64,000 nucleotides of DNA, taken from contig JAGXKI010000001.1 in the NCBI GenBank assembly GCA_018335295.1, positions 1-64,000 of the forward strand. The letters are read 5' to 3'. The first letter of the stretch is position 1, and every line of letters starts with the position of its first letter. This stretch comes from a bacterium (GTDB lineage Bacteria > Acidobacteriota > Aminicenantia > Aminicenantales > Aminicenantaceae). Shown piece after piece: positions 1 to 64,000 of this stretch. Under the pieces are notes generated by a model that was not told where the DNA came from, ran no database searches, and saw only the letters and a list, made by a program, of their open reading frames with translations. A program made the translations under genes and the position numbers.

Positions 1-116
1 AGGGTATCTCTGAGGTAAAGTTTGACAGAATCTGAGGAGTTTCCCGGATTTGAAGAAGGCATATTGGGATTTATTGTCTTTTTATTTTGTCTGGGTTGTT
101 TATTTTTAAACGGCAT
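1..116 (-). CDS. sigma-70 family RNA polymerase sigma factor, N-terminal fragment (runs off window)
   Basis: Reverse strand reads MPFKNKQPRQNKKTINPNMPSSNPGNSSDSVKLYLRDT; DSVKLYLRD matches the start of sigma-70 region 1.2 (D-P/S-V-x-x-Y-L-R/K-D/E); SD-like aggggagat upstream of ATG. Confidence 0.6.
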   Translation of the reverse strand, partial: MPFKNKQPRQNKKTINPNMPSSNPGNSSDSVKLYLRDT

Positions 117-262
117 TTTTATCTCCCCTTTATATAGTTCATTAATAAAACGAAATTAAAGTCAATTTCGTTTCAATGAAGCTTCAATCTTTATATAATC
201 TATAATAATAATAGCTTTTTGTAAAGGATTTTTTAAAATTTTTTATTTACCGGATAATGAAT

Positions 263-294
263 AAAAAAGTCCTTCTTCTATAACCAAAAAGGAC
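263..294 (-). terminator. putative intrinsic terminator (minus strand)
   Basis: GTCCTT ... AAGGAC inverted repeat followed on the minus strand by six T (263-268). Confidence 0.45.
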
Positions 295-396
295 CTTCAA
301 TTCTCTTTGAGTGGAGAGGACTCTCTTTTTCTGCATAGGGGAGGAGGAGAGTGGGTGGATTGAAGGGGGCGTTTAGAAAGCCTCAAGATTGGGAAG

Positions 397-421
397 GGAG
401 GGACCGCTCAGCGGTCCCTCC
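397..421. repeat. near-perfect palindrome / stem-loop just past the S9 peptidase stop codon
   Basis: GGAGGGACCGCT-C-AGCGGTCCCTCC, 12-bp arms; 10 bp downstream of the minus-strand CDS end; no T-tract. Confidence 0.6.
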
Positions 422-430
422 ATACAAATG

Positions 431-2950
431 TTATTCCGTCTTTTCCTTTTTCACATAAGTATCAAACCAGTCCAGCCACCGAGCCCACAGATCCATGTAG
501 GTTTCTTTGCATCGGGGGCCATGGGATTCAAAGGGATAAATGTAGAGAACAGCTCTCTTCCCCAGTCCTGTTAAGGCATGCATAAAACGTTCGGATTGAA
601 TCAGAAAAGTTCCTGAGTTGTCGTCACAGGCGCCATGATACATGAGAAGGGGAGTTTCCACGTGGTCGGCTTCGAAAAAAGGAGACATTTCCAGGTAGAT
701 ATCCTGAGCTTCCCATATAAACCGACGTTCTCTTTGAAAAGTCAAAGGAGTTAAAGTTCGGTTGTAAGCTCCATCACCAGCAATGCCCGCCTGGAAAAAA
801 GGTGAATGAGCTAGAATATTGGCGGTGGCAAAGGCGCCGTAGCTGTGCCCTCCATGTCCCAGACGATCTACATCTACGTATCCCATGTTATCTACCTTCC
901 TTATAGCCGCATACATGGAGTCAACCAGATGAGCGATGTAGTGGTTGTTGTATTTATTTTCTTCTCCTACTATCGGAATATCGGGGACCACCACCGCATA
1001 TCCTTGGGAAAGCCAGAGTTCAGAAGCATTGCGAAAGCTTGTATGAGGAAATTCATTGAGGTTGTGTCGACGAATGGCGGTTTTTTTATAGTCTTCGAAA
1101 GATTGATATTCACGGGGATAAGTCCAGAAAATGGCGGGCACTCGGGTCCCTTTTTTGTAGTCATTAGGAAGGGAAATGCGGCCGTGCGCAGTCAGTCCAT
1201 CTCTTCGTGTGAATTTAAAATCCACTCTTTGGCAGTCAGCGAATTCAGGAAAAGGATTTTTGTTTTCAGTCAACTGGGTCAAAGAACCTTGTTGAGTCCA
1301 AAGATAGGAATCTGGGAATTCGGTTTTGGATTCGCGGCTGATGATCATCCGGTTCATATCTCTGTCCAGAGGAACCAGGGGCCTCTCATACATTTCCGAT
1401 GAGCTTTCGAATACGCGTTCCTTTTTCCCGGTTTTTATGGAAATTTTGTCCACAAAAGGTTGATGTTTGAAATTTTCTTTGTAACCTCTCCCCTGAAGAT
1501 AAGCTGAATTTCCATCGCTGGAAAGAAGGACATATTCAGTCCCGTTGGGGGTTTGCTGGGTTATTATATCTCCCGGTCGTTTCAGCGGGTCATCGGGGTC
1601 AATATCTTTGACCAGTACATATTTTTTAGGCTTTTTCTTGCGGAGATCATAACAGAGAATATCCTGTTTTCCTTTATGATGGCTGGTAAGAAAGGCATAC
1701 TCTCCGTCGCGCGAGAAACTCACATCGCTCAGGCGGTCTTCACTGGAAAACAGGGTTTGAGCTTTTTCCATATCAAAAGGAGGTTCCAGAAACATAAGTC
1801 GGTCTTTTCTTGAATTATTGTCTTCTTCGGGGTTTTTGTTTTCCTTTTTCTTTTCTTTCCACAGAAAATACAATCCCTTTCCATCGGGGCTCCAGGAAAC
1901 TTCCCGGGGGAGATCTTCTAGAGGACTGTCTTCGTTTCGAACTCGGGTCTCACGGAGAGGAACTTTTCGCACTGTAGAGAGAACCTTTCCTTCCCTATCC
2001 ATTACTTGGAGTTCCCGTGGAAAAGCTCTATACCCCACTATATAAGAAAAAGGTTTGACCATTTTTTCGGCTAGGATATATTTTCCGTCCGGGCTCAGGG
2101 AGATATTCATATACATGGCTGGAGATCCGAGTTTACGCGGAGATTTCCCTGGAGAAAGAAGAGCTAATTGAGACGTAGTGTAATATTCTAATAGTTTCTT
2201 GTCGTGAGGGGTCCGAAGGAGAAAAGGGTAAGTCCGGGTAGGAGTGGCTTCTTCACGGGTATGTCGGATGATGGGAGTGCTGGGCACAGGATCTTTTTTA
2301 GGTTCCTCTCCTCTCTCCGGTGGCACCAAGAAGGTGAGGACAGAGCCTTCCGGAGTCCATTGGAGCATGGAGGAAGGTTCAACGGCGCTCCGCCACCACC
2401 GTCGGGTTCCACTCAGGGTAGCCATAACGTAAGCATCATCCAATAGCTTTGCTTTTCCTGTGGCCACATCAGCTATCCATACCTGGGTTCCTTCTTGGAG
2501 ATGAGCAAGAAAAGCAATCTTTTTTCCTTTCGGAGACCAGGTCATATCACTGATGAAAATATTTTCAGGAAGGTCCACCATCCAACTCTTTCTCTTTTCT
2601 AGAGAGTAAATTTTGAGATCTTTGATTCCCGAAGTGGACAACCCCCATTCCCGGTTAACTTTCGGACAAAATTCCAGCATGGCCAATCGATAGGTCTTTT
2701 GAGCCATCAATTCCAGGGAAGAGAATTCTCGACGGATGGGAATCATGAAATGCTCCCCGTCTGGGCTGAGACCGTTCAGAGTATCGTAATGGGTATTTCG
2801 GTTGAGAAAATCCTGGATCGTTTCGTTGGGGAGAAGGTAGGATTCTTTGAACTGTTGAGTTTCATCCGCAAACGTCCCGGTACAAAGAAACAATACCAGA
2901 ATTCCACAAATGAAGCCCAATCCTTGGGGTTCTTTAAAGAATTTTTTCAT
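431..2950 (-). CDS. secreted S9 family prolyl oligopeptidase-type peptidase
   Basis: N-terminal signal, beta-propeller WSPDGK repeats, C-terminal alpha/beta hydrolase with GHGGHSYGAF nucleophile elbow and ESHGP. Confidence 0.9.
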   Translation of the reverse strand: MKKFFKEPQGLGFICGILVLFLCTGTFADETQQFKESYLLPNETIQDFLNRNTHYDTLNGLSPDGEHFMIPIRREFSSLELMAQKTYRLAMLEFCPKVNREWGLSTSGIKDLKIYSLEKRKSWMVDLPENIFISDMTWSPKGKKIAFLAHLQEGTQVWIADVATGKAKLLDDAYVMATLSGTRRWWRSAVEPSSMLQWTPEGSVLTFLVPPERGEEPKKDPVPSTPIIRHTREEATPTRTYPFLLRTPHDKKLLEYYTTSQLALLSPGKSPRKLGSPAMYMNISLSPDGKYILAEKMVKPFSYIVGYRAFPRELQVMDREGKVLSTVRKVPLRETRVRNEDSPLEDLPREVSWSPDGKGLYFLWKEKKKENKNPEEDNNSRKDRLMFLEPPFDMEKAQTLFSSEDRLSDVSFSRDGEYAFLTSHHKGKQDILCYDLRKKKPKKYVLVKDIDPDDPLKRPGDIITQQTPNGTEYVLLSSDGNSAYLQGRGYKENFKHQPFVDKISIKTGKKERVFESSSEMYERPLVPLDRDMNRMIISRESKTEFPDSYLWTQQGSLTQLTENKNPFPEFADCQRVDFKFTRRDGLTAHGRISLPNDYKKGTRVPAIFWTYPREYQSFEDYKKTAIRRHNLNEFPHTSFRNASELWLSQGYAVVVPDIPIVGEENKYNNHYIAHLVDSMYAAIRKVDNMGYVDVDRLGHGGHSYGAFATANILAHSPFFQAGIAGDGAYNRTLTPLTFQRERRFIWEAQDIYLEMSPFFEADHVETPLLMYHGACDDNSGTFLIQSERFMHALTGLGKRAVLYIYPFESHGPRCKETYMDLWARWLDWFDTYVKKEKTE

Positions 2951-2980
2951 TCATGCCTCCTTTTAAAGGCTTAAAAGTGA

Positions 2981-5743
2981 TTAAAAATCTATAGAATGAA
3001 GGACTCCACAGTAGATCCCGTTAAAGAGAAATTTGAAAGTTCCATGAGGCTGTGCTCTAAAAGTGATTTCTGGACCGAAAGCAAACAGTTTCCCCTCTCC
3101 CAGGTGGGCCTCAAACACGGACACTCTGCCTTCCAGGAGCTGCTGTCCTCGAGCCCAACCACTCTTAAGGGTTTTTTCACTGTCAAACCAGGAAACAGGT
3201 TGAACTTCTTGGAAGGAAGCCTCAGGAAGGAGCCTGAAGACCGGACTCCGGTCAAAATAAACATTGACTTTTTCAGGCATTCCATAGGCCACAGGTAAGG
3301 TGTTATTTACTTTTACTTCCATGATTGAGCCAGGGATAAAGAATTTTTCTCTGGAGAAGGGTTTGAGTTTTCCTTGGGGAGTTTTTTCAGCCAGAGCATT
3401 TTCCACAGGGAGATCCAGGTGATAGGCTAGTTGGGTGGCATTGCCTATAGTTAAGATAGTCCCTCCATTTTTAAGGAATTGGCGGAGCTGGGGAATGGTT
3501 TTCTCTGCAGTGACTTCTCCGAGTCGATCCTGGTATTTGGCAGGGATTTCTTGGGGCTCTGGCATGGACTGCCTGCGGGAACGCCGAGATTCTTGGGAGA
3601 CCCGAGGAATAGAGCCGTCCGGAAAGACCAGGACATCAAATTTTTTGTTCAGGTTTCCGGCATCAAGGGTAGGTGGATAAACCACTTCATAATCAAAATC
3701 ATACTCATCGAACATCCATCGGATCCAACCCGAAGACATGGATCCCCCATACTCATCCCAGAGACCGATGTGAACAGGTTCCAATTTGTAAGCAGAGCCC
3801 TGAAGTTTTCTATGGGTGCCGGTAAAATTGAGTCCGGTTTCCCGAGCGATCTTCTCCAGCCGAGAGACAGTAGAAGATTGGGCAGGGATATAAATAGTGC
3901 CTTCAGGATAGGATTGGTCTTGGAGGACAAGCGGATTTTTCAGCCAGAAGACTTCTTCACCTTTTTTCAGAAGATGGTTTAGGGCCGTAAAAGAATCATT
4001 GGCTTGATGGCTAAGAAGAAATCCGGGAGCATCCGGATTGATAACTTTTCCCGAGGGAGGAGTTATCAAGCCCTGGATTTCTTTAAAGGGACCCTCAAAT
4101 CCTTCCAGGATGCGGTCAAATTCCACCCCCATCTGGAAAGCTAATGTGTAACCGGCGCTGTCGTAAGGAGTGCCTGCTTCCTCCGGGTAAAATTGAGGTT
4201 CCATCATATCCAAAATATGAGGACGAAAAGCTTGATCGCATTGGATGATCAAGGATCCTTGAGGATAGGATTTTTCCTGCACTTCAAAGGATTGAACAGC
4301 CCGGTGCACGGTGATGCCGTTTTTGATGAGAGTATTGGCAAATTTACAAGCTGTGAGGAAATCCGGTTGATCAGAAGGAAGAATATAACCTCGAGGATCC
4401 CTATAATCCGGATGATGGAGTACCTTATCATAATATTTGGGAGGATATCCTCGAGACCGTCCAGAGCCTTCTTTTTTGGCTTCATCTTTTTGGATAGCTG
4501 TTTTTACAGCTTCAATTCGTCTGGGGTTGAGAGTCCAGTGATCCTTTCTTCCTCTCTGGATGGAATTTTTTCCCATCCGGTAAATATTGAACAGAAAATC
4601 TTCCTTCAATTTAGAAGCTGTATCCAGGATAGCTCGGTCTGCAGTAATAGAGTATTCAATCGTCTGTCTGAAGTGCCATTTTTGAGGGGCAATAGGATAA
4701 GGATAATCTCCGTCAGAAAGTAGCTTTTCAGGACGGAAAGGAATTTTCATGGGGTTAGGATGTCCGATTATTTCCGTCAAAATACCGATCATGTTATGAA
4801 AGTAAGGGGTGCCGCGAAGGCAGCCGTTCCACCACGTTTGGTACCAAGCCCCTTCTCTCATGGTGGATCCGGGTTTTCCTTCAGCTACAAAACGGCTGTG
4901 CATGGCATTTCCTACGGTGGTTATGCCTAAAACCAGAAGAGGATCCAGGTTGAAGCTGTGAGGGTCTCGGAAGGGAGGGGCGAACAGCACGCACCCGGAA
5001 GGACCTGTTTGGTGTTGGTTGTAGACAATTTGAGGAAACCATTCCCGGTACAATATATTGTTAATGGCTTTGGTTTCGTTTTGGGTGACCATGTAAAAGT
5101 CCCGATTGTTATCATGCCCTACATATTTTTGATAAAGGCGGGGAAGCCATCGAGTGGATCGTTCCTTAGGGTCATCTTTCCTCATGTACCAGTTGCCTAT
5201 AAGTTCCATGCCATCCGGGTTGGTGATTAAGGTGAGGAGGATGACATTATCCAGAATCCGCTGGGTTTCGGGATCCTCTCGGCTGACCATTTGGTAGACA
5301 AGTTCCAGTTCCTGTTGGGCTCCGGCTACTTCTGTGGCATGCAGTCCTCCGTCGATCCATACCACCGCTTTTCCCTCCTCAGCAAGAGCTCTGGCTTTCT
5401 CATCTGTTAAACCTTTGGCTAAGGCTAATTTCTGGGAAATTTCCTTGTACCGGCTCAATTTTTGGTGGTTTTCAGGAGAAGTGATAATAGCCATAATCAT
5501 GGTCCGTCCTTCTTCGGTCTTCCCGATTTTTTTCAGGACCAGGCGGTCAGATTCCTGGGATAGTTTCTTCCAGTATTCTGTCAATTGAGAGTAGGTAGCC
5601 AGCCAGTAATCGTCTCCGATTTTATGGCCGAATTGTTCCATAGGGGTAGTGATATTATCTTTCCCTGTAACAGGACTGAATAAGAGAAAAATAGAGAAGA
5701 TTCCTATTAAAAGGAGTCTAAAAAGAGGGATTCTTTGTTTCAT
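2981..5743 (-). CDS. M14 family zinc carboxypeptidase
   Basis: GGLHATEVAGAQ, ITNPDGMELI, VYNQHQTGPSG motifs; ATG at 5743 with GGAGG preferred over the TTG in the track. Confidence 0.88.
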   Translation of the reverse strand: MKQRIPLFRLLLIGIFSIFLLFSPVTGKDNITTPMEQFGHKIGDDYWLATYSQLTEYWKKLSQESDRLVLKKIGKTEEGRTMIMAIITSPENHQKLSRYKEISQKLALAKGLTDEKARALAEEGKAVVWIDGGLHATEVAGAQQELELVYQMVSREDPETQRILDNVILLTLITNPDGMELIGNWYMRKDDPKERSTRWLPRLYQKYVGHDNNRDFYMVTQNETKAINNILYREWFPQIVYNQHQTGPSGCVLFAPPFRDPHSFNLDPLLVLGITTVGNAMHSRFVAEGKPGSTMREGAWYQTWWNGCLRGTPYFHNMIGILTEIIGHPNPMKIPFRPEKLLSDGDYPYPIAPQKWHFRQTIEYSITADRAILDTASKLKEDFLFNIYRMGKNSIQRGRKDHWTLNPRRIEAVKTAIQKDEAKKEGSGRSRGYPPKYYDKVLHHPDYRDPRGYILPSDQPDFLTACKFANTLIKNGITVHRAVQSFEVQEKSYPQGSLIIQCDQAFRPHILDMMEPQFYPEEAGTPYDSAGYTLAFQMGVEFDRILEGFEGPFKEIQGLITPPSGKVINPDAPGFLLSHQANDSFTALNHLLKKGEEVFWLKNPLVLQDQSYPEGTIYIPAQSSTVSRLEKIARETGLNFTGTHRKLQGSAYKLEPVHIGLWDEYGGSMSSGWIRWMFDEYDFDYEVVYPPTLDAGNLNKKFDVLVFPDGSIPRVSQESRRSRRQSMPEPQEIPAKYQDRLGEVTAEKTIPQLRQFLKNGGTILTIGNATQLAYHLDLPVENALAEKTPQGKLKPFSREKFFIPGSIMEVKVNNTLPVAYGMPEKVNVYFDRSPVFRLLPEASFQEVQPVSWFDSEKTLKSGWARGQQLLEGRVSVFEAHLGEGKLFAFGPEITFRAQPHGTFKFLFNGIYCGVLHSIDF

Positions 5744-5792
5744 GGGTTCCTCCAATTCATAAGAAAGAGTGGAAATTACATATCAACGGCTG

Positions 5793-5822
5793 TTTATACC
5801 ACACCCTGTTCAGAATGGTCAA
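5793..5822 (-). promoter_or_regulatory. sigma-70-like promoter upstream of the M14 peptidase
   Basis: minus strand TTGACC-18 nt-TATAAA. Confidence 0.4.
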
Positions 5823-5962
5823 TTGTCAATATACAAAATTTTAGGTTCATCTTTCCCTAAAGGAACCGAGGTAAGGGGAAAAAGAGAGAAATTCTTGACT
5901 CTTCATGGGCGGTTTAGTAAAAGGAAGACGAGTTTAATAATATTTTTTGAAGGAGGAAATCA

Positions 5963-6313
5963 ATGGCAGAGATGAATCAAGCTCAGGAAAGAACTTGGGG
6001 CATGGTGGCTCATCTAGCTGCATTGGTCGGTTTTATCATCCCTCTGGGCAACGTGATTGGTCCTTTGATTGTTTGGATGGTGAAAAAAGATGAGTCCTCA
6101 TTTGTAGATGAACAGGGAAAGGAATCACTTAATTTCCAGATTTCGGTCTCTATCTATGCCATCGTCGCAGCTTTGCTGATCATTGTGGTTATTGGAATTG
6201 TTCTTCTGATAGGCCTGGCTTTACTGGATTTGGTACTGGTGGTGATTGCAGCGGTCAAGACCAACAACGGAGAAAAATTTCGGTATCCCTTGTGCATAAG
6301 ATTTATCCATTGA
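5963..6313 (+). CDS. DUF4870 family membrane protein
   Basis: AHLAALVGFIIPLGNVIGPLIVWMVKKDES...VDEQGKESLNFQIS...NNGEKFRYPLCIRFI. Confidence 0.85.
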   Translation: MAEMNQAQERTWGMVAHLAALVGFIIPLGNVIGPLIVWMVKKDESSFVDEQGKESLNFQISVSIYAIVAALLIIVVIGIVLLIGLALLDLVLVVIAAVKTNNGEKFRYPLCIRFIH

Positions 6314-6330
6314 TAGGGGATTTTAGGTGT

Positions 6331-6365
6331 ATTTCAGGTTGGGATTTCTGAAATAAGGTTTTTTT
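6331..6365 (+). terminator. putative intrinsic terminator after the DUF4870 gene
   Basis: ATTTCAG ... CTGAAAT stem followed by a T7 tract. Confidence 0.5.
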
Positions 6366-6379
6366 CAAGTATTGGAAAA

Positions 6380-7393
6380 GTGTTGAATTTATCCCTTAAT
6401 GGAAAGCTGAAACTTGTTTTCGTCTTTATCCTGATAGGGGGACTCTTTCAATTTTCTTTTTCTTCACCGGTGAAAGAATCTTTTAAGGGGATGTTCAGTT
6501 TTTATATGGAAAATGATTTTTTTGCCGGGACCGACCGTTGTTTTACCGGAGCCTTCAAGACGGGATGGATGAGAAAAATTAAAGATATTCAGAAGAGCTG
6601 GTTATGGAAAAAAATTCCTTTTAAAGATGAGCCCGGCTACCAACATTACTTCGCTTTATCAGCAGGGATAAATGTATACACTCCCGGGAATATACGCCGG
6701 AGCGATTTGATCGAAGATGACCGGCCTTACGCTGGATTTCTTCATGGAGGTTTGAGCTTCCTGAGTATCAGTCGAACTCACAGGGAAAATCTTGAGCTTG
6801 TCGTGGGGATAGTAGGTCCTCACTCTTATGCCCAAGAGCTGCAAAAATTTGTTCATTCGGTGGAATTCATCAATGGGTTCCACCCTAAAGGATGGAACCA
6901 TCAGCTCAAAGATGAGATAACAGTGTCTTTGGTTTATGAAAATCAATGGAAACTTCGGAAAAGTTCAGGGCGGGGATTTGGATTTGAAGTTATCCCTCAT
7001 CTAGGAGGGGGGTTAGGGACTGCCTATACCTATTTGAGCTCGGGGCTGCAGGTGAGAGGGGGCTGGAATCTCCCAGATGATTTTGGAGTCCCTTTGCTTC
7101 GCCCGGGCGGAGACCGTAGCCTGGGATTTCGATGTCCCGGAAATGCAGGGATTCATTTGTTCGCTGCTGTAGATGGAAAAGCTGTGTTGAGAACGATATT
7201 CTTGGATGGAAATACCTTTCAGGAAAGTCACAGAGTGGATAAGAATATTTTTACGGCTGATTTTCACTTGGGGACTCGTTTAAGGATGGGAGGTTTTAAC
7301 TTCAGCTATGAATACATACTATGGACCAAACGTTTCAAAACAGAAGATAGAAAACATCTTTTTGGGGTCTTGAGTCTCTCTTATTCCTTTTGA
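6380..7393 (+). CDS. LpxR-like lipid A deacylase family (DUF2219) outer membrane protein
   Basis: FYMENDFFAGTDRCFTGAFKTGW and LIEDDRPYAGFLHGGLSF signatures, C-terminal aromatic barrel end. Confidence 0.8.
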   Translation: MLNLSLNGKLKLVFVFILIGGLFQFSFSSPVKESFKGMFSFYMENDFFAGTDRCFTGAFKTGWMRKIKDIQKSWLWKKIPFKDEPGYQHYFALSAGINVYTPGNIRRSDLIEDDRPYAGFLHGGLSFLSISRTHRENLELVVGIVGPHSYAQELQKFVHSVEFINGFHPKGWNHQLKDEITVSLVYENQWKLRKSSGRGFGFEVIPHLGGGLGTAYTYLSSGLQVRGGWNLPDDFGVPLLRPGGDRSLGFRCPGNAGIHLFAAVDGKAVLRTIFLDGNTFQESHRVDKNIFTADFHLGTRLRMGGFNFSYEYILWTKRFKTEDRKHLFGVLSLSYSF

Positions 7394-7438
7394 GTCAAGA
7401 ACTTACTTGGATTATTCCCGTTTTATGAATACTTCAGG

Positions 7439-8458
7439 CTAATTTTTTCTCTTTTCCAGGTAATTCTGATGATAGTCCTCGGCTTTATAAAATTTAGAGG
7501 CGGGAACAATCCGGGTAGCGATGGGTTTGTTGAACCGGTCCGATTGATTCAATCTAGCGATCATTTCCTGAGCTGCTTCTTTTTGTTCCTGGGTGTGGTA
7601 AAAAATGGTCGAGCGATACTGGGTTCCTCTATCCGGCCCCTGCCGGTTGATCTGGGTGGGGTCATGAATTCGGAAAAAATACTCCAATAATTCTTTATAG
7701 GTAATTTGAGATGGATCGTAGATGATGTGAACGGCTTCCGCATGGCCTGTATTGCCTGTGCAAACTTGAGCATAGGTTGGTTTTTTAACCTCACCCCCGG
7801 TGTAACCGACGGTGGTGGAGAGAACTCCCTTGAGTTGGCTGAATTTGTATTCCACTCCCCAGAAACAACCTCCGGCAAAAGTGGCCTTTTTGGATGAACT
7901 TTTATGGGATAAACTTTTCGATTGTGTGGATTCCTCAGGTGGGTAGCTCTGATTGTCCGGCTTAAAATCAAGAGAAATAGAGTTGATGCAGTAATGTTTG
8001 TGTGTGGGAGGGGGACCATCGGAGAAAACATGACCCAGATGAGCTCCGCAGACCGCACATCTTACCTCGGATCTTTTCATAAGCAAAGAATAATCATCTT
8101 TGTATTGAATGTATTTTTTATCAACGGGGCGGGTAAAGCTGGGCCACCCGGATCCGTGGTCGTATTTGTTTTCAGAACTGAAAAGAGGAGTGCCGCATCC
8201 TGCACAGTGATAAATTCCTTTTTCATAATGGTCGTTGTATTCTCCTGTAAAGGGCTTTTCTGTGGCTCCTTTTCGCATCACCCTGTACTGTTCAGGAGTG
8301 AGGATTCTTTTCCATTCTTTATCCGTTTTGATAACTTTTTTAACCATATTTTTTTCTCCATCTCTGGATTCGGGAGCTTTTTGGGAAGGGGTGGAATTTC
8401 CCGTGCACGCGGCCACAAAAATTCCTAAAAAAAGAATTATATTTATTCTTTTTAACAT
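7439..8458 (-). CDS. msrBA: lipoprotein-type bifunctional methionine sulfoxide reductase (MsrB-MsrA fusion)
   Basis: MsrB part CAGCGTPLF...CAVCGAHLGHVF...HYCINSISL; MsrA part ATFAGGCFWGVE; N-terminal lipobox-like VAAC. Confidence 0.92.
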   Translation of the reverse strand: MLKRINIILFLGIFVAACTGNSTPSQKAPESRDGEKNMVKKVIKTDKEWKRILTPEQYRVMRKGATEKPFTGEYNDHYEKGIYHCAGCGTPLFSSENKYDHGSGWPSFTRPVDKKYIQYKDDYSLLMKRSEVRCAVCGAHLGHVFSDGPPPTHKHYCINSISLDFKPDNQSYPPEESTQSKSLSHKSSSKKATFAGGCFWGVEYKFSQLKGVLSTTVGYTGGEVKKPTYAQVCTGNTGHAEAVHIIYDPSQITYKELLEYFFRIHDPTQINRQGPDRGTQYRSTIFYHTQEQKEAAQEMIARLNQSDRFNKPIATRIVPASKFYKAEDYHQNYLEKRKN

Positions 8459-8531
8459 AGGAGAGAGCCTCCTCTTTCTCTAATATTCCTATAAGAATTA
8501 TAATATAAACAATCAGAAAAAGAAAGGACTT

Positions 8532-10241
8532 TTAAAGAGGTGGTTCCATGATTTTTGACTCTGTTTTTATGAACCGAAGATGTTTGACCCTGTTGGTATC
8601 CAGAGTGAAGCCGGTGACCTTTTGTTTTGGGCTGCGGTTGAAATGAATCCAAATTCTTTTAATTTTAAAGGAATCTTGTGATATGGGGTGCAGAAAACCG
8701 TGGGAGGCATTTCTATGAACAAAATGGAGTTTTCCTTCCTTGAGTGCGATTTGAAAATAAACCCGGAGTTCTTCACTGAAATAATTTCCTGTGTATTCAT
8801 GGAGTTGAGTTTCAGTCAGTTGAGGAGGTTGAAAGGATTGATAAGTCTGGGGGGTTTGATCTTCCCGAGTTATGTGGAGGAGGGAAGGTGTTTTCTTTCC
8901 TCTTTTTTCAAATTCGACAGTCATTTTTATGGGGGCTTCGAAAACTCGGAATTCTTTTTCGCTCACAGCTTTTAGGGGATATTTTTTTCCAAAAGCTTCC
9001 ATCATGAGATTTCCTTTTTCCAAATGAACTTTTCTTATTGTATGAGTTTCCGGATGAATGTAAGAACCGGCCCAGGATTTGAGTTTCTCTGTGGAAACCT
9101 GGATGAATTCTGTTTTTTCTTGCCGAGGTTGGGGTTTTTGAGGTTTTTCCTCTTCAAATTGAGAGTTGAGATAAATATCAGCTACTTCATAGGAAAGCTT
9201 GCTGGGATTGAAAGTGCTGAGATTAGAAAGACAGATGACCGAAAATTCATTCTCAGGGAAGCGCACCATAGCGGATCTGTAGCCTCCGAGAGCCCCTCCG
9301 TGGCTTACGGTTTTGAGTCCTTTGTATTGGCCGATTTTCAGGCCAAAGGCATAATCGAGTTTTTCCCCATTGTTCAGGGTTCCCCGAGTGTGCATAAGGT
9401 CCATTACTTCTTTTCCTCCCACCTGGTGGTGGTAAAAGTTTTGATCCCAGAGGAAAAGGTCTTCCACTGTAGTGAACAACCCGCCAGATCCTACACAGTC
9501 AAATTTGGAGATGAAATTTTTATACTTTCCTTTTCCTGCAGGGAAGTAACCAGAAGCTCTGTTTTCAATAATCCGGGTGTAGTCATCATGGAAATGGGAA
9601 TGATTCATTCCCAAAGGATCAAAGATGTTTTTCCGGGCGAATTCTCTCAGGCTTTGACCGCTGACTCTTTCTATGATCATCGATAAGAGAAAGTAACCGG
9701 AATTGCTGTACATGTATTTTTCACCAGGAGTGAAATTTAGCTCTTTCTGGCGGCTGCACAGGTCCAGGACATCTGCTTCATGATAGTAGCCAAAAGGAAT
9801 GCCTGCAATATTCAACAAAGAAAGATAATCACGGAGTCCACTGGTATGATGGATGAGATGGTGGATGGTGATTCGGTGGTTGTATTCGGGAATTTCAGGG
9901 ATGTATTTTTGGATGGGATCATCTAGAGTAAGTTTTCCCCGGTTTTCCAAAAGAGCAATGCACATGGCGACAAATTGTTTGGAACAGGATCCGATGTAAA
10001 ACAACGAGTGGGGAGTGATGGGAACATCCAGCTCAAGGTTAGCCATTCCATATCCCTGTTTGTAGATGATTTTTCCATGATGGATGACAGCCAAAGCGCA
10101 ACCAGGAGAATTAGTTTTATCCCACTCTTCAAACAGACGATCCACTTTTTTGTTTTTTTCGTGGGAAAAACCACAGGAAACAGAGATAAATAAAAGAAAA
10201 AGAGTGGTGACTGTGCTTAATGTATGGATTTTATTTCTCAT
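8532..10241 (-). CDS. exported serine hydrolase, class C beta-lactamase family
   Basis: GSCSKQFVAM (SxxK), YSNSGYFLL (YxN), HGGALGGYRS. Confidence 0.88.
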   Translation of the reverse strand: MRNKIHTLSTVTTLFLLFISVSCGFSHEKNKKVDRLFEEWDKTNSPGCALAVIHHGKIIYKQGYGMANLELDVPITPHSLFYIGSCSKQFVAMCIALLENRGKLTLDDPIQKYIPEIPEYNHRITIHHLIHHTSGLRDYLSLLNIAGIPFGYYHEADVLDLCSRQKELNFTPGEKYMYSNSGYFLLSMIIERVSGQSLREFARKNIFDPLGMNHSHFHDDYTRIIENRASGYFPAGKGKYKNFISKFDCVGSGGLFTTVEDLFLWDQNFYHHQVGGKEVMDLMHTRGTLNNGEKLDYAFGLKIGQYKGLKTVSHGGALGGYRSAMVRFPENEFSVICLSNLSTFNPSKLSYEVADIYLNSQFEEEKPQKPQPRQEKTEFIQVSTEKLKSWAGSYIHPETHTIRKVHLEKGNLMMEAFGKKYPLKAVSEKEFRVFEAPIKMTVEFEKRGKKTPSLLHITREDQTPQTYQSFQPPQLTETQLHEYTGNYFSEELRVYFQIALKEGKLHFVHRNASHGFLHPISQDSFKIKRIWIHFNRSPKQKVTGFTLDTNRVKHLRFIKTESKIMEPPL

Positions 10242-10261
10242 GAAAAAATCTCCTTTTCAGG

Positions 10262-11380
10262 TTATATTTCTTTAAGCTCTTTGAATCCCTCTCCTAAAAG
10301 ACTCAAGGCCTTTTTGAAATAAGATTTCTTTTCTCCAAGTCCCACCCGGATATAGCCGTCCATTCCCATCTGGTCACCGGGCTGAACCAAAACATTTTTT
10401 TTCTCCCTTATTTGGTGGGCCAACTCAGTGGCTTTCATTCCAAGATTGTACCGGACAAAAGCAATCGCTCCGGCTTGGGGAGGGATGAAGGAAAAAAGAT
10501 CATTGTGCTGTTTAATCCAGGATTCCAAAATTTGAGAGTTTTCTCTAATGATTTTCCGTCCCCTGTTGAGAATGTGTTCTCTGTTTTTACTCTGGAGAAC
10601 CCAGCGGGCCAGTTGGTCGCTCAAGGCACTGACAGTGATGGTGGTGTAGTCTTTGTAAGGCCATACCTTTTGAACCAGTTCTTCGGGAGCCACGACCCAT
10701 CCTATCCTCAGCCCCGGTAAACCATAGGCTTTGGAGAATCCAGAAACACACACTGTTTTGGGGTAGGAATTCCAAAAAGTGGGAGTTGTTTTCCCGTCCA
10801 GCTCACCACCCTGATAGACCTCATCAGATAGAAGCCAAGCATCGGCCCAATCAGCCAGTTCCAGAAGGGTTTGTCGGGTTGGTTCATCCAGGCAAGCGCC
10901 GGTGGGGTTATTGGGGTTGGTGACCGCGATGATCTTTGTGTTTTTGGTGACCAGATTTTTCAGTTTTTTGATATCAGGCTTCCAGTTGAGGTCTTCATGA
11001 AGATAAAAAGTTTTCATATGGGCCCCAAAACTTTTCATAAGGCCAGGGATTTGCATGAAATTGGGGAGCATAACCACAGCTTCATCTCCGGGTTCGAGAA
11101 AATACCACATCAGGAGAAAATTGGCTTCGGTGGAGCCGGAGGTGACCAAAATGTTTGTTTCCTTGCTTTGAGGGTAGTATTGACAGATTTGTTTTTTCAG
11201 CGGCAAAGTCCCGTCGGTTTGAATATAGCCCATTTTTGTTTGGAGTAAAATGTTGATTTGTTCTCGGCCAAGAAGCTCTTTCAGCGTAAAGGCATGGACA
11301 CCGCTTTCAGAGAGATTGTAGTCCACTTGATGTTCCCATTCTGACTGCCACCGTTCCATTTGAAAAGTTTGGATTTTCAT
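10262..11380 (-). CDS. pyridoxal-phosphate aminotransferase class I/II
   Basis: NPNNPTGACLDE, SDEVYQGG, SGFSKAYGLPGLRIGW. Confidence 0.9.
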   Translation of the reverse strand: MKIQTFQMERWQSEWEHQVDYNLSESGVHAFTLKELLGREQINILLQTKMGYIQTDGTLPLKKQICQYYPQSKETNILVTSGSTEANFLLMWYFLEPGDEAVVMLPNFMQIPGLMKSFGAHMKTFYLHEDLNWKPDIKKLKNLVTKNTKIIAVTNPNNPTGACLDEPTRQTLLELADWADAWLLSDEVYQGGELDGKTTPTFWNSYPKTVCVSGFSKAYGLPGLRIGWVVAPEELVQKVWPYKDYTTITVSALSDQLARWVLQSKNREHILNRGRKIIRENSQILESWIKQHNDLFSFIPPQAGAIAFVRYNLGMKATELAHQIREKKNVLVQPGDQMGMDGYIRVGLGEKKSYFKKALSLLGEGFKELKEI

Positions 11381-11415
11381 ATTGATCTCCTTTCCGTTAT
11401 CATTTTCTTCAAATT

Positions 11416-12822
11416 TTAACGATTTTTTTTTCTTTTTTTCCAGTAATGATAAACCGGGATCCCTAAAGCGGTAAGTCCCAGTCCAGCTAACGATTCCACG
11501 GGTTTCTTAACCAAAGTGTTGAGAAGGATTCCTGTAGAGGCAAAGATAAATACGATTGGAACTAGAGGATATCCCCAGGTTTTGTAAGGCCGGGGAAGAT
11601 GGGGAAATTTTTTTCTCAAAGTAAACACCGAAAATACAGCCGCAATCCAAAACAGTATGGCCACAAACATGGCAAAGGTAAAAATCTGTTCAAAGGTTCC
11701 GATAGCTGTGAGTATACTGGCCCAAACAGCCTGAATAAAAATAGCAAAGCCGGGGGTATGAAAGCGAGGATGAACGCGGGCCACTTTGCTGAAAAAAAGG
11801 CCGTCCCTGGCCATAGCGTAGTAAACCCGGGGTCCGGCAAGGATGGACCCATTAAGAGAACTAAAAGTGGATACAATCACCGCCGCAGAGATCCAAGAGG
11901 CGGCGGAAGCTCCCCAAAGAGCCGTGGCGGCCCTTTCGGCAATGGGCACGACTCCTACGATTTCTTCCATGGGAAGTGCGTAGAGGTAGATGTAATTTAT
12001 CAGAACATAGAGAGCGGTCACGGTTAAAGTGCCTAATATCAAAGCCCAGGGAAGGGTTTTCTGAGGATGTTTGATTTCTCCGGCTACGAAATTGATGTTA
12101 TTCCATCCGTCAAAAGCCCAGGAGACAGCTACCAAGGCAATTCCAAAGCCCATCATCAGGTCCAGTCCCTGGAATCCCTGCGGATGAAAGGAAAGCTCAA
12201 CCGAGGTCCCTTTACCCAGAGTGAAACCGAGCCCAAGGATTAACAAGAGGGTGCCGATTTTCAGAACAGTGAAAAGATTCTGAATAGCCTTTCCCGGTCC
12301 CACTCCTATATAATTGACTCCGGATAAAATAATGATGACTCCAATTCCCACCAACTGTCCCATGGACAGGGAATAATGGAAGGTATGATGGAGCAGGCTG
12401 AAATCAGTGGAGAAAATACTATTTTGGATAGAAAAGAGGGAAAAAAAGCGTCCGAAATATTCGGCAAAAGCGAGGGCCAAGGCAGCAATTCCTCCAGTCA
12501 TATACACAAGAAAAAATATCCAGCCAAATAGAAAAGCCACCAATGGGGAATAAGCCTCTCTCAGGTAAACATATTGACCTCCTGCTTGAGGGAAAGAAGC
12601 TCCCAGTTCGGCATAAGTGAGAGCGCCGGCCAGGGTGAGCAAACCTCCTACAACCCAGGCAAGGAGGATGAAGCCTGGAGAGGGAATGTTTTTAGCTATG
12701 ATGCCGGTGGTAAGAAAAATCCCTGAGCCGATGACGATTCCCACGATAATCATGATGGAATCAAAGAGTCCCAGCTGACGAAGGAGTTCAGGGAGCGAAT
12801 CTTTTTTAAGCTCTTTATTCAT
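11416..12822 (-). CDS. APC family amino acid permease
   Basis: IVIGSGIFLTTG motif, about 12 TM segments, ELGASFPQAGGQYVYLREAY. Confidence 0.9.
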   Translation of the reverse strand: MNKELKKDSLPELLRQLGLFDSIMIIVGIVIGSGIFLTTGIIAKNIPSPGFILLAWVVGGLLTLAGALTYAELGASFPQAGGQYVYLREAYSPLVAFLFGWIFFLVYMTGGIAALALAFAEYFGRFFSLFSIQNSIFSTDFSLLHHTFHYSLSMGQLVGIGVIIILSGVNYIGVGPGKAIQNLFTVLKIGTLLLILGLGFTLGKGTSVELSFHPQGFQGLDLMMGFGIALVAVSWAFDGWNNINFVAGEIKHPQKTLPWALILGTLTVTALYVLINYIYLYALPMEEIVGVVPIAERAATALWGASAASWISAAVIVSTFSSLNGSILAGPRVYYAMARDGLFFSKVARVHPRFHTPGFAIFIQAVWASILTAIGTFEQIFTFAMFVAILFWIAAVFSVFTLRKKFPHLPRPYKTWGYPLVPIVFIFASTGILLNTLVKKPVESLAGLGLTALGIPVYHYWKKRKKNR

Positions 12823-12835
12823 TTGAATTTTTATT

Positions 12836-13570
12836 TCAAAACCCCAGAATACTCCGAATAATCACCACACTCCCAGAAAGGGCTGACGCAATCAGAACCG
12901 CCGGCCGGGTGAATCCTTTATCCAGAATCTTGGCAGTCTGGCTAGAAAGGAAGAATCCCAGAATAACTCCTGGGATTAAAACTACGGCTATGAGCATTTC
13001 TTGAAGCCCAAAATGTCCGATAACCACAAGGGACAGTATGGAAATGATGGTCCCAAAAACGAAAATTCCGGAAAGGGTGCCCCTTAACCGTGACCCCTTT
13101 TCTCTCTGGTAAATCAGAGCTATGGGAGCTCCTCCGATCGAAGAAGTGGTTCCCATAAACCCAGAAACAGTCCCGGCTCCAAATAAATTCAGTGAGGTTA
13201 AGGGCACCTCCCAACCCATAAGGCTGATCCCTATAGCCAGGAGGACCATACCCCCGAATAAAAGAGAGAGGTTTTCTCTGGGGATTAGAGTCAATAGGGC
13301 GGCTCCGAGAACGGACCCTACGATCCGTCCGGGGATGGCCCATTGAATCCCCTTCACATCGATAGATTGATGTTCCCGGTAACAGATAAGAAGAGTGAGG
13401 GTTAAGGCGGATAATAAGAGGGGGCCGGGGACAAAAATAGGATTGATCAGTACCAAAAGAGGAACTCCGATGAGACCCAGACCAAATCCCACCGAACCCT
13501 GTAGAGTAGACCCCAGAAATGCGATCCCAAAAGCTAAAAGGGAGTCGATAACGGTCAGCGGAAATTCCAT
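12836..13570 (-). CDS. TSUP family (TauE/SafE) permease
   Basis: multi-TM, LGSTLQGSVGFGLGLIGVPLL and GFMGTTSSIGGAPIAL. Confidence 0.85.
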   Translation of the reverse strand: MEFPLTVIDSLLAFGIAFLGSTLQGSVGFGLGLIGVPLLVLINPIFVPGPLLLSALTLTLLICYREHQSIDVKGIQWAIPGRIVGSVLGAALLTLIPRENLSLLFGGMVLLAIGISLMGWEVPLTSLNLFGAGTVSGFMGTTSSIGGAPIALIYQREKGSRLRGTLSGIFVFGTIISILSLVVIGHFGLQEMLIAVVLIPGVILGFFLSSQTAKILDKGFTRPAVLIASALSGSVVIIRSILGF

Positions 13571-13594
13571 GTTTTCAACCTTTCTGATGATGGA

Positions 13595-14038
13595 TTACAG
13601 GTCCTCTTCTCTGATGATAGTGAAACCGTTTCTCAATAGAAAAGCGACTGTGACTCCGTTTCCCTGAGTCAATTTTCCAGAGAATGTCCCATTATAAATT
13701 TTACCTGAGCCACAGGAGGGAGAACGGGATTTTGAAATAAACTCTTTGACAGAGAAAAGCAGGGCTATTTTCAAAGTTTCTTGAGCTCCCTTAATGAAGT
13801 AATCTGTAACATCCTCTCCTTTAATGTTAAGGACCGGACATTTTTTATCCAAGACATCCTCTCCTGACCCCTTTTGAATTTCCTGGCAGGGACGTGGAGT
13901 GGGGAGACCTCCCAATTGTTCGGGACAAACGGGAATGAGGATTTCGTTCTGGAGAAGTTTGACAGCCCTTTCCTTCCGGATATCCCGATTATCCCAGGTG
14001 CAACGAATTCCTAAGAGGCAGGCACAGATGAGTCTCAT
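13595..14038 (-). CDS. DUF523 family protein
   Basis: MRLICACLLGIRCTWD...CPEQLGGLPTPRPCQEI...SRSPSCGSGKIYNGTFSGKL; start trimmed to ATG at 14038. Confidence 0.85.
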   Translation of the reverse strand: MRLICACLLGIRCTWDNRDIRKERAVKLLQNEILIPVCPEQLGGLPTPRPCQEIQKGSGEDVLDKKCPVLNIKGEDVTDYFIKGAQETLKIALLFSVKEFISKSRSPSCGSGKIYNGTFSGKLTQGNGVTVAFLLRNGFTIIREEDL

Positions 14039-14146
14039 GATGAAAAACAGATATTTCTTCCGGTCGGGGAGAGATAATATGGATAAACAATCAAAAAATA
14101 ATTTTATAGGATACGTATTCAAACATCAAGCAGGCAAATATCTATA

Positions 14147-14176
14147 TTGACGAATCGATTTTTTCTGTGCTATAAA
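14147..14176 (+). promoter_or_regulatory. sigma-70-like promoter
   Basis: TTGACG-18 nt-TATAAA upstream of the DUF456 gene. Confidence 0.35.
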
Positions 14177-14283
14177 ACCTTTTCTTTAATGATAGGGTCC
14201 ACTATAGTCTATCTTTTCATAAAATTTTATTTTCCTTCCCTTCCTATAAACAGAAAAGATGGTTTGGAAAAAGGGAAATCCTT

Positions 14284-14760
14284 ATGATTGTTCTCATCCT
14301 TCTTGGCTCTATACTTATCATTGTGGGGCTTTTGGGAAGTGTGGCTCCTGGATTGGCAGGTCCTCCCTTCAGTTTTCTGGCTCTGATTCTCCTTTCCATC
14401 GCCAAACATGGGGAGCCGTTCAGTGCTCAATTTTTGGTGGTGATGGGAGTGCTAACAGTCCTGGCTCTGGGGCTTGATTATGTCCTTCCCGCCTTGGGAG
14501 CTCGAAGGTACGGAGCCTCCAAGTACGGATTCTGGGGAGCGGCGCTGGGAATGATTATCGGAATCTTTTTTATTCCTCCTTGGGGCATGATCATCGGGGC
14601 CTTTTTAGGAGCGGTGGCAGGAGAATTGATTGTGCAGGAACAGACCCAAAAAGCTTTGAGAGCCGGATGGGGTGTTTTTGTGGGGTTTATGCTGGGGACT
14701 CTCTATAAGTTAGTCCTTTCGGGTGTAATGACCTTCTATTTCATCAAGGGTTTGTTTTAG
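14284..14760 (+). CDS. DUF456 family membrane protein
   Basis: hydrophobic, GASKYGFWGAALGMIIGIFFIPPWGMIIGAFLGAVAGEL. Confidence 0.85.
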   Translation: MIVLILLGSILIIVGLLGSVAPGLAGPPFSFLALILLSIAKHGEPFSAQFLVVMGVLTVLALGLDYVLPALGARRYGASKYGFWGAALGMIIGIFFIPPWGMIIGAFLGAVAGELIVQEQTQKALRAGWGVFVGFMLGTLYKLVLSGVMTFYFIKGLF

Positions 14761-14845
14761 CTAACTTGGTTTATGGTTTATTCAAAAAAAGTCTTTACTT
14801 GTTTTATGAGACATAAATTGGAAAAAGACATCAAGGAGGCAATGA

Positions 14846-17800
14846 ATGTTTGAAAGAAAGGGACGTTTGGTTTTAAGTTTTTTGTTCAGTTTCATTTTTA
14901 TTTTTCATTTGGGGCTTTTCTCTCAAGGACTCCAGAAAAAGCATATAGAGAATCTTGAAATGCGGACGATTGGACCGGCGGTCATGAGCGGGCGCATCGT
15001 GGACCTGGCTGTTGTGGAAAAAGACCCGTATATTTTCTATGTGGCTTCGGCCACAGGAGGATTGTGGAAAACCACTAATAACGGAGTAACCTTTGAGCCT
15101 GTATTCCAGAATCAAGGAACCCACTCCATCGGGGATGTGGTGGTGCATCAAGATGAAACCAATATAATTTGGGTGGGAACCGGAGAACGAGCCAACCGGC
15201 AGAGCTCTTCTTGGGGAGATGGATTGTATAAATCTATGGATGGGGGAAAATCCTGGACCCATATGGGACTATCCGAAACCCACCATATCGGCCGTATCGT
15301 GCTTCACCCTGAGGATCCGAACAAAGTCTATGTGGCTGCTATGGGGCACCTATGGGGTCCCAATAAGGAAAGAGGATTGTACCGTTCCGAAGACGGAGGG
15401 AAATCCTGGGAAAAAGTTCTTTATATTGATGAGGACACTGGAGTCGTAGATGTGGCCGTAGACCCCTCTCAACCAAATATTCTTTATGCCGCCGCCTACC
15501 AGCGGCGCCGGCGTCCCTTTGGTTTCCATGGGGGAGGACCTGGGAGCGGGTTGTACAAATCCACCGATGGAGGAGACAGCTGGAAGGAACTGACTCAAGG
15601 ACTGCCTGAAGGAGATAAAGGACGTATAGGGATTTCCATTTACCGAAAAGATCCCCGGATTATCTATGTTTGTGTGGAACAGGGGTACCGCTATAACGCC
15701 TCTACTGCTTATCATGAAAGAAGAGCCGGGATCTACCGTTCCGAAGATAGAGGGGAAAACTGGAAACACATGAGCGATTGGAATCCCCGTCCTATGTATG
15801 CCAGCCAGATTCTTGTGGATCCCAACGATGATCAGCGTATATATATGGAGAATCGGTTCAGTTATTCTGTGGATGGAGGCAAAACGTTTAAGAGCCCCAA
15901 TCAGAGCCTCCACGGGGATGACCGGATTCTCTGGGTAAATCCAAACGATTCACGTCATCTCATCAAGGGAGATGACGGAGGAGTGGGAATTTCCTATGAT
16001 CAAGGAAAAACATGGCTGTATATAACTTCTTTGCCCGTAAGCCAGTTTTATAGAGTCAGTGTGGATATGCGAAAGCCTTATTGGGTTTACGGCGGACTTC
16101 AGGATAACGGGAGCTGGGCAGGGCCCAGTGCCACTTACCGGAGAAGCGGCATTCTGAATGAGGACTGGATCAAAACTGGAGGAGGAGATGGGTTTGTGAA
16201 TTTAATAAACCCGGAAGATAAAAATACTCTCTATGTGGAATCTCAGTACCTGGGACTCTCTCGTCTGGATTTAGAATCCAGAGAGGATCGCTCCATCCGT
16301 CCAGGAGACCCTCATGGCCATATAAGAGCTCGGAGAAATTGGGATGCCTGGGGACCCGGACTTCCTGAACCGGAACTGGGGAATGCCATGGCTCCGGCTA
16401 ATTGGGATGCTCCTTTTGTAGTTTCTCACCACAACCCCCAAACCATCTACGCAGGGACAAATAAGCTGTGGAAAAGTTCAGATGGGGGATATACATGGTC
16501 ATCCCTGGGGAATCTTACCACCGGAATCAACCGGAGGGACCTTAGGATTATGGGGCAGAGAGCGAAAGAAACCACTCCTTCACTGGATGACGGAATCCCT
16601 TATTATCCTACTTTGACGGCAATTGCCGAATCTCCACTCAAGCAGGGACTGCTTTATGTGGGAACAGATGACGGAAATCTTCAAGTTTCCCGTGATGATG
16701 GGAAGACCTGGAAAAATGTATCCGGACAGCTGCCGGATTTTCCTCAAAATGGATGGATTGCTGATATCGAAGCTTCCCGGTTTGATGAAGGGACTGTGTA
16801 TGTAGTGGTCAACAATTACCGGAATGATGACTACAAAAATTATCTTTATAAATCTTCTGATTTTGGAGAATCCTGGACTTCCCTTGTGGGAGATCTTCCT
16901 CCGGAAAGAGTTTTGAGGAGGATTCGGGAAGACACCCGGAATCCGGAACTTCTTTTTGTGGGAGCGGAATTGGGTATGTATTTTTCCATTGACGGGGGAA
17001 ATCATTGGGTGGAGCTCGAAAACAATATGCCAACCGCGGCGTTCAATGATATGGTCATTCATCCCCGGGATAATGATTTGGTGATGGCAACCCACGGAAG
17101 AGGAATCTGGATATTGGACAATATCGCCTGCCTTCAGGAATTAAATGAGAAAGTTTTAGCATCCCGGGCTCACCTTTTTTCCATCGAACCGGCAGAGATG
17201 ATCCGGTACACCAGGGAAAAGGGCCACACTGGAGACATGATTTTTCGAGGAGAAAATCCACCTCGAGGAGCGGTGATTGACTACTATTTGAAGGAAAAGG
17301 AGTCTGAAGAGGATGTCCGTTTAGATATTCTTGATACCCAGGGGAGTAAGATTGTGGGATTGAAGCCTTCCACAAAAAAAGGGATCAACCGAGTGGTTTG
17401 GGATCTTCGGCATTCCGACATCAAAGGTCCTCTTTTAGATAAAAACTCCGACGAAGAAGACCGGCGAACCTTTAGCGGTCCACTGGTAATTCCGGGTTTG
17501 TATAAAGCCAGACTCCAAGTGGGGGAGGTTATTGAAGAAAAAACTTTTCGGGTGAAAGAAGACCCCCGTATCCAGCAACCTATGGATACACGAAAGGAAT
17601 GGACCCAAACTTTGCTTTCTATAGCTGAGCTTTATGAAAATTCTTCTCCCGGAGTGGAAGCTTTCCATAAAGTGAAAAAGAAAGTGGATGAAATCTCCTC
17701 TGATGCCATAGAAGATTCTGTAAAAGAAAACATTGAAGAAATGGACCGGAAGTACAAAGAGTTGAACCAAAGGATCGCCACTCTTTACTATGAAGTGAGC

Positions 17801-17965
17801 GGATGGACCGGCCGGATGACCGGAGACCAACAGTCCCAAATGGACTATTACCGGCAGATGTTAGAAAAATTGGAAAAATCCAGGAAGGAACTCTTCCATG
17901 AAACTCTTCCTCGAATTAACAAAAATCTTCCTCCTGACCAAAGGATTCAAATCAAGAAGCGCTAA
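14846..17965 (+). CDS. secreted VPS10/sortilin-like BNR (YVTN/WD40-type) repeat protein
   Basis: multiple SxDGGxxW Asp-box repeats (SMDGGKSWTHM, SEDGGKSWEKV, STDGGDSWKEL), ATHGRGIWILD. Confidence 0.88.
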   Translation: MFERKGRLVLSFLFSFIFIFHLGLFSQGLQKKHIENLEMRTIGPAVMSGRIVDLAVVEKDPYIFYVASATGGLWKTTNNGVTFEPVFQNQGTHSIGDVVVHQDETNIIWVGTGERANRQSSSWGDGLYKSMDGGKSWTHMGLSETHHIGRIVLHPEDPNKVYVAAMGHLWGPNKERGLYRSEDGGKSWEKVLYIDEDTGVVDVAVDPSQPNILYAAAYQRRRRPFGFHGGGPGSGLYKSTDGGDSWKELTQGLPEGDKGRIGISIYRKDPRIIYVCVEQGYRYNASTAYHERRAGIYRSEDRGENWKHMSDWNPRPMYASQILVDPNDDQRIYMENRFSYSVDGGKTFKSPNQSLHGDDRILWVNPNDSRHLIKGDDGGVGISYDQGKTWLYITSLPVSQFYRVSVDMRKPYWVYGGLQDNGSWAGPSATYRRSGILNEDWIKTGGGDGFVNLINPEDKNTLYVESQYLGLSRLDLESREDRSIRPGDPHGHIRARRNWDAWGPGLPEPELGNAMAPANWDAPFVVSHHNPQTIYAGTNKLWKSSDGGYTWSSLGNLTTGINRRDLRIMGQRAKETTPSLDDGIPYYPTLTAIAESPLKQGLLYVGTDDGNLQVSRDDGKTWKNVSGQLPDFPQNGWIADIEASRFDEGTVYVVVNNYRNDDYKNYLYKSSDFGESWTSLVGDLPPERVLRRIREDTRNPELLFVGAELGMYFSIDGGNHWVELENNMPTAAFNDMVIHPRDNDLVMATHGRGIWILDNIACLQELNEKVLASRAHLFSIEPAEMIRYTREKGHTGDMIFRGENPPRGAVIDYYLKEKESEEDVRLDILDTQGSKIVGLKPSTKKGINRVVWDLRHSDIKGPLLDKNSDEEDRRTFSGPLVIPGLYKARLQVGEVIEEKTFRVKEDPRIQQPMDTRKEWTQTLLSIAELYENSSPGVEAFHKVKKKVDEISSDAIEDSVKENIEEMDRKYKELNQRIATLYYEVSGWTGRMTGDQQSQMDYYRQMLEKLEKSRKELFHETLPRINKNLPPDQRIQIKKR

Positions 17966-17975
17966 TTTTCACGGA

Positions 17976-19028
17976 CTATGCGATCGTGATTTCAGAAGAG
18001 AGGTAAACATCTTGTACCGCATGGATAATCTGAATCCCTTCGTCCATGGGTTTCTGGAAAGCCTTTCTTCCCAGTATCAATCCCATTCCTCCGGCTCTTT
18101 TGTTGATCACAGCAGTTTTAACTGCCGCTTCCATGTCATTTTTTCCTGAAGCTCCTCCTGAATTGATCAGACCCACTCTTCCCATGAAGCAATTGGCCAC
18201 TTGATAGCGGGTGAGGTCAATGGGATGATCGCTGGTCAATTTTTCATAAACCAGAGGATGGGTTTTCCCGAACTGCAAGGCCTTGAATCCCCCGTTATTG
18301 GTGGGCTGTTTCTGTTTGATGATATCAGCTTCGATGGTGGAGCCCAGGTAATTGGCCTGGCCGGTTAGGTCAGCCGAGGTATGGTAATCAGTGCCTTCCT
18401 TTTTGAAAGCTGAATTCCTGAGATAACACCAAAGGACCGTGAACATTCCCAACTCGTGAGCTTGCTGGAATGCTTCTTTAACTTCCTCGATCTGTCTCCG
18501 GGATTCTGGAGAGCCGAAGTAGATGGTGGCCCCGACTCCGAGAGCTCCCATATTATAGGCCTGTTTGACGGAGGCAAACATCCGCTGATCGTAGGAATTG
18601 GGGTAGGAGAGAAGTTCGTTGTGGTTTAATTTGAGGATAAAAGGGATTTTGTACGCATATTTCTTAGATACCATTCCCAGTATTCCTCCTGTGGAAGCTA
18701 CAGCATTGCATCCTGCGTTGATCGCCAGTTTGACGATATTTTCAGGGTCGAAGTACATGGGGTTGGGAGCAAAAGAGGCTCCCGCTGAGTGTTCTACTCC
18801 TTGATCCACAGGAAGGATGGAAAGATATCCGGTTCCTTTCAGCCGGCCATGATTGAATATTTTTTTGAGGTTTGATTGAACTTTTTCGGAACGGTCCGAG
18901 ATGGAAAATATTCTCTCCACAAAATCGGGTCCAGGAAGATGAAGATTTTTTTTGAGGATGGTCGAACAGGAATGATCCAGGAAATATTCAGATTGTTTCC
19001 CCAATATTTCTTTTACATTTATGCTCAT
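17976..19028 (-). CDS. fbaB: class I fructose-bisphosphate aldolase (DhnA/FbaB type)
   Basis: [50 protein letters not shown]. Confidence 0.88.
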
Positions 19029-19224
19029 TGTTTCCTCCTTTTTATTTTTGAGTTTTCAGAGCTGGTTTCAGCTATCCCCTGATAGGACCCATCCTGAAAA
19101 ATTATTTTCCGTCACCCCATTTTCAAATAAACCATTTTATCAAATTTTACTGAAGAACCCTAGATTTTAAAAGTTGAATTTTAATCAAAAAGCATTGAAT
19201 GAATACATTATTTTGGATTTCAAG

Positions 19225-19252
19225 TTGACATAACATCTTTTTTACCTATATT
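19225..19252 (+). promoter_or_regulatory. sigma-70-type promoter upstream of the RsbRD_N-like gene
   Basis: TTGACA-16 nt-TATATT, then AGGAGGTGG and a TTG start. Confidence 0.6.
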
Positions 19253-19274
19253 AATAAATAAGGAGGTGGGTTAA

Positions 19275-19733
19275 TTGGAAATCCGCAATGATAAATTGTT
19301 TTCTTCCTTTTCTGTATCTCAAAAGCTGGTCGATCTCATCGAAAGTCATGCCGATGAATTGACTAACAACTTTATTGAAGATATTAAGTCTCATTCAGGT
19401 ACTCCTACCTATCATACCTATGATGAAAGAGAATTATACAAAAGAGCCTACAGAGTTTACAGCAACCTTGGAAAATGGATTTCTCGCGATACTACGAAAG
19501 AAGAAATATCTCGACATTACACGGCCCTGGGAGAAAAGAGAAAAAGTGAAGGATTTAGTCTTTCTGAAGTCATCCAGGCTTTAATTGTAACTCGGAATCA
19601 TCTCTGGCTGAAGGTGCTTTCTGAAGGGGTATTGGATACTGTATTGGATTTAAATCAGGCTATGGAGCTGTATAACAGAGTGGTTCGATTTTTTGACAAA
19701 GCCATTTATTACGTATCCGTAGGCTATGAATAG
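19275..19733 (+). CDS. stand-alone RsbRD N-terminal-like domain protein
   Basis: LIESHADELTNNFIEDI...YHTYDERELYKRAYRVYSNLGKWI...EEISRHYTALGEKRKSEGFSLSEVIQAL; no STAS domain follows. Confidence 0.65.
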   Translation: MEIRNDKLFSSFSVSQKLVDLIESHADELTNNFIEDIKSHSGTPTYHTYDERELYKRAYRVYSNLGKWISRDTTKEEISRHYTALGEKRKSEGFSLSEVIQALIVTRNHLWLKVLSEGVLDTVLDLNQAMELYNRVVRFFDKAIYYVSVGYE

Positions 19734-19916
19734 AGCTTGTGAATCTTAAGGGGTCTCTTACGAGATTCTCTTCATCGATCGAGATCAAAGTATTCTTTCA
19801 ATCAATAATTTTTGGGGTGTTGATTTTTATTTTCTATGCATCGCCCCGACTCAACCTATCTTCTTTAGCCGCCATGATTCGGGAAAAAACCGGTTAGATA
19901 AGGGTGGGTTCAGAAG

Positions 19917-19945
19917 TTGACTTCTTTTTTCCCCTTTGTTATAAG
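19917..19945 (+). promoter_or_regulatory. sigma-70-type promoter upstream of the tricorn-like protease
   Basis: TTGACT-17 nt-TATAAG. Confidence 0.55.
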
Positions 19946-19982
19946 TCAAAATAAAGATATATAGAAAGGACAGGAGGGACCA

Positions 19983-22900
19983 ATGAAAAATGGGAATGTT
20001 TTTTCCCCCAGAACCTCATTGATTTTAGGAAGGCTGGCTTGGTTTTTAGTTTTACTGTTTGTGGTGGGGCTATGCAATTTCCTTAAAGCGCAAAAAAGAC
20101 CTTTGATGCGCTTTCCAGATATACATAAGGAGACCGTGGTTTTTGTCCATGGAGAAGACATATGGAAAGCGCCTGCCCAAGGAGGAGTGGCTACACGCCT
20201 GACCATCCATGATGGGGAAGAGAGATTTCCTAAATTTTCTCCAGATGGGAGCTTGATCGCTTTTACCGGAGAATATGACGGAAATTCAGATGTCTATGTG
20301 ATGGATGTTTATGGAGGAAATATCTCCCGGGTGACCTATCACCCAGGTTATGATGAAGTGGTGGGCTGGCATCCGGTAAAAAATAAAATTCTTTTTCGAT
20401 CCTCCCGGCACAGCTACAGTCGGTTTAACCGTTTGTATCTGGTCTCTTCCCAGGGAACAGGGATAGAAGAACTCATCCTCCATGAAGCAGCCCAAGGAAG
20501 TTTTTCGTCCGAAGGGACTCAGATTGCCTACAATAAAGTGGCTCGAGAACATCGAACATGGAAAAGATACACCGGGGGGCTAGCTCAGGATATTTATATC
20601 TATGATTTTTACAAGAATGAGCACCGACAGATCATTAAATTTAAAGGGACAGACCGGATTCCCATGTGGATCAAGGATAAGATTTACTTCAGTTCTGACA
20701 GAGACGGTATACTCAACATTTACAAATATGACCTTACCAAAGGAAAGATAGAGCAAGTTACCGAACATAAGAAGTATGATGTCCGCCGCCCCAGTATGGG
20801 AAAAGACAAGGTTGTTTATGAAATAGATGGATCTCTGTGGTCTTTGGATGTAAAGACAGGGGAATATGCAGAAATTCCTGTTCAAATCCGCTCCGATGCG
20901 CCAGCAGCCCGGCCTTATCTTAAAAATGTAAGAAAATTTATCACAGGGATTGACTGTTCTCCTTCGGGAAATCGAGCGATTGTGGTGGCCCGGGGAGAAG
21001 TTTTTACTGTTCCCAAAGAAGAAGGGCCCATTCGGAATCTGACTCGGGATTCAGGTTCTCGGGATAGAGATGCAACCTGGTCTCCAGAAGGGGAAAAAAT
21101 CGCTTACCTTTCGGATAGAACGGGAGAGTATGAAATTTATTTGACCAATCCAAGAGGGAGGGAAGAGCATGTCCGTTTGACCCGACATCATAAAGGCTAT
21201 CGTCATACTTTACGGTGGTCTCCAGATGGAAAAAAGATTGCCTTTGCTGATCAGACCCTTCGCTGTTATATCTTGGATGTGAAAACTAAAGAAATTACCG
21301 AAGTGGATAAAGCTCATTATGAGAATGTGGATGTTCCTTTAAAAGAAAAGCCCATTTCCGATTTTGCCTGGTCTCCAGACAGCCGGTACTTAGCCTATTC
21401 CAAGATGAACGAAGATTTGATTTATCAGGTATATATATATTCTCTGGAGACCGGAGAAACGCATTGTGTGAGCAACGGATTATTCAATGATTTTGGGCCT
21501 GAGTTTTCCCAAGATGGAGAGCACCTCTTTTTTATCTCTAACCGGCATTTCAACCCCACATTTGGAGATATGGAATGGGAGATGGTTTATAAACGAGTGG
21601 CCGGCATTTATGGTTTGACTTTGAGAGAAAATGGTCCTCCTTTGATTCCCTTTCCGAGTGATGAGGTTGTTCCATCCAAGGAAAAAAATAAAAAACAAAC
21701 AAAGAATATCCCTTTAAAAATTGATTTCAAAGGGATTGCTGCAAGAATCGAAGCCCTTCCTCTTCCCAGAGGAAATTACCGCGATTTGATGGCAAATGAT
21801 TCTTCGCTCTTTTATTTGGATGCCCCCCGGGGAGATTTCAACCACTTTCACTTTCGCGATTTGCCCCCAAGAAGTTTATATGCCTTCTCCTTTGACCAAC
21901 GGAAGGAAAGAACCGTGATCAAAGATATTGATGCATACAACTTGTCTGATGACGGGTCTCATGTGGTTTACCAAAAGAAAAATAAGGTGGGTATCCTCAA
22001 ATCCACGGCCGAGGATTCCCAAGGCCATCACTTGGATCTTTCTGACATGGAGATGTGGATCGACCCGGTGAAAGAATGGAAGCAGATTTTCAAAGAGGCC
22101 TGGCGGATGGAGAGAGATTTTTATTATGAGCCCAATATGTACGGGATTGATTGGGAAGCCATGAAGGAGAAGTATGGTAGGTTGATTCCCTACGCTTCCT
22201 GCCGACAGGATGTGCGCTATATCATCGGAGAAATGATCGGAGAGTTGAGCACCTCCCACACCTATGTTTTCGGTGGAGACCAGAAAAGAGAAGAGAAAAA
22301 AGTGAATGTAGGGATGCTGGGGGTGAATTGGAAAGAAGATAAAGACACTCAGCGGTACCAGTTTAAAAAAATATATAAAGTTCCGGATTGGAGCCGAGAA
22401 GTTATGCCTCCTTTACAAAAACCAGGCGTGGATGTTCGGGAAGGAGATTATCTTTTAGAAGTCAACGGAAAAAAGGTCACCACAGATTCCAACATCTACA
22501 GTTATTTTCAGAATTGTGCAGGAAAACAGGTCACTTTGGTGGTCAACCATCAACCTGTTTATGAGGGAGCTAGGGAAGTAGTGGTCAAACCTTTATCCAG
22601 CGAAAGGACTCTCCGGTATTTGAGCTGGGTGGAACACAACCGGAAAAAGGTGGAGGAAGCTTCGGACGGACAGATTGGCTACATCCACCTCCCGGATACC
22701 TATCTGGGATCTGCCCGGGAATTTCCCAAATATTTTTATTCCCAAACCCGGAAGAAAGGCTTGATTATCGACGGCCGTTATAACGGGGGAGGATTGGACC
22801 CGGATGTGTTTCTGGAGCGTTTGGATAAGAAAGTTTTGGCTTACTGGACCCGGCGTTATTCCCACGACCAGACGATTCCTGAAATGGCTACCCGAGCCCA

Positions 22901-23282
22901 TATGGTGTGTTTGACCAACAGGCAAGCAGGTTCAGGAGGAGACATGCTTCCCATGGAATTTCGGAAGAGAGAGATGGGACCGGTGATTGGGACCCGAACT
23001 TGGGGCGGTCTGGTGGGAGTCTCCATGTGGATCAATCTTATCGATGGAGGAGGTCTTTCTGCTCCGGATTACCGTATTTATGACCGAGAAGGAAATTGGA
23101 TTGTAGAGAATGTAGGAGTCAAACCCGATATAAAAGTGGACCTTCATCCTCAGGAAATGGCCCGGGGCTATGATGCTCAATTGAGGAAAGGGATTGAGGT
23201 GTTGAAAAAAAAGATTCAGGAAAATCCCCTTCCCTGGCCTGAGCATGAGCCTTTTCCCAAACAAGAGCGGATAAAAAAATAG
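19983..23282 (+). CDS. tricorn-like S41 family peptidase (TolB/PD40 propellers + PDZ + S41)
   Basis: WSPDGKKIAF-type repeats, PDZ-like region, IDGRYNGGG, catalytic NRQAGSGGDMLP. Confidence 0.9.
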   Translation: MKNGNVFSPRTSLILGRLAWFLVLLFVVGLCNFLKAQKRPLMRFPDIHKETVVFVHGEDIWKAPAQGGVATRLTIHDGEERFPKFSPDGSLIAFTGEYDGNSDVYVMDVYGGNISRVTYHPGYDEVVGWHPVKNKILFRSSRHSYSRFNRLYLVSSQGTGIEELILHEAAQGSFSSEGTQIAYNKVAREHRTWKRYTGGLAQDIYIYDFYKNEHRQIIKFKGTDRIPMWIKDKIYFSSDRDGILNIYKYDLTKGKIEQVTEHKKYDVRRPSMGKDKVVYEIDGSLWSLDVKTGEYAEIPVQIRSDAPAARPYLKNVRKFITGIDCSPSGNRAIVVARGEVFTVPKEEGPIRNLTRDSGSRDRDATWSPEGEKIAYLSDRTGEYEIYLTNPRGREEHVRLTRHHKGYRHTLRWSPDGKKIAFADQTLRCYILDVKTKEITEVDKAHYENVDVPLKEKPISDFAWSPDSRYLAYSKMNEDLIYQVYIYSLETGETHCVSNGLFNDFGPEFSQDGEHLFFISNRHFNPTFGDMEWEMVYKRVAGIYGLTLRENGPPLIPFPSDEVVPSKEKNKKQTKNIPLKIDFKGIAARIEALPLPRGNYRDLMANDSSLFYLDAPRGDFNHFHFRDLPPRSLYAFSFDQRKERTVIKDIDAYNLSDDGSHVVYQKKNKVGILKSTAEDSQGHHLDLSDMEMWIDPVKEWKQIFKEAWRMERDFYYEPNMYGIDWEAMKEKYGRLIPYASCRQDVRYIIGEMIGELSTSHTYVFGGDQKREEKKVNVGMLGVNWKEDKDTQRYQFKKIYKVPDWSREVMPPLQKPGVDVREGDYLLEVNGKKVTTDSNIYSYFQNCAGKQVTLVVNHQPVYEGAREVVVKPLSSERTLRYLSWVEHNRKKVEEASDGQIGYIHLPDTYLGSAREFPKYFYSQTRKKGLIIDGRYNGGGLDPDVFLERLDKKVLAYWTRRYSHDQTIPEMATRAHMVCLTNRQAGSGGDMLPMEFRKREMGPVIGTRTWGGLVGVSMWINLIDGGGLSAPDYRIYDREGNWIVENVGVKPDIKVDLHPQEMARGYDAQLRKGIEVLKKKIQENPLPWPEHEPFPKQERIKK

Positions 23283-23402
23283 AAGCTGTTTTTCCGCCGG
23301 GTATTGGGAAGATAAACCAAGAGCCCTGGAGTTCAAATCCTGTCTTTTTTGAATTTAAAAAGGACAAGTGGAAGTGAATTGACAATGGAGGTTTGAAAGC
23401 GG

Positions 23403-24080
23403 ATGAAAGAAAAGGACAAAATAGACCGAGCATTCCATGCTGTGATTTTCGATCTGGATGGCACTCTATTGAATTCTGTAGAGGATATCGCGGATTCCAT
23501 GAATACTGTGCTTAAAGAAATGGGCGACGAACCCCATCCTGTTCACTCCTATAAATCTTTTACAGGGGAGGGCATTTACCTTTTGGTAAGGAGAGCTCTT
23601 CCTCAGGATAAGCAGGATAACACTACCATAGAGAAATGTGTTCAAAGGATGAAAGTAGAATATTCCAAAAGGTGGTTTAGGAAAAGTGGACTGTATGAAG
23701 GCATACCTGGTCTTCTGGATGAATTATCCGGGAAAGGCATAAAGATGAATGTGCTTTCCAATAAACCGGATGAATTCACAAAGAGAGTGGTTTACCATTT
23801 TCTGAGACAATGGAGTTTTGAGAGGGTGGTGGGAGGAAATTCTTCTCGTCCCCAAAAGCCTCAACCCCATGGAGCTATTCAAATTTCCCGGGATATAAAA
23901 GTTCCTCCTGCCCATTTTCTTTATTTGGGAGATTCAGGGACCGACATGAAAACCGCCCGGTCAGCAAGGATGTTCGCTGTAGGAGCTCTGTGGGGATTTC
24001 GGGACAGAAAAGAGTTGATTCACAACGGAGCCCAGAAAGTGGTGAAATCCCCCTCAGAGGTATTAGATTTTTTTATCTGA
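23403..24080 (+). CDS. HAD family hydrolase, phosphoglycolate phosphatase-like
   Basis: VIFDLDGTLLNSVEDI, LSNKPDEF, YLGDSGTDMKTARSARM. Confidence 0.88.
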   Translation: MKEKDKIDRAFHAVIFDLDGTLLNSVEDIADSMNTVLKEMGDEPHPVHSYKSFTGEGIYLLVRRALPQDKQDNTTIEKCVQRMKVEYSKRWFRKSGLYEGIPGLLDELSGKGIKMNVLSNKPDEFTKRVVYHFLRQWSFERVVGGNSSRPQKPQPHGAIQISRDIKVPPAHFLYLGDSGTDMKTARSARMFAVGALWGFRDRKELIHNGAQKVVKSPSEVLDFFI

Positions 24081-24087
24081 ATGATTC

Positions 24088-24115
24088 TTGACCTCTCTTT
24101 TCGATATGGTATACA
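24088..24115 (+). promoter_or_regulatory. sigma-70-type promoter upstream of the first gamma-glutamyltransferase
   Basis: TTGACC-16 nt-TATACA. Confidence 0.5.
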
Positions 24116-24209
24116 CTTTTTTCTAAGGTTTTAAAGAGGAGATGGTTGGAAGTGAGGGCATTTTTTGATGTGTGAGAAGAAAAATTTTTATGAGAGGAAA
24201 GGAGGATGA

Positions 24210-26081
24210 ATGAAAGGGAAAGGATTTTTGACCAAGGGGAAATTTTTTTTTCTTTTTTTAGTCATATTGATGGCAGGAATGAATATGGATATGAATGCGG
24301 GACGGACTGAAAAACCGGTTCTTCATGGAAAACATTGGGTAGCAATCACAGGAAAGCCTTTGGGAGCTACAGCCGGGTCCATGATTTTCGAAAGGGGTGG
24401 AAATGCTGTGGATTCCGCTTGCGCTATGCTGGCCGCTACCTGCACCATGTATGATGTTCTGAGCTGGGGAGGGGAAACACAAGCTCTTATCTACAATCCT
24501 CACACCAAAAAGGTTTACGGGATCAATGCTTTAGGAGCAGCTCCCACAGGAGCGACTCCCGAATTTTTCAAGAAAAAAGATCTGGATTATCCTCCCTCCT
24601 ACGGACCCTTAGCTGCTGTCACCCCAGGTACTCCGGGAGGGTTGATGGTGATGCTGGCGGAATATGGGAGCATGAGTTTGAAAGAGGTGTTGAAGCCGGC
24701 CATCCAGATGGCCAAAGGGTACCCTGTCGAAGAGCAGATGGCCGACAGCATCGAGAGGAGCAAGGAAAGAATCAAAAAATGGCCCTATTCCAAAAAAGTG
24801 TTGCTTCCTCATTTGGGAGAGGAGAGGGAAGCCCCTTATCCTGGAGAAGTGTTCTCCCAGCCTGATCTGGCAAATACTCTAGAAAAACTGGTGGAAGCCG
24901 AGCAGAAGGCTCTGGATAACGGAAAATCTCGAAAAGAGGCCATCTACGCGGCTTATGATCGTTTCTACAAAGAGGATATTGCCAGAGAGTTTGTCAGAGG
25001 ATGCCAGGAACAAGGGGGGCTTATCACTATGGAAGATCTGGCTAACTGGAAGGTATATATCGAAGAACCGGTTTCAACAACTTACAAGGACATTGAAGTC
25101 TATAAGCTGACTAGTTGGGTTCAAGGGCCAGTGCTCCTTCAGATGCTGAATATACTGGAAGATATAGACCTCAAGGCCATGGGATACAACAGTTCCCGGT
25201 ACATCCATACTCTTTATCAGGTGATGAACCTGTGTTTTGCGGATAGAGATTTTTATTATGGTGACCCTTATTTTCCTCCCAAAGAACCCATTCAAGGTTT
25301 GCTTTCCAAAGAATATGCCAAGAAAAGAGCTCGAATGATCAACTGGGAAAAAAATGACCGGGATGTCAAGCCAGGCAACCCTTATCCTTTTCAAGATGGA
25401 ACCAATCCCTTTCTTCAGTATTTAAAAAATTGGCCTCCCAGTGAAGAGTCCGAAGAGGAGAAAAATAGAAAGGGTTCTTCTTTTGAAGAGAGCTTTACCG
25501 CTGGGACCACGTCCATTCAAGCTGTTGATGAAGAAGGTTGGGTGGTTTCGGTGACTCCCAGTGGAGGGTGGATTCCGGCCTGTATTGCGGGAAAAACCGG
25601 CATAGGGATGAGTCAGCGGATGCAGAGTTTTGTTTTGGATAAAAAAGAAAATCCTTATAATGTGGTGGAGCCGGGAAAGAGACCTCGGGCCACTTTGACG
25701 CCCACCATTTGTATGAAAGATGGACGGCCCTACATTTCTGTGGCGGTTCAGGGAGGAGATACTCAGGATCAGAATACCTTGCAGTTTTTCTTGAATATGG
25801 TGGAATTCGGGATGAATGTTCAGGAAGCCTGCGAAGCGGCCAATATCACCAGCTACCAGATGCGCAGTTCATTCGGAGACCATGAGGCCCGGCCGGGGAG
25901 GCTGCAGCTCAATGAAGCCGTTCCCTCTTGGGTAAGAGATGAGTTACGGAAGAAGGGCTACCGGCTGTATTTCGGCACCCACACTTCAGGACCTTTGAAT
26001 GCTGTGTACTTCGACTGGAAACATGGAACTTTTTGGGGAGGATCCAGCAATGACGGAGAAGATTACGGGATCGCCTGGTGA
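24210..26081 (+). CDS. gamma-glutamyltransferase family protein
   Basis: GGNAVDSACAMLA, catalytic-Thr region AGTTSIQAVDEEGWVVSVTPSGG, RPRATLTPTI. Confidence 0.88.
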   Translation: MKGKGFLTKGKFFFLFLVILMAGMNMDMNAGRTEKPVLHGKHWVAITGKPLGATAGSMIFERGGNAVDSACAMLAATCTMYDVLSWGGETQALIYNPHTKKVYGINALGAAPTGATPEFFKKKDLDYPPSYGPLAAVTPGTPGGLMVMLAEYGSMSLKEVLKPAIQMAKGYPVEEQMADSIERSKERIKKWPYSKKVLLPHLGEEREAPYPGEVFSQPDLANTLEKLVEAEQKALDNGKSRKEAIYAAYDRFYKEDIAREFVRGCQEQGGLITMEDLANWKVYIEEPVSTTYKDIEVYKLTSWVQGPVLLQMLNILEDIDLKAMGYNSSRYIHTLYQVMNLCFADRDFYYGDPYFPPKEPIQGLLSKEYAKKRARMINWEKNDRDVKPGNPYPFQDGTNPFLQYLKNWPPSEESEEEKNRKGSSFEESFTAGTTSIQAVDEEGWVVSVTPSGGWIPACIAGKTGIGMSQRMQSFVLDKKENPYNVVEPGKRPRATLTPTICMKDGRPYISVAVQGGDTQDQNTLQFFLNMVEFGMNVQEACEAANITSYQMRSSFGDHEARPGRLQLNEAVPSWVRDELRKKGYRLYFGTHTSGPLNAVYFDWKHGTFWGGSSNDGEDYGIAW

Positions 26082-26489
26082 GCCGGTGACTGCTTTATAT
26101 CATTTTTTTAATTCGGGATCATGGAAAATTTGCAGCCGTTTTCTCTAGACTCATCTGTATCTGTTGAAATAGTTGAAGTTAGTTAAGAATTTCCTTTTAA
26201 GGTACACAATTTCAATTATAACATAAATTCTATAGAATTAGTAGGAATTGTATTTTTTTTATTCTTAGATTCCTAAGAGCGGTTGAATTCGAATAAAATT
26301 TTCTTCTGAAAAGGGACCTGGAGATGATATGAAAAAAAGATGGCTGAGGATCCCACTCTAGTGGACTTGATGAAGAGTTACACCAGTGGTTCTTTTCCAA
26401 CATGGATTGGATCAAAGTCCGTTTCTTATCTCAAAATACAGAAAGTTGCTTCTTGACTTGAAGATTGAAAATGTGTTATTTGGAATTTC

Positions 26490-27752
26490 ATGATTTCTGA
26501 TTTCAAGGAAATTCAATCTCAGATAAAAAGTCGGTTTCCTCAACTGAACCAGGATATTTTTGGGAATCCCCGGATATACCTGAATAACGGAGGGGGGACT
26601 CTGTGTGTGGATTCTGCGGCTCAGGCAATGAAGGAGGGGCTTCAGAAATACAATCCCCAGCCCGGGGAGGTGGACCCAGCTGAAACCGCCACTTTGAAGC
26701 TCCATCAGAGAGTTCGGAAGTTGATCGCTGATTTCATCAATGCTCCTCAACCTGAAGAGATCAGTTTCCATCTTTCTACCACTCATGCTCTGTTTAATCT
26801 GGCTTTTTCCTTCCGTTCTTTCTGGTCTTCCAAGAACAATCTCGTCGTTACGGACCTGGATCATATGGCCAATGTATCTCCATGGGAAACTCTGGCTGAT
26901 GAGATCGGCTGTGAAGTGAGGCGGGCTCGGGTTCATCCGGAAGGCTGTTTGGATGGGAATCATCTTCTTTCTCTGGTGGATGAAAACACAGCTCTGGTTG
27001 CTTTGACTCTTTCTTCCAATTATTCTGGGTCGATTGTTCCGGTTAAAGATTTGATATCCCAAATTCATTCTCAATCTTCTTCTCTAGTGTGTGTGGATGC
27101 GGTTCATCATGCCGCTCATGGGGTGATAGATGTCCAGGACATGGACTGTGATTTTTTAGCTTTTTCCGGTTACAAAGTGTTTGGTCCCATGATGGGAGTC
27201 CTTTGGGGAAAGAAGGATTTATTAGAAAAGATCAGCCCTTACCGGGTGGAAACAAACCGGGATCAATCTCCTTGGAAATTTGAACAGGGAACTCTCCATC
27301 ATGCTGTCATCGCTTCTATGGAGAAAGCCTTGGAGTATCTTTTGGAGTTGAAAGAAAAGTTGAATCCAGAAGGAGAGACATCTCGTCGAGATTCCTTTGT
27401 TCAAGTGATGAAAGATATCCAGAACTATGAGGAAGAACTGAGCAAGTATTTGCTACAGGAGCTTCAAGAGCTGGAGGGAAAAGGGTTCTATTGTCATGGA
27501 ATCACTAATCCCCGTAGAGTTAAAGAAAGAGATCCGACCTTTTCCTTTGAAATTGAGGGAATGTCTCCTGAAAAGATAAAAAGAAGACTTTGGAACGACC
27601 ATTCCATCCAGATAGGGAGCGGCAATCACTACTCGGCAGCGGTGTACAGACATTTAGGAAAGAAAAGCATCTGCCGAGCCAGTTTCGCCCATTATGACAA
27701 TCAGGAAACAGCGGATTTATTTTTAAAAGCTTTAGAGGAGCTGTTGGCTTGA
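26490..27752 (+). CDS. class V aminotransferase / cysteine desulfurase-like PLP enzyme
   Basis: YLNNGGGTLCVDSA, CVDAVHHAAHG, AFSGYKVFGPMMGVLWGK. Confidence 0.85.
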   Translation: MISDFKEIQSQIKSRFPQLNQDIFGNPRIYLNNGGGTLCVDSAAQAMKEGLQKYNPQPGEVDPAETATLKLHQRVRKLIADFINAPQPEEISFHLSTTHALFNLAFSFRSFWSSKNNLVVTDLDHMANVSPWETLADEIGCEVRRARVHPEGCLDGNHLLSLVDENTALVALTLSSNYSGSIVPVKDLISQIHSQSSSLVCVDAVHHAAHGVIDVQDMDCDFLAFSGYKVFGPMMGVLWGKKDLLEKISPYRVETNRDQSPWKFEQGTLHHAVIASMEKALEYLLELKEKLNPEGETSRRDSFVQVMKDIQNYEEELSKYLLQELQELEGKGFYCHGITNPRRVKERDPTFSFEIEGMSPEKIKRRLWNDHSIQIGSGNHYSAAVYRHLGKKSICRASFAHYDNQETADLFLKALEELLA

Positions 27753-27875
27753 ATTATTCATAAAAAAGGCCAAGACATTTAAATAAACCAAAGAGCATGA
27801 ATGAGAGAAAAGAGGTCAGAGAGCTGGGGATGACATCATTTTTTAAACCCGAATATCAATAATTCAGGTGATTTC

Positions 27876-29600
27876 ATGAATCGAGAGGGAGAAAAACCTA
27901 TGTCCCATTTCTGGTTGGTGGGTGTTCTTGTTTTGAGTTTGGGGATGATGCAGTGTGGTCCCAAGAAAGAAAGTGAGGTTTCCACTTCCCCAAAAGAAAG
28001 TCCTGCTGAAGGAGGAAAAGGGATGGTGAGCACAGCTCATCCTTTGGCCACAGAGGCTGGAGTGGAAGTATTAAAAAAAGGGGGCAATGCTTTTGATGCA
28101 GCCGTGGCTGTGGCATCCACCCTGAATGTGGTGGAACCTTATAATTCAGGAGTCGGCGGATACGGGACCATTGTGCTCTATCATGCTTCCACACAGAAGA
28201 GCTGGTTTTTGGATTCCAGCGGTAAAATCCCTCAAGCCGTGGACTCCGATGTTTTCCGTCCTCCCACTCCCGGTTATAAGGAAAACCGGAGAGGAGCCAA
28301 AGCGGTTTCTACACCTGGGAATGTCAATGCATGGGAATCCCTTCACCAGAAGTATGGGAATCTGGAGTGGACAGAACTTTTTCAGAAGGCTATCCATCTC
28401 GCTCAAGAGGGTTTTGTTACCAGAGAGATGACTGCCCGAGCGATTGCCCGGACTTATTCCACTTTCTCCTCTTATTCCCAAGATATTTATGGAAAAAATG
28501 GGACTCCTTTGAAAAAAGGCCAAAAACTCATTCAAAAAGATTTGGGGAAGTCCCTTTCTTTGATAGCTCAGAACGGAGCTGGTGTGGTTTATGGAGGAGA
28601 GATTGGTCAGGCGATGCATATGGCGATGGAAAAGAAAAAGGGATTTTTAACCCTGGATGATTTGAAAAAAGATCGAGCGGAATGGTGGGAGCCCATAAGC
28701 ATTTCCTACAGAGGTTACAAAGTATTGACCGCTTCTCCTCCTTCCACAGCGTTTCCTTCTTTGATCCGACTGGGTTTGATGAGCCAGTGGAATCTCCAAG
28801 ATTTGGGCCATAACAGTGTGGACTATCTCCACCGTTTTGCTGAGGTCACCAAACATGCCTATGGGTGTCGTTTGAAATATGCCGGAGATCCTGAAATCGA
28901 CCCTCCTCCTTTGGATAAATTACTTTCTGAATCCTACTGGAGGGAACAAGTCAAAAAGATCGATCCCCAAAAGGCTCATCCTTTTGAACCCCCTCGCTTG
29001 AAGACCAGACAGGGAAAAAATACCACCCATTTTGTGGTAGCCGATCAATGGGGGAATATTGTGAGTGCCACCCAGACTCTAGGCAACACTTTTGGAAGCC
29101 GGATTATGCCGGAAGGAACGGGAATCTGGCTCAACAATTCATTGGCTTACTGTACATTTGAGCCGGAGGGAAACCCCATGGATGCCCATCCAGGCCAGAG
29201 AAAACTGTCCGGAGATTGTCCGACCTTGATAATGCATGAAAACAAACCCTGGATGGCTTTGGGGACGCCTGGAGGGCACACCATTGGACAGACAGTTCCC
29301 CAGATGGTGATGAATATCATCGATTTTGGGATGAACATCCAGGAAGCAATCTCTGCTCCGAGGGTCAGTTTTGTGGAACCAGATAAATTGGCCGTGGAAA
29401 AGGGGATTCCTCAACCTGTGAGAGAAAAATTGGGCTCTATGGGGCACAATGTGCAGGTGGTCCGAAGTCTGGGGAATGCCCATGGGTTGTCCTTAGAATA
29501 TGATTTCAAAGGAAATCCCAAACGTTTTTTCGGGGGATCGGATCCTCGAGGACAGGGCAAAGCAGAGGGAGTGGAAAAACCTTCCGAGGAGGATTCATGA
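27876..29600 (+). CDS. gamma-glutamyltransferase (second paralog), exported
   Basis: GGNAFDAAVAVASTLNVVEPYNSGVGG, NTTHFVVADQWGNIVSATQTLG, TPGGHTIGQTVPQ; alternative start at 27900. Confidence 0.9.
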   Translation: MNREGEKPMSHFWLVGVLVLSLGMMQCGPKKESEVSTSPKESPAEGGKGMVSTAHPLATEAGVEVLKKGGNAFDAAVAVASTLNVVEPYNSGVGGYGTIVLYHASTQKSWFLDSSGKIPQAVDSDVFRPPTPGYKENRRGAKAVSTPGNVNAWESLHQKYGNLEWTELFQKAIHLAQEGFVTREMTARAIARTYSTFSSYSQDIYGKNGTPLKKGQKLIQKDLGKSLSLIAQNGAGVVYGGEIGQAMHMAMEKKKGFLTLDDLKKDRAEWWEPISISYRGYKVLTASPPSTAFPSLIRLGLMSQWNLQDLGHNSVDYLHRFAEVTKHAYGCRLKYAGDPEIDPPPLDKLLSESYWREQVKKIDPQKAHPFEPPRLKTRQGKNTTHFVVADQWGNIVSATQTLGNTFGSRIMPEGTGIWLNNSLAYCTFEPEGNPMDAHPGQRKLSGDCPTLIMHENKPWMALGTPGGHTIGQTVPQMVMNIIDFGMNIQEAISAPRVSFVEPDKLAVEKGIPQPVREKLGSMGHNVQVVRSLGNAHGLSLEYDFKGNPKRFFGGSDPRGQGKAEGVEKPSEEDS

Positions 29601-30838
29601 AATTTCACACAGCTTTACGGCCTTGGGCCGTCAGACGGTTAGAAAAGATTGAAAATGCAGATATAGTGGTGGGCATTCCCTGCCTGAACAATGATGCTAC
29701 CATATCCCATGTGATCGATATGGTGAGCGAAGGGCTCGCCAAATATTATAAAAACTTGCGCACAGTGTTGATCATTTCCGATGGAGGCTCCACCGATGAT
29801 ACCCGGGAAGTGGCCAAAGATAAATCAATCCATCCATTTATCGAAAAAATCATCACCATCTACCGAGGGATTCCAGGGAAGGGAAGCGCTTTGCGGATGA
29901 TCTTTGAATCCGCTTCTTCTTTAAAAGCCAAGGTGTGTGTGCTGTGTGATGCCGATCTACGGAGCATCAATCCGGAATGGGTAAGAACTTTGGCAGAGCC
30001 GGTGTTGACCCACGGACATGATTTTGTGGCTCCGGTGTACACCCGCTACAAATATGATGCCACCATCACCAACAACATTGCTTACAATTTAATCAGGGCC
30101 CTTTTTGGGAAAAGGGTGCGTCAGCCTATCGGGGGAGATTTTGGACTCTCAAAGGATATGATCAACTTTTATTTTTACTGCAGCCGGGATGTGTGGGTGA
30201 CAGATATCGCCAGATTCGGAATCGATATCTGGATGACTACCTCCGCCATCATGAATGATGTCTCCATCTGCGAAGCCTATCTAGGAAGTAAAGTCCATGA
30301 TACAAAGGACCCGGCGGAAAGTTTGGGCCCTATGTTCCGGCAGGTTGTGCATACCCTGTTTCAATTGATGGAAGATTATTCAGAAAAGTGGAAAAATATC
30401 CAGAAAAGTGAAAGCGTACACCGGTACGGAAGTCCTGTTTCAGGGGAACCCCATCCTTTTTCAGTCAGCATTGAGGCCATGATCGAAAATTTTAAAGAGG
30501 GATTCAATAATTTTGCCTCATTTTCAAAGAGCATCATCAATCCTCAAAGTTTTGAGGCGCTCCAAGAGTTATCTCGAAAAAAGAAAAACCGAGATTTTAG
30601 AATGAAAACCGAAGATTGGGCGAAAATTGTTTATGATTTTGCTGCTACCTTCCACAAATGGAAAAGAGACCGGGGGAAACTGGTGGACTTGATGCGGCCT
30701 CTTTATTATGCGCGTGTAGCTTCCTTCATTAATGAAACCGGGGGGATGGAGACTTATCAGGCTGAAAAAGTGATTGAAAAACAGGCCCAAACTTTTGAAT
30801 ACCTCAAACCTTATTTACTCAAGATCTGGAAAGATTAG
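29597..30838 (+). CDS. GT-A glycosyltransferase (GT2-like; resembles glucosyl-3-phosphoglycerate/mannosylglycerate synthases)
   Basis: VVGIPCLNNDATI, SDGGSTDDTREVA, GKGSALRMIF, DADLRSI; 4-bp overlap with upstream GGT. Confidence 0.7.
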   Translation: MKFHTALRPWAVRRLEKIENADIVVGIPCLNNDATISHVIDMVSEGLAKYYKNLRTVLIISDGGSTDDTREVAKDKSIHPFIEKIITIYRGIPGKGSALRMIFESASSLKAKVCVLCDADLRSINPEWVRTLAEPVLTHGHDFVAPVYTRYKYDATITNNIAYNLIRALFGKRVRQPIGGDFGLSKDMINFYFYCSRDVWVTDIARFGIDIWMTTSAIMNDVSICEAYLGSKVHDTKDPAESLGPMFRQVVHTLFQLMEDYSEKWKNIQKSESVHRYGSPVSGEPHPFSVSIEAMIENFKEGFNNFASFSKSIINPQSFEALQELSRKKKNRDFRMKTEDWAKIVYDFAATFHKWKRDRGKLVDLMRPLYYARVASFINETGGMETYQAEKVIEKQAQTFEYLKPYLLKIWKD

Positions 30839-30944
30839 AAGCTCCCCACAGTGAAGAGGAGTTTTGTAGTTTTGACTTTCAGTTCCAGCAGGGATAAAAT
30901 AAAAACAATCTAAAATTAAATCAAAGAGGAAAGAATAGATTCAA

Positions 30945-32867
30945 ATGAGACCTCCCCTTCGAGTTTTGATTGTTGAGGATTCTCCGGATGATGATTTTCT
31001 CATTTTGAGAGAACTCCAAAAGAACGGGCGTAAGGTGGAGCATCAGAGAGTGGAAAATCTTTCCCAAATGAAGAAGGCATTGGATGAAAAGAAATGGGAT
31101 GTGGTGATTGCTGATTATGTGCTTCCTCAATTCAGCGGACTGGGAGCCCTCAAACATATAAAGAACAGGGGGAGTGATTTACCTCTGATCATGGTTTCAG
31201 GGAAAATTGGAGAAGATACAGCCGCAGATTCCATAAAAAAAGGCGCCTATGATTTTGTTATGAAGGACCATCTGTTCAAACTCACTCCGGCAGTGGAGAG
31301 GGCTTTGGAGGAAGTTGAGTCCCTGAAAAAGAGAAAGAAAGCAGAACAGGAGCAGGCCCGGCTGGCTGCGGCCTTGGAACAAGCCATGGAGGGGGTTTTA
31401 GTGGTGAATTGCCGCCGGGTTATACAGTATGTTAATCCCTCAGTTGAGCGGATCATCGGGATTCAGGGTAAGGAGATTAAAGGAAAAAAATTGGATGTTC
31501 TTGGGTTCACGAAGAAGAACCCTCAAAAATTCCAAGATATGAAAAAGGCAATTCAGAAAGATGAGAGTTGGAACGGAAGAATTGATCATAAGATTGAGGG
31601 AAATCAGGAATTGAAAATAGATATTTCTCTTTCTCCCATTCTCAGAAAGGAAAAATCCACTCAACAGAATGAGTATGTGATCATTTTACGCGATGTCACC
31701 GAGGAATGGAAATTTCAGGAAAAACTCCAACAGAGGCAGAAATTGGAGGCTCTGGGAACTCTGGCGGGAGGGGTGGCTCATGACCTCAACAATATTTTGA
31801 TGCCCATTATCGTTAATACCGAATTGGTTCAAAGCTATCTTTCAGGAGAAAGTCCAGTCAGAGATTATTTGGATCAAATTCAGGAAGCAGCCAAGAGGGG
31901 GAAGGGATTGGTCAAGCAGATTGTCTCCTTCAGCCGGCAAAAAATTCAAGAATTCAAACCCCTTAGGCTGGATACAGTGCTCAAAGAAGGGATAAAATTG
32001 GTCCAATCATCTTTGCCTTCCCACATAAAAATTAAACGGAATATCCATTCACCCTGTTTTGTGAAAGCTGATCCTACTCAAATCCATCAGGTGGTAGTCA
32101 ACTTGTGTGGTAATGCAGCAGATGCTATGAAAGAGAAAAGCGGAACCATTCGTGTGAGTCTCCAAGAGATGAAATTGAATCCTGGAGAAACTGCTTCTCA
32201 TTTGGGATTGGAGCCGGGAAATTACGTAAATTTGAGAGTGAGTGACTCAGGTCCAGGCATGGATCAAAAAACTTTAAAACAAGCCTTTGACCCATTTTTC
32301 ACCACCAAAAACGGAAAAGGCACAGGAATGGGACTGGCTGTGGTACACGGGATTGTGAAGAGTCATCATGGAACCATCACTGTCCAAAGCCGGAAAGGGA
32401 AGGGCACCACTTTTGATGTGTATTTGCCATCAATATCTTTGGGTGAAGAAGAAGAAATCAATGAAGAGGATCTCCATTCCCTTCCAGGGGGAGAAGAGCG
32501 TATCCTGTTGGTGGATGATGATGAAACCCTGCTTTACAGTGTCCACAGGGTTCTGGAAAAATTGGGTTATTCTGTTAACAGTCATAAAAATAGTCGGAAG
32601 GCTTTGAATGAATTCTGTAGCAGTCCCTATGATTATGACTTGATTCTCGTGGATCAAGTCATGCCTCAGCTCTCGGGAATGGATTTTTCAAGAAAAGCCA
32701 TGGGTGTGAGGGAGGATATTCCCATTATTTTGATCACCGGCTACAGTGAGGAAATTCAGAAGGAAGAAGTCAAAGCCCAAGGGATCGACGAGTTTCTCAT
32801 GAAACCTCTTTATTCAGGAGAGATGGCCGAAGTTCTCCGCAGGGTTTTGGATTCAAAGGGAACCTAA
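30945..32867 (+). CDS. hybrid sensor histidine kinase (REC-PAS-HK-REC)
   Basis: N-terminal receiver VEDSPDDDFL/DYVLP, H-box GGVAHDLNNILMPI, ATPase NLCGNAADA...SDSGPGMD...GKGTGMGLAVVHGI, C-terminal receiver LVDDDETLLYS/LVDQVMP. Confidence 0.92.
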   Translation: MRPPLRVLIVEDSPDDDFLILRELQKNGRKVEHQRVENLSQMKKALDEKKWDVVIADYVLPQFSGLGALKHIKNRGSDLPLIMVSGKIGEDTAADSIKKGAYDFVMKDHLFKLTPAVERALEEVESLKKRKKAEQEQARLAAALEQAMEGVLVVNCRRVIQYVNPSVERIIGIQGKEIKGKKLDVLGFTKKNPQKFQDMKKAIQKDESWNGRIDHKIEGNQELKIDISLSPILRKEKSTQQNEYVIILRDVTEEWKFQEKLQQRQKLEALGTLAGGVAHDLNNILMPIIVNTELVQSYLSGESPVRDYLDQIQEAAKRGKGLVKQIVSFSRQKIQEFKPLRLDTVLKEGIKLVQSSLPSHIKIKRNIHSPCFVKADPTQIHQVVVNLCGNAADAMKEKSGTIRVSLQEMKLNPGETASHLGLEPGNYVNLRVSDSGPGMDQKTLKQAFDPFFTTKNGKGTGMGLAVVHGIVKSHHGTITVQSRKGKGTTFDVYLPSISLGEEEEINEEDLHSLPGGEERILLVDDDETLLYSVHRVLEKLGYSVNSHKNSRKALNEFCSSPYDYDLILVDQVMPQLSGMDFSRKAMGVREDIPIILITGYSEEIQKEEVKAQGIDEFLMKPLYSGEMAEVLRRVLDSKGT

Positions 32868-32870
32868 ATT

Positions 32871-34289
32871 ATGGCTAAAGCTCTTATTGTCGATGACGAC
32901 CGGATGGTATGTCAGACTATCTCCAACGTGGTTGAGAGTTTGAATCACCAGGCAGAAAGTGTTCGTTCTCTAGAGGAATGCCTTCAGACTGTCCAGAGTA
33001 ATGAATATGATGTGATCTTTCTGGATGTCCGTATGCCAGATGGGAGTGGGATCGATTTTCTCCCCCGAATCTGCAAAGATCCTTCTTCTCCTGAAGTCAT
33101 CATCATCACGGGATACGGAGATCCCGACGGGGCTGAATTGGCTATTAAAAACGGAGCTTGGGATTATGTGGAAAAACCTCTTTCTCTGAGATCTATCAAA
33201 CTGCCTTTTCTCCGAGCTCTGCAGTATCGGGAAGAGAAAAAATCGGCTCCTCAACCGGTTTCCTTGAGAAAAGAAGGGATTGTGGGAGAAAGTCCCAAGA
33301 TGGAAACCTGTTTTGATATGGTGGCCAAGGCCGCCAGCAATGATGCCAATGTACTGATTACGGGGGAGACCGGAACCGGCAAGGAGCTTTTTGCTTGGGC
33401 TGTTCACAACAACAGTTCCCGAGCTCACAAAAATTTTGTGGTGGTGGATTGCACGGCTCTCCCCGAAACTCTGGTAGAGAGTGTGCTGTTTGGACATTCC
33501 AGGGGGGCCTTTACGGGAGCCAACAAGTCCAGGGAGGGACTCATTAAACAATCCGATGGAGGAACCCTGTTTTTGGATGAAGTGGCCGAGCTTCCTCTGT
33601 CCATGCAGAAAAAATTCCTGAGGGTACTTCAGGAACGAAAGTTTCGGCCGGTGGGTTCCAACCAGGAAATGAAAAGTGATTTTCGGTTGGTGGCTGCCAC
33701 TAACCAGGATATCGAAAGCCTTATGAAGCAGGGAAAATTCCGCGAAGACCTTCTTTTCAGGCTGCGGTCTCTGGTTATTGATCTTCCTCCTCTTAGAGAG
33801 AATAAAGAGGATATTAAAAAGATAGCTGTCCATTATCTGAATAAATTGAGCGATCGTTTCGGGATGGAAAATAAAGGGGTTTCTCCGGAGTTCTGGAGGA
33901 TGCTCCATCAGTATGATTGGCCAGGGAATGTCCGAGAGTTGATCCAGGCATTGGAGCATGCTTTAGCCAGTGCTCAAAGTGAACCCACTCTTCATCCTCA
34001 GCATCTACCTGAACATATTCGAATCCAGGTGGTCCGAGAATCCGTCCAGAAAAACAAAAAAGACAAAAAGCCTTATAAAAAGAAAGAGATTCAAAGGGAA
34101 GAACTCCCTCAACTTAAGGAAGTCAGAGAAAAAGCTGTGAGTGAAACAGAAAAAGAATACCTGAAAGATTTGATTACTCTTACTGGGGGAAATATTCAGG
34201 AAGCGATTCGTATATCCGGGCTTTCCCGCTCCAGACTTTATACCCTCCTCAAAAAATACAATCTCTCTCCCTCCGAAGGAAGAAAATGA
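32871..34289 (+). CDS. NtrC-family sigma-54-dependent response regulator (REC-AAA+-HTH)
   Basis: LIVDDDRMV, GETGTGKELFAWAVHNNS, GAFTGA loop, LFLDEVAELP, WPGNVREL, C-terminal Fis-like HTH. Confidence 0.95.
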   Translation: MAKALIVDDDRMVCQTISNVVESLNHQAESVRSLEECLQTVQSNEYDVIFLDVRMPDGSGIDFLPRICKDPSSPEVIIITGYGDPDGAELAIKNGAWDYVEKPLSLRSIKLPFLRALQYREEKKSAPQPVSLRKEGIVGESPKMETCFDMVAKAASNDANVLITGETGTGKELFAWAVHNNSSRAHKNFVVVDCTALPETLVESVLFGHSRGAFTGANKSREGLIKQSDGGTLFLDEVAELPLSMQKKFLRVLQERKFRPVGSNQEMKSDFRLVAATNQDIESLMKQGKFREDLLFRLRSLVIDLPPLRENKEDIKKIAVHYLNKLSDRFGMENKGVSPEFWRMLHQYDWPGNVRELIQALEHALASAQSEPTLHPQHLPEHIRIQVVRESVQKNKKDKKPYKKKEIQREELPQLKEVREKAVSETEKEYLKDLITLTGGNIQEAIRISGLSRSRLYTLLKKYNLSPSEGRK

Positions 34290-34408
34290 GTTTCCTGTTT
34301 TACAGAACAAATCCTTTTTTATTGAACTGAATTTAAAAATTATACTCGAGTCCCTCTCTTTATTTTTGATTTTTCCCCTGGACAAACAATTAAGGAATAA
34401 AACTTACG

Positions 34409-34425
34409 TTGGCACAAATTTTGAT
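34409..34425 (+). promoter_or_regulatory. sigma-54-like -24/-12 promoter
   Basis: TTGGCACAAATTTTGAT; GG to GA spacing 12 nt as in YTGGCACGNNNNTTGCW. Confidence 0.6.
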
Positions 34426-34496
34426 TAAATAAAATATGAAGGCTTATTGAAATGGTCTATAACTATCCTGAGAAAGAAAGTTGGAGAGTTTATCAT

Positions 34497-34859
34497 ATGA
34501 AATTACTTCTTTATGCTTCCACAACGCAGCCTCCATGGAAAAAGATTCAGGAATATGTAAAGAAACGAGTCTCATATAAAAATTTAGAATTGTATCAAAC
34601 CATTGAGGCACTCAAGCAGAGACTTTGTCAACCCAAAGAAGAAATGTTTGTGGGGTTCCTTTTGGTTTCAGACAGAGAAGGACTTCTGGACATTCTTTCT
34701 CTCCGGCAGTTGTTTTTGGATATCCCCACTATTCTTATCATACCGGACAAAGAAAAGGAAACCATTGCTCTGGCCCACCGGTTCCGACCCAATTTTTTAG
34801 GTTTTAAGGATGACGAACCAGAAAAGATTTCCCAGGTTTTGGAAAAAATGCTGGGATAA
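34497..34859 (+). CDS. small receiver-like (pseudo-REC) protein of unknown function
   Basis: ORF with ATG at 34497 after GGAGAG; FLLVSDREGLLDILSLRQLFLDIPTILIIPD...FLGFKDDEPEKISQVLEKML resembles a receiver fold without a clear acidic pocket. Confidence 0.6.
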   Translation: MKLLLYASTTQPPWKKIQEYVKKRVSYKNLELYQTIEALKQRLCQPKEEMFVGFLLVSDREGLLDILSLRQLFLDIPTILIIPDKEKETIALAHRFRPNFLGFKDDEPEKISQVLEKMLG

Positions 34860-35073
34860 CTAATTTTAATATCGATAGGTTTTTCCATTGAGAGCATGGA
34901 AATTTGGAGAGGATTCAGGAAGTTGATCTCTTTAAAGTAATAGAGCTTTTTCTTCAAGATACAATCAGTGGATTGTTTGGAGAATTTTGAGGAAATTTCT
35001 ATTTTGGGATATGGGGCTTCCCACCTATTCTAGTCGAGGTCTCTCCATCCAAATGAATTGTTGTCAGAATTTT

Positions 35074-35469
35074 TTATTCAACGGTAATGTCTTTGGCATT
35101 CTTCCACAGCCCATGGATGTTGCAGTAGCTGGTAGCATAAATGGTTCCCGACTTTTCTGTTTTAAAGCTCAAAGTGACCTGATGATGAGTATAAACGGTG
35201 CTGGTATCAGGTCCCTGGGTGGATTCTCCGTGAGCCGTAAATTCAGTTTTTCCTAACTGACAAGGAAATTTTTCTCCTTCCGGCTGAAAATACACGTCAA
35301 TCCAGCGAATATGATGTTCGGTTTTGTTGGGATGGGCCACTTCTTTTCCCAAAGTCACTTTCACATCGAAAAATTCCCCTTTACTAACCGAATCCGGAGC
35401 CTCGATCACAGGGACGTGTTTTTCGGTTTTCCAGTCAGCCGATTGGAATAAATCTTTAAAATCAGTCAT
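35074..35469 (-). CDS. superoxide reductase / class II desulfoferrodoxin (neelaredoxin-like)
   Basis: EKHVPVIEAP, HIRWIDVYF, YCNIHGLW Fe-center signature; start trimmed to MTDFKDL. Confidence 0.92.
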   Translation of the reverse strand: MTDFKDLFQSADWKTEKHVPVIEAPDSVSKGEFFDVKVTLGKEVAHPNKTEHHIRWIDVYFQPEGEKFPCQLGKTEFTAHGESTQGPDTSTVYTHHQVTLSFKTEKSGTIYATSYCNIHGLWKNAKDITVE

Positions 35470-35496
35470 TTTTATCCTCCTTTTTTGAATCAAATA

Positions 35497-35658
35497 TTAT
35501 CCTAATTTTTCAAATTGGTCTTTGGGAGCTCCACACTGAGGGCACACCCAATCATCGGGTAAATCCTCGAATTTGGTTCCCGGCTTTACTCCGTTTTCGG
35601 GATCTCCCTTTTCTGGGTCATAGATATAACCGCAAACCATGCATTGCCATTGTTCCAT
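35497..35658 (-). CDS. rubredoxin (not in supplied ORF track)
   Basis: Reverse strand reads [53 protein letters not shown]; two CxxC motifs; GGAG SD upstream. Confidence 0.95.
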
Positions 35659-35672
35659 CAACGATATCTCCT

Positions 35673-35876
35673 TTATTCATAAAATTCTTTCAAAGAACTC
35701 TCCATATTATCTCTTTTCGTTTTTCGTAAAACAAGGGGCTGGGAACTAGTAAGGCCCATTCGATCTTCGTAAGTTTCCGATTTTCTATGATAGAGTATCC
35801 CTATGGGTATATGTTCTCCCCATTCCATAGCTTTATAAAAAGCCTGGCTTCGGTCAGTGGGATCATAGGATGGCTC
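35673..35876 (-). pseudogene. 3' remnant of 2-oxoacid:ferredoxin oxidoreductase beta subunit
   Basis: Frame reads ...[66 protein letters not shown]; this is the typical C-terminus of KorB-like subunits; no upstream beta sequence. Confidence 0.75.
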
Positions 35877-37485
35877 CGGTGGCGTTGTTTTCCACCCCTA
35901 TCAGACGGGAGGTTTTTATGATTCCTGGAGGAATGGAATCTTTTCGAAAAGGAAATATTTCACTGAAATGGATATATCCGATATCAGTCCCTTTGTTTCT
36001 CAGAGTTTTGACGGTTTCATCCACGATTCCCCAAGTGGATCCCCAACTGAGAAGATAGATGTCCGCTTTTTGATGGGGGTATATTTGGGGGGAAGACATT
36101 TCTTTAAGAAGCCCCTGCTCTTTGGATAATCTTTTTTCCACCATCTGGTTTCTTACTCGGGCGCTTTCAGTAATGTGTCCCTCCTCGGTGTGTTCATCAC
36201 TATCGGCATAAAGGACTTGATGGGGAGTTCCTGGTCGAATCCGGGGAGTGATTCCCGATGGAGTCATTTGATATCTGCGGTATTCATAGGGATTCATATT
36301 TTTTAGTTTTTCTTCTGAAAGAAATCCCTGTGGATCCGGATAAAGATTTTCCAGGTTTAATTTTTCCACCGTCCAGGATGAATCATTAAGATATTGATCT
36401 CCCAGAATTATAACCGGGCTGTGATATTTTTCTGCAAGATAAAAAGCCTTGTTTGTCAAATAAAAGGCCTCTTCGGCCGTAGATGGGGCCAAGAGACAGC
36501 GCGGAAATTCTCCGTGCCCTGCATGGGCGGCATAAAGTAAATCAGCCTGTTCAGTTCGGGTAGGAAAGCCCGTAGCTGGTGCCGGACGTTGGGCATTGAT
36601 GATCACAACAGGGGTTTCAGTCATCCCAGCCAGGCTGATTCCTTCCACCATCAAAGCCATGCCTCCCCCAGAAGTCGCCACCATAGCCCGAGCTCCACTA
36701 AAAAAAGCCCCGATGGCCATGTTGATGGCCGAAATCTCATCTTCAGCCTGCTCCACAATCAAGCCGTGCTGGTTCTTCCTGGATGCCAGAAACTCCATAA
36801 TGGTTGTGGCCGGAGACATAGGGTAAGCCGAATAAAAACGAAGGTTGGAAGCCAAAGCTCCCATCCCCATGGCTTCGCTTCCCGTGAGAATCATCCTGTT
36901 GGTTTGATCGGGATTTTTCAGATGATAGAAATGCTTTTCTTTACCGGCATTTTTGGTCTGTTTAAACCCAGCCTGAGCGCTTTTCTGATTGGCTTCGATA
37001 ATCTTCTTTCCTTTTTCTTGAAAGATTTTTTCCTGGATTTTATACAAAGAATCCAGAGGTATTCCCAATAAAGCCAGAAGGGCTCCCGAAGCCACACTAT
37101 TGGCCATTCTCGCATCTCCTCCTGTATTTTGGGCAATTTTTTGGAAAGAGACGGGAATGTACCTATTACCGGAAGGAGGGTTTCCTTTTATGGAATCTTC
37201 ATCATAGAGGATAGGGCCCTCAGTTTCTTCTTTGTGCAGGTCTAGGGTCTTTTCATCCAAACTTACCAGCAAATCCACCTGAGAGGAATGGCTGTGTATA
37301 GGATGGTTGGCTATGCGGATTTGAGAAAAATTGTGTCCTCCTCTAATTCGGGACCTCACATCCTGGTTGGTGAAGACCCAAAATCCTTTCTGGACAAATA
37401 TTTTTCCTAACAGGCCGCTGATCAGTTTCATTCCTTGCCCAGCCTCTCCACCGATTCTTATAGAAATGTCATTTTGTGGAGTCAT
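35863..37485 (-). CDS. korA: 2-oxoacid:ferredoxin oxidoreductase, gamma-alpha fused subunit, C-terminally truncated
   Basis: N-terminal gamma domain IRIGGEAGQGMKLISGLLG, alpha domain SGGGMALMVEGISLAGMTETPVVIINAQRPAPATG; ends abruptly at VENNATGAIL*. Confidence 0.88.
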   Translation of the reverse strand: MTPQNDISIRIGGEAGQGMKLISGLLGKIFVQKGFWVFTNQDVRSRIRGGHNFSQIRIANHPIHSHSSQVDLLVSLDEKTLDLHKEETEGPILYDEDSIKGNPPSGNRYIPVSFQKIAQNTGGDARMANSVASGALLALLGIPLDSLYKIQEKIFQEKGKKIIEANQKSAQAGFKQTKNAGKEKHFYHLKNPDQTNRMILTGSEAMGMGALASNLRFYSAYPMSPATTIMEFLASRKNQHGLIVEQAEDEISAINMAIGAFFSGARAMVATSGGGMALMVEGISLAGMTETPVVIINAQRPAPATGFPTRTEQADLLYAAHAGHGEFPRCLLAPSTAEEAFYLTNKAFYLAEKYHSPVIILGDQYLNDSSWTVEKLNLENLYPDPQGFLSEEKLKNMNPYEYRRYQMTPSGITPRIRPGTPHQVLYADSDEHTEEGHITESARVRNQMVEKRLSKEQGLLKEMSSPQIYPHQKADIYLLSWGSTWGIVDETVKTLRNKGTDIGYIHFSEIFPFRKDSIPPGIIKTSRLIGVENNATGAIL

Positions 37486-37516
37486 TTGTTTTCACTCCTT
37501 TGGAGTTGATTTTTAA

Positions 37517-38155
37517 TTAATGGGACTCTCTTTTCTCCCATTTGTTCATGATGTTGAGGACTTCAGAGTCCGGAACATCGTACCAATTCTTGTAGACTTG
37601 AGCTACAGCTTGAAAAAAAGAGGGAGTTTCCAGGATGATGGTTTCATTCACTAGACTTTCCATTTCCCTGGCCACTTTCTTCCCTGCAACCGGCACGGCT
37701 ACAATGAGTTTTTGAGGGTTTTTTTTCTGGCATAATTTTATGGCTGCTCTCATGGTGGAGCCCATGGCCAGCCCGTCATCGGTCAAGATAACCTTTCGTC
37801 CAGTTATTTGAGGCAGGGGTTTTCCTTGACGCAGGCTCTGGATTCTTCTTTGAATCTCTTCAATCTGAGTTTTTTTGACCCTTTTGATTTGCTGAGGAGA
37901 AATCCCCGAGCTCATGGGTTGGAGGAGAAAGGAGGATCCGTCTTCTGCGACAGCTCCAAAACCAGCTTCCGGATTATCCGGAAAAGGAAGTTTTCGGACG
38001 ATTACCAAAGAAAAACGGGCTCTCAGATGAACCGCCACCTCAAAACCCACTTCCACCCCCCCTTTGGGAATAGCTAAAACTAGAATTTCTTGGTTTTTGT
38101 ATTTTTCCAGGGCCTTTGCGAGTTTTTGGCCAGCTTCTTTTCTATCTTCAAACAT
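37517..38155 (-). CDS. phosphoribosyltransferase family protein (COG1926-like)
   Basis: FEDRKEAGQKLAKAL, LAIPKGGVEVGFEVA, PRPP-loop region VILTDDGLAMGSTMRAAI. Confidence 0.88.
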   Translation of the reverse strand: MFEDRKEAGQKLAKALEKYKNQEILVLAIPKGGVEVGFEVAVHLRARFSLVIVRKLPFPDNPEAGFGAVAEDGSSFLLQPMSSGISPQQIKRVKKTQIEEIQRRIQSLRQGKPLPQITGRKVILTDDGLAMGSTMRAAIKLCQKKNPQKLIVAVPVAGKKVAREMESLVNETIILETPSFFQAVAQVYKNWYDVPDSEVLNIMNKWEKRESH

Positions 38156-38267
38156 TTACAAAAAGACTGATTTCAAGAGGGGTTTCCAGAGGAGGAGGGA
38201 TCCCCCCTGTTCCTCCCACATTAACCCCTTTTGGTCAAGGCTCATACCCAAACTCATCCTATTAGAG

Positions 38268-38285
38268 AGCAAAAATTATGCCAAA
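38268..38285 (-). promoter_or_regulatory. sigma-54-like promoter upstream of the PRT-Kor-Rub-SOR genes
   Basis: minus strand TTGGCATAATTTTTGCT: intact TTGC -12 box, TGGCA -24 box, 12-nt spacing. Confidence 0.65.
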
Positions 38286-38413
38286 AAATGATAAAAGAGG
38301 GATTTTGAAGAATAGATGCGCTAAGTTCCAGCAAAGTTTATGGAAATAAAAATAAAAGAAGAAAGTAGTTTTTTTTGTTTTGAAGAATAAGTCCCATTAA
38401 ACAGGACGCTGTT

Positions 38414-41251
38414 CTATGATTCAGAACTGGAAGTTCGTTTGGAGAGCTTTTGAAGGGCTTCCTGCAGTCGATGAAGAGCTTGAGCTGCCTTTTCAAACTG
38501 TTTCTGTCCTTGAAAACGGAGATAGTCCTCGAAGGCCTGGTTGGCTTTTTGGATTAATTTTTCAGAGGATATTTTTTTCTCTATCGATACTTCTTTTTCG
38601 GTAGGCAATTCTTTAGCCGTTTTTTCGAAAAGCCCTTTTAAAGCCTGGTCAAAAGTTTCAGCATAACTGAGATTATCCCCGTGCATGACTGCCACTAGAC
38701 GAAGTTCAGGGTAAGCCGCCGTTTCTGACTGAAGGTAGAGGGGTTCCACATAGATCAAAGTTTTTTCGATAGGAATAGCCAAAACATTTCCCCGGATGAC
38801 ATTGGACCCTCTCTGGTCCCACAGGGTAAGTTGACCAGAGAGGAACCGGTCCTGGTCTATTTTGGTTTCCACCTGCTGGGGACCCAGCATACGTTTTTCC
38901 TTAGGAAATTTATAAGCCAGAAAACGACCGTAATTTTGGGGGTCGCACATGCCAGCAATCCACCCAATAAGCACCTGTCTGTTTTTGGGGGTGAAAGGGA
39001 GAATGAGAACAAATTGAGGTTCATCGGAACCGGGAAGTTCCCACATGACATAGTAGGGCTCCACAGGTTGAACCTGATTGTAGTATTTTTCGGTCGCCCG
39101 GATCCAAAGGTCTTCCTGATTGTAAAAAACGGTGGGATCACTCATGTGATATTTGGCATAAACCAGCCCTTGGACTAAAAGCATGTCCGAGGGATAGCGG
39201 ACATGATTCAGGAGTTCTGGGGGCATTTGGGATTTCTTTTGAAAAAGCTCAGGAAATATTCGGTCCCAAACCTGGATCAAAGGGTCTTTGGGATCAAATA
39301 CATAAAAATTCACAGATCCCTCGTAAGCATCCACCACAACCTTGACGGAATTGCGGATATAATTTATCCCGTCCAGGTATTCTCCCACATTGGTGGACAA
39401 GCTTCGGGTTTGATTGCCCATTTTGTATTCGATGGTTTCTCTGGAAGAAAAAGCTTCGCTGTAGGGATATTGGGAAGAAGTGGTGTAACCGTCGAGTATC
39501 CAGTACAGTTTTCCATCAGCCAGAACGATGTAGGGATCATCATCAAAGTTAAGGAAAGGAGCCAGAGTTTTTATGCGTTCGGATATTTCTCTGCGGAACA
39601 GGATGCGACTTTGAGATGTGGGATAGTTGGAAAGAAAAAACCGGGTTCCATCAAATTTCCATCCAAAAAGAAATTTCCGCCAGATGTTTTTAAGAACCAC
39701 ACCTCCTTTGCCCTGGTAGCGGGTATAAACATTTTTTTCTCCACTGGGATAATCCAGTTCTTTTTCTCTAGTATTGGCCACCACATGAGAGTCGGTGAGT
39801 TCCCCATAGTATATTTGAGGTGTGGTGACTTCAAGCTCAGGATACTTGCTTTTAGGAGGGATATCTTTAACTAAAAGATTGGGTAAGCCGTCCGCGGTGA
39901 ACTCTCTGACTGGGGTCAGGGTGATTCCGTTTCCATGTGTGTATTTGAACCTTTTATTAACAAAAGTTTGGCTTTTTAAGGGAAGATTGGATAATTCAAG
40001 TTCCCTGGCGGAGACCATGACCTGACGGTATTCGTTGTTGAAGGTGTAACGGTCAATGTCCACATCTTTGAATTCGTAGTAGAGGCGGATTTCCTGGAAC
40101 TGCTTGTAAACAGCGTCCAAGGCTCTCCAGTCCCACAACCGAATGTTGGAGAAGATATTTTGATTCTGCTGGACCATTTGGGGAGTGAATTTTTCTGTGG
40201 CAGGATATTCTCTTTCTTCGACCACATGAAGTCTGAATCCCCTTCGAGTCATCTGGATGTTGTTTTCAATATAAGGCTTTTCGAAGGTGATCTCATTGGG
40301 TTCAACCCGAAGCCACTGAAAAAGTCCAGGAATGAGAGTTAAGATGATAAACCACAGCAAAAAGGTTCCCGCAACAGCTGAGCCCAGAACATAAACAGGA
40401 CTGCGCTGATGGGTGGTCCGTTTTTCCCACACATTTTTCAATCGGTTTCTCAGAGGAGGAATGAGCAGGATCAATCCTGCAAGGAGAGTTAGAATAATCA
40501 CCACAGTGTAAGCAGGGAGACGGATATGAACATCGGTCCAGCCGGGTCCTATGACCGTTCCCCAAGTGGAGTAGAGAAGATGAAAGCGGTTTAGATATTT
40601 TCCATAGGCCAAGATGAAAAAAAAGAAGGCTGTACCTAAGTAGAGGGTTTGATACAGTTTCCTTTGAGTTGTGGGGTCTGATTGGGGCAGCTGGATTTCG
40701 AATTGTTCCTGGCTAACCTTCAAGAAGAGAGCTGTAAAGGCGGTCCCAATGATGACTAAGGATAACAAAAGAAGGAGGGTGTAAAACTGATCTTGGAAAG
40801 GAAGGGAAAAAAGATAGAAGCCTGTATCCTTTGAAAGAATGGGATCCTGGAAACCGCTGGAAACCCGATGCCAGAATTTTAGAATAATTTCTCAGTTGGA
40901 AGCTCCCCAAATTCCCCCGATAAAAATTCCAAGGCCTCGGGGAATGATCCGGGTGAGTTTTTTATCTTTGGGGATAGGGAGAGTGAAAAGAAAAACTATC
41001 AGCCAACTAAACAAAGCTCCCCCTACAGCGAGCCCGGTTTGACTTAAAATCAAAGTCCAGAACCGCTGATTGTAGCCCAACGACTTGAACCAAAGCATAT
41101 CTCCCCAAAAATTAAGAAACCAGAAGAAAAAAACGATGAAAAAGAAAAGCAGGAATCCGAAAATCACAGTTCCTGATTTGTTTTTTTGAAACCCTTTGTA
41201 AATAATTAACCCCGAAAGGCTGAGCAGAAGAAGGATTAAAACAGTGTACAT
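38414..41251 (-). pseudogene. UPF0182 family membrane protein interrupted by one in-frame TGA (40892-40894)
   Basis: Upstream part ends GIFIGGIWGASN*; downstream same-frame continuation EIILKFWHRVSSGFQDPILSKDTGFYLFSLPF...; both sides UPF0182-like; ATG at 41251 with GGGGAG. Confidence 0.85.
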
Positions 41252-41365
41252 CTTTATCTCCCCATATTTTTGGGTTATCATACACGAGGAATTCTTAAAT
41301 TGCAACTCATTCTTGTTCCATAGGAGATGGGAATGGAGTTACCAAAAGTTAAAATATTTTCAAAC

Positions 41366-41383
41366 TTGGCATGATTTTTGGAT
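41366..41383 (+). promoter_or_regulatory. sigma-54-like promoter upstream of the baeRF gene (weaker)
   Basis: TTGGCATGATTTTTGGAT; correct 12-nt spacing but -12 box TTGG instead of TTGC. Confidence 0.4.
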
Positions 41384-41403
41384 AAATTACAAAGGAGGTG
41401 CTT

Positions 41404-42552
41404 ATGGATAGATTAAGCAAGGATGGACTGACTCAATTGATGAAAAAACAACAGGGTTTATGTGTATCTATTTATATGCCCACCGAAAGAGCTGGAAGGG
41501 AAACCAGGCAAAATCCCATTCGGTTCAAAAATATGATGGGAGAAACGGAAAAACAGTTGAAAAAAGGAGGCGTTAAGTTTCAGGAGATTCAAAATTATCT
41601 CCAGCCTTTGCAAAGACTTCAGGACGATAATTATTTTTGGCTCAACCAGAGTGACGGATTGGCATTGTTTCTCTCTTCCCAAACCTATTCCTATTACCGC
41701 CTTCCTTTTCGATTCAACGAATTGGTGGTGGTGAACTACCGATTCCACATCAAACCTCTTTTGCCCTTGCTCAGCGAGGAAAAATTTTATATCCTGGCTT
41801 TGAGCCAGAATGATATAAAGCTTTTTCAAGGGACAAGATTCACCATAAATGAAATAGAATTGGAGGGAGTACCTAAAAACATTTCCGAAGCCCTAGGTTA
41901 TGATAACCTTCAAAAGCAACTGCTTTTTCATCCAGAGGCTTCTGTAGGCAAGGATAAGCAGTGGAATAAGTTCCACGGTCATGGGGGAGGACCTGAGAAA
42001 GAAAAAGATTTTATCCTTCAATTCTTTCGCAAAGTCAATGAGGGGGTTTATGAAAGATTGAAAGAGGAAACCGTTCCACTAGTACTGGCCGGAGTGGATT
42101 ATCTTTTACCTCTTTACAGAGAAGTCAACACCTATTCGAATTTGTTGGAAGAAGGAATCGAAAAAAATACTCAAAATATGAAAGAGTCAGAGCTGCATGC
42201 GCAGGCCTGGAAAGTGGTGGAGCCGGCTTTTCTAAAAGCCCAGAAGGAAGCTTTGGAGGAATACCATCAGCTGGTGGGAACAGGACACACTTCCCAACAC
42301 ATAGAGGATATTGTACCGGCAAGTTATTACGGAAGAGTTGGGATTCTTTTTGTTTCCCGAGGCGCTCAAATATGGGGAAAATATAATCCGGATAAAAATG
42401 AGGTGATCAAAGAAGAGTCTTCGACTCCCCAGAATGAAGATTTGCTGGATTTCGCTGCTCTTCATACTCTCCTCAGAGGAGGAAGAGTGTATGTTGTGGA
42501 ACCAGACAAAGTTCCTCAAGGAGGATCCACAGCCGCTATCTATCGGTTTTAA
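41404..42552 (+). CDS. baeRF-like protein (bacterial archaeo-eukaryotic release factor-related family)
   Basis: VSIYMPTERAGRETRQNPIRFKNMM, LNQSDGLALFLS, FYILALSQNDIKLFQG, LVLAGVDYLLPLYREV; SD AAAGGAGGTG before ATG 41404. Confidence 0.75.
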   Translation: MDRLSKDGLTQLMKKQQGLCVSIYMPTERAGRETRQNPIRFKNMMGETEKQLKKGGVKFQEIQNYLQPLQRLQDDNYFWLNQSDGLALFLSSQTYSYYRLPFRFNELVVVNYRFHIKPLLPLLSEEKFYILALSQNDIKLFQGTRFTINEIELEGVPKNISEALGYDNLQKQLLFHPEASVGKDKQWNKFHGHGGGPEKEKDFILQFFRKVNEGVYERLKEETVPLVLAGVDYLLPLYREVNTYSNLLEEGIEKNTQNMKESELHAQAWKVVEPAFLKAQKEALEEYHQLVGTGHTSQHIEDIVPASYYGRVGILFVSRGAQIWGKYNPDKNEVIKEESSTPQNEDLLDFAALHTLLRGGRVYVVEPDKVPQGGSTAAIYRF

Positions 42553-42673
42553 CGAAAGGGAGACAAGAAAACCTATGTTTGGTTGTTCGGAATGAGATTT
42601 TCGGTATAAAAAGCAAAAAACAATGTTATATGTCCTATTCTATTCCATAAAAATGAGATAAGGAGGATGAATC

Positions 42674-43303
42674 ATGCAGGAACCTCTGGAAATTTCTTTT
42701 CGAGGTGTGAAAAAAAACAAAGATATGGAAGATTTGATCCAGAAAGAAATAGAAAAACTGGAAAGAGTCTGTGATTCAATAATTCGGGCCCACATTTCTG
42801 TGGAATCTCCACAAAAGCATCAGGAAACAGGAAATCCTTATCGTGTGAGAATCAGCATTTCTGTGCCTCGAAATCCTGAGTTAGTAGCCGTTCAGGAACC
42901 AGGAGAAGAAGACATGCATAAGCCCCTTCATGCGGTCATAAAAAGTACTTTTAAAAAAAGCCGGAGACAGTTAAAAAAATACATGGCGAAACGGAAGAGA
43001 GAAGTGAAATCTCATCCCCATGAGCAACCCAATGCCATCGTGGTGAAGATATTTAAAGACCAAGGGTATGGTTTTTTGAAGAATTTGGAGGGAAAGGAAG
43101 TTTATTTTCACAAGAACAGTGTACTAAGGGGGGGATTTGATTCTTTGGAGATAGGTACAGGAGTTCATTATATTGAAGAAGAAGGGGAGAAAGGACCCCA
43201 GGCAAGCACTGTGCGGATTGTAGACAAACCCGGAGTTCGAGCATCCAAAGTAAAGAAAAAACCTTTTTTTCCTGAGGGTTGGGAACCCCAAAGGGAAGAA
43301 TAA
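42674..43303 (+). CDS. HPF/RaiA-like ribosome-associated domain fused to cold-shock domain
   Basis: N-terminal EISFRGVKKNKDMEDLIQKEIEKLERV...HAVIKSTFKKSRRQLKKY; C-terminal AIVVKIFKDQGYGFLKNLEGKEVYFHKNSVL. Confidence 0.82.
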   Translation: MQEPLEISFRGVKKNKDMEDLIQKEIEKLERVCDSIIRAHISVESPQKHQETGNPYRVRISISVPRNPELVAVQEPGEEDMHKPLHAVIKSTFKKSRRQLKKYMAKRKREVKSHPHEQPNAIVVKIFKDQGYGFLKNLEGKEVYFHKNSVLRGGFDSLEIGTGVHYIEEEGEKGPQASTVRIVDKPGVRASKVKKKPFFPEGWEPQREE

Positions 43304-43391
43304 AAAAGTTTTCATAAAGCGTCTCTTTTTTAGAAAGGGGAGGCTGGTCAGATAAAAATGAAAGCAAAGGTGAGTTTATAGGAAGAAGGGG

Positions 43392-46300
43392 ATGCCTAAA
43401 CTTTTTATAAACAGAAGAGCGTTTTTATCTTTATTCATTGGACTCTGGGTAGTGTTGATAATGGTTCCTTTGAGTGGACAATATTTTGGCCGAAATAAAG
43501 TTCAGTATGACACATTCAATTTCAAAGTGATGCACACCAAGCACTTTGATATTTATTTTTATCCAAAGGAAAGAAATATCGCTCAACACGCAGCTCGGAT
43601 TTCTGAAAGATGGTATGCCCGGTTGTCACGCATCCTGGACCATGATCTGAAAGGGCGGCAGATATTGATCATTTATTCCAGTGCGCCTCATTTCCAGCAA
43701 ACCACGGCCATTCCGGGCATGATCGGAGAGGGAACCGGAGGGGTGACCGAAATGTTAAAACGCCGGATTGTCCTTCCCTTGGCTGCTTCTTTAAAGGAAA
43801 CAAACCATGTGATCGGTCACGAACTTGTTCATGCTTTCCAGTTTGACCTCACTTCCCAAAGTCACTCTCCCTATGCCCGAGCAGCTCCTTCAGCGAGGAG
43901 GCTTCCCTTGTGGTTTATGGAAGGTTTGGCCGAGTATTTATCTCTGGGCCCCCAAGATCCTCACACAGCGATGTGGATGAGGGATGCTCTTCAAAAAGAT
44001 AGAGTGCCTTCCATTAAGAAATTGACGAATACCCGCCGCTACTTTCCCTACCGATATGGACAGTCCTTATGGGCCTACATCACCGGAGAATTTGGAGATG
44101 AGGTGGTGGAAACCATTATGAAAGGAGTGAGCCGGACCGGAGATTATGAAGCGGTCATCCAAAAAGTCACAGGGGCTTCTATGGAAGAGTTATCCAAAGG
44201 TTGGAAAAACTCTTTAAAGAAAAACTATAAGCCTTTAAAGGAACAGACTCAAATCAAAACTCCTTCCGGTCGTTTGCTCATTGAAGGTACCAAGGAGAAT
44301 CAACTGAATGTTTCTCCTTCCATAAGTCCCCAGGGGGAAAATTTGGTCTTTCTTTCCACCAAAAACCTCTTTTCCATAGACATGTACCTTGCAGATGCTC
44401 AGAGTGGAGAAATCAAGAAAAGGCTGACTAAGACCGCCGTTAACCCTCATTTTGAGAGCCTTCAGTTTATAAAATCTTCAGGAAGCTGGGATAAACAGGG
44501 AGAACGTTTTGTGTTTGGAGCTGTGAGCCGAGGAGACCCTGTTCTTTCTGTTTTCGATATAAAAAAGAATCATGTGATAAAGGAAGTGAAGTTTCCGGAA
44601 TTAGGGGAAATTTTAAACCCCAGTTGGTCCCCGGATGGGAAAAACATCGTTTTTTCAGCATTAGTGGGCGGGATCACTGACCTTTTTATATATAATTTGG
44701 AAAAAGGGAGCCTGAGAAAACTGACCGATGATCCTTATGCTGATCTATATCCTTCCTGGTCTCCTGATGGACGAAGGATTGCTTTTGTGACAGACCGGTT
44801 CAGTACCAGTCTTACTGAATTGAATATAGGAAATTACGAAATGGCCCTGTTTGACCTTAAATCCCAAAAAACTCAAAAAATTTCCACTTTTCCCGAGGCC
44901 AAAAATATCAACCCTCAATGGTCCCGAGATTCTGAGAGCATATATTTTCTTTCTGACCGAAACGGCATCTCCAACATCTACAGGGCGGATTTAAGTAAGG
45001 GAGAAATCTATCAGATCACCAATTTGTATACGGGAGTCAGTGGAATCACAGGTTTGAGTCCGGCGATTTCTGTAGCGAAAGAGAATGGGGATTTGGTTTA
45101 TTCTCTTTATGAGGATGGAAAATACAGCCTTTACAGCATTTCTTCTTCAGAACTGGCTCGAATGGAAAAACCTGTAACTCGTTTTGAAAGATTGAACCCT
45201 TCTGTTTTACCTCCCAGAGATCAACCCCGTGGGGATGTGGCTGAGCTTATCCGGAATCCTCTGTATGGTCTTCCCCGGACTCAGAAGTATGAAACAAACG
45301 ACTACAATCCTAAATTAACTCTGGATTATGTCGCTCCTCCTCAGGTAGCCATAGGAGTGGACCGGTTTGGAACTTATGGTGGGGGAGGGATCGCCATGTT
45401 TTTCAGCGATGTCCTGGGCTACCACAGTTTATCCACTATGGCTCAGGTAAGTTCTCGGATACAGGATTCTTCGGCTCTGGTGGGTTATCAGTACAGCAAG
45501 TACCGCTGGAATTTAGGAGCGGTGGTCCAGAGAATTCCTTATGTAACCGGGGGATACTCTCGGAGTATTGATCAAGTACAAGGAGAACTGGCATCCATAG
45601 AAAGGGAGTACATTTTCCGACAGGTGAATTACCAGGTTCAGGGTTTGGCCTCCTACCCTTTCAACCAGGTGAATCGATTCGAACTCTCTGCAGGGTATCG
45701 TTTTCTCAATTTTGATAGAGAAGTCTACAAACGGGCTTATTCCCTGGTTAGCGGGATTCAGCTTCTCCGAGAAAAACAGGAGCTTTCGGCCCCCCAGAGT
45801 CTTCATTTCGGTACGGCCCAAGCCGCCTTTGTCTACGACAGTTCCTTTTTTGGAGCCACCAGCCCTATTCTGGGGCAGAGGTACCGGTTCGAAGTTTCTC
45901 CATACATTGGAACTTTAACCTACCAAAACATTCTCGGGGATTACCGACGTTATTTTATGCCTTTACGTCCTTTCACTCTGGCTTTTCGGTTCCTTCATTA
46001 CGGAAGGTATGGAAAGGATGCGGAAGATGAACGGTTGTACCCGTTGTTTTTAGGCTACCAGAGCCTGGTAAGGGGATACAACAGAGGGTCTTTCAGTGCG
46101 GAAGAATGTGGGAGTGCAGAAAATTGTTATGTCTTTGATCGATTGTTTGGGAGTAAGATGATGGTATTCAATGCGGAACTTCGTTTTCCAGTGTTTAAGG
46201 TTATCGGTATAGGAGAAGGGTATTATGGAGTATTTCCTCTGGAGTTCAATGCTTTTTTTGACAGCGGGATAGCCTGGAAAAATAGGGATAAAGCTTGGTT

Positions 46301-46454
46301 TCTGGGAGGAGAACGAAAACCGGTTTCCAGTACTGGATTCGGTTTCAGGGCGAATGTAATGGGCTATGCTGTCCTGGGAGTTTATCTGGTCCATCCTTTT
46401 AACCGTCCTCAGAAAGGCTGGTACTTTCAGTTCACTTTTGTCCCTGGTTTCTAA
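43392..46454 (+). CDS. outer membrane protein with peptidase-MA-like HExxH domain, TolB/PD40 repeats and BamA-type barrel
   Basis: NHVIGHELVHAFQFDL, repeats SPSWSPDGK/YPSWSPDGRRIAFVTD, C-terminal surface-antigen-type barrel ending QFTFVPGF. Confidence 0.82.
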   Translation: MPKLFINRRAFLSLFIGLWVVLIMVPLSGQYFGRNKVQYDTFNFKVMHTKHFDIYFYPKERNIAQHAARISERWYARLSRILDHDLKGRQILIIYSSAPHFQQTTAIPGMIGEGTGGVTEMLKRRIVLPLAASLKETNHVIGHELVHAFQFDLTSQSHSPYARAAPSARRLPLWFMEGLAEYLSLGPQDPHTAMWMRDALQKDRVPSIKKLTNTRRYFPYRYGQSLWAYITGEFGDEVVETIMKGVSRTGDYEAVIQKVTGASMEELSKGWKNSLKKNYKPLKEQTQIKTPSGRLLIEGTKENQLNVSPSISPQGENLVFLSTKNLFSIDMYLADAQSGEIKKRLTKTAVNPHFESLQFIKSSGSWDKQGERFVFGAVSRGDPVLSVFDIKKNHVIKEVKFPELGEILNPSWSPDGKNIVFSALVGGITDLFIYNLEKGSLRKLTDDPYADLYPSWSPDGRRIAFVTDRFSTSLTELNIGNYEMALFDLKSQKTQKISTFPEAKNINPQWSRDSESIYFLSDRNGISNIYRADLSKGEIYQITNLYTGVSGITGLSPAISVAKENGDLVYSLYEDGKYSLYSISSSELARMEKPVTRFERLNPSVLPPRDQPRGDVAELIRNPLYGLPRTQKYETNDYNPKLTLDYVAPPQVAIGVDRFGTYGGGGIAMFFSDVLGYHSLSTMAQVSSRIQDSSALVGYQYSKYRWNLGAVVQRIPYVTGGYSRSIDQVQGELASIEREYIFRQVNYQVQGLASYPFNQVNRFELSAGYRFLNFDREVYKRAYSLVSGIQLLREKQELSAPQSLHFGTAQAAFVYDSSFFGATSPILGQRYRFEVSPYIGTLTYQNILGDYRRYFMPLRPFTLAFRFLHYGRYGKDAEDERLYPLFLGYQSLVRGYNRGSFSAEECGSAENCYVFDRLFGSKMMVFNAELRFPVFKVIGIGEGYYGVFPLEFNAFFDSGIAWKNRDKAWFLGGERKPVSSTGFGFRANVMGYAVLGVYLVHPFNRPQKGWYFQFTFVPGF

Positions 46455-46684
46455 GGAGAAAAAATTAAAATGGCATCTGTGAATTGGATAAAAAGGAAGA
46501 AAAAAGAGGGAATCCCTTGGAGAGAGGGATATGCAGTCTCTTAGGTTTTTTTTAGAGATCATCGACAGGTTTGGTGAGGGAGTATGCACAGAGAAAATTC
46601 CGTTGTTTTTTTACTCTGATTGTTTATTATGGAGAATGGATTGAGCAAAGAATTAGAGATTTTGAAAGATGTTCGGAGGAATCT

Positions 46685-47812
46685 ATGTTTGGCAAAAGCA
46701 TAACCTTATTTAAACTTCTGGGCTTTGAGGTTAAGCTGGATTTCACCTGGTTGATTTTAGGCTTGCTCATCACCTGGTCTCTGGCTACAGGTCTCTTCCC
46801 TCATTTTTATGAAGGGATGAATAGGGCTACATACTGGGTGATGGGAGTGGTGGGAGCATTGGGGTTGTTTATCTCTATCGTTTTCCATGAACTCTGTCAT
46901 TCACTGGTTGCCCGGAAGTTTGGTCTCCCCATGAAAGGAATAACCCTTTTTATTTTTGGGGGGGTGGCCGAGATGAATGAAGAGCCTCCTAGTCCCAAAG
47001 CTGAATTTATGATGGCTGTGGCTGGTCCCATTTCTTCCATAGTTTTAGGATTAGTGTTGCTGGGGATGTGGTTTTTGGGAGAAGAAGGAGGATGGCCTTT
47101 GGCGGTCACGGGTGTGGTCAATTATCTGGGGCTTCTGAACTTGATTTTGGCTGGATTCAACTTGATTCCCGCTTTTCCTCTGGATGGAGGAAGGGTCCTC
47201 CGTTCTATTCTGTGGGGTTGGAAAGAGGATCTGAGGTGGGCCACTCATTTGGCCTCCAAGATTGGCTCCACTTTTGGGATTGCTCTTATCATACTCGGGG
47301 TGTTCAATGTATTTACAGGGAATTTCATTGGAGGATTGTGGTGGTTTGTCATCGGAATGTTTATTCGAGGAGCTTCTCGAATGTCCTACCAGCAGGTGAT
47401 GATGCGGAGGTCCTTAGAAGGAGAGCCTGTTCGGAAATTCATGGTGACTGATCCGATAACTGTTCCCTCCACGCTCAGTATTGAGGAATTGGTGGAAAAA
47501 TACATTTATATACATCATTTCAAAATGTTTCCGGTTGTGGATGACGGAGAGCTGAAAGGATGTATCACTCTGAATCAAGTCAAAAAAATTCCCAGGGAGG
47601 AGAGAGATAAAAGAAAAGTGGAAGAGCTGGTCCAGAAATGTTCAGGAAAAAACACGGTTCACCCGGATGAAGATGCCATGAGAGCTCTTTCTCTTATGAA
47701 AAAAACCAATCAAAGCCGTCTCATGGTGGTGAAGGAAGGGCAACTGGTAGGAATCATTTCCCTAAAAGATATGATGAAATTTTTATCACTGAAAGTCGAC
47801 CTTGGAGAATAA
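46685..47812 (+). CDS. site-2 protease family metalloprotease with C-terminal CBS pair
   Basis: VFHELCHSLVARKFGLP, NLIPAFPLDGGRVLRS, two CBS-like halves (MVTDPITVPSTLSIEELV, KKTNQSRLMVVKEGQLVGIISLKDMM). Confidence 0.92.
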   Translation: MFGKSITLFKLLGFEVKLDFTWLILGLLITWSLATGLFPHFYEGMNRATYWVMGVVGALGLFISIVFHELCHSLVARKFGLPMKGITLFIFGGVAEMNEEPPSPKAEFMMAVAGPISSIVLGLVLLGMWFLGEEGGWPLAVTGVVNYLGLLNLILAGFNLIPAFPLDGGRVLRSILWGWKEDLRWATHLASKIGSTFGIALIILGVFNVFTGNFIGGLWWFVIGMFIRGASRMSYQQVMMRRSLEGEPVRKFMVTDPITVPSTLSIEELVEKYIYIHHFKMFPVVDDGELKGCITLNQVKKIPREERDKRKVEELVQKCSGKNTVHPDEDAMRALSLMKKTNQSRLMVVKEGQLVGIISLKDMMKFLSLKVDLGE

Positions 47813-47835
47813 GATTAATTTATAGGGAGGCAAAA

Positions 47836-48618
47836 ATGCCTGAGTTACCGGATGTTGAGGTGTTCCGAAATTACCTGGATTCCACATCTTTGAATCAGAG
47901 TATCCAGTCGGTTCAATTGAAAAGCCTTAAAATTCTTAAAGAAATTTCTTCCCAGGAGTTAGAGAAAGAACTGCCGGGACGGAAGATCCTGGGGTCTCAT
48001 AGACATGGGAAACACCTGTTCCTCCGTATGGATGATGCGAGATGGTTGATGCTTCATTTTGGGATGACCGGATTTCTAAAATATTTTGAAAGGATGGAGG
48101 AAGATCCTAAACATGACCGGATGCTCATAAATTTTGAAAATGGGTTCCATCTGGCCTATGTCTGCCAAAGATTATTAGGGGAAGTCAATCTGGTGGAGGA
48201 TAAGGACAAGTTAATCCAGGAAAGAGAAATGGGCAGGGATGCTTTGGAAATGGATTACAATACTTTTAAAAAAATAATCCAGGAGAAAAGAGGAAGCATC
48301 AAATCGGCTCTCATGAATCAGAAATATATTTCTGGGATCGGGAATATCTATTCAGATGAAATTCTTTTTCAGGCGGGAGTCCATCCCAAAAAGGAAGCCA
48401 AACAGTTGGGTGAGGCCAAGATAAAGAAGATATACCAGGAAATGAGGACTGTTTTAACCAAGGCTATTGAATATCATGTAGACCCGGCTCAATTCCCTGA
48501 TTCTTATATGCTTCCCCATCGGGATACAGACCTTCGCTGTCCCCGGTGTCACAATTCTTTTCAGCAAATCAAAATAACAGGACGAACGGCCTATGTTTGT
48601 CCTCACTGTCAGGAATAG
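47836..48618 (+). CDS. mutM: formamidopyrimidine-DNA glycosylase family protein
   Basis: MPELPDVEVF N-terminus, ISGIGNIYSDEILF, zinc finger CPRCHNSFQQIKITGRTAYVCPHCQ. Confidence 0.9.
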   Translation: MPELPDVEVFRNYLDSTSLNQSIQSVQLKSLKILKEISSQELEKELPGRKILGSHRHGKHLFLRMDDARWLMLHFGMTGFLKYFERMEEDPKHDRMLINFENGFHLAYVCQRLLGEVNLVEDKDKLIQEREMGRDALEMDYNTFKKIIQEKRGSIKSALMNQKYISGIGNIYSDEILFQAGVHPKKEAKQLGEAKIKKIYQEMRTVLTKAIEYHVDPAQFPDSYMLPHRDTDLRCPRCHNSFQQIKITGRTAYVCPHCQE

Positions 48619-48673
48619 TTTGTAGAGGATTTTTGGGAGAAATTCAAATTTTAAAGGACCAAGGAGGTTCAGT

Positions 48674-49129
48674 ATGGTTCCTTTTAAAAAAATACTCTGG
48701 CCCACTGATTTTAGTGAGCCTTCTTTCAAAGCACTTCAAGCCGCCAATGAACTGGCAGTTCATTTCAAAGCGCATTTGTACGCAGTCCATGTAGTGGCCC
48801 CTATTCCAGTTCCTTCAGCTCCGTCCGGTCCAACCAGTTTCAACATTGCGGTGTATAAAGATAATTTGGATACTTCAGCCAAAAAGGCTCTCCAGGACGT
48901 GATGAAGAACCGTATATCTCAGGATTTGGAAAAAACACCTGTGGTGACTCACGGAAACGCCGCCGATGAAATTGTACGGATAGCCGATGAGCAAAAAGTG
49001 GACCTCATCGTTCTCGCTACACATGGTCTCACTGGGGTTCGTCATTTTATATCTGGTTCAGTGGCTGAAAAAGTAGTGAGGATTTCCAACCATCCGGTGC
49101 TTACTATCAGAGCTTCTCAAAAAGAATGA
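48674..49129 (+). CDS. universal stress protein (UspA family)
   Basis: ILWPTDFSEPSFKALQAANELA, IVLATHGLTGVRHFISGSVAEKVVRISNHPVLTIR. Confidence 0.95.
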   Translation: MVPFKKILWPTDFSEPSFKALQAANELAVHFKAHLYAVHVVAPIPVPSAPSGPTSFNIAVYKDNLDTSAKKALQDVMKNRISQDLEKTPVVTHGNAADEIVRIADEQKVDLIVLATHGLTGVRHFISGSVAEKVVRISNHPVLTIRASQKE

Positions 49130-49175
49130 TGATATATCCATCTGATTTTTGATATAGATTCTAGGGTATGTTCTA

Positions 49176-50189
49176 ATGTCTCAGATAAGAGAAGATCCCA
49201 TAACCGGAAGATGGGTGATCATTGCTCCTGAGAGAAACCGCAGACCCCATCCTGCTCCAACCTCTTCTCATCCTTCTCCCTCTCACGAAAAAGATTGTCC
49301 TTTCTGTGAAGGAAATGAAGATCAGACACCTCCCGAAGAGTATGCAGTTCGGGAGAAAGGAAGTGAACCGGATAAACCTGGTTGGAGAATTCGGGTTTTC
49401 CCCAATAAATTCCCTGCGTTGGACTCCAGCAAGTCATCCTCTAGGCACAGTCGAGGAAATTTTTGTTGGATGGAAGGAGCAGGAGTCCATGAAGTGGTTG
49501 TGGAAACTCCCAGCCATGCTCAGCAGATGAGTGATTTACACGATTCTCATCTTCAAGAAGTGCTGAAGACATATCAAGAGAGAATCCGGAATATAGAAGA
49601 GACTTCCACCTGTCACTATATACAGGTCTTTAAGAATAGAGGAGAGCTGGCGGGAGCTTCCCAGTCTCATACCCATTCTCAAATAGTGGCCACCCCCCTT
49701 CTTTCAGCAAGGATCAAAGATAAGATTGAGATTGCGGAGAAATTTTTCCAAGAGACTCAAAGGTGTCGGATATGCCAGATCATAAAGCAAGAATCACAGG
49801 AAAAGGACCGTCTGATACAACAGAATCAGCATTTCTGTATGATCGCTCCTTTTGCTTCCCGGTTCGCTTATGAAATGCATGTCTATCCTTTCCGGCATTC
49901 AGCCTATTACAGAGAAATCAGTGAGGAAGAGTTGAAGTCTTTATCTCAAATCATCAAAAAATCCATTTCCACCCTTAAGGAAAAACTTTTCTCTCCCCCG
50001 TTTATTCTGATCCTCAATCAGGGCCCTAATCCGCGTATGGTTTGGAAAAATTGGAGATCTATCCATAAAAGTTACCACTGGCATATAGAAATTTTTCCGG
50101 TTTTATCCCCCTTGGCTGGGTTTGAGAGGGGTACTGGGTTTTACATAAACCCGGTTTCTCCGGAAAAGGCTGCTGAGTATTTCCGGTGA
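49176..50189 (+). CDS. galT: galactose-1-phosphate uridylyltransferase-like (HIT superfamily)
   Basis: REDPITGRWVIIAPERNRRP, CPFCEGNE, NRGELAGASQSHTHSQIVATP. Confidence 0.88.
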   Translation: MSQIREDPITGRWVIIAPERNRRPHPAPTSSHPSPSHEKDCPFCEGNEDQTPPEEYAVREKGSEPDKPGWRIRVFPNKFPALDSSKSSSRHSRGNFCWMEGAGVHEVVVETPSHAQQMSDLHDSHLQEVLKTYQERIRNIEETSTCHYIQVFKNRGELAGASQSHTHSQIVATPLLSARIKDKIEIAEKFFQETQRCRICQIIKQESQEKDRLIQQNQHFCMIAPFASRFAYEMHVYPFRHSAYYREISEEELKSLSQIIKKSISTLKEKLFSPPFILILNQGPNPRMVWKNWRSIHKSYHWHIEIFPVLSPLAGFERGTGFYINPVSPEKAAEYFR

Positions 50190-50318
50190 TTCAACGGGAG
50201 GGATGTTTCCATGGACTAAATTTTATGGGAATCCGAGATTGTGAAATCTTACCGAGCCATGGAAGGGAAAAATTGAATCGGTCATTTTTAAATGATAAAT
50301 TTAATAAAGGAGGTAAAA

Positions 50319-50834
50319 ATGGGGAAAATTGCGATCATTATAGCGGATATGTTCGAAGATGTGGAATACATCAAACCGGCCGAAGCATTCAAAGTCAAGG
50401 GACATGAACTCATTCATGTAGGATTGAAAAAGGGAGGAAAAGTTAAAGGGAAAAAACAGGGAACTGAAGTGCAGATTGACAACTCCGTCAAAGAGGTTTC
50501 AGTTGAGGATTTCGATGCTTTGTTCATCCCCGGAGGTTATTCTCCAGATAAACTTCGGGGTGACCCGGAGGCAGTCAAATTTGTGAAGGAATTCATGAAT
50601 TCGGGGAAACCGGTCTTGTCTATCTGTCACGCTCCCCAAATTCTTATTACTGCTCAAGTGTTGAAAGGGCGGAAAGTTACCGGTTGGAAGTCTGTTGTTC
50701 AGGATATAAAGAATGCGGGAGCGGAATATGTGGATAAGAGTGTGGTTGAGGATGGAAACTTGGTGTCCAGCCGGCATCCCGGGGATCTGCCCTTGTTTAT
50801 CGAAGCCGCCTTGAAGAAACTAAAAAAAGAGTGA
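50319..50834 (+). CDS. DJ-1/PfpI family protein
   Basis: IIIADMFEDVEYIKPAEAFK, DALFIPGGYSPDKLR, SICHAPQIL; SD AAAGGAGG before ATG 50319. Confidence 0.92.
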   Translation: MGKIAIIIADMFEDVEYIKPAEAFKVKGHELIHVGLKKGGKVKGKKQGTEVQIDNSVKEVSVEDFDALFIPGGYSPDKLRGDPEAVKFVKEFMNSGKPVLSICHAPQILITAQVLKGRKVTGWKSVVQDIKNAGAEYVDKSVVEDGNLVSSRHPGDLPLFIEAALKKLKKE

Positions 50835-50935
50835 GTGTGGAGATTTTCATCATTTAGGATGATTCAGGCTGGGGTAGAAAATAGGAGGGAAAAGGATAAG
50901 GATTTTTGCACTCTAAGTCAAATGAAGGGAAGAAC

Positions 50936-52960
50936 ATGAATAACCATAAACATGGAAAACACCAGGGAAAAGGACATCATGCCCATATGTTGGAAGATTT
51001 TAAAAGACGTTTCTGGCTCTCTCTGATACTGACTCCTTTTGTTTTAGTTCTTTCTCCACTCATCCAGTCTTTTTTAGGGATTTCATTCAGATTTACAGGA
51101 GATCGGTTCATTCTTTTTGTTCTTTCTTCTTTTATTTTTATATATGGAGGATGGCCCTTTCTCAAAGGAAGCGTCGAAGAGTTGAAAAAAAAGCAGCCGG
51201 GGATGATGACTCTCATCGCTCTGGCTATCAGCGTGGCCTACGTTTACAGCGGTCTGGTGGTTTTTGGATTGACAGGGAAAGTTTTTTTCTGGGAACTGGT
51301 GACTTTGATCGATGTGATGCTCCTGGGCCATTGGATTGAGATGCGCTCGGTGATGGGCGCTTCTCGAGCATTGGAAGAGTTAGCCAGGCTCATGCCTTCC
51401 CGTGCCTACCGACTGACCCCAGAAGGTTCTCTGGAAGAAGTGAAAGTGGAGGACTTAAAGAAGGGGGATATGGTTTTAGTCAAACCGGGAGAAAAAGTGC
51501 CTGTGGATGGACGGGTGAAGGAGGGAGAGTCCGAGATGGATGAATCCATGATTACCGGAGAATCCCAGCCCATCCCGAAAGAAAAAAACAATCAAGTGAT
51601 CGGTGGTTCTGTCAACGGGACTGGGTCTTTGACGGTAGAGGTGAACAAAACCGGAGAAGAATCATATCTTTCTCAGGTGGTGGAATTGGTTAAAAAAGCG
51701 GGAGAAAGCAAATCCCGGGTCCAGGATTTCGCCAACCGGGCGGCTTTCTGGTTAACCCTTATCGCTGTTACCGCAGGGTTGGCCACGTTGTTCACCTGGT
51801 TGATCCAGGGGAAAGAGTTTGTTTTTTCTCTGGAACGCATGGTCACAGTGATGGTGATCACCTGCCCTCATGCTTTGGGGTTAGCAATCCCCCTGGTCAT
51901 AGCGGTGGTCACCGCGTTATCCGCCAAAAACGGATTGTTGATTCAAAACCGAGGTCCCTTTGAAAATTCCCTCCGTGCCCATACAGTGGTTTTTGATAAA
52001 ACAGGAACTTTAACCCGTGGAGAATTCGGGGTCACCGATGTAATTTCCCTTGGAGATTGGAGTGAGGAAGAGCTGTTGAAGAAAGCGGCTTCCGTGGAAG
52101 CCCATTCCGAACACACCATAGCCAAGGGAATTGTCCAAAAAGCCCAGGAAGAGAAAATAAATTTGGAAAAATTGAAATATTTCCAGGCTCTCCCTGGTAA
52201 AGGAACTCAAGCGGAACTTGGGGGGAATGAAATCCTGGTGGGAAATAAAAGGATTCTAGAGAAATCAGGGAGATTATCCGGAAAGGAAAAACAAGAATTT
52301 GATGAAATGTCCTCTCAAGGAAAAACCGTGGTGTTTGTGGTTTCTAATGGAAAAATTCAAGGAATTATAGCTTTGGCAGATATGATCCGTGATGAATCCA
52401 GAGAAGCTGTAAAAGAGCTCCGAAAAATAGGGATGGAAGTGGCCATGATAACCGGGGATAACCAACCCACTGCCGCTTTTGTGGCCAAAGAATTGGGGAT
52501 TAAAACATTCTTTTATGAAGTTCTACCGGATCAAAAATCGGAAAAGATAAAAGCACTGCAGAATCAGAGTAAAAAGGTGGCCATGGTGGGTGATGGAGTT
52601 AACGATGCCCCGGCTCTGGTTCAAGCAGACGTAGGGATTGCTATAGGAGCTGGGACCGACGTGGCTGTGGAATCTGCTGATGTCATTCTTGTGGAAAATG
52701 ATCCCCGGGGTGTAGTGGATGTCCTTCAGTTTTCTCGGATAACCCGGCGCAAAATGAAACAAAACCTGGCTTGGGCCACAGGATACAACGTGGTGGCCAT
52801 TCCTTTGGCTGCAGGGGTTTTGTACAATTGGGGGATCTTGTTATCTCCGGCTGTGGGAGCCCTGGTGATGTCTTTGAGCACGGTGATTGTGGCCTTTAAT
52901 GCCCGACTCATTTCCTATAAGAAAAGAGAACAGGGGAAATCTATCTCTGCTCCCAGTTAA
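50936..52960 (+). CDS. copB: copper-translocating P1B-type ATPase, CopB-like (CPH motif)
   Basis: His-rich N-terminus MNNHKHGKHQGKGHHAHML, VITCPHALGLAIPLV, DKTGTLT, MVGDGVNDAPAL. Confidence 0.92.
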   Translation: MNNHKHGKHQGKGHHAHMLEDFKRRFWLSLILTPFVLVLSPLIQSFLGISFRFTGDRFILFVLSSFIFIYGGWPFLKGSVEELKKKQPGMMTLIALAISVAYVYSGLVVFGLTGKVFFWELVTLIDVMLLGHWIEMRSVMGASRALEELARLMPSRAYRLTPEGSLEEVKVEDLKKGDMVLVKPGEKVPVDGRVKEGESEMDESMITGESQPIPKEKNNQVIGGSVNGTGSLTVEVNKTGEESYLSQVVELVKKAGESKSRVQDFANRAAFWLTLIAVTAGLATLFTWLIQGKEFVFSLERMVTVMVITCPHALGLAIPLVIAVVTALSAKNGLLIQNRGPFENSLRAHTVVFDKTGTLTRGEFGVTDVISLGDWSEEELLKKAASVEAHSEHTIAKGIVQKAQEEKINLEKLKYFQALPGKGTQAELGGNEILVGNKRILEKSGRLSGKEKQEFDEMSSQGKTVVFVVSNGKIQGIIALADMIRDESREAVKELRKIGMEVAMITGDNQPTAAFVAKELGIKTFFYEVLPDQKSEKIKALQNQSKKVAMVGDGVNDAPALVQADVGIAIGAGTDVAVESADVILVENDPRGVVDVLQFSRITRRKMKQNLAWATGYNVVAIPLAAGVLYNWGILLSPAVGALVMSLSTVIVAFNARLISYKKREQGKSISAPS

Positions 52961-52983
52961 GGGGAAGAGTTATTCTTTCCCTT
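52959..52983. terminator. hairpin between convergent copB and sensor kinase genes
   Basis: AAGGGGAAGA-GTTAT-TCTTTCCCTT, 10-bp stem with one G-U; no long T-tract. Confidence 0.4.
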
Positions 52984-53014
52984 TAGCAAATCTTTATAAA
53001 ATAATAATATATTT

Positions 53015-54502
53015 TTATTCTTGAAAGGTGATCTGAAAGGAAGGGTGGGGTTTTCTATCCAATTTTATCTCACCGTTTATTTGGTCCACTAAAGAGGAGA
53101 CCAAATGCATTCCCATGGAGGGAGTTTTTCGGAAATCCAGGTCTTCAGGGAAGCCGATCCCATTGTCACTGATTTCAAGCTCATACTGGCTGTCTTTTTT
53201 GTGAAATTTTATCTTAATCTCTCCCTTTTTATCATCCGGAAAGGCATGCTTCAAGGAATTGGAGACCAGTTCATTGATAATCAACCCCAGAGGCACCGCT
53301 TTATTGATGTCAATAAAGACATTTTTTATATCTTTTTGTATCTTCACCTTTTCCATTTTGTCCCGGTAGAATCTCAATAGATGGGTAGATATTTGTTCGA
53401 TGTATTGGTTGAAATCAAGCGTGGCAAAGTCTTCTGACTTATACAATCGATCATGAACAAGTGCCATGGAATGAACACGCCTCTGGGTGGCTTTAAACGA
53501 TTCCAGAGCCTTTTTATCTTCAATCCGGCTTGCTTGAAGATTAAGAAGGCTGGAGATAACCTGCATGTTGTTTTTCACCCGGTGGTGAACCTCTTTCAAG
53601 AGCACTTCTTTCTCTTTCAAAGATTTCTTTATTTTTTCTTCAGCTCTTTTGCGCTCAGTTACATCTCTTAATATGCCCATAACTTGGGCTTCTCCTTTTT
53701 CGCCAATATTCACTGTGGCGAGTTCTACGATCTTAATCTTTCCGTCTTTGGATATAATCCGAAGTTCATACCGGCTGGGTATTTTCTCTCCTCTTTTCTG
53801 AGCTTTCTCTCTTTCTTTCACCATCTGAACATCCTCAGGATGGATGAGATCCCAAAAGTTAAAATCTTCGCTGTAAATCTCCTCTGAAGAATATCCATTG
53901 ATCTCTTCAAAGGCGGGGTTGACATATTGAAGACCCTGAGGATTGATGATGTATATAGCATCGTTGGCATTTTCGACAACGCTGCGAAACCTTTGTTCGC
54001 TTTCTCTTAATTTTTTTATGGTCTTTTTCAGTTCGGTGATATCCAGTATTTGAGCGATAGTTCGATTTTCTCCCTTTAACGTTTTAAGGACGGTAGAACT
54101 TATTTCCACTTGCCTCTTTTCCCCGTCTTTCCGGATAATACTGAACTCATACCGAGGAGGAACCTTTTCTCCTTTTTGCCGCCGGATATAACGATCCTGG
54201 ACTAATTCTTGGCTTTCTTTATCCAGGAATCCCCGAAAGTCTTCTCCGATGATCTCTTTTCTGTAATAACCCAGTATCCGGATGAACTCATCATTGACAT
54301 AAGTAAATCGGAAATTCTCGTCCACTACCATAATCCCTGCATGGGAACTCTCTACAATCGACCGGTACCATTCTTCTGATTTTTTTAAAGCTTCCTCTGC
54401 CTGTTTCCAATCCGATTCGGATTTTTCTAATTCAGCAACTCTTTTTTTCGTTTCCTCTAATTCTTTTTGCAACTGTTGTTTGGTTTTATATTTATTTTTC
54501 AT
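53015..54502 (-). CDS. PAS-PAS sensor histidine kinase of the HisKA_2/HWE-like type
   Basis: two PAS/PAC modules, LLKEVHHRVKNNMQVISSLLNLQ, LGLIINELVSNSLKHAF, SDNGIGFP. Confidence 0.92.
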   Translation of the reverse strand: MKNKYKTKQQLQKELEETKKRVAELEKSESDWKQAEEALKKSEEWYRSIVESSHAGIMVVDENFRFTYVNDEFIRILGYYRKEIIGEDFRGFLDKESQELVQDRYIRRQKGEKVPPRYEFSIIRKDGEKRQVEISSTVLKTLKGENRTIAQILDITELKKTIKKLRESEQRFRSVVENANDAIYIINPQGLQYVNPAFEEINGYSSEEIYSEDFNFWDLIHPEDVQMVKEREKAQKRGEKIPSRYELRIISKDGKIKIVELATVNIGEKGEAQVMGILRDVTERKRAEEKIKKSLKEKEVLLKEVHHRVKNNMQVISSLLNLQASRIEDKKALESFKATQRRVHSMALVHDRLYKSEDFATLDFNQYIEQISTHLLRFYRDKMEKVKIQKDIKNVFIDINKAVPLGLIINELVSNSLKHAFPDDKKGEIKIKFHKKDSQYELEISDNGIGFPEDLDFRKTPSMGMHLVSSLVDQINGEIKLDRKPHPSFQITFQE

Positions 54503-54518
54503 GAAGACCTCTCAGAGG

Positions 54519-56084
54519 TTATTTTTGTTCTTCCAAATACATTTTTAAATCCGTGATGGAACGGATTCCCAGGTCCACAGCCTGTTTTTCTCTCATCATT
54601 AAAGCATAGGTGTTGTTGAATCCCAAAGGAGGAAGCCAAACCAGGTCGTAGCGTTTTTTGAATTTTTCTTTAACTTCCCGGTAGACTTGATCTTTATTCT
54701 TGAGAAGAGCCTTGGAAATTTCTTCGTCGAGAATAACCAGAAGACCGGTTCCGGTGTATTCGGGGTAGAGGTCAATTTCTCCGTTGATCAGAGAATCAAA
54801 ACATATTTTGGTTCCTCCCAAACCGGTTTTAAGGTTGACGTTTAAAGGAGTGTTTTTTTCGATAAGAAAGGCAAACACATGAGCCAGAATGTACTGTTCT
54901 GTAAAATTTTTGGATCCGATCACTATGTCCGTCTCTCCCTTTTCACGCTCTAAGTTTTCATATCCCAGTTGATTGAGAAAATTTCTGGCCACTTTTTGAG
55001 GGTCTTTTTTGTGATGGTCTACCTGATAGTTAAGTTTTCTCATGGTGGGAGTTGAAAATTTCCCTTCCAGTTGAGAGAAAACTTTCCGGAGAAATGGATA
55101 TTTTCGCAGAGTATCTCCTCTTATCAGAGGAGCCGCAAAATAGGGAGGGAAATAATTTTTATCATCCTTCAGAACTCTGAGGTTGTAGGCTTTGATCCGC
55201 CCATCGGTGGAGAAACCACTGATGATGTCCACTTTTTTCTCCCGAATGGCTTTGTACATGAGTCCGGGATCCAGTTCCACAGTGTCCAGAGTCAATCCGT
55301 ATTCTTTTTTAAGCCCTGGATACCCATCAGGACGTTCCATGAATTCAGCCGTGAAGCCGGCCCGAAAGGGATGAGAAGTGATAGAAGGAATCAGTATAAA
55401 AGGAATGATGACAAAAACCAATATACCCGCCCCGATAAGAACGGGTTTAATGATTTTTTTGATGTGCTTCTGCATCCTTCCCAGGATGAAATCAAAACAG
55501 AGAGCCAGGGCCGCTGCAGGAATGGCACCTGCGATGATCATGTTCACGTTATTGAGGGCGATTCCTCGAAAGATAAATTGACCCAGGCCTCCGGCACCGA
55601 TCAGAGCACACAGAGTGGCCACTCCCACGTTTATCACTGTGGCTGTGCGAATCCCTGCAAAAATGATCGGAACAGCCAAAGGAAGTTCCACTTTGGTGAG
55701 GATTTGCCGGTCCGTCATCCCCATTCCTCGGGCGGCTTCTTTGATGGATTCGTCCACTTCTTCAATGCCCGTGTAAACGTTCCGGACGATGGGAAGGAGA
55801 GCATAGAGAAGAAGGGCCACTATCGCAGGGATGGCTCCGATCCCCAGAAGAGGAATGAGAAACCCTAGAAGAGCGATGCTGGGGATGGTTTGAATCACCC
55901 CGATGACTCCCAATACCGAACCTGCTGATTTTTTTTGCCGGGTCAGGATGAGGCCTGTAGGAAGTCCCAGGGTGGTGGCAATGGCCAGGGCTACCCCGGT
56001 GAGGCCGATATGCTCAATGGTTTGGCTGTAGATTTCCTTATAGTGGTTGACGATGAATTCTATTAAACTTTCAAAAGGTCCCAT
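54519..56084 (-). CDS. osmoprotectant/OpuC-like ABC transporter permease fused to substrate-binding domain (binding domain order apparently permuted)
   Basis: permease GLPTGLILTR...IQTIPSIALLGFLIPLLGIG...; binding-domain halves AEFMERPDGYPGLKKEYG...STDGRI...FFPPY-like...LNYQVD and GSKNFTEQ...YPEYTGT...GFNNTYALMMR. Confidence 0.9.
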   Translation of the reverse strand: MGPFESLIEFIVNHYKEIYSQTIEHIGLTGVALAIATTLGLPTGLILTRQKKSAGSVLGVIGVIQTIPSIALLGFLIPLLGIGAIPAIVALLLYALLPIVRNVYTGIEEVDESIKEAARGMGMTDRQILTKVELPLAVPIIFAGIRTATVINVGVATLCALIGAGGLGQFIFRGIALNNVNMIIAGAIPAAALALCFDFILGRMQKHIKKIIKPVLIGAGILVFVIIPFILIPSITSHPFRAGFTAEFMERPDGYPGLKKEYGLTLDTVELDPGLMYKAIREKKVDIISGFSTDGRIKAYNLRVLKDDKNYFPPYFAAPLIRGDTLRKYPFLRKVFSQLEGKFSTPTMRKLNYQVDHHKKDPQKVARNFLNQLGYENLEREKGETDIVIGSKNFTEQYILAHVFAFLIEKNTPLNVNLKTGLGGTKICFDSLINGEIDLYPEYTGTGLLVILDEEISKALLKNKDQVYREVKEKFKKRYDLVWLPPLGFNNTYALMMREKQAVDLGIRSITDLKMYLEEQK

Positions 56085-56095
56085 TTTCTATAAGG

Positions 56096-57067
56096 TTAAT
56101 AATTTCTCTCCAAGTGGTAGAAAGCAGAGAAAATATCTTCGCAAGTGGAGTTGAGGAGAGGATGGCCGTCTTTATCTGTAACCTGACAAACGGGATTTTC
56201 CGGGATGTGTCTTTCCATTTCCTCCAGAACCTCCAGCAGACTGGTTTCTTTTTTGAATTTTGAAGCGGGTTCGTGATCCACCTTCTTTTTTTCCAGGCGG
56301 GGAAGAATGTCCTGGAGAGTAATCACCTTGAGCTCCAGTTGGAAACGGTTAGCCTGAAAGAAATCTTTAACAAAATCGTTGGATGGTGAGATCAGAAGTT
56401 CCTTGGGACTTCCCAGCTGCTGGAGAGTCCCTTGGTCCATCAGACAGATTTTATCTCCTAGGTCGATGGCTTCAAACATGTCGTGGGTCACCTGGACCAT
56501 GGTTTTGTGGAGGATGGTCTCCAGCCTTTTGAATTCCTTCTGGATTTGCATCCGGGTGATGGGATCTAAAGCCCCGAAAGGTTCGTCCAGGAGCACTAAA
56601 GGAGGATCTGCGGCCAGAGCCCGAGCCAGGCCCACTCTCTGTTTTTGTCCTCCACTCAGTTCGTGAGGATAACGGTTCATGAAATCATCCGGGGGAAGAT
56701 CCAATAAATCCATGAGTTCGCGGATTCTTTTTTCCTTTTTGTTTTCATCCCATTTCAGAAGAGTGGGAACCACTCCGATGTTCTGGGCCACGGTGTAATG
56801 AGGAAAGAGTCCGATGGTCTGGATGACATACCCGATTCTTTTTCTTAATTCCTCTGGGTCTTTATTACGAACATCTTGACCTTCGATAAAAACCTGGCCT
56901 GAAGTGGGTTCGATCAGCCGGTTGATCATTTTTAGAGTGGTGGTTTTGCCGCATCCGCTGGTTCCCAGAAGAATGAGAGTTTCTCCTTCTTCCACCTTGA
57001 AGGATAGATTATCCACAGCGGTGAAACCGTTGTAATTTTTAGTTAGATTGGATATTTCAATCATCAA
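56096..57067 (-). CDS. OpuC/ProV-like ABC transporter ATP-binding protein
   Basis: GTSGCGKTTTLKMINRL, LSGGQKQRVGLARALA, LLDEPFGALDPITR; C-terminal CBS-like tail. Confidence 0.92.
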   Translation of the reverse strand: MMIEISNLTKNYNGFTAVDNLSFKVEEGETLILLGTSGCGKTTTLKMINRLIEPTSGQVFIEGQDVRNKDPEELRKRIGYVIQTIGLFPHYTVAQNIGVVPTLLKWDENKKEKRIRELMDLLDLPPDDFMNRYPHELSGGQKQRVGLARALAADPPLVLLDEPFGALDPITRMQIQKEFKRLETILHKTMVQVTHDMFEAIDLGDKICLMDQGTLQQLGSPKELLISPSNDFVKDFFQANRFQLELKVITLQDILPRLEKKKVDHEPASKFKKETSLLEVLEEMERHIPENPVCQVTDKDGHPLLNSTCEDIFSAFYHLERNY

Positions 57068-57255
57068 GTGTTAACAATTCGTTAAATATTATCTTATTTA
57101 TCATAGCACAATATTCGGATAAAATTAAAAAAGACCGTATCGTTTTCTTTGAAAAACAAAGAAATATTTTTTTTCTGGACAAGGGGTGGGCAAAAATTAT
57201 ATATATCACAACCGATGGCTGAAGGGCCTTGTGTTTATAAGGAAACGAGATATCC

Positions 57256-58851
57256 ATGGTGACCTTTTCTTTTTTGGACTGGTTCTGGGTGGGGGCCTTT
57301 ATTGTCCTGATGATTATCTGTGGGGTTCTTTTCTATAGATTAGGGAAAAGGTCTCTATCGGATTTCTTTCTGGCCGGCCGAGGACTTCCCTGGTGGCTTC
57401 CGGCCTCTTCGGTTTATGCCACTCATTCAGCCACAGATACACCTATATGGGTCAGCGGTGTGATCTACCAGCATGGATTGAGAGGGATCTGGTATACCTT
57501 TTTTTCTGCCTGGTGTGCGATTTCTGCTTTTGCTTCCACTAAAATTTTCCGGCGTTCTCTAGCCTACACCCAGGCTGAATGGCAGACACTTCGCTTCTCA
57601 GGTCTAGGGGCAGAACTTCTGCGGGGATGGATCGCCGGGTGGCAGGTATTCATGAATATGTTTGTCCTGGGTTGGGTGGGTATGGCCATGGGGAAACTCT
57701 GCCATTATCTTTTTAACTGGCCCAATTGGCTGGGTTTAATCCTGTTTTCTTCCCTTTGTGCTTTTTACGTTCTTACAGCCGGCTACTGGGGGGTAGTCAT
57801 GGCTGATTTCCAGCAGGGGGTGATTGCCTTTTCGGTAATGGTGATTGTTTCTTTCTGGGGAATTGCGGCCGCTGGAGGACCTCAGGAAATAATGGCCAAA
57901 CTAGAGAGTTTAGGCCAGAGCTGGAGGCTCAATCCCTTTGCCTTTACTGGTTTGACTTCAGGGGAATTTCCTTTGGTTTGGTTTCTGACTATGATGGTCA
58001 TCGCCGTGATCGGTGGTTTTGGGATGGGGACTTCCATCGATTGGTACCCTGAAGCTCAAAGAATTCAATCAGCCAAAACAGTTCGGGATGCCAGCTACAG
58101 TATCTGGGCTGGGTCTGCGTTGATTGTGGTGCGAAATTCCCTGTGGGCTGTGGCCATTCTAGCTTTTTTCACCCTGTTTCCCCGAATCCAATCCACCGCT
58201 CAGTATGAGATGGCCTGGTACCGAGTGGGATTTGAATTTTTACCTGTAGGGATGGTGGGCTTTTTCTTTGCCGCTATCGTGGCCATCCATATTTCTACCA
58301 TTTCCAGCCATCTCAACCTGGGAGCTTCCTATGCCACCCGGGACCTTTATCATCACTATTTCAGGCCCAAAGCTACTGATAAAGAGTTGGTATGGGTGGG
58401 ACGAATTTCCACATTGATTCTTCTTCTGGGATCCTTTGTGTATGGCTTGATGATGAAAGAGATCACCCAATGGCTTATTTTTGCCCTGTGGATTATGGCA
58501 GCCGGGATCTGGCTTCCCTCGATTCTGCAGGTGGTTTGGTGGCGTTTCAATTCCTGGGGTTATCTGTCTTCCTGGATTGCCAACCTCGGTCTGAGCTGGT
58601 TGATAGTCTGGGTTCTCCCGGAGTTTCATGTTATTCCGGTGCTTCCCGATTATCTTCAATTCTGGATCATGATGGTCCTGGGAGCCTTGATTTATATCCC
58701 CATAACTTTCATGACTCCTCCTGAAGATATGGACCGGCTGGTGAAGTATTATGTGATGTCCATGCCTTTGGGATGGTGGAAGCCGGTGCGGAGGGAAGCT
58801 GAGAGAAAGGGACTTTTGAAAATAAGGGAAAAAGCCGCTGAGGAGAGATAA
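57256..58851 (+). CDS. sodium:solute symporter family protein
   Basis: DFFLAGRGLPWWLPASSVYATHSATDTPIW, about 12-13 TM segments. Confidence 0.9.
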   Translation: MVTFSFLDWFWVGAFIVLMIICGVLFYRLGKRSLSDFFLAGRGLPWWLPASSVYATHSATDTPIWVSGVIYQHGLRGIWYTFFSAWCAISAFASTKIFRRSLAYTQAEWQTLRFSGLGAELLRGWIAGWQVFMNMFVLGWVGMAMGKLCHYLFNWPNWLGLILFSSLCAFYVLTAGYWGVVMADFQQGVIAFSVMVIVSFWGIAAAGGPQEIMAKLESLGQSWRLNPFAFTGLTSGEFPLVWFLTMMVIAVIGGFGMGTSIDWYPEAQRIQSAKTVRDASYSIWAGSALIVVRNSLWAVAILAFFTLFPRIQSTAQYEMAWYRVGFEFLPVGMVGFFFAAIVAIHISTISSHLNLGASYATRDLYHHYFRPKATDKELVWVGRISTLILLLGSFVYGLMMKEITQWLIFALWIMAAGIWLPSILQVVWWRFNSWGYLSSWIANLGLSWLIVWVLPEFHVIPVLPDYLQFWIMMVLGALIYIPITFMTPPEDMDRLVKYYVMSMPLGWWKPVRREAERKGLLKIREKAAEER

Positions 58852-58852
58852 A

Positions 58853-59143
58853 ATGGGATGGATTCAGAGAAAATGGAAACCGGAACAGGCGGAGAGATGG
58901 AGCAAAGAAGATTATATTGTTTTTATCATTTCTCCGTTGATCTATATATTGCTGGCTGTAGGGGTGCTTTTGAGTTTGCTTTTGCTGTGGTATGGGTTCC
59001 TTATCCTAGCTGTATGCGGGATCCTCATAGGAGTGATGATTTGGATCATTGACCCAAAGCTCAAAGCTGTCTCCAAAGACTATGAAAAAAAGGAAAAACA
59101 ATATCTGGAAGATTTAGAAAAGATTACCAGATGGGAGGAATAA
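58853..59143 (+). CDS. small membrane protein adjacent to symporter
   Basis: one base after the symporter stop; hydrophobic hairpin VFIISPLIYILLAVGVLLSLLLLWYGFLILAVCGILIGVMIWII. Confidence 0.75.
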   Translation: MGWIQRKWKPEQAERWSKEDYIVFIISPLIYILLAVGVLLSLLLLWYGFLILAVCGILIGVMIWIIDPKLKAVSKDYEKKEKQYLEDLEKITRWEE

Positions 59144-59266
59144 ATGAGTCATGGTCTGGCTGTGGTGATCGGGATGTCCATTGCTTACTTTTTCTCATTT
59201 TTGGGTCTTTTACTGGCCTATTTTTCCTACAAGAGAAAAAAAAGAAACAGAAAGGATCAATCATGA
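59144..59266 (+). CDS. 40-aa single-TM microprotein (not in ORF track)
   Basis: MSHGLAVVIGMSIAYFFSFLGLLLAYFSYKRKKRNRKDQS*; ATG directly abuts the preceding stop codon. Confidence 0.65.
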   Translation: MSHGLAVVIGMSIAYFFSFLGLLLAYFSYKRKKRNRKDQS

Positions 59267-59352
59267 CCGGCCTGTGGGTGCCCATGGTTATTCTGATTGT
59301 GTCTTTCGGTCTGACTTTTTACCTCTACCGCTATTTTTCCCGAAAAATGTAA
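59263..59352 (+). CDS. 29-aa single-TM microprotein (not in ORF track as such)
   Basis: MTGLWVPMVILIVSFGLTFYLYRYFSRKM*; ATGA overlap with previous ORF. Confidence 0.6.
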   Translation: MTGLWVPMVILIVSFGLTFYLYRYFSRKM

Positions 59353-59431
59353 ATGGGGTCGGACCGAGCTTAAATAGTTGATATGATTGCAATTAACTTT
59401 ATTTGGGAAGGAAAAAATACTGTTTTATTCC

Positions 59432-60697
59432 CTAAAAATAAATTTTGAAGGAGGTGAAGAATATATCGGGGTAGGCCCCGAATTCGGAGTGGAAAATAAG
59501 GGGAGAAGAGGGGAGAGAGGGACTTGGAATTTCCGGGTTTTCTCCCAAACCGATATAGGCCCCTCCGGAAAGATAAATGTTTTCCCCTATGTTGTATTCT
59601 ACAGTAGGGGAGAAAGTCAGAGATTGATCATTGATATTGAAAATGAGAAGACCGTTGAAAGGCAAAAGAGGGGTTATTTGATAGGTGATTCCCGCATGAA
59701 GATAATGTTTTCCTAGAAGATAAACGGTTCCATCCTTAAAAGGGGAATATTGGAATTCTTGGGTGTAATCTTCGGGCTGATTTTTTCCAGCGGAGTTGAA
59801 ATGGTATTCCAGAAAACCATAGGTCTTTGAACTTAAATTATAATCCAATCCTGTGGAGATCCGTAAATAATTTGTCTCCTTTGGATGCGAATCTTTATTC
59901 TTGTAAAAAGGGATCACGTAAGCAGCTTCAAACCAACCTCCGGTCCCGCCGATAGACCGGGCTGCATCAAACCCCATCATGAGATGCTGTTTGAAATTCA
60001 TCAGAAGGAGAGAAAAGTCTGTTCTGTAAACATAAAATTTGCTCCGTAGGAAATAAGCGCTTTCCTTGAGGTCAAAGTTTTTCCCGGCCACAAACCCGAT
60101 GTCCAGTTCATCCATCATTCCCAGAGGAATCCGGACGCGGAGAGCATCCACCCCTCTTCGTTCTTCAACGTCCAGTTCATTAAAGGCAAAAGGAGCGATT
60201 ACATCGGAGGGGTTGATGACCCGGGCACTTCCCCAGGAGATAGCCTGCCTTCCGATGTAAACGTCTGCAAAATTGAGTCTCATGGTGAAAAAGAAACGGT
60301 CCAGGTTGTTCAACAGGGCGAAACTTCCGGTCCTTTCGTCATTTGAGGGATAAATTTTTTGCGGGATGTCCTTAAAGCGGTAGCTCCGGGGCTCAGTTTG
60401 AGCAAAGAATAGTTGTCCATCAAAAAGGGAAGGGTCTTGAATTCTTGGTGAAAAATCGTAGGAAAAGTCGAGAGACAGTCTGTGTGTTAGCTGAGAGGAG
60501 AATTTCAACCTCAACCGATTGTTCACTGCTCCAAGGGTTGGTTTATGGATGCTCTGATTATTCATTTGATAATGAGGCTGGAGAATGCCGATGAAGAAAG
60601 ATTTGTAGTAACCATTCACCTGAAGGGAAGTTCCTGCCGCTGCCAAAGGAATGGAAGCCATAAGGAGAAAGCCAGTGATTGCTTTTTGAATGCTCAT
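59432..60697 (-). CDS. putative outer membrane beta-barrel protein
   Basis: signal peptide MSIQKAITGFLLMASIPLAAAG, alternating beta pattern (LRLKFSSQLTHRLSLDFSYDFSPR), C-terminal FFTSFKIYF. Confidence 0.7.
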   Translation of the reverse strand: MSIQKAITGFLLMASIPLAAAGTSLQVNGYYKSFFIGILQPHYQMNNQSIHKPTLGAVNNRLRLKFSSQLTHRLSLDFSYDFSPRIQDPSLFDGQLFFAQTEPRSYRFKDIPQKIYPSNDERTGSFALLNNLDRFFFTMRLNFADVYIGRQAISWGSARVINPSDVIAPFAFNELDVEERRGVDALRVRIPLGMMDELDIGFVAGKNFDLKESAYFLRSKFYVYRTDFSLLLMNFKQHLMMGFDAARSIGGTGGWFEAAYVIPFYKNKDSHPKETNYLRISTGLDYNLSSKTYGFLEYHFNSAGKNQPEDYTQEFQYSPFKDGTVYLLGKHYLHAGITYQITPLLPFNGLLIFNINDQSLTFSPTVEYNIGENIYLSGGAYIGLGENPEIPSPSLPSSPLIFHSEFGAYPDIFFTSFKIYF

Positions 60698-61395
60698 CCT
60701 TTGATTTCGTCTTTTTCAATTTGTCCATCTTTAAGCACGATGAGACGTTTGGCTTTATCCATAACCAGCTGGTCATGAGTGGAGAAGAGAAAAGACATCC
60801 CTTCTTGTTCATTCAGTTCCCTCATCATATCCAGAAGACCGGACCCGGTTTTAGAATCCAGATTGGCGGTGGGCTCATCGGCCAGAATCAGAGCGGGTTG
60901 AGAGACCATGGCTCGGGCAATAGCTACCCTCTGCTGCTGACCTCCTGAAAGCTGAGGAGGAAACCGGTCTTCAAAACCCTTCAAGCCGATTTCTTCGAGG
61001 ATTTGAAGGACTCTCCGGTGCCGCTCCTTTTTATCCACTCCTTGGAGAAGCATGATGTATTCGATGTTTTCTTCCACTGTCAACACAGGGATCAGGTTGT
61101 ATGCCTGAAAGATAAAACCGATGTTATCTCTTCGTAAGTCAGAAAGCTGTTTTCCGCTCATTTCCGAGATGAGATTTCCTTTCAACCAGACTTTTCCGCT
61201 GGTCGGAGTATCCAATCCAGAGATGCAGTTGAGAAGAGTGGTTTTTCCTGAACCTGAAGGTCCCACAATGGCTGCAAAGTCGCTGGAATGGATGGTAAAA
61301 TCCACCCCTCGGACGGCATGGACCACCACACTGTCTTCTTTATAATTTTTAACAATATCTTTGGAAACGATGATATCTTCTGTATTTTTTGCCAT
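60694..61395 (-). CDS. LolD/MacB-like ABC transporter ATP-binding protein
   Basis: VGPSGSGKTTLLNCISGLDTPTSG, QLSGGQQQRVAIARAM, LADEPTANLDSKTG. Confidence 0.93.
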   Translation of the reverse strand: MAKNTEDIIVSKDIVKNYKEDSVVVHAVRGVDFTIHSSDFAAIVGPSGSGKTTLLNCISGLDTPTSGKVWLKGNLISEMSGKQLSDLRRDNIGFIFQAYNLIPVLTVEENIEYIMLLQGVDKKERHRRVLQILEEIGLKGFEDRFPPQLSGGQQQRVAIARAMVSQPALILADEPTANLDSKTGSGLLDMMRELNEQEGMSFLFSTHDQLVMDKAKRLIVLKDGQIEKDEIKG

Positions 61396-61406
61396 TATTT
61401 TCCTCC

Positions 61407-62633
61407 TTAGAGGGACCGCCTCAGGGCATCCGCCACTTTCATTTTGCCGGCTGTTAGAGCCGGGTACACACTCACCAGAATGGTGAACAGAAACACCAGA
61501 ATGGGATGGACGATGAACTGCCGAATTTCCATCACCGGGTAGAGCATCTGGGTCATGGTGGCTCCAGCAAAATCCAGCCCTCGGTAGTCAATTCCGGTTT
61601 GGGTCATGATGAAAGTCAAAACAAAACCCAGGATGATACCGATGATAATGGAAACCACAGCGAGAGACCCGGCTTCCATAATGATCAGTTTTCTGATTCC
61701 AGAAGGCCGGGTTCCCACCGCCCGGAGTACCGCAAATTCAAACATCCTCTCATAGAGAGACATGAACAGGGTATTGATGATTCCAAAAATCACCACTCCA
61801 AAGATGATGACAGCCACAATAGAAAGGCTGAAGTTGGTCATCTGAAACACAAATATCATCTGTGGCATCAGTTGAGGCCAGTTGGCGGCTTCGTTGCCGA
61901 AGCGAGAAAAATGTTGGGTGAACGAAGTCTCCTTTTGAAGAGCATAGTCCGAGTTTGTAAACTGAACAGTTACTTCATGAATACCGCCGGGAAGACCCAG
62001 CATGTCCTGGAGCCTTGTTATTTTCATAAAAGCCATCCCTTTATCCATTTCTTTGATGTAAGTATGAAAAATGCCAGAAACGCGGAGCATTTCTTGGGAT
62101 AATTGGCCGGTTTGGGCTTGGGACACGGTGACTACCAGCCGGTCACCCACAGTTACTTCCAATAGTTCGGCCAATTCTTTTCCGATGAGGATACCTCTCT
62201 CCGTTTCTTTCTGAAGATAGTTGCCCTCGGCCATATTTTCGTCGATTTCAGATACCGATTTTTCTCTGTCCGGATCGATTCCGTAAACAATGAGAGAGTG
62301 GACATTGGCTGGGGAGGTGATCATGGCGTAGGAAATTGCCCGGGGTGCGAAATGCTGGACCTGTTCATTATCTTTAAGTGAGGAAATGACTTCCGAAGGT
62401 TTTTGGATGGTTTTTTCCACTTCTTGAGTTTGCCTGTAGTTTTCTCTATGAATTTGAGCTTCGCCCAGGAAGGAAGAGGTCACTGAATCGATCATGTTTT
62501 CTTTCATTCCCACAAATAAGGCATCTGTAAAAATGAGAGCGGCCAGACCGATTCCGATAGCCGTCCCGGCGATGAAAGTTCTTCTCTTGTTTCGAAAAAT
62601 GTTTCTCCAGGCTAGTTTCATGTAATAGAACAT
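61407..62633 (-). CDS. FtsX-like (LolC/E-type) ABC transporter permease
   Basis: LAWRNIFRNKRRTFIAGTAIGIGLA, FGIINTLFMSLYERMFEFAVLRAVGTRPSGI. Confidence 0.9.
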   Translation of the reverse strand: MFYYMKLAWRNIFRNKRRTFIAGTAIGIGLAALIFTDALFVGMKENMIDSVTSSFLGEAQIHRENYRQTQEVEKTIQKPSEVISSLKDNEQVQHFAPRAISYAMITSPANVHSLIVYGIDPDREKSVSEIDENMAEGNYLQKETERGILIGKELAELLEVTVGDRLVVTVSQAQTGQLSQEMLRVSGIFHTYIKEMDKGMAFMKITRLQDMLGLPGGIHEVTVQFTNSDYALQKETSFTQHFSRFGNEAANWPQLMPQMIFVFQMTNFSLSIVAVIIFGVVIFGIINTLFMSLYERMFEFAVLRAVGTRPSGIRKLIIMEAGSLAVVSIIIGIILGFVLTFIMTQTGIDYRGLDFAGATMTQMLYPVMEIRQFIVHPILVFLFTILVSVYPALTAGKMKVADALRRSL

Positions 62634-62643
62634 ATTGATTTCC

Positions 62644-63861
62644 TTAAAACATCCGCATGGTTCGAGCTGGTTCAGTCCGGGCTGCGTGCAGGGCAGGAAA
62701 AGTACTCACCACTGCAGCGGTCAGGAGAATGGTTAGAGCAGGTATAACGAAACTTCTCAGGTTGATTTCTCCTTTCATCACTTCGATTTCCATACCTCCC
62801 CAGGTAAGGGGTTGACCTAGGGAAATACCCTGCTCGGCAAAATAGGAATTGACTCCAAATCCAAGTCCGGCTCCGATAACGATGCATATAAGACTCATAA
62901 GGATTACTTCGGTGAGAACCAATCGGAATACCTGAGCGGGTTTGGTTCCCAGAGCTTTCAGGACCCCGTATTCTCTTCTCCTTTCTAGGACAGACATCAA
63001 TACGGTGTTGAGAACTCCGATAGCCACCACCAGAATCACTACGATCAGCGAAATCCACATCCCTTGTTTATCTGCTTTCATGGCCATATAGAAGGTTTGG
63101 GCGAATTCCTGCCAGGGTTCCACAGAAATCTGAGGGTTCTGGATCTCTTTTTGAAGAGTCTGGGTCATGGATTTCACATCATGGAGACTTTTGAGAACGA
63201 TGGCGATTTCATGGACCTTTTGATCCAGAACCAGAAGTTCCTGGGCGTCTTGGATGTGGAGATAAAAGGAACTCCGGTTGGCAGCTTCATTACCCATATC
63301 CAGAAGCCCCTTGATGGTGTACCGGTCATTGGCGATGGAGCCGTCGGCCGCTTGAGACACGATGATGATATCTTCGCCCACCTGGGCCCCAAGGAGTTCG
63401 GCAAGCCCTTTTCCCAAAAGAGCTTCCTGAGAAGGTTGGGGCGAAAAATAATCTCCGTTGATCACCTTTTGATCAAAGTTGGTGGATTTTTTTTCTTTTT
63501 GAGGATGGACTCCGATAATCTGGGCTCCGGCGCTTTCCTCGGCTACAGAGACCAAACCTGCTGAGAAAACTCGGGGAGTCCAGGATTCGATCTTTTTTCT
63601 TTTCTCAATAAGGCTCTTTATATTTCCAAGTTCATCGATGGTTTTATAAAGGGAAGGTTTATCTAGATATCCTTTTTTGTGAATCTGAATGTGGCCTAAG
63701 CGATTACGGGTGAAAGTGTCGATGATGTAGTTATAGGTTCCATCGGCCCATCCGATAAAGAAGGATCCCAAAAGAAACCCAACAATCATACTGGAAGCTG
63801 TGAGGATGGTCCGCCTTTTGTGCCGGAACAAATTCCGGAAAGCCATTTTGATAGTGAGCAT
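62644..63861 (-). CDS. FtsX-like (LolC/E-type) ABC transporter permease, paralog
   Basis: MAFRNLFRHKRRTILTASSMIVG, IGVLNTVLMSVLERRREYGVLKALGTKPAQV. Confidence 0.9.
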   Translation of the reverse strand: MLTIKMAFRNLFRHKRRTILTASSMIVGFLLGSFFIGWADGTYNYIIDTFTRNRLGHIQIHKKGYLDKPSLYKTIDELGNIKSLIEKRKKIESWTPRVFSAGLVSVAEESAGAQIIGVHPQKEKKSTNFDQKVINGDYFSPQPSQEALLGKGLAELLGAQVGEDIIIVSQAADGSIANDRYTIKGLLDMGNEAANRSSFYLHIQDAQELLVLDQKVHEIAIVLKSLHDVKSMTQTLQKEIQNPQISVEPWQEFAQTFYMAMKADKQGMWISLIVVILVVAIGVLNTVLMSVLERRREYGVLKALGTKPAQVFRLVLTEVILMSLICIVIGAGLGFGVNSYFAEQGISLGQPLTWGGMEIEVMKGEINLRSFVIPALTILLTAAVVSTFPALHAARTEPARTMRMF

Positions 63862-63862
63862 G

Positions 63863-64000
63863 TTACATTCCCCTGCGGAGGTTTCTTAAAGTGAAAATGC
63901 TTTCATCAATGCCGATATCAAACCGGGCTTCAATGTACCGGAGAACAGTTTTATGTCCTTCTTTGGTTTGGGGAATGAGTTCCATAACAGAAGGAATGGT
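63863..64000 (-). CDS. LolA-like outer membrane lipoprotein-sorting protein, C-terminal fragment (runs off window)
   Basis: Reverse strand reads TIPSVMELIPQTKEGHKTVLRYIEARFDIGIDESIFTLRNLRRGM*; IDESIFTLRNLRRG tail is typical of LolA-like proteins in such ABC clusters. Confidence 0.6.
   Translation of the reverse strand, partial: TIPSVMELIPQTKEGHKTVLRYIEARFDIGIDESIFTLRNLRRGM

Follow-up and report, generated by a model that had tools for sequence, protein, structure and literature searches.

Does the 22-kb region at positions 30945-52960 of contig C85 of an Aminicenantes MAG, the 64-kb window analyzed here, form one stress island under a single sigma-54 activator, as a sequence-only reading had proposed by analogy to the DosR regulon of Mycobacterium tuberculosis? 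The gene families named in that reading all occur where it placed them, as judged by Pfam: hybrid kinase, NtrC-type regulator, superoxide reductase (SOR), rubredoxin, 2-oxoacid:ferredoxin oxidoreductase (POR), COG1926-type phosphoribosyltransferase (PRT), UPF0182, baeRF, an HPF-cold-shock-domain fusion (HPF-CSD), M50-CBS, Fpg, Usp, a GalT-like protein, DJ-1, and a P-type ATPase; a β-propeller/OMP-like protein of 1020 residues (43392-46454) also lies inside the region. The genome holds one copy each of baeRF, HPF-CSD, PRT, and M50-CBS, and two Usp genes, yet five of these six genes fall within 12 kb; the overlap with DosR families is thus not an accident of common families.

Judging from sequence, the locus is probably a composite of a regulator with a PRT/SOR operon, a putative hibernation pair, and neighbors showing no sign of shared control. 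What stands of the single sigma-54 island are the promoters and enhancers of a small REC-like gene and of the PRT operon; the genes on the right, the lack of conserved synteny, and the lack of a DosR box speak against it. Gene identities, conserved sites with their spacing, and orthology were computed directly; binding, phosphorylation, signal, transcription, and hibernation activity we infer.

The activator and its predicted sites

The hybrid sensor kinase (30945-32867, plus strand) has the Pfam architecture REC-PAS-HisKA-HATPase-REC, with an H-box and a C-terminal REC domain, and is separated from the regulator gene by 3 bp; in a relative's locus (L199), a homologue at 41% identity occurs close to the NtrC orthologue. 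The proposed regulator (32871-34289, plus strand) is an NtrC-family sigma-54 activator with REC, AAA+, and Fis HTH domains (Pfam), an intact GAFTGA at residue 212, and the phospho-Asp. Orthologues at 54-63% identity occur in a dozen same-order genomes and conserve the HTH core SGLSRSR(L/F)YTLL, the recognition helix; no other same-family genome among those searched has one above 50%. The expected rpoN is present in the genome (PF04552, E 4e-61); as no fewer than 25 NtrC-like matches occur there too, some of the sites described below could serve a different activator. Downstream follows the small REC-like protein (34497-34859, plus strand; start at 34452 or 34497), a putative autoregulated partner, which matches no Pfam or NCBIfam family; its single-sequence model is α/β at low confidence (pLDDT 54), and its orthologues (31-35%) adjoin the NtrC orthologue in seven of ten relatives' loci.

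The promoter-like sequences reported earlier depend on the pattern applied. With up to two mismatches, the original sigma-54 pattern gives five matches in the window against 2.6 expected, and at two mismatches genome-wide 69 against 69 for the reversed control, which is uninformative; a stricter pattern gives 12 matches against none in the control, two of them within this region, and by weight matrix the three top-scoring sites anywhere in the window precede PRT, baeRF, and the REC-like gene. The best of these, the predicted promoter of the PRT operon (TTGGCATAATTTTTGCT, 38268-38284, minus strand), matches the pattern exactly; the second, a possible promoter of baeRF/HPF-CSD (TTGGCATGATTTTTGGA, 41366-41382, plus strand), has GG for GC at -12; the third, the predicted REC-like promoter (TTGGCACAAATTTTGAT, 34409-34425, plus strand), also matches the pattern, and its position and TTGA-type -12 element are common to the relatives.

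The enhancer weight matrix describes a 17-bp palindrome; its training set was drawn exclusively from other genomes' NtrC-orthologue loci. Scored across the entire window, this foreign-trained motif has its top match at 38391, 123 bp upstream of the best sigma-54 site, and its runner-up at 34292, 117 bp upstream of the third-best; the order holds whether the relatives' REC-like promoters are included in training or omitted, and an unseeded, non-palindromic search of the same loci returns the identical motif, again with 38391 first and with 34292 behind one other site. At the REC-like promoter, predicted enhancer site 1 (TTCCTGTTTTACAGAAC, 34292-34308, -117; second-ranked with either half of the training set as well) is followed in tandem, at 19 bp, by site 2 (ATCCTTTTTTATTGAAC, 34311-34327, -98), and the corresponding enhancers in relatives stand at -117/-118 and -97/-98. 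At the PRT promoter, site 1 (GTCCTGTTTAATGGGAC, 38391-38407, -123) ranks first with every training set, and site 2 (GTTCTGAATCATAGAAC, 38411-38427, -143) lies 20 bp from it in tandem, with a score of 8.3 that is weak taken singly. Joint elements, defined under strict thresholds as a sigma-54 site with an enhancer 80-200 bp upstream, number two in the window and none in Aminicenantes control loci (386 kb), other phyla (1.31 Mb), or shuffled window sequence (6.4 Mb). A degenerate enhancer pattern allowing one mismatch genome-wide finds about as many sites as its control (104 versus 97 per strand); only the weight matrix combined with the sigma-54 site thus discriminates.

The proposed sigma-54/NtrC control has independent support for the REC-like gene and the PRT-POR-rubredoxin-SOR operon, where the foreign-trained motif falls on both promoters, and the regulator very probably drives both, the operon with its POR remnant. 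The hybrid kinase and the activator would sense a signal, upon which the phosphorylated activator would bind tandem 17-bp palindromes of the GTSCTRTTTAAYAGSAC type, 19-20 bp apart and roughly 100-145 bp ahead of sigma-54 promoters, and turn on the REC-like gene together with the minus-strand operon PRT-(broken POR)-rubredoxin-SOR; one output would be the removal of superoxide in an anaerobe.

The operon opens with PRT (37517-38155, minus strand; Pfam; PDB 1wd5, E 6e-32), which has orthologues at 65% and 59% and occurs in three of 60 genomes searched, the window's own included. The POR γ-α chain behind it (35863-37485, minus strand; Pfam) is C-terminally truncated and lacks its β partner: the α subunit stops just past IGVENNATG, a remnant of the β-subunit C-terminus follows in another frame (35676-35876, minus strand; PFO_beta_C, E=2e-13), and the rest of β is absent, so that intact α and β subunits are not found together. 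Rubredoxin (35500-35658, minus strand), the putative electron donor for SOR, and the one-iron SOR that closes the operon (35074-35493, minus strand; Pfam; PDB 2amu, E 8e-47) each have a 79% orthologue in a same-family genome (L236), where PRT-rubredoxin-SOR likewise forms an operon in that order; the His/Cys iron-ligand motifs of SOR, HPN..EHHIRW and CNIHGLW, are in the sequence, and its rubredoxin partner is present. Apart from this PRT-rubredoxin-SOR linkage, the 65% PRT orthologue in related genomes stands away from other window genes. In two same-family genomes the PRT orthologues lack a nearby sigma-54 site and, as regulator orthologues above 50% are also lacking in the other same-family genomes searched, the pairing of regulator and operon may be young.

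The putative hibernation pair and the neighboring genes

The baeRF gene (41398-42552, plus strand; Pfam; likely start ATG 41404) encodes a three-domain aeRF1-like fold without GGQ. Against NF052287 it scores 143 bits (E 1.4e-41), short of the equivalog cut-off of 330, and is thus a distant homologue rather than an equivalog; it matches Balon in sequence (8rd8, E 5e-12), and its fold matches Balon, Msmeg1130, and Rv2629 (8rd8, 8v9j, 8v9k) at a TM of about 0.6, with domain offsets likely. By these sequence and fold matches it is a Balon homologue, of the family of Rv2629. HPF-CSD (42674-43303, plus strand; S30AE and cold-shock domains by Pfam) is of the HPFcold type, matching Coxiella burnetii HPFcold across both domains (9t0z, E 9e-30). 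On idle ribosomes, the Balon homologue would cap the A site, and HPFcold the mRNA channel and the anti-Shine-Dalgarno. For sigma-54/NtrC control of this pair, the weak sigma-54 site speaks in favor and the missing good enhancer against (none in the baeRF promoter region exceeds 9.5, the one at that score lying at -56); the activator may govern the pair too, though support for this is weak.

Divergent from the pair lies the gene for the membrane protein UPF0182 (38414-41305, minus strand), a single reading frame with an in-frame TGA at 40892-40894, a conserved Trp position that is Trp in the closest relative. Recoding of this TGA was considered and rejected, as TGA is a normal stop in the genome (it ends the NtrC gene) and the relative's residue there is an ordinary Trp. 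This TGA and the POR deletion may each reflect gene decay or an assembly artefact.

Gene decay and patchy occurrence in relatives (HPF-CSD in no other of the 148 genomes searched, UPF0182 in six genomes, PRT in three of 60, own genome counted) would suit a chance neighborhood of unrelated housekeeping, stress, and laterally gained genes, in which the two-component system governs only itself and the REC-like gene. We consider this unlikely, as the best enhancer and the best sigma-54 site of the window both stand at the PRT operon and not at the REC-like gene, the PRT-rubredoxin-SOR operon is conserved, and a cluster of PRT, HPF-CSD, baeRF, and UPF0182 recurs in Nostocales, with UPF0182 and baeRF side by side in a Deltaproteobacterium. 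The same clusters allow a tentative reading of origin, to which we give appreciable though not prevailing weight: a laterally spreading hibernation module of PRT, UPF0182, Balon, and HPFcold would have been inserted beside a resident regulator, which later captured the PRT operon. In the Nostoc-type genomes L058 and L059 all four families are found no more than about 10 kb from baeRF, parts of the set recur in L051, L054, L062, and L066, and UPF0182 and baeRF are divergent in L097; those cyanobacteria carry second UPF0182 copies, and among relatives of the window's genome the four families are seldom found. Against such a module, gene order and strands vary between phyla, mobile-element genes are not seen at the locus, and the 67% UPF0182 homologue in a same-family genome, apart from other window genes, fits vertical descent of UPF0182. 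The module reading concerns origin and is compatible with a composite locus.

To the right, matrix scans turn up neither sigma-54 sites nor enhancers ahead of M50-CBS, Fpg, Usp, GalT, DJ-1, or the P-type ATPase; control of the rightmost six to seven genes is unsupported, and these six are neighbors for which shared regulation is not supported. Conservation of the neighborhood, on which the island hypothesis had been staked, is largely absent from relatives, with PRT-rubredoxin-SOR as the exception: the relatives' orthologues of M50-CBS (about 63%) and UPF0182 lie elsewhere, without synteny to the rest of the region. The DosR box TTSGGGACTWWAGTCCCSAA has no match in the 64 kb at up to three mismatches. 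It is therefore very unlikely that the whole 22 kb is a counterpart of the DosR regulon, a single island for dormancy or low-energy stress under sigma-54/NtrC control, given these absences and the two broken genes (UPF0182, POR), even though the family overlap, the clustering of five of six genes within 12 kb, and the two strongly supported predicted promoters favor it.

A possible Aminicenantes stress response

In relatives, the regulator's predicted sites stand before envelope and stress genes other than the window's targets, namely those of DUF5670/lmo0937-type, C39 and M48 peptidase, OMP/DUF6600, and RNase II-type proteins; a conserved activator can thus have quite different target genes across related genomes. 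It is conceivable, if doubtful, that same-order Aminicenantes share a sigma-54-dependent general stress response, in which a single NtrC-type activator acts through a palindromic enhancer of its own on lineage-variable targets. If so, the activator would do the job that sigma-B or sigma-S does elsewhere, and the variable set would here comprise superoxide defense and perhaps ribosome hibernation by Balon/HPFcold. A search of open-licence papers found nothing on sigma-54 regulation in Aminicenantes. These bacteria are uncultured; with a named regulator, a 17-bp predicted operator of tandem spacing, and named targets, the regulon is testable in vitro without culture. UPF0182 and the COG1926 phosphoribosyltransferase, as recurrent neighbors of Balon/HPFcold in more than one phylum, offer a functional lead for two poorly understood families.

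Comparison with known systems

The regulator resembles NtrC, AtoC, and ZraR in its REC-AAA-Fis layout, GAFTGA, adjoining kinase, tandem palindromic enhancers, and -24/-12 promoters, but scores under the NCBIfam equivalog cut-offs in all matches listed, has its own enhancer motif, and has stress/envelope genes and a REC-like protein as predicted targets. The baeRF protein agrees with the Balon family (PMC10901736) in whole-length sequence and fold and in lacking GGQ, but at about 20% identity falls under the NCBIfam cut-off, and its partner here is HPFcold. As in known baeRF-HPF neighborhoods (PMC6514570, which makes no mention of UPF0182 as a neighbor), baeRF adjoins an HPF gene amid stress genes. 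HPF-CSD shares S30AE and a C-terminal cold-shock domain with C. burnetii HPFcold CBU_0020 (PMC13392368), but is here paired with a Balon homologue. Like the low-oxygen-activated (lxa) locus of Burkholderia, the region gathers stress genes, Usp among them, in one contiguous cluster; compared by family rather than gene by gene, lxa encodes six Usp proteins along with heat-shock, BON, and phosphofructokinase proteins, whereas the region has a single Usp and lacks the other three kinds.

As to the DosR regulon of M. tuberculosis, the resemblance that had been seen holds for shared gene families and fails on regulator class and DosR box. That regulon includes a COG1926 PRT, a CBS-site-2 protease, and a metal ATPase. 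It also holds the Balon-type Rv2629 and the HPF Rv0079 (PMC10901736), as well as Usp (PMC6127331), so that Balon-type factor, HPF, and Usp families are common to both. The activator here is, however, NtrC-type with a sigma-54 domain, not DosR-type (NarL/LuxR) with DosS/DosT kinases; its control is supported at PRT-SOR and REC-like only, and the SOR and rubredoxin of this locus represent the oxygen defense of an anaerobe.

Predicted sigma-54 sites and their upstream palindromes

The sigma-54 consensus of the sequence-only reading proved too loose, matching the genome as often as a reversed control; a stricter pattern yields 12 sites genome-wide against 0 in the control, two of the 12 lying in the region at 30945-52960. 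A weight matrix, built from the general consensus, with the organism's own promoters playing no part in its training, gives its three highest scores within the 64 kb to sites ahead of the genes for a COG1926-type phosphoribosyltransferase (PRT, 37517-38155, minus strand; site at 38268, minus), the Balon homologue baeRF (41366, plus) and a small receiver-like protein (REC-like, 34497-34859, plus; site at 34409, plus).

Orthologues of the NtrC-family activator (32871-34289, plus) occur at 54-63% identity in about a dozen genomes of the same order; the search of other genomes from the same family returned none above 50%. The recognition helix, SGLSRSR(L/F)YTLL, is almost invariant, and a REC-like gene lies close downstream in seven of the ten loci examined, most of which carry TTGGCATGTTTCTTGA-type sites upstream of it or of an OMP gene ahead of it. 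The ten relatives' loci hold 15 sigma-54 sites scoring >14, against 1.4 in shuffles and far above control loci, and upstream of such sites recurs a 17-bp palindrome, frequently in tandem. In relatives the regulator's predicted sites stand ahead of genes for DUF5670, C39 peptidase, RNase II-type, DUF6600 and outer-membrane-type proteins, a pattern that fits the published picture of sigma-54 as controlling the cell exterior (PMC3162934). Many sigma-54 sites in these loci (L190-L199) stand before genes for 48-aa DUF5670, C39/M48 peptidase, OmpA/glycine-zipper, DUF6600 and RNB ribonuclease proteins.

The palindrome matrix was trained only on sequence upstream of sigma-54 sites in L190-L199; enhancer counts within those loci are thus circular, whereas the window result is not. 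Of all window positions it ranks 38391 (20.0) first and 34292 (15.7) second, and the same two lead when the relatives' REC-like promoters are withheld from training or used by themselves. The first enhancer matrix grew from a palindromic seed chosen by visual inspection while the window was visible; without any seed, a search of the relatives' sequences returns the same motif, with 38391 first and 34292 behind one other site, 30432. The palindromes stand at -123 from the PRT promoter, with a weaker copy at -143, and at -117/-98 from the REC-like promoter, the latter being the spacing found in relatives. Strict joint elements (a sigma-54 site with an enhancer 80-200 bp upstream) number two in the window; scans of other Aminicenantes loci (386 kb), of sequence from other phyla (1.31 Mb) and of shuffled sequence (6.4 Mb) found none. 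Elsewhere in the genome, an enhancer match at 11231 of contig C15 has the same architecture upstream of a second small REC-like-looking gene (10763-11263; sigma-54 site TTGGCATAATTTTTGAA, palindromes at -113/-133), which favours a genuine regulon of small size. This second gene (L217) adjoins a possible lytic transglycosylase gene.

On contig C13 (L205, 1967) an exact sigma-54 site, TTGGCACAATAATTGCA, lies upstream of two receiver-domain genes and of heterodisulfide-reductase-like genes, which a hydrogenase-like gene (by eye) precedes; there is no palindrome at this site, which therefore likely answers to a different activator.

Reach of the predicted regulon

The PRT promoter would drive transcription of PRT, a broken 2-oxoacid:ferredoxin oxidoreductase (POR), rubredoxin and superoxide reductase (SOR), all on one strand with gaps of 31, 204 and 3-6 bp. 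In a same-family genome PRT, rubredoxin and SOR stand together (65, 79 and 79% identity), POR being absent, and no sigma-54 site was found at that locus; because this copy stands without such sites, the operon is probably older than its putative control by this activator.

Shared sigma-54/NtrC control had been proposed for the entire island. It holds up for PRT and the REC-like gene, whose connection to the regulator is a computational prediction, but not for M50-CBS, Fpg, Usp, GalT, DJ-1 and P-ATPase, upstream of which the 64-kb window scan found no sites. M50-CBS orthologues (about 63%) in relatives do not have the other window genes alongside.

Gene content and two apparently damaged genes

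The draft genome comprises 2.54 Mb in 107 contigs, the window's source contig, C85, being 162 kb. Pfam bears out the gene families named at 30945-52960, though two of the genes are broken. UPF0182 is one 963-codon frame, intact except for a sole TGA at 40892-40894, where the 67% homologue from the closest relative, a same-family genome, has Trp; a recent nonsense mutation, a strain variant or an assembly error are the options. The POR alpha chain terminates shortly past IGVENNATG, and directly behind it, in a different frame, lies the last part of the beta subunit (PFO_beta_C, E 2e-13); since the two abut, most of beta is lost in this assembly, an apparent deletion (35676-37485) fusing them out of frame. 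At 24210-29600, as read by eye, an aminotransferase-like gene lies between two gamma-glutamyltranspeptidase-like genes.

The putative hibernation pair and known systems

baeRF matches the Balon NCBIfam family at E 1.4e-41, under the equivalog cut-off, and Balon in the PDB both by sequence (E 5e-12) and by fold; the next fold matches include Mycobacterium Msmeg1130 and Rv2629, and GGQ is absent from its sequence. HPF-CSD aligns to C. burnetii HPFcold across both domains (PMC13392368). The likeness to the DosR regulon drawn from the sequence extends to gene families and nothing beyond them. baeRF, HPF-CSD, PRT and M50-CBS are encoded once each in the genome and Usp twice. Of these six genes, five fall between 37.5 and 49.1 kb, a clustering that random placement would hardly produce, although the gene set was picked after the cluster had been seen.

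In the window's own relatives PRT, UPF0182, baeRF and HPF-CSD are rare or apart from each other. In the Nostoc-type loci L058 and L059, the UPF0182 near baeRF, HPF-CSD and PRT is a second copy, the usual one being elsewhere. Neighbourhoods of baeRF and HPF are already known (PMC6514570, PMC10901736); what is apparently new relative to those accounts is that UPF0182 and PRT recur next to this pair in Nostocales (L058 and L059; partly L051, L054, L062 and L066) and that a Deltaproteobacterium (L097) carries UPF0182 and baeRF in divergent orientation.
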